Source of the DNA: a virus
Length of the DNA: 31,945 nt
Reading direction: 5' to 3' (one strand)
Virus record (IMG/VR): IMGVR_UViG_3300045806_000010
Location: 1 to 31,945 of that record
A program made the translations under genes and the position numbers. The notes under the pieces are model-generated. The model did no database searches. It had not been told where the DNA came from and saw only the letters and a program-made list of their open reading frames with translations. Within the stretch, counting starts at the first letter, position 1. Each line of letters begins with the position of its first letter. Below are positions 1 through 31,945 of this stretch, piece by piece.

Positions 1-839
1 GCTGTATCGACGCTTCCGACCGCGCCGGAAAAGGATGCGCTGTCGGGCGTTTCGGTGGCGCCGAGCGTGGCCGCGTCCGTCTCCGATCCCGCGAACGATG
101 CAACGTCTGCGGCTTCGGTCGCCGCCATCGTCGCGGCGTCGGCGGACGACGAATTGAACGCAATCAGATTTCCGTCCAGCGTCGGGATCAGCGCCGAATT
201 GTAAATCTGGCTTATTTCGGCAGGCGCAAGGACGCGGTTGTAGATGCGAAAATCAGCTACCAAGCCGAGGATCGCCGGATCGCCGACATAGGTCCCGATA
301 TAGGACGCTCCGGACAAGGTGAGCGTCTTGACCAGTGTGCCGGAAGCCTTGGCGACGCCGTTGAGATACCAGACCCAAGCGCCGGTGATACTGTTATAAC
401 TGAGCGCTAAATTCGCCCAGATGCCCGCGCCAATGGTGGCTCCCGTCCATGTGAACTGGCCGCCCGCGACGTAGACCGTGATGTTCCCGCCGCCAAGAAG
501 ATAGATTTCGGCATTGGAGACAGCGGCAACGCAGCGGTTTGCTGCCATGTTGATCGGGTAGAGGCGAAACGCGACGGTGAAGATGTTGCTGTTGACAGAC
601 GCCGGAAGCGTGACTTTCGACGTCGCCGTGCCATCGAATTTGTAGGCGTTGCCGAACGGACCGGGCGCAAAAGCGACGTTGGAAAGCGTCCCGTCACGAT
701 TATTGCCCGAAAGGTCGCGGGCCGCGTTCCCGAAACCGTTATACCACGCGGCAAGCCCGTTGGTGACGTCCGGCGCTCCAAGCAGGAGCGGTGTCGTCAG
801 TCGTTTCGGTCTCGATGAAAAGAGCGACGATGCGGCCAT
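1..839 (-). CDS. LamG/concanavalin-like tail fibre protein, 3' end beyond window
   Basis: The minus frame is open from an ATG at 839 to the left edge, giving at least 279 residues. The ATG overlaps the stop of the preceding gene (TAATG), so translation is probably coupled; no good ribosome-binding site is visible. Residues about 25-200 read as a LamG / concanavalin-A-like lectin jelly roll: NGLAAWYNG near the start, an FDG strand, WVWYLNG, then DFRIYNRVLAPAEISQIYN, a typical end of the Laminin_G_3 family. This is followed by an Ala/Thr/Asp-rich tract with a loose repeat of about 12 residues (DVASFAG, DAATLGA, DSASFSG) that continues off the edge. Lying at the end of the tail module, it is probably a fibre or appendage that binds host-surface glycans. 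Lectin fold confidence is good; the exact receptor role is inference. Confidence 0.75.
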   Translation of the reverse strand, partial: MAASSLFSSRPKRLTTPLLLGAPDVTNGLAAWYNGFGNAARDLSGNNRDGTLSNVAFAPGPFGNAYKFDGTATSKVTLPASVNSNIFTVAFRLYPINMAANRCVAAVSNAEIYLLGGGNITVYVAGGQFTWTGATIGAGIWANLALSYNSITGAWVWYLNGVAKASGTLVKTLTLSGASYIGTYVGDPAILGLVADFRIYNRVLAPAEISQIYNSALIPTLDGNLIAFNSSSADAATMAATEAADVASFAGSETDAATLGATETPDSASFSGAVGSVDT

Positions 840-1342
840 TATTGAGCCAGATTAGTTGTTTCGATATAGACCATCAAATTCGAGCTGGTCGGAAGTGTTC
901 CGCCTGTCAAATTCTGGATCGCGACACCGAAATCGTTCCGGTCGATCTTGAACGATCCGGTTGAGCCGGACTGCACTTGCGACACGTTCACGATTGGAAT
1001 CGTTGCCACCCACAGGCCCGAAGGCGTCTTTGCCAACTGCGAACCCGGCGTCGGAAACTGGTTGTCGCCGTAGATCGTGCCGCTGCCGCCGTTAAGTGGA
1101 TAGAGGAACACGCCGAGACCGCCGCCCGCCGTCGTTCCGGCGAAGGACGTCCCGGTCGAGTTGAACGAAATGTTTGCGAATACGTCATTACTTGTGCTGT
1201 TCGGAATGACGCCAGCCGCAACGCCGGGGGCCGTATTGGATAGAAATACGGCGCTATTGTTCGCTAGACCGGAAAGATCGGCGGCGGCGCTAAGTTGCAC
1301 CCACCCCGAAAGTGTCCCGGCAGACCATTTCTGAGTCGCCAT
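839..1342 (-). CDS. Hypothetical virion-associated protein (167 aa)
   Basis: ATG at 1342 overlaps the stop of the upstream gene by one base (TAATG). I do not recognise a named family. The protein is rich in Gly, Ser, Thr and Asn, has no signal peptide or membrane segment, and looks beta-structured (alternating strands such as SGLWVATIPIVNV and the C-terminal SNLMVYIETTN). It sits between two other fibre-region genes and is coupled to the LamG fibre gene downstream. It may be an appendage subunit or fibre-associated protein; that is inferred from location and composition only. Confidence 0.6.
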   Translation of the reverse strand: MATQKWSAGTLSGWVQLSAAADLSGLANNSAVFLSNTAPGVAAGVIPNSTSNDVFANISFNSTGTSFAGTTAGGGLGVFLYPLNGGSGTIYGDNQFPTPGSQLAKTPSGLWVATIPIVNVSQVQSGSTGSFKIDRNDFGVAIQNLTGGTLPTSSNLMVYIETTNLAQ

Positions 1343-1848
1343 TACGAAAGCCCCCCAGCGGCTTGAAGATCAGCAGTGTTGATCGGCGATGTCAGACCGA
1401 CCGACTGCCACCATGGGATTTTGGTCCGAGCGAGCGCAAGCAACGCCGCCGCATCGTCGGAATTCAGGCCGCAAAGCGGATCGGCGACGAGCGTTTCCAG
1501 CGCCGACGTCAGGCCCGCGAGAATGGCGGGGTCGGACACGCCGAAGTCGGGGGGCTGCGAAACTCGCGTGAGTGCGGCGATCAGATTCTGCGCGACCAGA
1601 TGCGCCGCCGGATTGGCGCCAACCGGCGTAGAGTCAACGTAGTTCAGCAGGGACGCCATCTTGAGATTGGCGAGCAGATAGCCGCTGACGATCTTGACCG
1701 GGACATCCCGCGTCGGCCCGGCGACGGTCCAGCCGTTGACGGCGGCGATCTTCTGGTCTGTCGTCAGGCCCGCGAGGGTTGCTCCTGTGACGCCGTCGGG
1801 CGGCGTCGTGGCGGCGTTCCAGGCGGCGGCGAGGGCGGCGTAAAACAT
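1342..1848 (-). CDS. Hypothetical tail-region protein (168 aa), mostly helical
   Basis: ATG at 1848 is preceded by an AAAGGA ribosome-binding site about six bases upstream on the minus strand. The protein starts MFYAALAAAWNAATTPPDGVT and is alanine/leucine-rich with predicted helices and no membrane segment. The segment around GWTVAGPTRDVPVKIVSGYLL is the kind of small accessory protein found near tail fibres in alphaproteobacterial phages, but I cannot name a family. Its stop overlaps the start of the next gene by one base. Function unknown; a structural or assembly role is suggested only by position. Confidence 0.6.
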   Translation of the reverse strand: MFYAALAAAWNAATTPPDGVTGATLAGLTTDQKIAAVNGWTVAGPTRDVPVKIVSGYLLANLKMASLLNYVDSTPVGANPAAHLVAQNLIAALTRVSQPPDFGVSDPAILAGLTSALETLVADPLCGLNSDDAAALLALARTKIPWWQSVGLTSPINTADLQAAGGLS

Positions 1849-1872
1849 TGGCGTCCTTTCAGGCTGACACGA

Positions 1873-2286
1873 TCAGGATGCGGTGAGCGTGCCGCTGGAG
1901 ACGGGCACGGTTATGCCTGTCGCGATTGTGGATGCCGCCAAAATGATGTCCTTGCCCGATCCAGTCCCTTCCGCCGTGCCGCCGACCGTGAGGCCGGAAA
2001 TAATGATATTGCCGGCGCTGTCCTGAATTTGCGCGGCGGCGGCGGTCCCGGCATTGGCCGAGGTCGCCGACAGTGGGGGCGAAACGACGAGCGTGGCGAC
2101 GCCGGCGCTGATCGTGAACGAGGGCTTGTTCAGCGTGATCGTCGCCAGCACGGTGGACATACCGGCGGTTCCGAGGACCAGCTTGCCGCTGCCTGAGCCG
2201 CCATCGACGGATTGACCGGACACTGCTGCTGTCAATCCGGCGGCGAGGCGGGCGTTTTTGGCGGCGGCGTTATAGGAGATGGTCAT
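1873..2286 (-). CDS. Hypothetical small phage structural protein (137 aa)
   Basis: ATG at 2286 has AAAGGT about eight bases upstream. The 137-residue product begins MTISYNAAAKNARLAAGLTA, a helical start seen in small phage accessory proteins, then becomes a Gly/Ser/Thr-rich beta-type sequence ending in a Val/Thr/Ser tail. There is no signal peptide, membrane span or catalytic motif. It lies among fibre and appendage genes with 17 bases to the preceding gene, in the same transcription unit. It could be a fibre-tip or capsid-decoration type protein. No specific function can be supported. Confidence 0.6.
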   Translation of the reverse strand: MTISYNAAAKNARLAAGLTAAVSGQSVDGGSGSGKLVLGTAGMSTVLATITLNKPSFTISAGVATLVVSPPLSATSANAGTAAAAQIQDSAGNIIISGLTVGGTAEGTGSGKDIILAASTIATGITVPVSSGTLTAS

Positions 2287-2303
2287 GGATGAAACCTTTG
2301 ATC

Positions 2304-2789
2304 TTAGAGAGTGGCGGCGAGCGTGAACAGCGCGTCAATCTGCGCCGATGTCTGCCCCATCGCCGCGCCGAGCGCCTCCACAAGCGGGTCGGTGCGGTTA
2401 AAACTGCCCGCGCCGAGGATTGCGATTTTTGCGGCGAATTGCTGCGGCGCCGGAAGGGCTGCGATGGCCGTGGCAAGATTGGCCGGCAGGACGCCCGTTG
2501 CGAAAAGGGCCAGCGCTTCGGCCTGCGTGATGAGGCTGCTGGTCGCGGCGGCTTGGAAGAATTGACGGCGTGTGACGGATGCCGGCACAACTGGCACCGG
2601 CGCGGCCGGCGCCGGGGCCGGCCCGAAGACGCCCGCCGCGAAGGTCTGGCCTACCGTGATATCAGCCGTCGCCGCGACGAGCGCCGAGACGATGTCAGTA
2701 TGAAAGGCGCCAGCAACCGCCACGTCATCGGGGAGCGTGATGATTTCAACGACCACGCCGGAAACGACGCGTGCAAAATACTGTGTCAT
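2304..2789 (-). CDS. Putative tail fibre assembly / fibre-associated protein (161 aa)
   Basis: ATG at 2789 follows a GAGGAA ribosome-binding site. The N-terminal part (MTQYFARVVSGVVVEIITLP) and an Ala/Pro-rich linker (APAPAAPVPVVP, residues about 58-69) precede a helical region with VTRRQFFQAAATSSLI. The layout of short beta domain, proline linker and then a V-T-x-R-Q-x-x-x-A helix resembles small phage proteins encoded just after tail fibres, some annotated as fibre assembly proteins. It lies directly downstream of the glycine-rich fibre gene (18-base gap), which supports a chaperone or fibre-accessory role. The family assignment is tentative. Confidence 0.55.
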   Translation of the reverse strand: MTQYFARVVSGVVVEIITLPDDVAVAGAFHTDIVSALVAATADITVGQTFAAGVFGPAPAPAAPVPVVPASVTRRQFFQAAATSSLITQAEALALFATGVLPANLATAIAALPAPQQFAAKIAILGAGSFNRTDPLVEALGAAMGQTSAQIDALFTLAATL

Positions 2790-2807
2790 GTGTCGATTTC
2801 CTCGCGA

Positions 2808-4115
2808 TCAATAACGGATGATGACGCCGCCGCAAGCGGGGGGCGAACTAAACCAAACCGTGCCGCTTATAAAGACAAGAGTTCCGCCCCCGCCCGGCCA
2901 TTGCGACGCGGCGTTATAATTTGAATTAGAGGGATTTACGTTAGCGCCCTTGCCACCGTGCGGGCCAGAAGCCGCGCCACCAAAGCCGACAAGCATTCCA
3001 CCTGTTGCTGCCGAGCCGCAGCCATCGCCGCCCGCCTGCCCAATCAGATTTATTTGACCGCCAGAACCGACGCCCCCCGCGCCCGGCAAACCGATGGTTC
3101 CAATATTCGCGCCGGCCCCGCCTGTAGCCGACATATACGCCCCGAAGGATGACGTGCCGCCCGTTGTGCCCGGCGTAGTCGGTACAGCGGAATTTGTCCC
3201 AGCCGCGCCGACAGTGACCGTGACTCCCACGCCTGCCGTAAGATAGACCCACCCTTCAGCCGATCCGCCGCCGCCCCCGCCTTCGGTTTCACCCGCCCCG
3301 GAATAGACGCAACCGCCGCCGCCCGCGCCGTAGACTTCGACGGAATGCCATCCCGTGACGGTGGGTGTGAAAGTGGCTGTCCCTGGGCCGCTGTAAATCT
3401 GCGTGCGCGTCCCGGCGACGGAACGCGCGAACAGGGTCGGCCCCATGACGGAGAGCAGATTGAACTGCGCCCCGTCATATTCCAGCAGCGCGGTCACGGA
3501 CGCCGGCCAGTCATTCGCCTGGAGAACCGATCCATCCGCCCATACGACCGCCCCCGCGCCGAACGAGTTCACGTTGATCGTCGTCGCAGCGGTGTTGGCC
3601 GATGATGATTTTTTGACGATGAACAGCGTGCCCGCCGCGAGCGCGGAAATCGCCGGAACATTGATCGCAAGAGCGTTGGCGGTTCCGGTATCGGTCGCGG
3701 CATAAGGGCCAAGCCCCTTGATTTTAACCCAACCGGCGCCGCCCGTGTCCGGGTTTGTCGTATTACCATCGACAGTGCTCATCCACGACACGCCGAAGGT
3801 CGTGGCGGATGCGACGACTGCGCCGAGCGGGTAACCACTGACGGCGGTCTGAAACGTCGAATCATAAGCAACCGGGCCGCCTGCCGCCTGCCACTGCCCC
3901 CATTGCGTCACCCATTTAAGGATGCCGTTGAAATCGGGACCAGCCGGGGGGGTTCCCCCAGTCTGCATCGTGGTCGGCGGGAATCCATCCGTCAGTGATG
4001 CGGCGCCCGCTATGATTCCGATCTGCGAATTGGTCGGGATCGCGTTGATATAAGATCCGCCCGCCGAGTTAGCCCAAGGTATAGAGAATTTTGCCGGGAT
4101 GGATGCAACAAGCAT
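2808..4115 (-). CDS. Tail fibre protein with glycine-rich C-terminal domain (435 aa)
   Basis: ATG at 4115. The N-terminal ~200 residues (MLVASIPAKFSIPWANSAGG, then DFNGILKWVTQWGQWQAAGG) match the start of many phage tail fibres that attach to the baseplate. The C-terminal ~180 residues are extremely glycine-rich, with runs such as GAGGGG, EGGGGGGS, GGAGANIG and WPGGGGT, as in polyglycine-sandwich receptor-binding tips (T-even gp38-like) and GlyGly-rich fibre tips. It lies right after the last baseplate gene and before small accessory genes, the usual place for a fibre. Its role is probably host receptor recognition. The fibre call is strong; which surface structure is bound is unknown. Confidence 0.8.
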   Translation of the reverse strand: MLVASIPAKFSIPWANSAGGSYINAIPTNSQIGIIAGAASLTDGFPPTTMQTGGTPPAGPDFNGILKWVTQWGQWQAAGGPVAYDSTFQTAVSGYPLGAVVASATTFGVSWMSTVDGNTTNPDTGGAGWVKIKGLGPYAATDTGTANALAINVPAISALAAGTLFIVKKSSSANTAATTINVNSFGAGAVVWADGSVLQANDWPASVTALLEYDGAQFNLLSVMGPTLFARSVAGTRTQIYSGPGTATFTPTVTGWHSVEVYGAGGGGCVYSGAGETEGGGGGGSAEGWVYLTAGVGVTVTVGAAGTNSAVPTTPGTTGGTSSFGAYMSATGGAGANIGTIGLPGAGGVGSGGQINLIGQAGGDGCGSAATGGMLVGFGGAASGPHGGKGANVNPSNSNYNAASQWPGGGGTLVFISGTVWFSSPPACGGVIIRY

Positions 4116-4127
4116 TTTGTATTTCCC

Positions 4128-4907
4128 TTAGACGATGACGATAGAGGCTGCGACGCCGCATGGCTTCGGAAGCACGCCCGATTGTTCGACAATAGCGAGT
4201 TCAATATTGGTCAGCGGAAATTGGAACGTGTAGGCCATCGTCATGGCGTTGAGCGCTTCGCCAGAATAGAAAACAGCCTGACCAAACCCGAGGCAGGCGG
4301 GGTTTTCGTTAAACCCGAAATAAGGGCCTGAAACAGCCACATCAGCGACGTAGCAATTGCCACGATTCGGGAACAGCGCCATCAGTATTTGATTGATGCT
4401 CTTGATAGACCCATCCGAGATATTCGCCATTGCTTTGGCGAAAATCAGCGTCCGGAATGAATTGTCGCCAAGCTGATAGTTTGTCGTCAGTTGCTCGCCG
4501 GAATAGAACGGCGCCTGCCCGAACCCGACGACGCCGGGAACGGCTTGACCAAAACCAAACCATGTGGCGTTTGCAACATGCAGTGTGCGCGTGACGCCGA
4601 CGATGCGGCCCCAAACGTCAAGGCCATAGTCTTCGGCCGTCACGACGTTCATGATGAGATTATAGAATGCGTTGATATTGGCAGATTGATCAAGGCACGC
4701 CGAATAATTGCCGATCAGCTCCGTCAGGACCGGGCTGTTGGCATATTGGCTGATGATGGTCTGCCAATAGTCGAAGGGGACAATGTCGCCGTAAGACGGT
4801 GCTGTTTGCGACGGCGCGGGCGGGTAGTCTGGCCCCGTAGGGTTTACCGCGAGACCACCAATGGCAGACACGCCAATTTCAAAATCGCCAATATCGCCGC
4901 CCATCAT
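4128..4907 (-). CDS. DUF2612 baseplate protein (gpI-like position)
   Basis: I prefer the ATG at 4907 (reading MMGGDIGDFEIG) because AAGG lies just upstream; a GTG at 4913 is also in frame. About 259 residues. The segment LDVWGRIVGVTRTL followed by paired WFGFGQA and GFGQA-FYSGE motifs is typical of DUF2612 phage baseplate proteins, encoded immediately after gpJ and replacing P2 gpI. The role is probably closing or anchoring the baseplate to the fibres. An internal duplication is visible: GFGQAPFYSGEQL near residue 130 and GFGQAVFYSGEAL near residue 207. It starts 12 bases after the gpJ stop and is followed by the tail fibre gene. Confidence 0.78.
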   Translation of the reverse strand: MMGGDIGDFEIGVSAIGGLAVNPTGPDYPPAPSQTAPSYGDIVPFDYWQTIISQYANSPVLTELIGNYSACLDQSANINAFYNLIMNVVTAEDYGLDVWGRIVGVTRTLHVANATWFGFGQAVPGVVGFGQAPFYSGEQLTTNYQLGDNSFRTLIFAKAMANISDGSIKSINQILMALFPNRGNCYVADVAVSGPYFGFNENPACLGFGQAVFYSGEALNAMTMAYTFQFPLTNIELAIVEQSGVLPKPCGVAASIVIV

Positions 4908-4919
4908 GGACACCTTCCA

Positions 4920-6350
4920 TTAAGCGAGAGAAACCGCGATATTTGCCGAGTTGATCGACGGGACTTGATTGATATTGGACTGGATTTTGAACAGCGTGGG
5001 TGAGACCGCATAAATTGTCTCAAGCGCCACGGTCTGCGATGCGCTGACGGTATAGGTTCCGGTCCCGCCATATCCTGATCCGAACGCGATGACCGTCGTT
5101 CCCGAGGAGACTATGCCGCCCGCATCGGTGATCAACTGCCCAACGGCAATCGTGCCGGAAGCGACGCTTGAGACATTCAGCGTCGTCCCTGAAATCGTGC
5201 CGGTAAACGTCGCGGACGGCGTGTTGATGGACCCGATCTGGATAGAGACGATTTGCGCCCACGATCCAAGCGCGGCGATAGGCGCATAATAGCGGCTTGC
5301 CAGAACCTCCGACCCGATGCGTGCGCGCGTCCCTCCGTCGCCGCCAGCGAAAGCGTTGATGACCGCCGATTGAATCAGCGACGCTGCGTTAGATGGGACT
5401 GCGGCCGAAGTTGCGATGGCGACCGCAAAGAAAATCTGCAAGTCGTTCGGAATTTCAAACGAGACGGGATAACTCGGGTAGGGCGGGGAATAGACCGCGC
5501 TTGTATCGTAGACCGTCACTGTCGTGTTGCCGTTATAGGCGCATCCAGGCGCTTTCTTGGTCCAGATCGCCTGAGCGACCGCCGCCGCATTTCCCCCGAC
5601 AACTGCGACATAAAGGCTGTTCGGGTTGAGCGAGACGCCACCGATGGTTTGCGCCGTGGCCGATGTGTTTTCGGTCACATAGGCGTCGAGAACTCCGGAC
5701 ACGGAAAGCACAGCGCCAAGGACGGAGGGGATTGATCCGTTTGAATTCTGCGCGACAGACGCGGCCCTGCGCGCCTCGAACGCAGACGTGGTTTCGACCG
5801 CATTACCGATTGTGCCGCCTTCGCAGGTGACGCTATCCCATCCCGGAATAGATTGATAAATCGACACGGATGTGGACGACGGAATAGGGACTGCGCCCGT
5901 CACCGTGCACGCAAAGGAAAGCGTGATCGACCCGCTTGACGGGATCGTTCCGGCGCCGGTGCAGGCGTAATTATTTCCCGATGAATCCTGAATAAGCTGG
6001 TTGACGGGAATGGTGACGCCGGCAAGCCCCATGCACGAAATTTGCAGCACGGTCGATTGCGCCGGGTTGCGCTCGATGAAATAGATGCGCGCCAAGGCGT
6101 CCTGGTTCCGGCCCTCCGCATAGGCCGGGTCGAACTGGCTCGCCATGTAAAGAAAGGTGTCGTTCACGTTGCCGACGATGGCCGTCAGACTGGACGCAAG
6201 CTGGCCCTGCGGCTCTGTCAATGCAAGATTGAGATCGCCGCCAAAAGCAGTATTTTGGTCAGCCTGGACGCCGGTTAAAATATCGAGTTCCGCCGGCGCC
6301 TGAAAGCCCGTTGCGGCCCATGCGACTTGCGGTACATTGGTTGAAGCCAT
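4920..6350 (-). CDS. Baseplate J-like protein (wedge component, 476 aa)
   Basis: ATG at 6350 lies one base after the stop of the HNH gene. The product resembles Baseplate_J family wedge proteins: an N-terminal region with DILTGVQADQNTAFG and YFIERNPAQSTVLQI, a central Gly/Ser-rich beta region, SAFEARRAASVAQNSNGS followed by VSGVLDAYVTEN (a conserved gpJ segment), and a C-terminal LFKIQSNINQVPSINSANI strand region. Residues about 380-445 are an extra Gly/Thr-rich module ending GGTGTYTV, seen also in three other virion proteins here, placed just before the C-terminal strands. It should be a baseplate wedge subunit next to gp25. The family call is strong. Confidence 0.85.
   Translation of the reverse strand: MASTNVPQVAWAATGFQAPAELDILTGVQADQNTAFGGDLNLALTEPQGQLASSLTAIVGNVNDTFLYMASQFDPAYAEGRNQDALARIYFIERNPAQSTVLQISCMGLAGVTIPVNQLIQDSSGNNYACTGAGTIPSSGSITLSFACTVTGAVPIPSSTSVSIYQSIPGWDSVTCEGGTIGNAVETTSAFEARRAASVAQNSNGSIPSVLGAVLSVSGVLDAYVTENTSATAQTIGGVSLNPNSLYVAVVGGNAAAVAQAIWTKKAPGCAYNGNTTVTVYDTSAVYSPPYPSYPVSFEIPNDLQIFFAVAIATSAAVPSNAASLIQSAVINAFAGGDGGTRARIGSEVLASRYYAPIAALGSWAQIVSIQIGSINTPSATFTGTISGTTLNVSSVASGTIAVGQLITDAGGIVSSGTTVIAFGSGYGGTGTYTVSASQTVALETIYAVSPTLFKIQSNINQVPSINSANIAVSLA
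5016..5213 (-). repeat. Dispersed Gly/Thr domain, copy in gpJ-like protein
   Basis: Codons for about 66 residues (approximately 380-445 of the gpJ-like protein). The pattern is: F-x-G-x-I-S-G-x-x-L-x-V, S-G-x-I-x-V-G-Q, S-S-G-T-x-V-I, then GGTGTYTVSASQTV. The same order of motifs appears at 15063-15479, 16341-16535 and 20758-21165. It interrupts the otherwise normal C-terminal part of gpJ and looks like a separate beta domain inserted in frame. Confidence 0.7.
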
Positions 6351-6351
6351 G

Positions 6352-6783
6352 TCAGTTTCCCTTCGACCAACGCTTGCCGTTTAATATCAATGTTATCGCT
6401 GGTCGAGAAACGCCGTATTCTTTTGCGAGAATGACATGTGCGCCCCTCTCACCTGAAAACTTAGCTCTTATTTCCATGACTTCATTTGCGCTCAGTTTTG
6501 CGCGCCCATGTTTTTCACCGGAATCCCCACGCCCACGCTCGATTTTATCGCGGATATTATCGGCCTGCGTCCCGATGAGAAGGTGTCCTGGATTCACGCA
6601 TCGCGGGTTATCGCATTTGTGGCGAGCAACTAGATTTGCGATGTCTGAGAGGCTTGCTCCATTATAATCGCAATACGCGATCCTATGTGCATATTCGCGT
6701 CGGCCGCCTATTGTGACCCGGCCATATCCATCGGCACGCCTAGGCCCAGTCCAGAGCGCGCAATCATCCCTAGAAACCTGCAC
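6352..6783 (-). CDS. HNH homing-type endonuclease with C-terminal helix-turn-helix
   Basis: A GTG at 6783 is the only reasonable start: the frame is closed by a stop two codons upstream. The gene overlaps the 3' end of the gp25 gene by 14 bases. The first ~80 residues are an HNH_3-type nuclease: CALWTG, GYGRV, AHRIAY, then the zinc/active-site block RHKCDNPRCVNPGHLLIGT and DNIRDKIERGR. Residues about 95-140 (KLSANEVMEIRAKFSG, EYGVSRPAITLILNGKRW) form a helix-turn-helix of the NUMOD type used by homing endonucleases for target recognition. A free-standing homing endonuclease inserted between two baseplate genes is the best explanation. Its target site is unknown. Confidence 0.88.
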   Translation of the reverse strand: MQVSRDDCALWTGPRRADGYGRVTIGGRREYAHRIAYCDYNGASLSDIANLVARHKCDNPRCVNPGHLLIGTQADNIRDKIERGRGDSGEKHGRAKLSANEVMEIRAKFSGERGAHVILAKEYGVSRPAITLILNGKRWSKGN

Positions 6784-7120
6784 TTGTCACTACCCCGTTC
6801 GCATCTTGAACTTGGATTTGTCCGCTGACGACACGGCCTTGAATGGAAGAGATGAAGCACTTGGCGGAAACGACGCCCGGAACCGTCAACGCCGCCGCGA
6901 CGAACTTTGCCTTCATCAAAGAGATGGGCGGGTTTTGTCCGAGGATTTGCTGCCAGTACGGGACGCCCTGCGTCTGGTCGTAATAGACCTCGCCAAGAAA
7001 CGTCCTGATTGCCGAAGCGGCGGATTGCGCCAGCGAATAGGGCTGCGACGCGATGGCGATATTGCCGTTGGCGTCGAGAACCAGATCGTTTGTAGTGCGA
7101 TCAAGTAGAAGTGTTTTCAT
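6770..7120 (-). CDS. Baseplate wedge protein, gp25/gpW-like (116 aa)
   Basis: ATG at 7120 directly follows the stop of the HNH-AP2 gene. The 116-residue product carries the GPW/gp25-type pattern: MKTLLLDRTTNDLVLDANGNIAIAS, SAIRTFLGEVYYDQTQGVPYWQQILGQ, then a C-terminal beta region GVVSAKCFISSIQGRVVSGQIQV. The LGExxYDxxxGVPY segment is the hallmark of this baseplate wedge family, related to T4 gp25. It forms the inner ring of the wedge with gpJ, the next structural gene. Mobile HNH genes lie on both sides, yet the frame is intact and full length for the family. Confidence 0.85.
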   Translation of the reverse strand: MKTLLLDRTTNDLVLDANGNIAIASQPYSLAQSAASAIRTFLGEVYYDQTQGVPYWQQILGQNPPISLMKAKFVAAALTVPGVVSAKCFISSIQGRVVSGQIQVQDANGVVTSAGF

Positions 7121-7642
7121 CTATTTGACCCTTGCAAATTCGCCAAATTTTAGTTTGGCGGCAGTTTCGTATGCTGCGCCAGCAAGTTCGGGTGCGTCAA
7201 AACGGCCTAAATTCAGATAAGACCCATTGGGCTCACGAATGCGAGCGACCCATTTTCTATTTATTTTGTCCCAGCTAACGCCCTTAAATTTGGATTTATT
7301 ATTAGACCTTATCCGAGTATTCCTCGAATTTTCTCTCTGAGACGCCGGTCTCAGATTTGAAATTCTATTGTCTAATGGGTTGCCGTTCTTATGATCGATG
7401 CCGTCTGGAGGAAATTCACCGTAGATAATTAGCCACGATAGGCGATATGACAGATATAACCTCCCATCAATTCTAATGACGCGCCTATACCCACATTCTC
7501 TCTTAAAGAATTGATTGCACCCGGCAGGCGACCCGGTCGCGACACCCCCACGGCCAACTTTCCATTTAAAATTGCCGGTTTCTGGGTTGTAATCCAGCAA
7601 TTGCCGCGCACGGCTCGCGGTGATAAGTTCTCGTTTAGCCAT
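7121..7642 (-). CDS. HNH-AP2 homing endonuclease (173 aa)
   Basis: The ATG at 7642 (MAKRELITASRARQLLDY) is preferred over the GTG at 7693 because an AAGGA lies about ten bases upstream and the family usually starts here. Residues about 20-60 contain the usual GNFKWKVGRGG strand. The HNH nuclease core follows: DGIDHKNGNPLDNRISNLRP, with the conserved D-H-x-N-G-x-x-x-D-N-R-x-x-N-L-R pattern. The C-terminal part (FKGVSWDKINRKWVARI, LGRFDAPELAGAAYETAA) is an AP2/ERF-type DNA-binding domain. The coding sequence looks richer in A and T than neighbouring tail genes, a sign of separate origin. It sits between spike and gp25 and has its own promoter. Confidence 0.92.
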   Translation of the reverse strand: MAKRELITASRARQLLDYNPETGNFKWKVGRGGVATGSPAGCNQFFKRECGYRRVIRIDGRLYLSYRLSWLIIYGEFPPDGIDHKNGNPLDNRISNLRPASQRENSRNTRIRSNNKSKFKGVSWDKINRKWVARIREPNGSYLNLGRFDAPELAGAAYETAAKLKFGEFARVK

Positions 7643-7705
7643 CGTTCCGGTTCCTTCGGGCTGGTGGTTAGGGGCCGCTTGGTGGTGGAACACCTTGCGG
7701 TCCCG

Positions 7706-7734
7706 ATTATATTACTTATGATTACATAAAACAA
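7706..7734 (-). promoter_or_regulatory. Sigma-70-like promoter for the HNH-AP2 gene
   Basis: On the minus strand TTGTTT (7734-7729) is followed by a 17-base spacer and TATAAT (7711-7706). The stretch is AT-rich against a GC-rich background and lies about 65 bases upstream of the ATG at 7642. The fit to the consensus (perfect -10, correct spacing) is the best on this strand in the tail module. Confidence 0.65.
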
Positions 7735-7745
7735 GCAGAGGTTTA

Positions 7746-8354
7746 TTAAGTCCCCGCGTCTGGAACCGGGCCGCCGGCGTGTTTGTGCTGCTGGAGCGTG
7801 ACCGCGTCGCCGCCGCCGAAGCCCGCCGTGATCTTGCCCGTAACGGTCAGGTCGCCGGTGATATTGACGGCCGGAGCGCCCACGATATGCACGCCAGTTT
7901 CGTCGAAGGTGACGCTTTGGGATGGCGTCCCGTTCATGTTGCCGAACCCGCCGAGATAGACGCCATCGGCCAGGTCATGCTGGCGGCGCGAACCGGGGTT
8001 GGCTTGCCCCGCGCTGGCCTTGACCGCCGATATGTCGCGGTCGCTGATCGCCATCAGGCCCTGATCTCCGACCTTCGGCTTGACGACGACGCTGCCATTG
8101 CCGCCGGATGATCCTGAAACCGGGATGCCATGGACAACGCCGTGCGCCGTCGAGTTGCCGGCGCCGTCCACCTGGTTGACGAGCGGCTGAACCGAAACGA
8201 TGAAATTCGGGCTTGTGCCGGTGACGGAGACGATTTTGACCGGAGTGGCGGTGCGGACCTTGGCGAGCCTGCGGTCAATGTGGAAATCGTGGCGGTTGAA
8301 GTCCGAGTTGGACGAGGTGAGGCCGCGTTGTCCGGCTGAGGATTGGTCCGTCAT
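7746..8354 (-). CDS. Baseplate spike protein (gpV / Gp138-like, 202 aa)
   Basis: The ATG at 8354 overlaps the stop of the hub gene (ATGA), so I take MTDQSSAGQRGL as the start. The protein reads as a central membrane-piercing spike: an OB-fold-like N-terminal domain (ATPVKIVSVTGTSPNFIVSVQPLVNQVD; VKPKVGDQGLMAISDRDISAVK), then HDLADGVYLGG, then short beta-helix-like repeats (VTFDETGVHIVG, VNITGDLTVTGKITA). It ends in a His-containing tip (LQQHKHAGG) like the metal-binding apex of gpV-type spikes. It acts at the centre of the baseplate below the hub. The family is well supported; metal binding is inference. Confidence 0.85.
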   Translation of the reverse strand: MTDQSSAGQRGLTSSNSDFNRHDFHIDRRLAKVRTATPVKIVSVTGTSPNFIVSVQPLVNQVDGAGNSTAHGVVHGIPVSGSSGGNGSVVVKPKVGDQGLMAISDRDISAVKASAGQANPGSRRQHDLADGVYLGGFGNMNGTPSQSVTFDETGVHIVGAPAVNITGDLTVTGKITAGFGGGDAVTLQQHKHAGGPVPDAGT

Positions 8355-9217
8355 GGCGCATCGCTCCCCTGGATTGGCGACGCGCTGAGAATGGTGAACC
8401 ATTTCCCGTGCGGAATTTCGCTCTCAAGCTCATGGTCGAGATGAAAAATCGTCCAGTCACCGCAAGCCGGCGTCAGGTCGCTCTTGATCGTCACTTTCCC
8501 GCCCGGCTGGAACGTCGGGTTATAGATGGTTTCGACAATGACGGCGGCTTGATTGAACGCCGGATAGCCGACCATGCCCGTAGCTGGTGAAATAAGAGGG
8601 GTTGAACCCTTGCGCGGCTGGCCTGGTTTCCAGATCGCCAGCGTCCCCTTGTCGATGACGTGTTCAATCCCGGCGTGTTGCGCGAGGGACAGGATTTGAT
8701 TACGCACCGATCCCGCAAGATAGGGATTGGCGATCTTGACGTTGACGCCGTTGTTTTCGAACGTGAGGCCGTTGGCCTGCGCGATCTGCCCCATGATGGT
8801 CGCAACATCGCCGGCGCCTTGAACGCTTGTCGGAGGGGATGCCTTCACGGCGAGATCGCCGCCCGCGACCGCTTCGACCCGGAAACAGACATTCGGCTGT
8901 GATTTGGCGTCAACCCATGCGTAGGAGATGTTGCCGACGAACGCGGTGGACATGCCGTTGATGTCGTCGCCGGCCTGCACCGTAACCTTGTTCTTGCTGA
9001 TGTAATTGATCTGCTTCCCGACCGTCGAAAGCTGGTTCATCATCGACAATTCCATGCCGAAGATCGCCATTTGCAATTGGCCCATCGACGCGCCGCCCGC
9101 GTTGGTGATATGGGCGGAAATGCGCAGGCCCGACAAAGTCGCTTTATTGCCGCCGCCTGCAAAATTTCCGTTCTGCATATCGAACGAAACTGTGATTTTG
9201 CGGTTCGTGAAGGACAT
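8351..9217 (-). CDS. Baseplate hub protein (288 aa)
   Basis: ATG at 9217. The start MSFTNRKITVSFDMQNGNFA and the segments LSGLRISAHITNAGG, LQMAIFGMELSMMNQLSTVG and DLTPACGDWTIFHLDHELES match baseplate hub proteins of DUF3383-type myoviruses (functionally like T4 gp27 / Mu gp44). The product should form the trimeric hub that joins tube and spike. The gene order plug, hub, spike agrees, and its stop overlaps the spike start. The gene is separated from the plug gene by an antisense membrane-protein gene, so its transcription from upstream must cross that insert unless a separate promoter exists; I see none. Confidence 0.82.
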   Translation of the reverse strand: MSFTNRKITVSFDMQNGNFAGGGNKATLSGLRISAHITNAGGASMGQLQMAIFGMELSMMNQLSTVGKQINYISKNKVTVQAGDDINGMSTAFVGNISYAWVDAKSQPNVCFRVEAVAGGDLAVKASPPTSVQGAGDVATIMGQIAQANGLTFENNGVNVKIANPYLAGSVRNQILSLAQHAGIEHVIDKGTLAIWKPGQPRKGSTPLISPATGMVGYPAFNQAAVIVETIYNPTFQPGGKVTIKSDLTPACGDWTIFHLDHELESEIPHGKWFTILSASPIQGSDAP

Positions 9218-9230
9218 ATGCGCTGCCGCC

Positions 9231-9259
9231 TTGTCGCCAATGGACTGGGCGACTATGAT
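9231..9259 (+). promoter_or_regulatory. Sigma-70-like promoter for the plus-strand moron gene
   Basis: TTGTCG (9231-9236), a 17-base spacer and TATGAT (9254-9259) lie about 30 bases upstream of the ATG at 9290 on the plus strand, with a GGGAGA ribosome-binding site between. The -35 overlaps the region just upstream of the hub gene start on the other strand, so the two divergent genes share this short interval. Confidence 0.65.
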
Positions 9260-9289
9260 CCCGCCCTAATTTTTAACGGGAGAGATAGG

Positions 9290-9715
9290 ATGATCGCCGC
9301 CCTTTTGATTTTGCTTGTTCTCGCGGTCTTGTTTCCGGGATTTCTCCGCGCGCTGTTCGCCATCATCGCGATTTGCGCTGTCGCCTTTTTCTTGAATTTG
9401 CAATCTTCGTCGGATCGCCCCGCATCGGAAACCCGGCAGGAATCGCAAAACCAAGATGCTCAAGTTGTCGGACCGACACATGAACCCGCATCGGTGGATG
9501 GATGCTGGTCTATCGCAGATCGCAAAATGAAGGCCGATTGCTACGCCGGGAAGCCTACCTATTCAAAAGCCGCGCCGCCGTCCCCTAACTCAGAAACGCC
9601 ACAGGCGAGACCCGAACCCGATTTCTGCAAAACTCCGACTGGCATCGTAAATATGAAATGCTCGGACATTGCCGCATGGGGGATGGCCGCCGAGCGCGAA
9701 AGCAAATCGCGCTAA
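9290..9715 (+). CDS. Putative moron: small membrane protein with Cys-rich exported tail
   Basis: This is the only convincing plus-strand gene in the window. ATG at 9290 follows GGGAGA and a good promoter. The 141-residue product starts MIAALLILLVLAVLFPGFLRALFAIIAICAVAFFLN-type hydrophobic sequence, giving one or two membrane segments within residues 2-38. The remaining ~100 residues are polar, with four cysteines in GCWSIAD, KADCYAG, DFCKTPTG and NMKCSDIA, probably outside the cytoplasm and able to form disulfides. I do not recognise a named family. Its stop overlaps the stop of the convergent plug gene. Position and independent promoter suggest a moron (cargo gene expressed from the prophage), perhaps altering the host envelope. 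The role is inference. Confidence 0.75.
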   Translation: MIAALLILLVLAVLFPGFLRALFAIIAICAVAFFLNLQSSSDRPASETRQESQNQDAQVVGPTHEPASVDGCWSIADRKMKADCYAGKPTYSKAAPPSPNSETPQARPEPDFCKTPTGIVNMKCSDIAAWGMAAERESKSR

Positions 9716-10017
9716 GCCAGTTCAGACGCCGCCCAATAGGTCAGCAAATAGCGAGTCCCGATGCCCGTATAAACCGGGTCGGTGCTCCCTTGCGTATCGA
9801 CAAAGGCGATGTCGCCCGAAAACCCGAGATAGGCGCTGCGCACAATCAGACAAAGGTTCTTGGCCGGAACGCCGGCGATGACGATCGCGTTGTCAATGTA
9901 GAGATCGACAAAAACGCCGTAAAACCTCTGATAGACGTTGATCTGGCAGTTTTGGCCGCCAAGTTGGACAGTCACGAATTGCGACGGAACGGCCTTTAGC
10001 GGGATGATTACCGACAT
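9712..10017 (-). CDS. Baseplate plug protein (101 aa)
   Basis: The ATG at 10017 (MSVIIPLKAVPSQFVTVQLG) is the natural start; the open frame extends further upstream, but that part overlaps the preceding gene and is arginine-rich shadow. The sequence fits the small phage baseplate plug family: QFVTVQLGGQNCQINVYQR, VDLYIDN, LIVRSAYLGFSGDIAFVD, TDPVYTGIGTRYLLTY. These proteins sit between tube end and hub in contractile phages. It follows the preceding baseplate gene after seven bases. Full length for the family. Confidence 0.82.
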   Translation of the reverse strand: MSVIIPLKAVPSQFVTVQLGGQNCQINVYQRFYGVFVDLYIDNAIVIAGVPAKNLCLIVRSAYLGFSGDIAFVDTQGSTDPVYTGIGTRYLLTYWAASELA

Positions 10018-10024
10018 TGGACGC

Positions 10025-10759
10025 TCATTTCGGCAGAGCCACGGTGGTCGATGAAAACGACGACGGATAGGACGAAACCGAACCCATGTTGAACGAACTG
10101 GCCGCACTCGGAGACGATGTGTTGGCGCCATATGGCGAGGTCGGGATATTCTGCCACGATGACGGATAATTCGACGCCACGTCGCCTGGTTGGCCCGCGC
10201 CGCTCAGCGAAGCCCCGGATGGCGAGGACGCCGACGGCGACGAAGACGATCCGGATGTTTCCGAGACCGCAACCCTGATCTGTTGCAGCCAAATGTCCAC
10301 GACGATCAGACCGACGCCAGAATTCGCCGCCCGGTGATAATCGTAATGGGTGATGTTGACGCTGGTATAGGTCGCCTCTGGCGTCGCAACGTCATAAAGA
10401 TTGAAGTCGCCGGCAATCGCCGCGATGGAATCGAGCAGCGCCTGACGATTTGACGCGCTGCCGCCAGCCGAGAACCGGACGCGAGGGCTGAACGGGATTT
10501 GCACCTTGGCGTAGGTTTCAAACGCGCCTTGCTCAAGCGGATAGTCGGCTATCGCCCAATCCTGCTTGTATTCGAACGAAACGACGTTATCAGCGGTGAC
10601 GACGGCTGACCCATTGAGGAAAATCCCCCACTGTGAGGAATTGCCACCGAAGATCAAACCGACCGCGTCGGAAACCATCATCACGGCGGTATCGACGGGA
10701 TCGGATGCGAACCCGGAAAGAAGAGACGGGACGCCGGCCACATTTGGCACATCGGCCAT
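10025..10759 (-). CDS. Tail/baseplate protein downstream of tape measure (244 aa)
   Basis: The ATG at 10759 has AGGGG six bases upstream and is preferred to a TTG at 10765. The first ~170 residues are a folded domain: SSQWGIFLNGSAVVTADNVVSFEYKQDW, then YAKVQIPFSPRVRFSAGG and YDYHRAANSGVGLIVVDIWLQQIRV. This matches proteins encoded between tape measure and plug in myoviruses of this type, thought to belong to the distal tail or baseplate core. The C-terminal ~70 residues are a low-complexity Ser/Pro/Ala tail. No enzyme motif. The exact counterpart in model phages is uncertain. Confidence 0.72.
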   Translation of the reverse strand: MADVPNVAGVPSLLSGFASDPVDTAVMMVSDAVGLIFGGNSSQWGIFLNGSAVVTADNVVSFEYKQDWAIADYPLEQGAFETYAKVQIPFSPRVRFSAGGSASNRQALLDSIAAIAGDFNLYDVATPEATYTSVNITHYDYHRAANSGVGLIVVDIWLQQIRVAVSETSGSSSSPSASSPSGASLSGAGQPGDVASNYPSSWQNIPTSPYGANTSSPSAASSFNMGSVSSYPSSFSSTTVALPK

Positions 10760-10768
10760 GCTCAACCC

Positions 10769-12904
10769 CTATTCTGGACCTTGGTTGGCTTGCGACGCAA
10801 ACGAACTGCGCTCAATTGCCTTTGGCAACTCTTTGGCTATTCCGGCCGCGTCTGTCGCCTGCGTCTGGACCGTGATCGACCCGATATGCGTCTCGGTTGA
10901 AGACGAACTGCTGCTTGTGCGCGTGCTGCTGCTGTTGGTGACGCTTGGACTGGGCGTGACGCTTGGGACCGGAGGCTTTACGGGCGCGCCGCCGGGCTTC
11001 CATTCCCGCGCCGCCTTTGCCGCCCGCTCGGAGTAGGACGGGTTCAGGAACCGATCCGACCCGGCCCACGGGCTTGGCCCGCGCTTGCCGCGCCTCACCC
11101 AATCCCGATAGAGAGCGATGGCGGCCTTTGCATTGACGTGCGGGTCATAGAGGTCTTCGTTGCTCTTGAGCCCCCACATTTTACGCCGCTGAGGCCCCAT
11201 GCCCCCGATCATGTTGATCTGCCAGAGACCATAAGACAGATCGCGACCTGAAAAGTTGTGTGCGCCGGCATGGCCGCGGGACTCACCGCCCATGTGTGCT
11301 CCGATGAAAGCCGCCTCATCCGGCGTTGCGCCCTCGCTGCGCAGGAGCGCGGCGCCTTGCTCGGGTGTGAGACCGTCTCCTTTGCCGTAATCTCGCCCAC
11401 CACCCGCGCCCGGAGAACTGCCGCCGCCACCGCCCGGACCTGACGCCCCGCCGCCACCGCCCGGACCTGACGCCCCGCCGCCACCGCCCGGACCTGACGC
11501 CCCGCCGCCACCGCCCGGACCTGTCGATCCGTTGACGCCCTTTCCAAAAGACTGGTCGCCGCCGCCGTTCGTCAATATGACCGGCAGCGGATTGCCTCGG
11601 CCTACCGGACGGCCTTCCATCTGGACGCCCTCCGCATGGGCGCCGCTGACCCCGAAAAGCTCGTTCAATCTCTCCCAAATGCCCTTCGACTTCGGAGGCT
11701 CGGCGCCCGGCGCATCGTGCTTGTCGCGGCCATATTTCTTCTGGCGCTCCAGCTCATTCTCGCCATTGTTTAGCGGCGTCGGCTTCAGGACCGCGCCGGC
11801 GGCGATGGCGCCCGCTATGATCGGGTTGAGCGCCAATGCTGCTGCTGCGGCCGCCGCCGCGCGCAATGCCGTCACCATCCCCCAAATGCCCGTGACGATG
11901 CCTGCGATTTTGGAAACAGCCCAAACGCCGAAAAGCGCTTCGCCGATCTTGACCCATCCGCCAACGGAATCAGCCGCCTTGTTGGCGCTAGTGGTGAAGT
12001 CATCGACCCCCTTGACGGTCTTGTCCCAATCGATCCCGTCGATCCAGTCGCTGAGCTGCTTGATTACCGCATTGAACTTTTCCTGATTTTCCTTTTTGCC
12101 CAGCCATGCGTCGAAACGCTCCATCGCATTGATCAGCGCGGGGGAAAGCGAAGTCCAGATAGCGCGGCCGAAATGCACGGCCTCTTGCTCAAGTTCATTC
12201 CACGCTTTTTGCAAGTCCTGCGCGGCGGCGATATCTTTCGAGGACGGCCCGAGCTTTTTCAGCCGTTCGATCTCGGCGCCAATGCCCGCGCCGTATTTAA
12301 TCATCATGTTGACGGTATCGGGATCAATCCCGAGTTGCCGCCCGAGCCAGCTTGCCTTCGCCTGATCGTGCGCCGCAACCGCTTTCAAATTCGCGGCAAT
12401 ATCGACCATCGACTTGGAGACGCCGTGGTTCAGGTCGATGGTGCGGCCGCCCGCCGCCTGAAGCTGATAGAAAACATCCGGCAGCGCCTTGCCGCGCAAA
12501 CGGAGGTCTTCGATTTTGTCGGACAGCGACTGGAACGACGCCGAGGTCGCGGCGGAAGACCCGCCCACGCGCTCAACAGCCAACCCCCACGCTGCAATGG
12601 TCTGTGGCGATTCACTCAGCGAACCGGAGAACCGCCCCAATGCGGCGTCGCCCGCCGTGATGTCTTCGATGAATTGCTTGACGCCTCTGCCGCCGAGGAA
12701 GACCGCGTAAAGTTCCAGCGCCTGCCGCGCGACCTTGGCGAGCGCCTGGGCCGCCTTGTCGCTGGATTCCTCGATGCCCTTGCCGGACTTGAGTGCCTCT
12801 TCCTTCGTCTTGACGAAGGCTTCGGTGGCGTCTTTTTGACCCTTCTGGAATTTTGCAGGATCAAGCTGCAATTCCAAAATCAGCGAGTCAATAATTGTGG
12901 GCAA
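10769..12904 (-). CDS. Tape measure protein fused to lytic transglycosylase domain (711 aa)
   Basis: A TTG at 12904, with AAGGA nine bases upstream, begins MPTIIDSLILELQLDPAKFQKG, a usual tape-measure start. Residues 1-310 are mostly helical and coiled-coil-like. Residues about 316-378 hold hydrophobic segments (EALFGVWAVSKIAGIVTGIW and an Ala-rich helix) that may insert in the host membrane. Residues about 460-495 are a tandem GPGGGGGAS linker. Residues about 510-640 resemble a lysozyme-like/transglycosylase domain: AAFIGAHMGGESRGH with likely catalytic Glu541, then LSYGLWQINMIGG and NAKAAIALYRDW. The tail is Ser-rich. It sets tail length and probably cuts peptidoglycan during DNA entry. It directly follows the chaperone genes, as expected. 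Confidence 0.9.
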   Translation of the reverse strand: MPTIIDSLILELQLDPAKFQKGQKDATEAFVKTKEEALKSGKGIEESSDKAAQALAKVARQALELYAVFLGGRGVKQFIEDITAGDAALGRFSGSLSESPQTIAAWGLAVERVGGSSAATSASFQSLSDKIEDLRLRGKALPDVFYQLQAAGGRTIDLNHGVSKSMVDIAANLKAVAAHDQAKASWLGRQLGIDPDTVNMMIKYGAGIGAEIERLKKLGPSSKDIAAAQDLQKAWNELEQEAVHFGRAIWTSLSPALINAMERFDAWLGKKENQEKFNAVIKQLSDWIDGIDWDKTVKGVDDFTTSANKAADSVGGWVKIGEALFGVWAVSKIAGIVTGIWGMVTALRAAAAAAAALALNPIIAGAIAAGAVLKPTPLNNGENELERQKKYGRDKHDAPGAEPPKSKGIWERLNELFGVSGAHAEGVQMEGRPVGRGNPLPVILTNGGGDQSFGKGVNGSTGPGGGGGASGPGGGGGASGPGGGGGASGPGGGGGSSPGAGGGRDYGKGDGLTPEQGAALLRSEGATPDEAAFIGAHMGGESRGHAGAHNFSGRDLSYGLWQINMIGGMGPQRRKMWGLKSNEDLYDPHVNAKAAIALYRDWVRRGKRGPSPWAGSDRFLNPSYSERAAKAAREWKPGGAPVKPPVPSVTPSPSVTNSSSTRTSSSSSSTETHIGSITVQTQATDAAGIAKELPKAIERSSFASQANQGPE
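11421..11523 (-). repeat. 27-bp tandem repeat coding a glycine linker
   Basis: Three exact 27-base units and a fourth, partial unit lie end to end (11421-11447, 11448-11474, 11475-11501, 11502-11523). In the tape measure frame each unit encodes GPGGGGGAS. The array forms the flexible linker before the transglycosylase domain and, being exact, is probably variable in copy number. Confidence 0.95.
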
Positions 12905-12908
12905 GGGC

Positions 12909-13133
12909 TTAATCCTTATTCGCCGCTTTGCTCATTCGCCTAGCGTTTTCCGCATCGACAACGATAACCTCGTAAATGTCGTAGAGGTCTTCGACCGAGT
13001 AATCGTCACATTCTCGGAGCGTCGCCTTCTCTGACGAAACGACAGCGCCGATCAGCCTCGGGACGTTGACGTAGTCAAGCAGCTCGCCACAACCGCCGTC
13101 AGGTAGGCCTTTAATTTCGTGACGAGCTGAGAA
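12909..13133 (-). CDS. Tail assembly chaperone, downstream (-1) frame of frameshift product
   Basis: This frame has no ATG, GTG or TTG start but reads as real protein from about the T-run at 13132-13136 to a TAA at 12909: FSARHEIKGLPDGGCGELL, DYVNVPRLIGAVVSSEKAT, then SVEDLYDIYEVIVVDAEN. It is offset by exactly -1 from the preceding chaperone gene and lies between that gene and the tape measure, the place of the gpT frame of lambda gpG/gpGT. If the ribosome slips at the TTT codon 13135-13133, the fusion is about 201 residues (127 + 74). The product would help wrap the tape measure during tail assembly. The coding call is firm; the slip site is inferred. Confidence 0.75.
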   Translation of the reverse strand, partial: FSARHEIKGLPDGGCGELLDYVNVPRLIGAVVSSEKATLRECDDYSVEDLYDIYEVIVVDAENARRMSKAANKD

Positions 13134-13513
13134 AAAGACACATGCAAACTGAGGACTTCGCTGCGCAACTTCAACAGCGTCGCGACTTCCTCGATGTCAT
13201 CTTCCAGGAGTTCACGGGCAAAGCCCGGATTTTTCGGATCGGGCCTGAACGTGACGCACCAAAGCAGTTCGTCCATCAGCGGCTCCGCGTCGGCGAAATC
13301 CACGGTCATCAGCGACTTGATGCCAAATGCGGCAATGCCGGCCATGCCCGATCCGCGCAGATCGTCCGGTATTTCGGCGCCAGACCTGCCCATCGCCAGA
13401 AGAGCGCGCGTCGCCCATTTTTCGGCCTGCCGCGCGCCCATTTCCCGAATATGATAGACGCGGCCCTTGTCGCGCCCCTCTTCCGTGATCGTGATGTCGA
13501 TTTCCTTGCGCAT
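13052..13513 (-). CDS. Tail assembly chaperone, upstream frame (gpG-like, 153 aa)
   Basis: ATG at 13513, twelve bases after the tube gene. The start MRKEIDITITEEGRDKGRVYHIREM and following AEKWATRALLAMGR, KSLMTVDFADAEPLMDELLWCVTF are typical of the tail assembly chaperone encoded between tube and tape measure in myo- and siphoviruses. The first ~127 residues look real; the last ~26 (ending TSTSRG) overlap the -1 frame and are probably the by-product of normal termination. Most ribosomes should make this form and a minority the longer fusion. It acts in the cytoplasm on the tape measure protein and is not in the virion in known relatives. Confidence 0.82.
   Translation of the reverse strand: MRKEIDITITEEGRDKGRVYHIREMGARQAEKWATRALLAMGRSGAEIPDDLRGSGMAGIAAFGIKSLMTVDFADAEPLMDELLWCVTFRPDPKNPGFARELLEDDIEEVATLLKLRSEVLSLHVSFSQLVTKLKAYLTAVVASCLTTSTSRG
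13131..13138 (-). other. Candidate -1 programmed frameshift site
   Basis: On the minus strand the bases are TCTTTTTC, zero frame TCT TTT TCT. A phenylalanine tRNA on TTT can slip back one base onto another TTT in the five-T run (13132-13136), after which the -1 frame reads TTC TCA. It is not a classical X-XXY-YYZ heptamer, so single-tRNA slippage is the simplest model. The overlap of the two frames downstream is about 80 bases. Confidence 0.5.
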
Positions 13514-13525
13514 CGTCGCCGCCTA

Positions 13526-13963
13526 TCAGTTCGTGGCGGCGGGGCTGATCGATTCCCATACGATGGTGAACTTGCGCGGGGATAAAACCTTGCCGCCGCT
13601 CGACACCGCCGGGTAGGTTTTTAACACGCCGTTGACGAGGGCGTATTTCATGTTGATCGAATTCAGGGTGATCGACCCGGAGAGCCAATAAATCGACTGC
13701 GTTTGCTTGCTTTGGATATAAAGCGCGTCAAACAGCGGGATCGATGGCGACCCTGCCATCAGCGTGTAGCCGATGGACTGTTCCTTGTAGATGAATCCGG
13801 CCGACAATCCGCCATCAAGGCCCATCAGGACTTCCGCCACGTCGAGCGCGTCGGCTTCATAGATGTTGTCGGTGGCAAAGCCCTGAATCTGCTGCGGCCC
13901 GGACCAAACGCCGGGAGCGGACAAAAGCAGGACGGCGTTGACGGATGTAATATCTTGCGCCAT
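13526..13963 (-). CDS. Tail tube protein (145 aa)
   Basis: ATG at 13963. The 145-residue product (MAQDITSVNAVLLLSAPGVW, IQGFATDNIYEADALDVAEVLMGLDGGLSAGF, then ALYIQSKQTQSIYWLSGSITLNSINMKY) matches the DUF3277/KPP10-like tail tube family encoded right after a DUF3383 sheath. It should polymerise as the inner tube within the contractile sheath. Length and gene order (sheath, tube, chaperone, tape measure) are standard. No unusual residues are seen. Confidence 0.85.
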   Translation of the reverse strand: MAQDITSVNAVLLLSAPGVWSGPQQIQGFATDNIYEADALDVAEVLMGLDGGLSAGFIYKEQSIGYTLMAGSPSIPLFDALYIQSKQTQSIYWLSGSITLNSINMKYALVNGVLKTYPAVSSGGKVLSPRKFTIVWESISPAATN

Positions 13964-14000
13964 TTGTGGCCGCTCCTGAATTTATGGAAGTTATGCCTGG

Positions 14001-15992
14001 TTATTCAACGTCAAGGCTATTCAGTGTCAGCTTGTGAATGCTTCCGCCGTCACAATACCAGAAATAAATAACCGGGCTTGTTCTTGCCTGACGCACCTGC
14101 GGCGTGGCTGGAATGACAAGGAAATACCATCCGCGCTGCGAAATGACCTGAGCCGGCGTAGTAAGCCCACCCGCTTCGGTGGTGATTTCCAGAATTTGCG
14201 TCGAAGAGAGCGTCACGCCCGGCTGGATGGCGCCGAACAAAAGCGCCTGCTGGATGGTCGTCAAGCATGTGGCTTCGATCATCGCATATCCCGTGTAATT
14301 ATACGGGATCGATCCAATCGAGGTCAGGAGATTGACCAGCGCCAGCTGAAGAGAGTTGTTGAGCCAGATCTGGTTGGCGTAGGTGTTTGCCCATTGGAAC
14401 ACGCCAGAAACGCCGCCCTCGGCAAAATAGACGAAGTTGGCGTTGGCTGTCGCGTAGGCGCCCACGAAGTTATAGCCATTGGCCGTCAGATTTGCGGCGG
14501 TTCCAGAATTGGTGACGCCGGCGACAAGGCCGGATTGGGTTTTGAACTTGTGAGTGATATTGCCGTTCGGTGCGGAATAGTTGACAGAGGCGATCATGCC
14601 GGAAACGAACACGTCATGGTTCAAATCGGTCGGGCTGTAAATCAACTCAGTCCCGTTATAGTTGGCCTGAGTGAGCAGATAGCCAAACGAGGCAGGCGCC
14701 GAACTGCTGAGCGTCGGCGCGATGTCGGAATCTCGGGCGACATAAAGATAACGGTCATTGGTTGTGTTGACCCACGCCGAGAACAATAGCTTTTGCGCGC
14801 CGCCCGCTACGCCATCGTCCGGGTCGAAGTCGAAGAAGAAGCTCGCCCAATTCTGCGTGATCGCCGTAAGGCCCGCCATAAAGACGCCGGGAGAGAGCGC
14901 GGCCGAACCCTGCGACAGAACGGCGCCGGTGGCTGTGGTCAGGAATAGCGACCCCGAAAGCGTTCCCGTAGCGGCGGCGATGGTAGACGCTGATCCGGTA
15001 ATGCCGGAAATGATGATGATGCCGCCCGAAACGCTGTCATAAGCCACGGTGCAGTTGGTGGCAGAAGCGGTCAACGTGCCGGTGCCGGAAGCGGTCTGCG
15101 TCAGATTGACTACATAGGTTCCGATCCCGCCAGACGTGCCGGTCAACTGCGCCATGATCTGCGAACCAGCCGTGACGGAGGTTCCGGTCAATGTCTGGCC
15201 CGGCGAAAGCGTGCCGGTGGACACGGCAGTCGAAACCGTCAGCAGGCCCCACGATTCGGTGATCGTGATCGAAGTCGCAATCGCGTGCGCAATCGAAACA
15301 GCATAAGTACCAACGCCGCCCAGCGCGCCACCATTCGCTGTCGATGTGAGCTGAGCGACGATCTGCGTTCCCGCCGTGATGCCGGAACCTGTGATGACGC
15401 CGCCGATTTCAATCGTTCCGGACGTGGTGCCGGTGACGGTCAAAACGTCGTTATCGATGGTCCCGGCGAAGATAGCGGCCGTGCCTGCGGCAATCGACCA
15501 GTTGGTCGTCAAAACCGTCGCCTCTACCGGCTCCGTGGTGTTCAATGCGGTCTGGATCAATCCGGCCGCCGCCGAATAGGACGTGGCGGCCAGCAGATTG
15601 AGCGTCGCCGCGCTGTGCAGATATCCGTCGATGGTGACATAAAGCGAGCCGCTCAATCCCTGGATATTGGCGACACTGAGGGAGCCGAAGCCGGAACCGC
15701 CGCGCATCCATGCCGCAACGGCGGTCTGGGGATATTGCGCAGCTAGAAGCGCGGCCGGCGTAGCCGTGGCGCCCGTATAGCCGGCGAAATAGACTTGCGC
15801 CTTGGCGTATTGCGTCGAGGACAGCCCGAAGTAAGACCCGACCGTCGCCGCATTGGGGAATGACTGCACCGTGTTGATCGGAATACGCGAATTCTGCGTG
15901 AGCATCAGCCCATTGAGATTGAGGGCGGCGCCGCCCGCGCTGATGACGCCGGGGAGAACTTGAACGTCATATGAGGCCGGAATGGTGCTCAA
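14001..15992 (-). CDS. Contractile tail sheath protein, DUF3383 type (663 aa)
   Basis: A TTG at 15992 with AAAGGAT about nine bases upstream starts MSTIPASYDVQVLPGVISAG. The N-terminal ~170 residues (LMLTQNSRIPI, VGSYFGLSS, YAKAQVYFAGYTGA) and C-terminal ~280 residues (WASFFFDFDPDD, DRYLYVARDSDIAPTL, EGGVSGVFQWANTYANQIWLNNSLQLALVNLL) are the DUF3383 sheath family. Residues about 172-310 are two extra Gly/Thr-rich modules ending GGVGTYAV and GGIGTYVV, which lengthen the protein beyond usual sheaths of this family. They probably face the outside of the tail, since they interrupt the fold in a sheath region that often varies between phages. The sheath call is strong; the location of the insert is inference. 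Confidence 0.87.
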   Translation of the reverse strand: MSTIPASYDVQVLPGVISAGGAALNLNGLMLTQNSRIPINTVQSFPNAATVGSYFGLSSTQYAKAQVYFAGYTGATATPAALLAAQYPQTAVAAWMRGGSGFGSLSVANIQGLSGSLYVTIDGYLHSAATLNLLAATSYSAAAGLIQTALNTTEPVEATVLTTNWSIAAGTAAIFAGTIDNDVLTVTGTTSGTIEIGGVITGSGITAGTQIVAQLTSTANGGALGGVGTYAVSIAHAIATSITITESWGLLTVSTAVSTGTLSPGQTLTGTSVTAGSQIMAQLTGTSGGIGTYVVNLTQTASGTGTLTASATNCTVAYDSVSGGIIIISGITGSASTIAAATGTLSGSLFLTTATGAVLSQGSAALSPGVFMAGLTAITQNWASFFFDFDPDDGVAGGAQKLLFSAWVNTTNDRYLYVARDSDIAPTLSSSAPASFGYLLTQANYNGTELIYSPTDLNHDVFVSGMIASVNYSAPNGNITHKFKTQSGLVAGVTNSGTAANLTANGYNFVGAYATANANFVYFAEGGVSGVFQWANTYANQIWLNNSLQLALVNLLTSIGSIPYNYTGYAMIEATCLTTIQQALLFGAIQPGVTLSSTQILEITTEAGGLTTPAQVISQRGWYFLVIPATPQVRQARTSPVIYFWYCDGGSIHKLTLNSLDVE
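15063..15479 (-). repeat. Dispersed Gly/Thr domain, two tandem copies in sheath
   Basis: Sheath residues about 172-245 (AIFAGTIDNDVLTVTG to GGVGTYAV) and 246-310 (GLLTVSTAVSTGTLSPGQTL, TAGSQIMAQLTGT, GGIGTYVV) are two copies of the same module. They share the order L-x-V, S-G-T-L-x-x-G, G-T/S-x-I-x-A-Q-L-T, G-G-x-G-T-Y. The two differ enough to be an old duplication. Confidence 0.8.
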
Positions 15993-16016
15993 TGGAGTGA
16001 TCCTTTTTGGATTCGA

Positions 16017-16736
16017 TTAGCCAGAGAAGCCGTAAAGTTCGGCCTCAAGTTCAGTTGCGAATTGTTGACCCAGGACGGTCACAGTTTGATTGATTTGCAA
16101 AACAGCATTGATGACCCATCGGGTTTCAATCTGATCTTCCGCATTGACAAACGGGACTTGCTTCGGGTCGTCCGCGTAAAGCGGGGAGACTGAGTTGTTC
16201 AACCCAGCAAACTGCCACGCCGCATAGTTATCGCGGAACAGCGTCGAGATGGTTTGCGCATAGTCCGCGCTGAGAGGCCCATGAACGTCGATCTGGAACG
16301 TCTGCTGTGTCGGCTGCATCATGTTGGCAAATCCGGAATAGATCGGCCCTGACGCGACGCTCTGCGCATTGTTGACGGTATAGGTTCCGGCGCCTCCCGA
16401 CCCTGTGCCAAGCGCGGTGATGACCGTGTTCAACGAAATGTTGGCGCCATAAACTGGCGACCCGGCTTGTAGCGAGGAATTCGTCGGAGCGGCGGTGATC
16501 GTCAGCGTCTGCCCGCTGATCGCGCCCGTATAGGCCGCGTCCACATAAGCGTCGATGTTGGTGGATATGCGATTGCGCAAGATCGGCGTGAATACGACGA
16601 AGTTCGCGCCTTCCGGCTCAGGAACCCGGTTTTGCTGTCCAAGAAGGACTTCTATTCCCGTTGGCAGGATCGAAATCAGAAAAGATCGCAGTGCGGCCTG
16701 AATGGCGCTCTGGTTCGGCGTGATCGAGACAGGCAT
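16017..16736 (-). CDS. Neck/tail terminator protein with inserted Gly/Thr domain (239 aa)
   Basis: The ATG at 16736 (MPVSITPNQSAIQAALRSFL) overlaps the stop of the preceding gene (TGATG). Residues 1-65 (LPTGIEVLLGQQNRVPEPEGANFVVFTPILR) and 133-239 (TQQTFQIDVHGPLSADYAQTIST, DDPKQVPFVNAEDQIETRW) together form a compact family of phage neck or tail-terminator proteins encoded just before the sheath. Residues about 68-132 are an extra module (YTGAISGQTLTIT to GGAGTYTVNNAQSV) that splits that domain. The protein probably joins the connector to the tail. Assignment to the terminator role follows from position and family style. Confidence 0.72.
   Translation of the reverse strand: MPVSITPNQSAIQAALRSFLISILPTGIEVLLGQQNRVPEPEGANFVVFTPILRNRISTNIDAYVDAAYTGAISGQTLTITAAPTNSSLQAGSPVYGANISLNTVITALGTGSGGAGTYTVNNAQSVASGPIYSGFANMMQPTQQTFQIDVHGPLSADYAQTISTLFRDNYAAWQFAGLNNSVSPLYADDPKQVPFVNAEDQIETRWVINAVLQINQTVTVLGQQFATELEAELYGFSG
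16341..16535 (-). repeat. Dispersed Gly/Thr domain, copy in neck protein
   Basis: Residues about 68-132 of the neck protein: YTGAISGQTLTIT, LQAGSPVYG, NTVITALGTG, then GGAGTYTVNNAQSVASGPIY. The final segment is very like the gpJ copy (GGTGTYTVSASQTVALETIY). It interrupts an otherwise continuous domain. Confidence 0.75.
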
Positions 16737-17110
16737 CAGGCATTGTCCTGAAGGACAACGCCAACGCTGCACCAATCCGGGAAATATTCAAAAACGATCA
16801 CGACTTTCCACACGGAACCATCGGGAAGCGTAAAAAGATCGCCGCCTTTTCCCTCCGACCGGATCATGCCGTCCACTTCTCCGGTGATATAGATACGCCG
16901 CTTTTCCCCCTGGATTTGCAGGCCGTCCATCTGGACGATCTCGTTATAGGCTAGCGGCTGGACTTGTCCATGAACAGTGACTGGATTGGCGTAGGATGGC
17001 GCGCGGGTTCCGTCCGGGGCGGTCGCGTAGCCGGTGGAAACTCTGAGAATGAGTTCGGTTTTCGGGTTGATCGCGCCAATTGCGCCGGAGACAATCCCAT
17101 GTAGATTCAT
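16736..17110 (-). CDS. Head-tail connector / tail completion protein (124 aa)
   Basis: ATG at 17110 overlaps the stop of the upstream gene (TGATG), and its own stop overlaps the next start, so it is tightly coupled. The 124-residue product (LILRVSTGYATAPDGTRAPSY, PVTVHGQVQPLAYNEIVQMDGLQ, EKRRIYITGEVDGMIRSEGKGG, VIVFEYFPDWCSVGVVLQ) looks like the small beta proteins of the head-tail joining module. No enzyme motif. It lies between the gp10-like protein and the neck protein, so a connector or stopper role is likely, though the specific counterpart is not certain. Confidence 0.72.
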   Translation of the reverse strand: MNLHGIVSGAIGAINPKTELILRVSTGYATAPDGTRAPSYANPVTVHGQVQPLAYNEIVQMDGLQIQGEKRRIYITGEVDGMIRSEGKGGDLFTLPDGSVWKVVIVFEYFPDWCSVGVVLQDNA

Positions 17111-17562
17111 CAGGATTTATCCTCAACGACGTGGGTGATCGAATTAAGCATCACCGAGGTATCAACCAATTGCTTGTCAAAGCCCTTTTTGGCGATGGTC
17201 ACAGGCGACAAGGGCGGCCCGACATAGACGGTGATCGCCTCTTTCAACTGGCCGCCAATCGCCTCGCCCGTCTGATCAAGCGTCTTGTGGGCGTCGTAAT
17301 CTGTCGATTTCAGCAGGCCAGCGACAGCGTCAGGCCATTCGCCAGACTTGTCATTGATCATGCCGCGAAAGAACGGACGCGGCGGCTGATTGTGTGCAGG
17401 AACGCCGAACTCGTTCAGCGCCGCGACGAGAGGAACGCTTGTTCCGTCTGGATAAGTCGCGCCTTCCATGAACCCGATCTGCACCGACGAAGCGTTGGTC
17501 GCGTTCTTGGCGATTTCCGCCAAAGCCTTTTCAAGCTTGTCGCCGCCCTTGATGGTGGCCAC
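17110..17562 (-). CDS. HK97 gp10-like head-tail connector / tail component (150 aa)
   Basis: The start is a GTG at 17562 (MATIKGGDKLEKALAEIAKN); no ATG is near and no strong ribosome-binding site is seen, so coupling to the preceding gene is likely. The segment SSVQIGFMEGATYPDGTSVPLVAALNEFGV followed by QPPRPFFRGMI is the signature of HK97-gp10-like and related virion morphogenesis proteins, which join the connector to the tail. The C-terminal IGGQLKEAITVYVGPPLSPVTIAKKG is also usual. The order DUF4054, gp10-like, completion protein matches other phages of this type. Confidence 0.8.
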   Translation of the reverse strand: MATIKGGDKLEKALAEIAKNATNASSVQIGFMEGATYPDGTSVPLVAALNEFGVPAHNQPPRPFFRGMINDKSGEWPDAVAGLLKSTDYDAHKTLDQTGEAIGGQLKEAITVYVGPPLSPVTIAKKGFDKQLVDTSVMLNSITHVVEDKS

Positions 17563-17565
17563 GGG

Positions 17566-17994
17566 TCAGCGCCATGGTCCGATGTTGAAATTGCGCTGCC
17601 GCCCGACGCGATATTGCATGGTGCGATAGCCGACCGTCGCCGCCCAATACGAACTGCCGTATTTTGTCGTTTGCCACCACTGCGCCGATCCTGGCGGATA
17701 GTCGTTTTGCACGGAGACGGACACGCTGCCTTCGCTCGCGCTGGATATACGCCCGACCAGTGGCGAAACGGGGTCTCCGTCGCTGTCCAGCGCATTCAGC
17801 GCGGCGATATGCGCCGTCGCCATGTTCATCAGGATCAATTGCTGGCCGGCGTCGCTGACCGGCCCGGAGCCATCATTGGCGTGATAAAGCCCGGCTTCTG
17901 AGAAGAATGCCGCCAGTTGCGCCGTACCCACGCCCTGCAATTCCGGATAACGTACTGCAAAGGCGCGGAGGTTGAACGAAACAGTGGCGCCCAT
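17566..17994 (-). CDS. DUF4054 head-tail connector protein (142 aa)
   Basis: The ATG at 17994 (MGATVSFNLRAFAVRYPELQ) with GAGGG eight bases upstream is the start; the longer frame upstream is arginine/serine-rich shadow. The product matches DUF4054: F-x-x-R-Y-P-E-L at the N-terminus, an MATAHIAALNAL helix, then GRISSASEGSVSVSVQND and the C-terminal QWWQTTKYGSSYWAATVGYR. DUF4054 proteins are adaptor-type connectors below the portal. Full length for the family; normal position after the capsid genes. Confidence 0.87.
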   Translation of the reverse strand: MGATVSFNLRAFAVRYPELQGVGTAQLAAFFSEAGLYHANDGSGPVSDAGQQLILMNMATAHIAALNALDSDGDPVSPLVGRISSASEGSVSVSVQNDYPPGSAQWWQTTKYGSSYWAATVGYRTMQYRVGRQRNFNIGPWR

Positions 17995-18004
17995 AATCAA
18001 ACCC

Positions 18005-18340
18005 TCACTTGTAATAGGCAATATCGAGGGTCGCGCTGCCAGTCTGCGGGATGAACTGGATTGCCGACAGCGAGCCGGTATAAACGAAAGGAGCCGCGCC
18101 CACTGCAATCGGCATTCCGGCCGAAGCGGTCGGCGCAGTCCCGTCGTCACGATAGCGCACGGCCTGCGTCTCGACGGTGATCACTGCAAACGTCGCGCCG
18201 CTCGGAGCAGTCAGCGCCTGAGCGGTGGAGAATGCGGAAATCTGCTGATAACCGAGCGGGGTCTGGCGGTTTGGCGGGTCGGCATAGGCGGCCGAGGGAA
18301 GGGACGCAAACAAGAGAACGGAGGCGAGAAGTTGTTTCAT
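18005..18340 (-). CDS. Exported small protein in connector module (111 aa)
   Basis: The ATG at 18340 has GAGGA seven bases upstream and is preferred over a GTG at 18346. Residues 1-20 (MKQLLASVLLFASLPSAAYA) are a textbook Sec signal peptide with positive start, hydrophobic core and an A-x-A cleavage site before DPPNRQT. The mature ~90 residues are beta-rich: ATFAVITVETQAVRYRDDGT, MPIAVGAAPFVYTG, LSAIQFIPQTGSATLDIAYYK, similar in style to small beta-sandwich proteins of phage structural clusters. A signal peptide on a protein made inside the capsid-connector operon is unusual. It could be an envelope-located phage product or a virion protein in which the N-terminus serves another purpose. Confidence 0.75.
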   Translation of the reverse strand: MKQLLASVLLFASLPSAAYADPPNRQTPLGYQQISAFSTAQALTAPSGATFAVITVETQAVRYRDDGTAPTASAGMPIAVGAAPFVYTGSLSAIQFIPQTGSATLDIAYYK

Positions 18341-18350
18341 CGCCACATCC

Positions 18351-18992
18351 TCAGTTCATGCCAGATACGACGAACAGATTGGCGGTGATATCGCTCACAA
18401 CCGTAGTGGCGTTGCCTGTGAGGGCAATGATGATATTGCCGGCCTCGTTGAGCGTCAGCGCCTGCGGAGAAACGAGCGAAGCTATCGCCCCACCAATCTG
18501 CGCCTGTTGGTGGACTCCGATCTGGGTATTGGAACCAGCTGCGCCATATTTGTAAACTTCGCCGCCAATCGCCCACCCGGCGCCAGAGGTCGTTACGGCG
18601 CCTGTGTCAGCAATCGTAACGCCGCCGACAACGGCAGACCCGATGACGGCCGAGGTGCAACCGACAATGATCTTGATGCGCTTATTATTCGCGGTCACGG
18701 CGAACGAGCCCTGAGCGGAAATGGCGATACCGCGATTCGACTGCGATGTGGAGAGAACGCCCGTCGAGTTGAAATCGGTTAGCGACACGCCGTCAAACGA
18801 TCCCGGAGGAAGCGTGAACGTCATCAGAACATTATCCGCGCCAGTGGCCCCGGGCTGGACGCCGGCTGAAACCTGACGATAGAGGGTACCCTCGTCCTGC
18901 ATCGAAACGCCGCCGCCGCCGAAAAGAGTCGCGGCCGTGTTTGGCATCCCATACCAAGGGATTTGCCCTTTGGCGTCGTCAAAAATAGCCAT
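18351..18992 (-). CDS. Hypothetical virion protein (213 aa)
   Basis: ATG at 18992 with an excellent AAGGAG seven bases upstream, which suggests a highly made protein. The product begins MAIFDDAKGQIPWYGMPNTAATLFG and is rich in Gly, Ala, Ser and Val with beta character throughout (GDNVLMTFTLPPGSFDG-like and NNKRIKIIVGCTSAVIG-like strands). No signal peptide, membrane segment or catalytic motif. Its place between the capsid and the connector genes and its strong ribosome-binding site fit a capsid-associated or head-fibre protein. No family name can be supported. Confidence 0.65.
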   Translation of the reverse strand: MAIFDDAKGQIPWYGMPNTAATLFGGGGVSMQDEGTLYRQVSAGVQPGATGADNVLMTFTLPPGSFDGVSLTDFNSTGVLSTSQSNRGIAISAQGSFAVTANNKRIKIIVGCTSAVIGSAVVGGVTIADTGAVTTSGAGWAIGGEVYKYGAAGSNTQIGVHQQAQIGGAIASLVSPQALTLNEAGNIIIALTGNATTVVSDITANLFVVSGMN

Positions 18993-19029
18993 TTATGTTC
19001 TCCTTAGATCGATGCCGAGGACGGCTGAA

Positions 19030-19473
19030 TTAGTCTTTCTTCGCCGTCTCAATCGCGGAGAGATTGGCGGAATTGGCGCGCGGGATGCGCCTGTCTTTGC
19101 CGGGAACCAGTGGTTCAAGCCCGGACAGCGTGTCTTTCTTTTCGCGCGCTTCGTCATGCGCGACCTGGCGCTTGTCGCTGGCGAAAATGAGATGGTTTTT
19201 TACGGCGTCGTGATCAGCGTTCTGATCCAGCCAACGCGCGAAGAAATCCGCATCGACATTCGGCGTCAGCGCATAGCCGCCCGAAATCGCCGTCTTTGGC
19301 GCTTCGCCAAACTTCGTCGCCGGGCCATGTATTTTGACCGGCTCGCCTGCGGGGGACGCGCGCTTGACGGTTCTGAATCCGCCGCCCATGACGGGCTCAT
19401 CATGCTCGGCCCAATCGAACACACGAAGCATGAGGCCGTTGGGAATCTTGCATGCGACCGTCGTGAAAGCCAT
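19030..19473 (-). CDS. Conserved-type hypothetical phage protein after capsid (147 aa)
   Basis: ATG at 19473 with AAGGAT about seven bases upstream. Residues 1-70 (MAFTTVACKIPNGLMLRVFDW, EPVKIHGPATKFG, ISGGYALTPNVDADFFARWLDQN) form a folded domain; the C-terminal third is charged and probably helical (DKRQVAHDEAREKKDTL). It follows the major capsid gene after about 90 bases. Proteins of this size and start occur at this position in alphaproteobacterial phages, but I do not know a function. A head-completion or decoration role is a guess from location. Confidence 0.65.
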   Translation of the reverse strand: MAFTTVACKIPNGLMLRVFDWAEHDEPVMGGGFRTVKRASPAGEPVKIHGPATKFGEAPKTAISGGYALTPNVDADFFARWLDQNADHDAVKNHLIFASDKRQVAHDEAREKKDTLSGLEPLVPGKDRRIPRANSANLSAIETAKKD

Positions 19474-19565
19474 GATGTATATCCTTGAATTGCGCGGGAT
19501 AAACGCCCGCTAATGCCCGTCGTGCGGGACAAAAGACCGAAGCCGGATTGTTGATTGATTGAAGC

Positions 19566-20654
19566 TTAGACGCCAATCATCGAGGCGATGTTGGCGGGCT
19601 GGCGGATGATCGCGCCCCAGGTGCCGAACGACACCTTTTGTTTGAAGCTCGAAGTCGCCGGGATAATGCGCCCAGCCCTCATCTTCTCGGAGAACGCCGC
19701 ATAGCCGGTTTCCTGACCATCGATCGACTTGACGATCAACTGGACGAAGTTGCCGCCCTGAACGCCCTGCGGATTGCTGGCCGAATAGGCGTTATACTGC
19801 ACCATCGTTTCAACGGTCAGTTTCGGGAAATTCTTCTTGAGAAGGTCCGAGACATTGACGTTGAACGAGTTGGTTGCGGTCAGCGCGACGCCGGCCTGCG
19901 TCGGGACGACGAGAACCATATCGCTGTCCTCTTCGACGAGGCCGCCCGTCTGGATCACCGCCTGGAGATACAGCGCCTGAATATCGGCGTAGATTTCATT
20001 GGCGGTGGCGACGATCTGACCGTTATTGACCCATTTCACGCCGCCGTAAGCCTTGGCGGCCGGGGTCAGCGAGGCGTTGAGCGCCGGGTCGTTCGACATG
20101 CCGTAGTTCTGCAAGCCGGCGATGCCGAACACATAGGACAGGTTCAGGAATTTGTTGACCACAGTGGCGGCGGCCACGTCGAGTTCCGACACCCAATTGA
20201 TGCGAGCCAGGCCGGCGCGCTCCAATTCCAGATCGCCGTATTCCTTCATCGTCTGACCGATGTAATTCTGGCGCTGCGGGAATACGGTGTTGACGCCGGT
20301 GCGGCCATTCTCAGCGAAGTCGTCATAGGACGAGATTTCGCCGGTATGCTCCACGGTCGGGAACAGCGCGGTGATGTCGGTCAGCGACCCCTTGCGGACT
20401 TCTCCCAAGATCGTCGCGGCCTTGTTCGGGGCGAACAGGACTTTGAAGACCTTCGGGTCGGTCCAATAGGTCAAATAGGCCGGAATGCCGCCGTTGGTGG
20501 TGGTGGACAGCGCGGGCTGCGCATCCATCGCCAGCGAGAAATTGTTGCGGTATTCGTCGGGGAGATAGGACTGCGCGCCGGGGAAATAAGCGCCGTTCTG
20601 TTCGTGGATGGCCGAATGCGCTTCCCACGCGGCCTTTGCTTCCTGGAAGTTCAT
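19566..20654 (-). CDS. Major capsid protein, DUF2184-like (362 aa)
   Basis: The ATG at 20654 (MNFQEAKAAWEAHSAIHEQN) has AAAGGA eight bases upstream; the longer open frame would overlap the decoration gene and is not needed. The sequence reads as an HK97-fold major capsid protein of the DUF2184 type: PAYLTYWTDPKVFKVLFAPNKAATILGE, a central helix region AGLARINWVSELDVAAATVV, LVVPTQAGVALTATNSFNV, and the C-terminal FSEKMRAGRIIPATSSFKQKVSFGTWGAIIRQP. It lies after scaffold/protease and decoration genes, the expected order. No N-terminal scaffold domain is present; the scaffold function is probably the acidic domain of the DUF2213 protein. Confidence 0.85.
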   Translation of the reverse strand: MNFQEAKAAWEAHSAIHEQNGAYFPGAQSYLPDEYRNNFSLAMDAQPALSTTTNGGIPAYLTYWTDPKVFKVLFAPNKAATILGEVRKGSLTDITALFPTVEHTGEISSYDDFAENGRTGVNTVFPQRQNYIGQTMKEYGDLELERAGLARINWVSELDVAAATVVNKFLNLSYVFGIAGLQNYGMSNDPALNASLTPAAKAYGGVKWVNNGQIVATANEIYADIQALYLQAVIQTGGLVEEDSDMVLVVPTQAGVALTATNSFNVNVSDLLKKNFPKLTVETMVQYNAYSASNPQGVQGGNFVQLIVKSIDGQETGYAAFSEKMRAGRIIPATSSFKQKVSFGTWGAIIRQPANIASMIGV

Positions 20655-20679
20655 GGGATAATCCTTTGCCGCGTTGGAA

Positions 20680-21627
20680 TTAGTAGGCCGTGCCGACGAT
20701 CTTGACGAGTTCGCCGGCGAGTCCGGAAGAGGCCGCAACCCATCCGGTCTGCACGTTGGTGGCGGCGGTGATGGTGCCGCTGGACGCCGTGGCCGTCAGG
20801 GTGATGTAAGTGCCCGCGCCGCCCGCGCCGGTCAGCGATGCGCCGTTGGAGGCATTGGCGAGGATGGACGACCCGGCTGCAACCGAGGTGCCGGACAGAG
20901 TATCGCCAATCGAGAATGTGCCTGTGACGGTGCCGCCAAGGGTCAGAAGGCCATAGCCGCCGCCGATGGCGGTTCCCGAGGCCACGATCTGTTCGGCCGT
21001 GGTCAGCGCATAGGTGCCAACGCCTCCCGTGGTGCCGGTCAACTGCGAGGCAATCGAGCCGGTAGCATTGGAAGTCAGCACCGCGCCGGGATACAGCGTG
21101 CCGGACGTGACCAACGCGACCGTGAGGATGTTTCCGTTGACCGACCCGACCACAGCAAAGGTCTGCGCGGAAATCGAGAACGTGGTCGATGTCGCCGTCG
21201 AAGCCGCGCCAGCAGCCGCGAAGGAGATCGCGCCGTTGGCGTAGGACGCATAGGCGTACTGACCGGGGAGCGCCTGCGTCGTCCCCTCATTCTTGGCGAA
21301 TATGCCGCCACCGTTGAGAACGGCGGTCGGGAAGCCGGCAGGGATGACCATGCTCGATTCCGCGAGATAGGCGGTGATCAGCGCCTGCTGCTGGCGATGG
21401 ATGATGCCGGCCGGAACGCCCGTGCCGTAGTTGTTCACAGCGGCGGGGGCGCCGTTGGCGTCGGCGGTTGAATAGGACAACCACACAGCGCGGCCGATGG
21501 TGGCGCCGGACGTGCCTGCGACAAGGCCAGCGGCGCCCGCGTCAACGAACGAGCGCGGGTTGCCGTCGCTGAAGTCGCCCCACACGCCAATGGCGGGCTG
21601 GATCTGGACAGAATTCGGAAAAGGCAT
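20680..21627 (-). CDS. Capsid decoration / structural cement protein (315 aa)
   Basis: ATG at 21627 with AGGAG seven bases upstream. Residues 1-135 (QPAIGVWGDFSDGNPRSFVDAG, AVWLSY, VPAGIIHRQQQALITAYLAESSMVIPAG, GGIFAKNEG) are the structural cement / gp24-type decoration domain, a small protein that coats the capsid. The rest is two Gly/Thr-rich modules (residues about 155-220 and 223-290) with GGVGTYAL and GGAGTYIT motifs, of the kind also found in sheath, neck and baseplate proteins. Usual cement proteins end near residue 150, so this one carries a large extra outer part. Confidence 0.8.
   Translation of the reverse strand: MPFPNSVQIQPAIGVWGDFSDGNPRSFVDAGAAGLVAGTSGATIGRAVWLSYSTADANGAPAAVNNYGTGVPAGIIHRQQQALITAYLAESSMVIPAGFPTAVLNGGGIFAKNEGTTQALPGQYAYASYANGAISFAAAGAASTATSTTFSISAQTFAVVGSVNGNILTVALVTSGTLYPGAVLTSNATGSIASQLTGTTGGVGTYALTTAEQIVASGTAIGGGYGLLTLGGTVTGTFSIGDTLSGTSVAAGSSILANASNGASLTGAGGAGTYITLTATASSGTITAATNVQTGWVAASSGLAGELVKIVGTAY
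20758..21165 (-). repeat. Dispersed Gly/Thr domain, two copies in decoration protein
   Basis: Residues about 155-220 (FAVVGSVNGNILTVALVTSGTL to GGVGTYALTTAEQIVASGT) and 223-290 (GLLTLGGTVTGTFSIGDTLSGTSVAAGSSI to GGAGTYITLTAT). The second copy has the GLLT start of the second sheath copy (GLLTVSTAVSTGTL), suggesting that modules were exchanged as pairs. Confidence 0.8.
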
Positions 21628-21662
21628 TGATAACTCCTAGATTTTTGAGAGGCGCTTGACCG

Positions 21663-22379
21663 TCAGGCGCGGCCGATCTTGTCAGCGCCGGGGAACATTT
21701 CGGCGTAGGACTTGGCGCTAGCGGCGTCCTGCGCAATGCGGTTCGGTTGGGCCGGCTTGGCGGCGACCTTGAACGAGATCAGATCGCGCAGGGCGCTTTC
21801 GTGGACCGTCTTGGCCGAGGGAATGCCGAGATTGACGGCGGCGGCGCGCAGCACGGATTCGGCGCTGTCTAGGGCGAAAGGCAGATTGCCGACATGCGGT
21901 CGCACGAACTCGCGCGCTTCCATCGCGTCCTGCATCCGCTTCACGATCTTCTTTTCCTGAGCGGCGAGCGCCGCGTCCATTGCGGGTTTCGCCACTTTGT
22001 CGTCCTTCTCGTCTTTGTCCTTGTCGCCGTCTTCGTCGGCGGCGCCTTCCGGCTCAATCGCCGGGTCTTCGTCCTTGGCCGCATCGGGCTTGCGGCGCTT
22101 CAGGAGTGCCTGGTACTGCGCCTCCTCCTCGTCGCTCAGGCCTTCGCCATCGAGGGCTTCGTCGGTCTTGTCGCCTTCGGGATTGGCCGGCGGCGTGTCC
22201 TTGTCGGTCTGGTCGATATCGGTGTCGGCTTCCTTGTCTTCGGCAGGCGATTTCTCTTCCTGCGTCAGGCTGTCAATCAGCGTGTGGAAGTCGGCCAAGG
22301 TGGCGTCCTGCGCCAATTTGGGCTTGAGGGCGGTAAAGAGCGCAGCGGTTGCACCCTTCGGCAGTTTGATTTTAGCCAT
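21663..22379 (-). CDS. Possible nested scaffold protein from internal start (238 aa)
   Basis: Codon 192 of the DUF2213 gene is an ATG (MAKIKLPKGATAALFTALKP) preceded by AAAAGGAC seven bases upstream, one of the clearest ribosome-binding sites in the region and placed inside a coding frame. Initiation here would give a 238-residue acidic scaffold in the same frame, as lambda Nu3 is made inside gene C. The start coincides with the boundary between protease domain and acidic domain. Confidence 0.55.
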   Translation of the reverse strand: MAKIKLPKGATAALFTALKPKLAQDATLADFHTLIDSLTQEEKSPAEDKEADTDIDQTDKDTPPANPEGDKTDEALDGEGLSDEEEAQYQALLKRRKPDAAKDEDPAIEPEGAADEDGDKDKDEKDDKVAKPAMDAALAAQEKKIVKRMQDAMEAREFVRPHVGNLPFALDSAESVLRAAAVNLGIPSAKTVHESALRDLISFKVAAKPAQPNRIAQDAASAKSYAEMFPGADKIGRA

Positions 22380-22952
22380 GTCTGTGTCCTTTTGGATTTG
22401 GATCGCCGCGTCACCAACCACTACGTCAGGCCCGGCGCGGCCCTCCTGAACCAAGGCGACGTGGTTGCCGATGATGTCGCGCATCACGCCGTCATATTTC
22501 TGCCCGTTGGCGATTCCGGGCGTCATGTCGGCCCGATAGCGATAGGCGCTCGACAATTCCTTCTGCGTCTCTGCCTCAACCGCATCGATGGCGCCTTGCG
22601 CCCAAATAACGAGGGAGTTCTTGAGATACGGCGCGACGAATTCGGCATCGGTTCCCGTCGATCCAATGACCAAATCGGGTTGATGGTCGCCCGCCGAAAC
22701 GGGAACATGCTGCGAAAGTAGGGGCAGATTGTTGAATGTTGGCGCAGCTTTCGCCAATTCTTCCGGGTCGCGATAAAGCTGATAGATCGTTTCCGCATCG
22801 AGCCCGAGCTTTTCAAAATCGGGGATTTCCTTGCCGAGATAGCCGCAGATGTTGGCCTTGCTGATATTTGTCGAAGCCACATGAAGACGGTTGTCAGCGT
22901 CATAGGAACGCGCGGATGCGCGGTCGAACGCTAATGCGTTGCCCGTTGTCAT
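21663..22952 (-). CDS. DUF2213 prohead protease-scaffold protein (429 aa)
   Basis: ATG at 22952. Residues 1-190 are the DUF2213 domain, regarded as a phage prohead protease: NRLHVASTNISKANICGYLG, FNNLPLLSQHVPVSAGDHQ, KELSSAYRYRADMTPGIANG, MRDIIGNHVALVQEGRAGPDVVVGD. Residues 192-330 are very acidic and low complexity (EEKSPAEDKEADTDIDQTDKD and DEDGDKDKDEKDDK), as in capsid scaffolds. Residues 340-429 are helical. A good internal start at codon 192 could make the scaffold part alone. It lies between the Mu F-like gene and the decoration gene. Protease activity is known for the family only by prediction. Confidence 0.85.
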   Translation of the reverse strand: MTTGNALAFDRASARSYDADNRLHVASTNISKANICGYLGKEIPDFEKLGLDAETIYQLYRDPEELAKAAPTFNNLPLLSQHVPVSAGDHQPDLVIGSTGTDAEFVAPYLKNSLVIWAQGAIDAVEAETQKELSSAYRYRADMTPGIANGQKYDGVMRDIIGNHVALVQEGRAGPDVVVGDAAIQIQKDTDMAKIKLPKGATAALFTALKPKLAQDATLADFHTLIDSLTQEEKSPAEDKEADTDIDQTDKDTPPANPEGDKTDEALDGEGLSDEEEAQYQALLKRRKPDAAKDEDPAIEPEGAADEDGDKDKDEKDDKVAKPAMDAALAAQEKKIVKRMQDAMEAREFVRPHVGNLPFALDSAESVLRAAAVNLGIPSAKTVHESALRDLISFKVAAKPAQPNRIAQDAASAKSYAEMFPGADKIGRA

Positions 22953-22984
22953 GGAGTGATTTTCTCGCGTCTTAAAGTGTCTTG

Positions 22985-23827
22985 TCAGCTAAAGCCGGGG
23001 ACGATCATCTTTCCGGCGCACCGGCAATTGACCTCGGTTCCCGGCCATATCTCCTTGTTGATCGCGGGATCGAGCCAGCCATCGGAAACCTTGTAGCGGG
23101 CCTTGTCTTTCCCGGCCTGGAGATGGCTTGGCCTCGGAACCTTGCCGCCGCCAGAATGAAGCCATTGCGCTTCCGCCTCGGCGCCGAACGTCTCCAACTG
23201 CCGCGTCCGCGTCATGGTCGCCGTGGCCTTGTTCGACTGATCGCGCGCGATGAAGGCCGCCCGCTTCCGCGTAACGTCGCCAATCTTCTCAATGTCGTCG
23301 GTCAGTTGCTTCAGATCGCGCCCGGTTGAAACCGAGCGCATGACAGCGCCCTCGATCTGGTCGAAGTAGCGCGCCGGGATCGTCTTGATAAGCCCGACTT
23401 GCTCGCCTACCGTCGCGCCCATCACATCGCGCATGGCCGGCGTCATTCGCCATTCGACCGCAAAGCCGCCGTCCTTCAAAATCTTCTTCAGCGCCGCGTC
23501 GGATCGGTCCTTGACCGATGTCGCGAAATATTCAGCCAGCTTGACGGACGCGACGTCGAAGCGCTTCAGCCACCTTTTGCGCAGCCCCCGGATGGTGCGG
23601 AGCAACGCGGCTGCCGGTGTCTCGTCCTGAGCGAGCGCGACAATGGTTGGCTCGTTCTGGTTATATGCCGCCTTCGTCCAGTACAGGACCGACCGGTGCA
23701 GAGCGTCGATCTGTTTCGTCAGCGCCCGGCGGAATTCCATTTCCAGCCCGATGTTCGGGCGAACCGCCCGGAGGACTTTTTCTCCGCGCCGCTTTGGCGT
23801 CAATCGTCCGCGTGTGACAGGCGCCAT
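22985..23827 (-). CDS. Mu F-like head morphogenesis protein (280 aa)
   Basis: The ATG at 23827 (MAPVTRGRLTPKRR) is preferred to a GTG at 23839; it overlaps the end of the upstream small gene. About 280 residues, basic at the N-terminus, helical in the middle (FRRALTKQIDALHRSVLYWTKAA; TIPARYFDQIEGAVMRSVSTGRDLKQLTDDI). It ends with the Phage_Mu_F pattern: RAAFIARDQSNKATATMTR, QWLHSGGGKVPRPSHLQAGK, then PGTEVNCRCAGKMI with the conserved PGxxxNCRC. It is a minor head protein next to the portal. No toxin domain follows the Mu F domain. Confidence 0.87.
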   Translation of the reverse strand: MAPVTRGRLTPKRRGEKVLRAVRPNIGLEMEFRRALTKQIDALHRSVLYWTKAAYNQNEPTIVALAQDETPAAALLRTIRGLRKRWLKRFDVASVKLAEYFATSVKDRSDAALKKILKDGGFAVEWRMTPAMRDVMGATVGEQVGLIKTIPARYFDQIEGAVMRSVSTGRDLKQLTDDIEKIGDVTRKRAAFIARDQSNKATATMTRTRQLETFGAEAEAQWLHSGGGKVPRPSHLQAGKDKARYKVSDGWLDPAINKEIWPGTEVNCRCAGKMIVPGFS

Positions 23828-24045
23828 TCTTCCACCCACATCGTCTTGACGTCGCTGTTGGCGATGAATGAAACTTCGATCTGGACGAAATTTTCGCGGA
23901 ACAAATGGCCGGTCACCGTCATGATGATTTCATGCGCGCCGTCGCAGATCACCTTATCGCCACGCGAGAACTCCGAACGAAACGTGCGCTTGGCGTCATG
24001 CTCTTTGGCGGCCGCGATCAAATCTCCCAAATTAATGTCGATCAT
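23800..24045 (-). CDS. Small hypothetical protein between portal and Mu F gene (81 aa)
   Basis: ATG at 24045 overlaps the portal stop (ATGA), and its 3' end overlaps the Mu F start region. The 81 residues (MIDINLGDLIAAAKEHDAKR, FSRGDKVICDGAHEIIMTVTGHLF, VSFIANSDVKTMWVEEWRL) look like a small beta-barrel protein with a V-x-W-V-E-E-W ending. Such small proteins are common between portal and head genes. No named family; function unknown. Confidence 0.7.
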   Translation of the reverse strand: MIDINLGDLIAAAKEHDAKRTFRSEFSRGDKVICDGAHEIIMTVTGHLFRENFVQIEVSFIANSDVKTMWVEEWRLSHADD

Positions 24046-25652
24046 TCCGCAGCCTTGCTTGCATCAAAGAGGGCGCCCAAGCCATCCTCCCCCAACCCGC
24101 CCTGAACAACAAGCCCCTCCGCCTCTTCTTCAAGCAGGTCCGGCGCATCTTCAACATCGAGCCCGGCGTAAGGCGTCGCATTATCGCCCGCGACGCGCCT
24201 GCGGGCTTCCTCGGGAGAAATCACGCCGGTATCGATCAGGATTTGATCGGTCTCCGCTTCCATCTTGCGGACTTCCGCCGATTCCTTGTCCGTCAGCTCG
24301 GTCAGGTTCTCAAACTCAAAATCAATCTCTGGGTCAACTTCGCCAAACAGCGACAGTTGCACGAAGCCAAGCAGCCGAGTCAGGTTCTGGCGGAAAAGTC
24401 GCTCCTGATAGGCGTGGATCATGTCGTTAAACGAACGCATCTCGCCTTCGCTGGAAGCGTTCAGGCCCGTGGGAGAAATGCCGAGAAGTTTGACGAGGGG
24501 TATCTTACAGACCGCCGCCATATGCTCTTGCGCCTGCGCCTGCAACTCATGCAGGCCGGCCAAGGACTGGCTGACGTTCTGAAACGCTTCCTCGGTCTTG
24601 TTGATTATCATCAACGAGCGGTTATTGCGCATATTGTTGAACAGATCGGCGCGGGCGAATAGTTCATCACCCGATGGCGTCAGGATCGTGCTCAAATCCG
24701 TCTCAAGTACGAACACCGAATAAGCCTTGATCGCCTCCGTGGTCGCCTGCCGCACATCAAGCCAGTTCTGGACGTAGGGCTTGGCCATCTGCGTCAGGGA
24801 TAGCCCCCCGAAACTGTAGGCTGGCTTGAGCAAGTCAGGGACTTCGCGGCCAATGAAGGTCAGCAATCGGCTCGCGTGGATCGTCTTGCCCATCACAAGC
24901 CACACGTCTGGCTTGTACCAATCCGGCGAGAGCGGATCGCTCGAATTATATTCTCTCGGATATGTCCAGACCGGCTCGACGGTTTTAATCCGCGCGATCT
25001 TCCGCAACCCGTCCTTTACGCCGACCTTGCTCTGGCTGATCTTGTTCCTGCCGTCGCCCATCGGCGTCGCAAGTTCATTGGCGTCGTCGCTGTCGCCCGT
25101 GTCGAGATACAGATGCGAACGACCGAAAAAGCCGTCCTGCTCCGCAAGTTCCTTGAACGCGTCCCGCACATTCAGGCGACGAAACTCGCTTTCGATCTGC
25201 TCGATCTTGTCCGATTTGTCGTCATCGCCAACCGAGTTGAACCTGATCCAACAGCGCGTCGTTTCCTCGGCAATCGTTTCCGAGATCACGCGATATTCGG
25301 CCCGCTGCGCCATCAGCGCCAGCTCGGGATAGCCGAGGAATTCCTGACCTTCCTGATAGGCCGAACTGATCGCGTTTTGCGCCCACTGTGACGTTTCTTG
25401 CCAATCTCCGGAGTCCATCGCCATCGTCAGCGCGTTTTTGATCCCTGGCGCCGGCTGATACGGCTTGAACGGGTTGTAATGCGTCGCAGCCTTCGCCGCA
25501 GCCTCGGGCGTATGGCGAGAGCGAGATAGAACGATATCGGAAATCTTCAGGGGCTTCCGCTCAGCAGCGCCCATCGCCACGGCTTCCCGCGCCTTGCGGG
25601 CCGCGTAATAGCGTTTGTTGCGGGCCGAGCGCGCCTCTTTGTTCTCGGGCAT
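24042..25652 (-). CDS. Phage portal protein, DUF1073 family (536 aa)
   Basis: ATG at 25652 overlaps the TerL stop by one base (TGATG). A basic N-terminal tail (SARNKRYYAARKAREAVAMG) precedes the DUF1073 portal domain: PYQPAPGIKNALTMAMDSGDWQE, MAQRAEYRVISETIAEETTRCWI, AFKELAEQDGFFGRSHLYLD, then KIPLVKLLGISPTGLNASSEGEMRSFNDMI near residues 385-415 and an acidic C-terminal helix region. It forms the dodecameric DNA gate of the capsid. Some DUF1073-containing proteins are joined to the anti-CBASS Acb1 enzyme; I see no paired H-x-T/S motifs here, so this is only a portal. Confidence 0.92.
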   Translation of the reverse strand: MPENKEARSARNKRYYAARKAREAVAMGAAERKPLKISDIVLSRSRHTPEAAAKAATHYNPFKPYQPAPGIKNALTMAMDSGDWQETSQWAQNAISSAYQEGQEFLGYPELALMAQRAEYRVISETIAEETTRCWIRFNSVGDDDKSDKIEQIESEFRRLNVRDAFKELAEQDGFFGRSHLYLDTGDSDDANELATPMGDGRNKISQSKVGVKDGLRKIARIKTVEPVWTYPREYNSSDPLSPDWYKPDVWLVMGKTIHASRLLTFIGREVPDLLKPAYSFGGLSLTQMAKPYVQNWLDVRQATTEAIKAYSVFVLETDLSTILTPSGDELFARADLFNNMRNNRSLMIINKTEEAFQNVSQSLAGLHELQAQAQEHMAAVCKIPLVKLLGISPTGLNASSEGEMRSFNDMIHAYQERLFRQNLTRLLGFVQLSLFGEVDPEIDFEFENLTELTDKESAEVRKMEAETDQILIDTGVISPEEARRRVAGDNATPYAGLDVEDAPDLLEEEAEGLVVQGGLGEDGLGALFDASKAAE

Positions 25653-27058
25653 CAGCGGCGGGCGCCAATGGACGAGCGTTGAAGGATGGAGTCGGTAATC
25701 ACGAGCGTCCCCTTCTTTTCAACCAAAGCGTTGTAAGCTTCCGCCGTCGCGTCCGCGTCGTCGTCGTGTCCATTCCCTTCAGGGGGGAATGCTTCAAGCG
25801 ACGTAAACCATGTGTCGTTCCATGGACCGCGCAATACTTTGACGTTCCCGGCCTTCGCCTGCGCAGAGAATGGCCCGAAACGCACAACCTTGCCGCCGTC
25901 GCTTTTCGTTATTGGCTTGAAACTGACGTGAAATCGGTCAAGCAATCTAGCGAAGTTGGAAGCCTGCGACTTGCCTGCCTGCGCCGGGTCTTGCGGCATA
26001 TGGATTCGGACCTTGCGCCCGTCTTCAATCGCCGTGTTCAAAATCGCGCGCTCGACTTCAAGAGGGCCTTCCCGCATCCTGAGATGATGCGCGACGATGA
26101 ACGTCCCGTCAGGGCATTTCCCCATCTTGACGCCAGCCGTCCAGTCGGGGTCATTGTTCTGTGTCTTCGGCGTTGCCGCCAAATCCCATCCTCGGACAAA
26201 CCGCGTCCCTGCCGGCGATGCATCGACAACCTCGCACCAATGGCGCTGAAAATAGAGACCGGCAGCCGGCCTGATTTTCCAGTTTCCACCTAGCAGCCTC
26301 GCGCGCTCGACGGGATCGAGCGCCATCAAATTAGCGCGATAGCCAGGATCGGCGGCCGTCAAAATCGCGTTGTCATCCAACGTAGCCGGGATGAACGTCA
26401 GCGATTTGGGCTCACAGTCGGGATGGACTTCCTTGAGTTCGCGCCGCGTCATTCCCCAGATAAGCTTGTCAGAAATGCGGGCGAACCAGCGCAGCACGCC
26501 GGCACGCTCAGGGATAGCCAGCCCTGTATCTTGGTCAATCCACCACGCGATCAGTTCGGAAACCCACGAGTCGGCGTCGGGATTGGTTGTCGCTCGCACA
26601 TAGGGCTTGACGCCGCATGTCGAACGGTTGCGCGACAGCAAATAAAAGAACTGCTTGCGCGTGAAATGCGTCAGTTCGTCGAACAGCAGCAGCGGGACTT
26701 GCGCACCCTGCCAGTCGAGAACCGTTGTTTCATGCTCCAGGTGGCCGAACGCGACCTTCGCGCCTTGCTTAAATTTCCACTCCAACGTGTCTAATCGGAT
26801 CGATCCTCCGATGGCGCCGTAAATCCCCATGCTCGTATCGAGCAGCGATCCGGCCTTTTTCACGTCCGCCAAGGTGCGGCGGAAGACGACTGCCGAGAAC
26901 CCCTTGACATCCAGATGGCGCATGGGTTCAAGCAAGAGAGCGAACGATTTTCCACCACCAGCCGCGCCGCCATAAATTGCGATGTCAGCCGCGCTACTCA
27001 GAAAAGTTGTCTGCGGCCCCGGCTGGGCTTCAATCCTCGGCACCCGGCGTCGCCTCAC
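25652..27058 (-). CDS. Terminase large subunit (468 aa)
   Basis: GTG at 27058, overlapping TerS by 29 bases. Residues 30-38 are the Walker A loop GGAAGGGKS; residues 123-128 (LLLFDE) are Walker B with Asp127/Glu128 at the catalytic place; TTNPDADSW near 157 is the coupling motif. The C-terminal nuclease domain begins RFVRGWDLAAT with catalytic Asp292, and a second acidic cluster HDDDADATAEAYN (about 435-447) supplies further metal ligands. This is the ATP-driven motor and headful/cos nuclease that packages DNA through the portal. Terminase_6 with Terminase_6C is the family. Full length; no disruption. Confidence 0.95.
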   Translation of the reverse strand: MRRRRVPRIEAQPGPQTTFLSSAADIAIYGGAAGGGKSFALLLEPMRHLDVKGFSAVVFRRTLADVKKAGSLLDTSMGIYGAIGGSIRLDTLEWKFKQGAKVAFGHLEHETTVLDWQGAQVPLLLFDELTHFTRKQFFYLLSRNRSTCGVKPYVRATTNPDADSWVSELIAWWIDQDTGLAIPERAGVLRWFARISDKLIWGMTRRELKEVHPDCEPKSLTFIPATLDDNAILTAADPGYRANLMALDPVERARLLGGNWKIRPAAGLYFQRHWCEVVDASPAGTRFVRGWDLAATPKTQNNDPDWTAGVKMGKCPDGTFIVAHHLRMREGPLEVERAILNTAIEDGRKVRIHMPQDPAQAGKSQASNFARLLDRFHVSFKPITKSDGGKVVRFGPFSAQAKAGNVKVLRGPWNDTWFTSLEAFPPEGNGHDDDADATAEAYNALVEKKGTLVITDSILQRSSIGARR

Positions 27059-27632
27059 GTCCGTTCGAAGGCAGAATGATCACGGTCGCCTCAGTCTGGA
27101 TTGACCCGCCATCCTTGCCCGTCACCTCAACCTTGTCCTTGAACATCCCAAGGTGACGGCCAATGTCCACGAGCGCCCCGCGCTTGTCGTGCATCTTGAT
27201 CTTCAGTCCGTCCTTGGTCTGCGATACTTCGGCAATCGCGCCAGCAGTCGCATCGTCCACTTGATCGGAACCGACGAGAGCAACGCCATTCGAGATTTGC
27301 ACATTCCCCGCTTCGTCAAATACCGCGACGGCGTCACCCCATTTGACCGCCTTGCGAATGTCAGCAAAGCCGATCTTGGCAAGTTCGGTAAGGACGCGCC
27401 CGATGGATATCCCGGTGTCCTCTATGGCCTTCTCAATGGCCTTGGCGTGGATATGTTCGCGCTCACTCAGGATCGCTTCAATCCGCTTCACAACCGCTTC
27501 ATTTGCTCTCAAGCGGCGAGCGTTGCCGTCGTTCTTGGTGAAGCCCGCCGTAACGTACGCCTCAGCGGCAGAAATGCCATTTGCAACTGCTTGGGCAAAT
27601 AATTCGTGCTTCGCATTAGCGAGCGCTGGCAT
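27030..27632 (-). CDS. Terminase small subunit (200 aa)
   Basis: I choose the ATG at 27632 (MPALANAKHELFAQAVANG) over a GTG three codons upstream, because this is the common start of Terminase_2 small subunits. The helix-turn-helix domain (KHELFAQAVANGISAAEAYVTAGF, ARRLRANEAVVKRIEAIL) binds the packaging site. The central part (GISIGRVLTELAKIGFADIRKAVKW) and the following beta region mediate oligomer formation; AIAEVSQTKDGLKIKMHDKRGALVDIGRHLGMF is a conserved ending. It works with TerL, which it overlaps. Confidence 0.92.
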   Translation of the reverse strand: MPALANAKHELFAQAVANGISAAEAYVTAGFTKNDGNARRLRANEAVVKRIEAILSEREHIHAKAIEKAIEDTGISIGRVLTELAKIGFADIRKAVKWGDAVAVFDEAGNVQISNGVALVGSDQVDDATAGAIAEVSQTKDGLKIKMHDKRGALVDIGRHLGMFKDKVEVTGKDGGSIQTEATVIILPSNGREATPGAED

Positions 27633-27810
27633 TAGCGTCACGCCTCAAAATCTCAATGCCCGTCGCAACGCCCCGCGCCGCGTCCTTAAACGCATTGTAG
27701 GCCTGCCGCGTGATGCGGGAATGGTCATGGCGCAAGATGGATTCGAGATGCGCGAGCGCACGCTCCGCTTTTTCCAGCGCGGACGGAACCAGGATCGGAG
27801 ATTCAATCAT
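27616..27810 (-). CDS. Small helical protein upstream of TerS (64 aa)
   Basis: ATG at 27810 overlaps the upstream stop (ATGA), and its 3' end overlaps the start of TerS. The 64-residue product (MIESPILVPSALEKAERALA, HDHSRITRQAYNAFKDAARGVATGIEIL) is mostly helical and has no known motif. Both overlaps and intact coding support a real gene of the packaging operon. Function unknown. Confidence 0.65.
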   Translation of the reverse strand: MIESPILVPSALEKAERALAHLESILRHDHSRITRQAYNAFKDAARGVATGIEILRRDANASAR

Positions 27811-28028
27811 TCCACCGCTCGCAATTCGCCCGCCTTCGCGTGTCCGCGCAGCTTGATCGACGCCACGCCGCGCTCGATTGCGTAAAGCGCGGTTTCAAAC
27901 CACTGGCGCTGTTCGATGGTCAATTCTTCGCGCCGGTCGCGGAACCATGCTTTCAGGCTTTCGCCCTCGATCAGCCGCGCGCATATTTCCGCGCATATTT
28001 CGGGGCTGTAATCGGATGGGCGGCCCAT
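27807..28028 (-). CDS. Small terminase-like DNA-binding protein (73 aa)
   Basis: ATG at 28028 with GGAGGA six bases upstream, the strongest ribosome-binding site of the packaging module, which marks it as the first gene of this operon. The start MGRPSDYSPEICAEICARLIEGESLKAWFRD resembles the N-terminal helix-turn-helix of one group of terminase small subunits, but the protein stops after 73 residues with a different C-terminal part (QRQWFETALYAIERGVASIKL). It may be a DNA-binding accessory of packaging or a reduced paralogue. A true TerS lies downstream. Confidence 0.65.
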   Translation of the reverse strand: MGRPSDYSPEICAEICARLIEGESLKAWFRDRREELTIEQRQWFETALYAIERGVASIKLRGHAKAGELRAVE

Positions 28029-28572
28029 TCAATTCCTCCAAAGTTCTGGATGATCTTTAACCGGCGCCGATGATTCTAAGAGACCGGCGAGGAGATGGAA
28101 TCTTCCAAACCTCGCGCGATAACCAAGAATCTTGACGTGACCAAGAGTGATTCCCCATCACTGTTGAAACAGCGGAATCGCAGTGGCGGCGGGTGCGGAC
28201 CGCTTAAGGCGGCCGCCCCGCCTAGCGGTGGGCTTTCGCTGCTGGATGAAGATTGCTGGCTTGACTCAGTCTCAGTGGCCCGATCGGGAATTCAGAATGC
28301 CGGGCGCGAAACGTTGAGTGCTTCGCACAGGAGATTCATCATTTTTACGTACTGTCAAGGTCGCCCCGCAGAAAAATCCCCGGTTTTTACCCGTTTTCCA
28401 CCGCCATTCGCCTTGTTTTTCTAAGGCTGCAACTTTTTTTGATCCCGCCGCTTTTTCATGCCCGTTTTCGGTCGATTTTGCTTGACGGATTTTCGGGTCT
28501 TTCCGTTTTCAGGGGTGATTTGTCGCCGATGTCACGGATGTCACGGGAAATGTCACATTTTTGGATTTTATG
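28029..28572. other. Intergenic region upstream of packaging operon
   Basis: No convincing gene in about 540 bases. It holds a long imperfect palindrome (28199-28229), A/T runs around 28340-28470 and four GTGACAT motifs near 28529-28576. A TTGACA on the minus strand (28358-28353) has no good -10 partner. One minus frame is open from 28508 to 28272 but is lysine-rich and has no ATG or GTG start. Control signals for the late operon would be expected here, but I cannot point to a clear promoter. Confidence 0.5.
28199..28229. repeat. Inverted repeat with 12-bp stem
   Basis: ACCGCTTAAGGCGG pairs with CCGCCTAGCGGT: twelve base pairs with a two-base bulge and a five-base loop (CCGCC). No T-run follows on either strand, so it is not a standard intrinsic terminator. 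It may be a protein-binding site or an RNA structure. Confidence 0.55.
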
Positions 28573-28576
28573 TCAC
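28529..28576 (-). repeat. Cluster of four GTGACAT repeats
   Basis: On the plus strand ATGTCAC starts at 28529, 28538, 28550 and 28570; the minus strand reads GTGACAT. Two more copies, on the plus strand, lie at 31826 and 31847 inside the partial gene at the right edge. Four copies within 48 bases is far above chance. Confidence 0.6.
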
Positions 28577-28707
28577 ATCGTTGTTTTTATTTGTGTTTCA
28601 GCCATACCCGATTTATAGGCGATCACCCGCCCTTCGAGGGCCGAAACAATCTTCCCTTCCGCCTCCAGCCCCTTCAGCGCCCGTTGCAGGGCCGGCGCAT
28701 TTTTCGG
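28573..28707 (-). pseudogene. 3' remnant of a gene cut by the ISL3 element
   Basis: Just beyond the transposase stop the minus frame continues as a protein-like stretch of about 44 residues ending in TGA at 28573: NAPALQRALKGLEAEGKIVS, then ALEGRVIAYKSG. The L-x-x-A-L-x-x-L-E-x-E-G-K-I pattern is typical of the last helix and wing of a winged helix-turn-helix. There is no start codon before it, so it is a truncated end of a gene whose 5' part would lie to the right of the element. Confidence 0.5.
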
Positions 28708-30180
28708 CTATCCGTTTTTTAAGTGGGAAATGACATGAGCGCCGCTTCTCTCAAGCCAGCGCGCGAAGGTGGAAACGCGCCTGCACTTCGGGCAAAGCGC
28801 CAACCGGCGCTCCGGACCGCCGTCGAGCGAAAAGCTGGGCGAAAGCTGCTTCAAGCCAGCGTCGAATTTCCCGAGGCAGCTTTCGCAGGCGAAAACGCCC
28901 CGCGCCTCGGTGGCCTTTTTCGCCGCGGCTTTCGCTTCGCGCTTGGCCTTCCGGGTGTCGCCGATCGGGACCATCCTCAAGGCTTTCGCGCGTATGTTCT
29001 TGTAGGTGTAGCCACGCCCACCACGATTGACCATCTTGATAAGCCCGTTGATCGCTTCGGTCAGCGCGTTGGTATAGCGATGATCGAAGTAAGCGAAAAC
29101 TTCATCGTGCCAATAGTCTATGGTAGCAGCAACGGAGTCAAATTCTACCTTTACGCTTTCCGGAATGCATTTACGCCATTCATCGAAAAGCCTTTCGGCT
29201 TCTTCTCTGTTTTTGGCGTCCCAGATGTCGTAAAAGCTTTCCTTCGTGTGCCAGGCGTCGGACAGCAGCGGGTTGTTCTTGAAGAGGCCATCGAGCAAGA
29301 GGATGGTCGTCGGCTTGTGCTTCTTCCGGCTCTGTTGGAGGACGCGGCGAAGGCGCCAAGGGTCTTTCTCCTTGCGGGTCTTGGGCTTTACGCCTTTGCG
29401 TTCAAGCTCCTCCTGAATCCGCTTCTTCTCCTTTTCGGCCTCAATCTTCCTGTGGCGGCTGCGGACGTGGTCCAGGGCGTCGTTTGCCTTCTTCTGGGTA
29501 TGCCATCGGTCCACGACGATGACGGCCCCAGGCAGCTTGCGCTTGACGATCTGGCGGTATTGGTCGCGCATGTCCTGCGTGACGACCCTGACGTTTTCCT
29601 TGTTGCGCATCAGGAAAAGCCACGTTTCGATGGTGTCCGTGTCGCAGTTTTTCCGGATGTCAAGCGTCTGCTTGGTCAGCACGTCGATGGCGATGAACCT
29701 CAGTTCGCCGTCCAAAGTCAGTTCGTCGATGCCAAGGACCTCGGGAGCGACCGGATGGATGGCATGGTCGGTCTTCCGGTATTCCTCGTTGCAGATGAAC
29801 CGGATGACGCTTTCGTCAATGCCAGTTTCCCGGCTCATTTCGGCGTAGTTCCGACGAAGGCATTGTTCGCGAAGGTGATCGACGACGCGGTTGGTCAGTT
29901 GCCGCGTCGGATGCATGTCAGGAAGGGGCTGCGTGGAGGTTCTGTTGCATTCCCGGCATCTGAAACGCTTCACGGAAACCTTGATAAAAGTCCGCTTCGC
30001 GAGGATGGGGATGTCTCGGTATTCAACGTCCCTGGGGCCGTGGCTGTAGAGCCGGCCGACGACGCCGCAGTGCGGGCAATGATCTGGCAGGACGGTGTAT
30101 TCCGCCGGAATCGTCGCCGTCTCGCCTTCAATGATAGGCTCCCCGGTTTTCCAGTTGGGGAGCCAGAGGTAGTTCTTCAT
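28708..30180 (-). CDS. ISL3-family transposase (490 aa)
   Basis: ATG at 30180. N-terminal zinc ribbon: Cys35 and Cys38 (CPHCG), Cys75 and Cys78 (CREC). A helix-turn-helix follows (residues about 95-132, LRRNYAEMSRETGIDESVIR). The DDE catalytic domain has Asp152 (LGIDELTLDG), Asp224 (VVDRWH) and Glu375 (NALTEAINGLIK), with a charged helical insertion (KIEAEKEKKRIQEELERKG) between the last two. All key residues are present and the frame is intact, so the enzyme is probably active. A C-terminal extension with CESC and CPKC looks like a second zinc ribbon, which is less usual for the family. Confidence 0.95.
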   Translation of the reverse strand: MKNYLWLPNWKTGEPIIEGETATIPAEYTVLPDHCPHCGVVGRLYSHGPRDVEYRDIPILAKRTFIKVSVKRFRCRECNRTSTQPLPDMHPTRQLTNRVVDHLREQCLRRNYAEMSRETGIDESVIRFICNEEYRKTDHAIHPVAPEVLGIDELTLDGELRFIAIDVLTKQTLDIRKNCDTDTIETWLFLMRNKENVRVVTQDMRDQYRQIVKRKLPGAVIVVDRWHTQKKANDALDHVRSRHRKIEAEKEKKRIQEELERKGVKPKTRKEKDPWRLRRVLQQSRKKHKPTTILLLDGLFKNNPLLSDAWHTKESFYDIWDAKNREEAERLFDEWRKCIPESVKVEFDSVAATIDYWHDEVFAYFDHRYTNALTEAINGLIKMVNRGGRGYTYKNIRAKALRMVPIGDTRKAKREAKAAAKKATEARGVFACESCLGKFDAGLKQLSPSFSLDGGPERRLALCPKCRRVSTFARWLERSGAHVISHLKNG

Positions 30181-30215
30181 CGCCCAGCCCTGCTTTCCAG
30201 CGAGCCTAACGGAAA
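28708..30215 (-). mobile_element. ISL3-family insertion sequence
   Basis: One transposase gene with imperfect terminal inverted repeats: left arm 28709-28730 (TATCCGTTTTTTAAGTGGGA then AA), right arm 30194-30215, which read inward share TxTCCGTT at the outer end and GGAAA at the inner end (13 of 22 positions). The element is about 1.5 kb, normal for ISL3. No 8-base target duplication is visible at these ends, so the exact limits are uncertain or the flanks were rearranged after insertion. The transposase stop codon lies in the left end. Confidence 0.75.
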
Positions 30216-30238
30216 CGGGTTAATGGGTGGAGTCTCAT
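30216..30238 (-). pseudogene. Possible 5' remnant of the gene cut by ISL3
   Basis: An ATG at 30238 overlaps the methyltransferase stop (ATGA) and reads MRLHPLTR before running into the right end of the element and a stop. The same coupled arrangement occurs at many junctions here, so this is probably the start of the gene whose 3' end survives at 28573-28707. Only about eight codons remain, so the link is tentative. Confidence 0.35.
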
Positions 30239-31023
30239 GCTGCAGCCCCGCCCAGTGGCAATATCGACGAAAGCCTAGCGTCTGCTTTATCAGCCATTTC
30301 GGCGTCAATCTCGCACCCGATGTAATTGCGGCCAGCCATCAGGCAGGCTTCACCAGCGGCGCCAGAGCCGGCGAAAAAGTCCCCAACCAAGCCGTCAGGT
30401 GGGCAGCTTGTCCTGATGAGAATTTCCAAGAGCGGAGAAGGCTTTTCGGTCGGATGAATAGCGCGGCCATGCATCGAGTGCATGAAGATGACCGACCGCA
30501 TGATTCTCGGCCCACCGTCCTCAGACGTATAATGGCCGGCATCGATGTTCCCTGTATGGGAAGGACGGCGTTTTCGTCGAATGGCTTTGGCTGTCGCATC
30601 TGGCGTCGTCTGGACGGCATTGAAGACACCTCCCCATGGTGCGCCAGCCCGGTAGAACTGGACGGCGAGTTCGTGGACACGTTTGAACCGGTCGGCGTGG
30701 AATCCGCTGCCGTTGTGCTTCTCCCAAACGATCTCTTGAGCGTATTTCCAGCCTGCGGCACCAAATCGAGAGCCGGTCTCCATAAAAAACCGGGCGGACC
30801 CGAAAACCCACATCGATCCGGTCGGCTTTACGCAGCTCAGAGCGATTGTCTCCCACCCTTCAACAATTCGATCCCAAGCCAGAGACGTATCTCCGTAAGG
30901 CGGGTCGGCGATGATCATGTCGAAGGGCCCGTGCGGCGGAAGGATTTGGCGGCTGTCGCCAGTCAAGATCATCGTCGTCATCGCCCCGCTTTCCACTGTA
31001 AAACACGGAATCGACCCTATCAT
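30235..31023 (-). CDS. Beta-class DNA methyltransferase (262 aa)
   Basis: ATG at 31023; an ATG at codon 15 (30981, MTTMILTGDSRQIL) has a better ribosome-binding region (GGAAAGCGGGG) and may be the true start. The catalytic motif DPPY (residues 40-43) precedes the cofactor motif FAGSG (217-221), the beta-class order of N4-cytosine or N6-adenine methyltransferases. HPTEKP (190-195) is also a hallmark. The target-recognition region is about residues 100-180. No restriction endonuclease is nearby, so it is an orphan phage methyltransferase that may protect phage DNA from host restriction or mark it for regulation. Base specificity cannot be told from the sequence. Confidence 0.9.
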   Translation of the reverse strand: MIGSIPCFTVESGAMTTMILTGDSRQILPPHGPFDMIIADPPYGDTSLAWDRIVEGWETIALSCVKPTGSMWVFGSARFFMETGSRFGAAGWKYAQEIVWEKHNGSGFHADRFKRVHELAVQFYRAGAPWGGVFNAVQTTPDATAKAIRRKRRPSHTGNIDAGHYTSEDGGPRIMRSVIFMHSMHGRAIHPTEKPSPLLEILIRTSCPPDGLVGDFFAGSGAAGEACLMAGRNYIGCEIDAEMADKADARLSSILPLGGAAA

Positions 31024-31042
31024 GAACTGTCAAGATTCCAAC

Positions 31043-31258
31043 CTAAAAAACGGAAAGCCCATTTTTCCCGCCGACGACGCCGCAGAGCGCGGCGAAGGTG
31101 ACCGGATCGGCGCCGGCCCCGTGCTTTTCGATATGCTCCAGCGCGATCTTCATCACTGTCGCAAGGACAAGCGGGCGGGAGTATTCGTCGGCCATGTTCG
31201 CGGCGAAGCGGGCATGGCGCATCTGGCGGCCGGTCATGGCTTTGGCGGGCGCGGCCAT
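31043..31258 (-). CDS. Small hypothetical protein (71 aa)
   Basis: The ATG at 31258 overlaps the stop of the upstream gene by one base (TGATG), which decides the start over a GTG at 31294. The 71 residues (MTGRQMRHARFAANMADEYS, RPLVLATVMKIALEHIEKHG, VTFAALCGVVGGKNG) are mostly helical and have no known motif. It lies 19 bases before the methyltransferase. Function unknown. Confidence 0.65.
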   Translation of the reverse strand: MAAPAKAMTGRQMRHARFAANMADEYSRPLVLATVMKIALEHIEKHGAGADPVTFAALCGVVGGKNGLSVF

Positions 31259-31945
31259 CAAATCACCCTCGCCTTGTCGCGGATCAGCCCGCACGTAATG
31301 ACCACAAATGCATTGCCGCGCAGACGCCGCGACGCCGATTCCGGCTCAACCATCCAGCGCTTCCAGGGCTGATGAAAGGCCAGCGACTTCAGCCAGCTTT
31401 GCAGGACCATGCGCTCGGATTGGAACCTGTCGTCGCCGAGATAATGCAGCGGCCACATGATCGCTTGCTCGAACCTGGAAACCTCGACCTCGGACGCGCT
31501 TCGGGATACCGCGCGCAGCAGCTCGTCGGCCTCTCGCGAACCGTCTCTGGCGCCCTCGTAGCGGCAGTTTTTATCGAAGTCGTCGACGTTGCCGAAGACG
31601 TTGGGGTCTGGCCAGAAGCCAAGCGACAGGCTTGGACCATCGCGGCGGATCACACGCTCCCCGATCCTGACCGCCTCCTGCAACCGCCACTTCACCTCGT
31701 TGACCGTCCAGACCTGTTCGGCATCGCGGTCATGCCGGATGCTGTCGAGCCAGCGCCGGGCGCGCGCCGGCGAAAAGGCGACTCTTGGATCAAGTGGATC
31801 GGCGAGGAATTCGGCCTTGGCGGTTGTGACATTTTCGGACGCCGTTGTGACATCCGGCGCGACATCGCCGACGAGAGCACCGCCCCCGTGAGCGCCGGGA
31901 GAAGACTGAAAACACAGGCGTTTGGAGGTATAATCGCGGAGCAGC
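31258..31945 (-). CDS. Phage protein, 5' end beyond window (DUF6362-like C-terminal part)
   Basis: The minus frame is open without interruption from the right edge to the TGA at 31258, at least 228 residues; internal GTG at 31695 is not needed as a start. The visible N-terminal part (GDVAPDVTTASENVTTAKAE) is a low-complexity linker, then SPARARRWLDSIRHDRDAE. The rest begins VWTVNEVKWRLQEAVRIGERV and has FWPDPN, FEQAIMWPLHYLGDD and QPWKRWMVEP. The W-T-x-x-x-V-x-x-R-L-x-E-A opening and the tryptophan spacing resemble DUF6362, a phage family of unknown role, but the match is by eye. The linker suggests a fusion with another domain that lies outside the window. Confidence 0.65.
   Translation of the reverse strand, partial: LLRDYTSKRLCFQSSPGAHGGGALVGDVAPDVTTASENVTTAKAEFLADPLDPRVAFSPARARRWLDSIRHDRDAEQVWTVNEVKWRLQEAVRIGERVIRRDGPSLSLGFWPDPNVFGNVDDFDKNCRYEGARDGSREADELLRAVSRSASEVEVSRFEQAIMWPLHYLGDDRFQSERMVLQSWLKSLAFHQPWKRWMVEPESASRRLRGNAFVVITCGLIRDKARVI

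Follow-up and report, generated by a model that had tools for sequence, protein, structure and literature searches.

Why should one stretch of viral DNA encode the same short segment in four different virion proteins, and what might that segment do there? The window, meaning the whole stretch analysed (31,945 bases; virus record IMGVR_UViG_3300045806_000010), comes from a contractile-tailed, prophage-type virus whose genes form a minus-strand run from head to baseplate. A sequence-only reading had placed the same module twice in the capsid decoration protein, once in the neck protein, twice in the tail sheath and once in gpJ. All six copies are present, with slightly corrected coordinates. The four host proteins and their modules are as follows.

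4920-6350, minus strand: gpJ-like baseplate wedge protein with one module (PF04865 Baseplate_J, E 3.8e-12; solved homolog E217 gp44)
5007-5213, minus strand: module in gpJ (aa 380-448 of 476), just before the conserved C-terminal strand
14001-15992, minus strand: tail sheath with two modules (PF11863, DUF3383, E 4.5e-109)
15255-15476, minus strand: first module in the tail sheath (aa 173-246 of 663)
15063-15254, minus strand: second module in the tail sheath, in tandem (aa 247-310 of 663)
16017-16775, minus strand: neck (tail terminator) protein with one module (PF23961, E 4.4e-19, in two stretches); its true start may lie about 13 codons inside the listed ORF
16332-16538, minus strand: module in the neck protein (aa 80-148 of 252)
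20680-21627, minus strand: minor capsid or decoration protein with two modules (PF23982, E 8.2e-22 over aa 5-165; phrog_2122 minor head protein)
20959-21159, minus strand: first module in the decoration protein (aa 157-223 of 315)
20764-20958, minus strand: second module in the decoration protein, in tandem (aa 224-288 of 315)

Elsewhere in the window, two putative HNH-type homing endonuclease-like ORFs lie amid the baseplate genes (6352-6783 and 7121-7693, both minus strand), the latter with an apparently AP2-like C-terminal part. An ORF of 490 aa upstream of the terminase genes (28708-30180, minus strand) resembles ISL3-family transposases. The predicted tape measure protein (10769-12904, minus strand) contains a run of tandem repeats rich in Gly (GGGGGASGP units), and its end appears to be a lysozyme-like region.

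One module family and its predicted fold

Each about 68 residues long, the six modules are homologous; their composition is simple and Gly/Thr/Ser-rich, and the consensus from a wider set reads AxFTGSISGTTLTVTAVxSGxxxVGQxxxGxGVxAGTxITALGTGTGGxGTYTVSxSQTV. A profile search with an alignment of the copies had been suggested as a check on their kinship. Using profiles built with one protein's copies left out at a time, we regained the left-out copies of every protein (gpJ, E 2.7e-9; sheath, 1.3e-7; neck, 5.4e-11; decoration, 9.2e-9). In a composition-preserving chance test, the best score among 3000 shuffled modules was 12.5 bits, against 27.9 bits for the left-out gpJ copy, 32.4 bits for the neck copy and 15.0-21.8 bits for single sheath or decoration copies. 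The codon pattern for G-G-x-G-T-Y occurs six times in the window, where 0.03 occurrences would be expected, and only at the six modules. A search of the window with a six-copy profile found no seventh copy in the record.

The AlphaFold2 model of the neck module, made with an alignment of 112 module sequences, is a compact all-beta structure (pLDDT 94.2, pTM 0.83) that spans about 70 residues and has its four main strands at residues 4-19, 31-34, 41-45 and 54-71. The strand positions make it most likely that the two long strands, the first and the last, are paired. For the full decoration protein, a model from a different alignment showed a similar strand order in the module region; the long strands are continuous from the host part through both modules, and the host domain is poorly modelled (mean 68.9). 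In a fold search, the two models match many of the same viral proteins, and the matches of the neck module include an HK97-type major capsid protein (TM 0.87), a P22-gp10-like protein (0.87) and fibre proteins. Structure prediction, also proposed earlier as a check, has thus yielded a confident neck model, a decoration model containing two copies, and overlapping fold matches between them; the models cover the neck and decoration copies, and the sheath and gpJ copies would share the fold on the strength of their homology.

Insertion into normal protein families

The module-free comparison set consisted of Pantoea phage PA-1, Acetobacter phage phiAO1, Burkholderia phage Bcep781, Aeromonas phage vB_AsaM-56 and a Helicobacter pametensis prophage. 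Where aligned, their proteins lack the module and measure 172-183 aa (neck), 491-501 aa (sheath), 393-422 aa (gpJ) and 162-167 aa (decoration); the window proteins, after subtraction of the modules, measure 183, 525, 407 and 183 aa, respectively. The PA-1 neck homolog, without an insert, has 183 aa, and the gpJ homologs of phiAO1, PA-1, the H. pametensis prophage, Bcep781 and AsaM-56 are all without the module. No module emerged from a sensitive profile search that covered the fetched regions of the comparison-set records and of E217. Since module-free relatives have module-free lengths, the modules represent insertions into otherwise normal families, and by these alignments the insertion is clean in all four. 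Segments integral to each family should be found in its members; instead, relatives lack them and are shorter by about the length of the modules. The sequence-only reading had the modules interrupting family domains in the neck, sheath and gpJ, as is the case, and needed correction for the decoration protein, where the modules are internal too, lying between the PF23982 family domain and a conserved final stretch.

The solved sheaths E217 gp31 and Pa193 gp32 align to the window sheath before and after the insert, and the alignment places the insertion point at residues 154-156 of E217 gp31. This site falls within the region homologous to residues 91-210 of the Pa193 sheath, a flexible domain outside the core (PMC11042391). 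Another DUF3383 sheath (locus L083, 4346-6172) has, roughly 20 residues from the module site, an insert unrelated to the module, about 110 residues long and with a weak FN3 resemblance (E 0.001 to neogenin). This sheath region therefore seems to be a hot spot that accepts surface domains. At locus L109 (4420-5109), a decoration protein of the E217 gp24 / Pam3 gp6 cement family has a shorter insert, GQPITGAGIPANTYLVSVTGTTAVMS, which resembles the middle of the module and is perhaps a sister variant of the domain.

Both the site and the number of modules vary among relatives. The gpJ of locus L188 shares the module site of the window gpJ, and those of six other loci (L027, L054, L156, L084, L123 and L165) have the module at a different site upstream. 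The necks of L170 and L180 revealed a second module site. Relatives of the sheath, neck and decoration proteins have zero to three copies, and sheath relatives have zero, one or two at the site used in the window. Two syntenic prophages illustrate this variation: that of Rhizobium sp. ASV20 has two copies in the decoration protein, two in the neck (one at a new N-terminal site), two in the sheath and one in gpJ, and that of Paraburkholderia elongata has three in the decoration protein, one in the neck, one in the sheath, one in gpJ (at the other site) and one in a GDSL esterase. In these two whole genomes (8 and 11 Mb), every copy lies within one prophage region, and in a sample of the Rhizobium family any copy was found in 2 of 298 genomes. 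Within the contractile-tail group, the four proteins gain or lack modules independently (L109, L110, L123, L152 and L161), and these mixed loci rule out that all four must carry modules together. The two gpJ sites, the second neck site and the range of zero to three copies per protein favour an add-on over a part required for assembly. Apparent divergent inserts in the sheath and neck ORFs of L161 were rejected, as the extra length lies upstream of the likely start. A search with the neck protein for related loci returned only the near-identical contig L005.

Distribution and age of the copies

A motif scan for G-T-G-G-x-G-T-Y-T-V over viral contigs and bacterial and archaeal genomes gave at least 120 stretches in the former and 58 in the latter. 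An iterated profile applied to these loci collected 285 copies in 202 ORFs at 164 loci, a survey that is biased to copies with the core motif and so overstates motif conservation. After module masking, the host ORFs formed 75 clusters, an upper bound because some single-member clusters are fragments. The recognised hosts are mainly virion structural or surface proteins. They comprise major capsid, lambda-gpD-type decoration, SU10-type adaptor and Hc3 head-closure proteins; two kinds of sheath, baseplate gpJ, the neighbouring baseplate DUF2612, and phage tail and fibre proteins; and, further, proteins with collagen repeats or laminin-G-type lectin domains, a GDSL esterase and PilY1. A bacterial PilY1-type protein of 1691 aa (L217, 4158-9230; the same gene as L185) has four tandem modules, which indicates that the domain is not confined to viruses. 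Sphingopyxis flava encodes three module-bearing paralogous proteins on three contigs (L134, L140 and L155), and around the one module locus examined there (L216) no genes matched the window phage. Using Foldseek, we also observed matches of the module to two collagen-repeat proteins of Indivirus ILV1 (A0A1V0SCQ2 and A0A1V0SDM6), with TM up to 0.89 and, for one, 41% identity.

Neither Pfam nor NCBIfam contains a model for the module. When the 112 modules were compared with Pfam, Ig, Big and FN3 families appeared at chance level only (Big_6, two members, E 0.19; Big_1, one member, E 0.3), a FeoA match (nine members, best E 0.012) was likewise treated as chance, and no known carbohydrate-binding family was among the matches at E ≤ 1. 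PHROG 21413 and PHROG 38233 were each matched by 109 of the 112 modules (best E 1.4e-20 and 1.1e-18, respectively). Searches of deposited phages by tblastn with the modules yielded nothing or two partial matches and were not counted as negatives: a profile detected full modules in both of the partly matched records, so that low-complexity filtering is the likely cause of the misses. In the open-access literature, we found no description of the motif or of an equivalent promiscuous non-Ig virion domain.

When modules from different host families are compared, fourfold sites are identical at a rate of 0.26-0.29, against 0.25 expected from composition, and the rate stays in this range whatever the protein identity, also among pairs sharing 75% or more. 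Saturation of synonymous sites is seen even between modules that are 78% identical as proteins. The retention of 50-80% protein identity while silent sites are saturated implies constraint at the protein level and speaks, in this sample, against a recent wave of copying; the comparison argues for old copies under such constraint rather than a recent burst. We rejected recent duplication within the window, since in 14 of the 15 pairs of copies the synonymous sites agree no better than chance. The neck-gpJ pair is above chance (16 of 23 sites; P 0.002, about 0.03 after correction for 15 pairs), which is only a hint that these two copies may share DNA ancestry. The earlier description of the module as spreading is therefore apt in the evolutionary sense (two gpJ sites, zero to three copies, dozens of host families), and no recent copying of DNA was seen.

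Proposed surface adhesion, its alternatives and known systems

On balance, and with a little more confidence than doubt, we infer that the module is a promiscuous surface add-on for weak multivalent adhesion, working like phage Ig-like domains. The six segments are copies of one small autonomous all-beta domain, whose long N- and C-terminal strands would pair and so bring its ends together. With adjacent ends, we propose, the module could slot into a surface loop or hairpin and leave the host fold undisturbed. Since the decoration protein, neck, sheath and baseplate wedge all carry modules, much of the outside of the particle would bear the same domain. The modules would project from the particle surface, an exposure suggested by the position of the sheath site in the flexible outer region of Pa193. 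Many weak contacts of low specificity, with the host cell surface or the surrounding extracellular polysaccharide, could then raise the chance of productive attachment, as has been proposed for phage Ig-like domains. The weak binding to cells or a mucus-like matrix suggested by the sequence-only reading is plausible. We counted in favour of adhesion the fibre, lectin-type, collagen-repeat, esterase and PilY1 hosts, the way four proteins of one virion gain and lose modules independently, and the FN3-like insert at a nearby place in the L083 sheath. Counted against it were the absence of a match to a known carbohydrate-binding family, the capsid association of the sole credible PDB match, and the all-or-none presence of modules in adaptor and head-closure proteins.

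The capsid-associated match fits a role as structural cement, in which the modules, by bracing or bridging adjacent subunits, would lend stability to head, neck and tail and would not bind the host. The match is chain 1 of 8eci, from Arthrobacter phage Bridgette (TM 0.68 by query length, 27% identity), for which the probability is 1.00 but the E value 0.065, leaving relatedness uncertain. This 124-residue stand-alone protein is probably a capsid cement protein, given its size and the dimeric cementing proteins of the Bridgette capsid (PMC13033339). Strict co-occurrence at podovirus-like loci, where adaptor and head-closure proteins both carry modules in 17 cases, neither in 3 and only one of them in 0 (the loci are related and do not amount to 20 independent events), would fit contacts between modules, and inserted beta domains can stabilise rings, as does YSD1 domain2 (PMC8718954). 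However, the proteins of the contractile-tail group gain and lack modules independently, close relatives build the same parts without them, and modules also occur in fibres, esterases and bacterial PilY1, where such a lattice is absent. We therefore consider cement unlikely, albeit a serious contender.

It is considerably less probable that the module is a mere passenger: compact and soluble, its ends side by side, it would be tolerated anywhere and spread by illegitimate recombination with no selected function. The many host families and sites and the variable copy number might be explained in this way, but saturated fourfold sites beside 50-80% protein identity point to constraint, part of which folding alone could explain, and the absence of the module from other genes of the window, among them those for the major capsid protein, the tape measure and the tail tube, is unlike random landing. 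Finally, low-complexity Gly/Thr-rich linkers native to each family could share a simple composition, which probably also hides the modules from tblastn through the filter, yet coincidence of this kind is hardly credible given profiles that beat same-composition shuffles, a confident predicted fold and insert-free relatives in all four families.

Beyond the adhesive add-on proposed for this particle, we tentatively entertain, with rather more doubt than belief, a wider reading: this non-catalogued domain might serve as a general surface module of virions, both in contractile-tailed and podovirus-like phages from many bacterial phyla and, it appears, in Indivirus, a giant virus of protists, with a class of ligand distinct from that of Ig-like domains. 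The module accounts for unexplained extra length in certain structural genes of phages and offers annotation a further domain, one that low-complexity filtering may have hidden. Natural relatives with zero to three copies make the add-on role directly testable.

Several known systems invite comparison. The two PHROG families matched here (38233 is annotated as tail fiber protein) are whole-protein families, mostly of unknown function, in which the module forms one internal stretch of each profile and is not described as a domain. The Bridgette protein, the best match among solved structures, stands alone, whereas the module is inserted. In the 936 lactococcal phages, neck and tail proteins of a single virion bear added carbohydrate-binding modules (PMC6669499); those are recognised as carbohydrate-binding, whereas the present module matches no such family. 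That unrelated phage proteins can share domains is generally known (PMC10684548).

A close parallel is provided by the Ig-like domains of phages (Big_1, Big_2 and FN3; Fraser et al. 2006, as cited in PMC6867891), reviewed as promiscuous virion add-ons in PMC8718954. Like them, the module is a small beta domain added to unrelated virion proteins and optional between relatives, as seen in the insert-free relatives of four families and the dozens of host families, and weak carbohydrate contacts, proposed for the Ig-like domains, are likewise proposed here. The sequence-only reading had drawn this comparison for one domain type in four virion proteins, and the likeness in use is supported, although the module is not itself Ig-like by Pfam (best Big match E 0.19) or by fold search, with no Ig or FN3 domain among the 50 best PDB fold matches listed for the neck module. 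It differs further in being mostly an internal insertion, whereas the tail-tube Ig-like domains of that review are C-terminal, and in that a single particle has it in sheath and neck as well as in head and baseplate. Promiscuous virion add-ons are thus a known idea; new is a non-Ig family with neither a Pfam or NCBIfam entry nor a description in the literature searched. Phage Ig-like domains revealed that optional surface modules are common to virions, and their role is still argued; the module described here would be another such family, independent and non-Ig but put to the same use.

Follow-up and report, generated by a model that had tools for sequence, protein, structure and literature searches.

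Phages of the lineage described here have a slot in their late tail operon, between the genes for baseplate plug and hub, that has been refilled repeatedly, most often with an opposite-strand gene for a predicted exported protein. The occupant analysed here, P0001, is read as a lysogenic-conversion moron in this reused slot; by analogy with known systems, superinfection exclusion would be its likeliest job, a reading that we favour with modest confidence. What is new is the slot with its rule of orientation and export, a single orphan gene being ordinary. A literature search, which reached mostly papers open without subscription, found no description of a plug–hub cargo slot or of an opposite-strand exported cargo slot.

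P0001 lies in the IMG/VR viral contig IMGVR_UViG_3300045806_000010, a linear record of 31,945 bases that was analysed whole (the window). Profile matches identify a minus-strand tail operon encoding sheath, tail chaperone, tape measure, Dit-like protein, plug, hub, spike and wedges; one wedge is gpJ-like and another operon gene encodes what we take to be a gp25-like wedge. The tape measure contains a lysozyme-like domain (SLT_3, E = 2.2e-6). Searches of the window found no tRNA and no Rfam family, and no integrase was seen by eye among the ORFs of this 31.9-kb fragment. The features of the slot and its borders are:

8351-9217, minus strand: baseplate hub, E217 gp41 type, right border of the slot (PF22759, E = 5.2e-21; phrog_196, E = 1.2e-52)
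9231-9259, plus strand: promoter-like TTGTCG-17-TATGAT, also readable as CTTGTC-18-TATGAT (at chance level)
9278-9282, plus strand: Shine-Dalgarno-like GGGAG, 7 nt before the ATG (by eye)
9290-9715, plus strand: cargo (moron) gene P0001, 141 aa, opposite to the tail operon (ATG at 9290, TAA ending at 9715)
9293-9403, plus strand: putative membrane anchor, residues 2-38, two short hydrophobic stretches around FPGFLR (sequence reading)
9404-9712, plus strand: predicted periplasmic tail, polar and Pro-rich, with Cys 72, 84, 113 and 124 (sequence; topology inferred)
9712-9715, both strands: tail-to-tail overlap of 4 bp between the cargo stop TAA and the plug stop TAG (sequence)
9712-10017, minus strand: baseplate plug, Pam3 gp18 type, left border of the slot (PF22479, E = 6.1e-16; phrog_349)

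An earlier note, made from the letters of the window, had described a plus-strand moron between plug and hub, with a ribosome-binding site, one or two membrane segments, a cysteine-containing exported tail and a stop overlapping that of the plug gene. All of these are present as listed, export itself being a prediction. The anchor is modelled as a single helix (residues 2-41, pLDDT 79-90) and holds a fifth cysteine, Cys 29, inside the membrane part; the model of the exported tail is of low confidence (pLDDT ~40-50). The note had also given the gene its own promoter. The two hexamers exist, but such a site is no more frequent than chance (one found, 1.3 expected in shuffles), and when the upstream region is shuffled, 9% of the copies score as high as TTGTCG-17-TATGAT; a site at chance level was rejected as proof of the gene. 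Upstream of 22 cargo genes, sigma-70-like sites are barely better than in shuffles (mean best score 6.4 versus 5.8). A scan with a simple consensus found no terminator-like site on the plus strand just past 9715 in the stretch covered, and cargo transcription is expected to read through into the plug region; an own terminator is a usual feature of morons, not an obligatory one.

The window holds further insertions and modules. Two HNH endonuclease genes are inserted on the operon strand, one at the gp25–wedge junction (6352-6783, minus; HNH_3) and one at spike–gp25 (7121-7693, minus; HNH_3 and an AP2 domain); similar-looking HNH genes lie at spike–gp25 in the relatives L083, L090 and L095. A wedge (4920-6350, minus) and the enlarged sheath protein (14001-15992, minus) have a common Gly/Thr-rich module that matches phrog_21413 at positions ~396-468 (E = 1.2e-12 and 1e-4). 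By eye, the stretches 16017-16775 and 20680-21627 resemble it, and it is perhaps a decoration module spreading within virion proteins. An ISL3-family transposase with a zinc ribbon (28708-30180, minus), the nearest plasmid-borne relatives of which are only ~33% identical, adjoins a DNA methylase (30235-31023). Between the terminase side and this transposase (28042-28733) are two plus-strand ATG ORFs, 28095-28424 and 28458-28733, neither with codon-position bias. The description of P0001 as the only plus-strand gene of the window holds for convincing genes, these two ORFs being undecided.

Loci with a hub relative were gathered from viral contigs, bacterial genomes, cargo scans and whole-genome searches, and plug and hub were located in each by profile. 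Six of the 11 bacterial-genome loci (L020, L021, L024, L025, L026 and L027) were set aside, the genes upstream of the hub being ordered differently there. The 126 distinct hub loci comprise 79 in which plug and hub are adjacent (< 100 bp), 32 in which an insert of 100-5000 bp separates them, 11 with no plug in reach and four with the plug downstream. Adjacent pairs mostly have a 4-bp start/stop overlap, and an insert therefore breaks a coupled pair, as the earlier note had supposed of genes that are normally neighbours. The 494-bp insert of the window is itself not a product of chance, plug and hub adjoining in 79 of the 115 distinct loci where both could be located. Isolated phages agree: among 142 records with a hub, the five annotated records opened all have plug and hub without an insert (Klebsiella phage RCIP0114, Aeromonas phage 62AhydR11PP, Acinetobacter phage Ab69, Pseudomonas phage Amjad_SA and Pantoea phage PA-1). 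The gene is thus not conserved at this place in all relatives. Hub relatives are rare in bacteria (1 of 297 and 2 of 347 genomes). Two isolated phages, an Aeromonas phage (L165, 984-1426, minus) and an Acinetobacter phage (L166, 1572-1706, minus), have a small opposite-strand gene between the tape measure and the next tail gene, and no such opposite-strand gene at plug–hub.

The contents of the slot follow a rule. By an automatic criterion, 23 of the 32 insert loci have an opposite-strand ORF with a hydrophobic N-terminus; inspection by eye adds L002 and L060, making 25 of 32 with an opposite-strand gene for a predicted exported protein. One ORF rule was applied to five operon junctions, with loci of differing gene order (L078, L097, L102, L104 and L149) excluded except at plug–hub: on the opposite strand 32 ORFs are exported and four are not, compared with three and 19 on the operon strand. 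Some loci are near relatives (L125, L127-L129, L131 and L132) and not independent, and a cluster-level test was therefore used, in which loose linkage merges some unrelated proteins. By cluster, the opposite strand has 11 exported and the operon strand nine not exported; the exceptions are three opposite-strand clusters that are not exported and two operon-strand clusters that are (Fisher p = 0.005). As a control, of 451 opposite-strand ORFs that occur by accident within core genes, 37 have an exported-type N-terminus. The 32 exported opposite-strand proteins have 3.8 cysteines per 100 aa versus 0.8 in core genes, and 31 of them have at least two; they are mostly unrelated to one another, and those scanned have no curated-family match.

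These opposite-strand ORFs are real genes, under strong purifying selection wherever pairs of relatives permit the comparison. In the opposite-strand frame, dN/dS is 0.04-0.24 in nine of 11 pairs, all drawn from relatives and not from P0001; in the other two dS is saturated and the ratio is not computable (rows L039a and L129b, with wrongly set starts, were excluded). The overlap of cargo and plug stops is exactly 4 bp in 10 of the 23 loci listed, including L046 and L056, the cargo proteins of which are unrelated. Operon-strand inserts are of another kind: antirepressors (P22_AR_N in L002; AntA in L018, with an almost identical gene in L035) and, in L012 and L016, large tail-like proteins. Similar opposite-strand exported genes are found at the tape measure–Dit, Dit–plug and spike–gp25 junctions, the tape measure–Dit ORFs of L018, L019, L063 and L077 not being kept by the automatic rule. 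Plug–hub is the main slot of the operon, not the sole one.

The commonest family in the slot, family 1, comprises ten sequences (L004, L005, L022, L023, L038, L048, L049, L050, L052 and L120) with the anchor pattern LLI.I...FPRL.RF.... All but L050 have a Cys domain that is predicted to be all-helical (pLDDT 90-96 over most of it). Exported parts are exchangeable behind a shared anchor. L050 and L052 are 86% identical in the anchor and 97% in the hub but only 23% in the exported part: one exported domain has been exchanged for another where the anchor ends. The Cys domain of family 1 recurs in L037 behind an ordinary signal peptide, different from the family-1 anchor, and L039 has a 62-aa gene (4444-4632, minus) that encodes nothing but a family-1-type anchor and follows a separate exported gene, as if the anchor–exported fusion of other loci had been split in two. 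A scan of viral sequences with family 1 gave nine loci, all nine at plug–hub. L022 comes from Rhizobium rhizogenes, and in the family of that host two of 297 genomes have a family-1 copy. One is L022 itself, at the plug–hub slot; the other, G125, adjoins another exported gene in a region that resembles a prophage and includes a gene identified by eye as endolysin-like. No free-standing chromosomal family-1 gene was found among these 297 genomes. Seven members (L004, L005, L023, L049, L050, L052 and L120) have a common leader that contains CATCTTG, exactly or nearly so, ~40 nt ahead of the start codon, followed by GCGCA..TTT, and that has no obvious Shine-Dalgarno; it could belong to a leaderless transcript or be an operator. 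It is not claimed as a promoter, its bases being those of the hub leader on the other strand.

P0001 has no close kin in the collections searched. No relative was confirmed in viral contigs (25 stretches matched), and none was found in phage records or plasmids. Pfam, PHROGs, NCBIfam, PADLOC and PDB sequences gave no credible match to P0001, and the PDB search likewise none to the family-1 profile; hits to DUF4131 (E = 0.0014, below its cut-off), hrcV (E = 0.016), phrog_9343 (E = 0.02) and CcoH (E = 0.29) were judged to be generic membrane hits. Fold searches, for which the P0001 model is too poor to serve, gave nothing either: Foldseek returned no match at E ≤ 0.001, and the best VIA-align score (Z = 6.2) is to unrelated helical proteins. 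The ten cargo proteins scanned against PADLOC defence families had no credible match, the sole one being a weak hit of L046 to a restriction enzyme model (E = 0.0084). The anchor nevertheless gives P0001 a place. The profile of the ten family-1 anchors scores it at 19.7 bits and the L039 anchor gene at 18.5, compared with 12.6 for the best of 300 domain-shuffled copies. Its exported tail has 9-17% identity to family-1 tails and does not match them. By these scores P0001 is a member of the anchor group with a tail of its own.

As a whole, these phages are largely temperate. Of viral records with an insert, 11 of 20 encode a tyrosine integrase (PF00589), as do six of 13 without one at plug–hub, so that the integrase does not separate the two groups; the insert-bearing L022 sits in an 806-kb bacterial contig. 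Together with the usual content of the inserts, this supports the lysogenic cargo pattern that the earlier note had proposed, which was essentially right in kind apart from the weight laid on the promoter.

The closest parallel is the ant moron, or immunity I region, of P22, which lies between genes 16 and 9 and comprises mnt, arc, ant and sieA. According to the epsilon34 paper (PMC2629481) this insert likewise varies in length, occupies one fixed position within the late morphogenesis operon and is missing in some relatives, and it includes an inner-membrane superinfection exclusion protein and an antirepressor, a class also found in this slot (L002, L018). The slot thus works like the ant moron, with variable contents, a fixed place, antirepressors and a membrane protein. 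Unlike P22, the phages here have contractile tails and the junction is plug–hub, whereas the P22 insert precedes the tailspike gene; an insert in this lineage usually consists of one exported gene, unrelated in sequence to the P22 moron as far as tested. The same source notes that P22-like phages have morons at one place only of the morphogenetic cluster, and asks why (PMC2629481). The lineage described here is a second, independent case of fixed-place morons, with several places.

Three individual proteins invite comparison. SieA of P22 is a small prophage inner-membrane protein (162-164 aa, similar in length to P0001) that blocks DNA delivery (PMC10883804). It has three predicted transmembrane segments and the motif FxRYPxEAxxFNK; P0001 has an N-terminal anchor only and lacks the motif, and was rejected as a member of the SieA family. 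T4 Spackle (gp61.3) is described as a small exported helical bundle with a disulfide that inhibits the tail lysozyme (PMC7677548). The Cys domain of family 1, all-helical by prediction, resembles this description, and lysozyme-like tape-measure domains are present here too, but no sequence match to Spackle was found for P0001 or the family-1 profile, and no fold match in the searches, for which the P0001 model was too poor. T4 makes Spackle early in lytic infection, and most of the proteins here have no relation to one another. Tab of Pseudomonas phage JBD26 is a small orphan moron within a late operon, between two structural/packaging genes, and a prophage-encoded defence (PMC10884400). By that account it acts inside the cell on virion assembly, whereas the proteins here are predicted to be exported and lie on the opposite strand.

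Superinfection exclusion, the reading that we favour, would work as follows. P0001 would be anchored in the inner membrane with its cysteine tail, possibly disulfide-bonded, in the periplasm. It would be expressed from the prophage, because the gene faces away from the late promoter. The altered envelope would then block DNA delivery by related phages, the target being perhaps the incoming tail tip, the tape-measure/lysozyme complex or a host factor used by the phage. What was observed is the insertion, its orientation, the predicted export pattern, purifying selection in relatives and modular swapping. As to the target, the tape measures of 11 of 14 relatives have a lysozyme-like domain of the PF18013 type; with the domain in the window, a target of this kind therefore exists (SLT_3 itself was matched in one of 33 relatives, below cut-off). 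The cargo does not simply track the lysozyme, because the close family-1 genes L023 and L049 accompany different tape-measure ends, and inhibition of tail lysozyme as a general cargo function is suggestive only.

The strongest competitor, a lysogenic-conversion cargo with another purpose, would supply a secreted or envelope factor of use to the host bacterium in stress, surface properties, competition or host association. The exported parts are many and mostly unrelated (the 11 opposite-strand exported clusters), none of the ten proteins scanned matches a defence model, and the L056 and L039 proteins resemble general secreted proteins and not one tool. However, the tail-tip neighbourhood and the antirepressor-bearing slot resemble the P22 exclusion and immunity locus, and family 1 is nearly absent from bacterial genomes outside phage (its two copies in 297 genomes being at the slot or in a prophage-like stretch). 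We regard host benefit as a serious but rather unlikely alternative.

An insert that mainly tunes late transcription, lowering hub expression through convergent transcription or the broken overlap with the protein secondary, would fit the loss of the 4-bp plug–hub coupling and the overlapping stops, which leave no room for a terminator. It is very unlikely, given the strong selection on protein sequence, the consistent export signal and cysteines, and the 79 loci that do without an insert. A lysis or virion accessory protein (spanin-like, holin-like or part of the tail tip) would suit the position among baseplate genes and the membrane anchor and helical exported domain of family 1, but the gene lies on the strand opposite the late operon and is missing in most relatives, and L050 and L052 have unrelated exported parts despite near-identical hubs, so we give this little credence. 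The case for P0001 from the window alone is weak: an ATG ORF of at least 141 codons arises in 94 of 2000 dinucleotide-shuffled copies of the insert, the codon bias is weak (score 0.055), and viral contigs, phages and plasmids gave no homologue. An accidental ORF in a degenerate or non-coding insert is nevertheless highly improbable, because the first 31 residues of P0001 beat all 300 domain-shuffled copies against the family-1 anchor profile and the gene has the strand and 4-bp stop overlap of the relatives' coding genes, with similar start spacing.

Superinfection exclusion by P0001 can be extended to a bolder proposal, which we put forward as speculative and on balance doubtful: that the lineage has dedicated opposite-strand envelope slots, chiefly plug–hub but also tape measure–Dit, Dit–plug and spike–gp25, in which a constant anchor or signal peptide is combined with exchangeable Cys-rich periplasmic domains, these being specificity modules matched to the tail tip or tail lysozyme of competing sister phages. 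If true, a modular prophage-encoded exclusion system would adjoin the very tail genes that define its targets. A simple rule of position, by which the gene lies on the opposite strand after the plug gene and encodes an exported, cysteine-rich protein, singles out about a dozen small envelope proteins without a name from prophages of Rhizobium, Methylobacterium and their relatives. If these cargo proteins exclude phages, recognition of incoming contractile tails would be directly testable, and natural domain swaps such as that between L050 and L052 would be ready-made experiments. The shared slot suggests a docking place for genes that alter the envelope of the cell in which the virus lies dormant.
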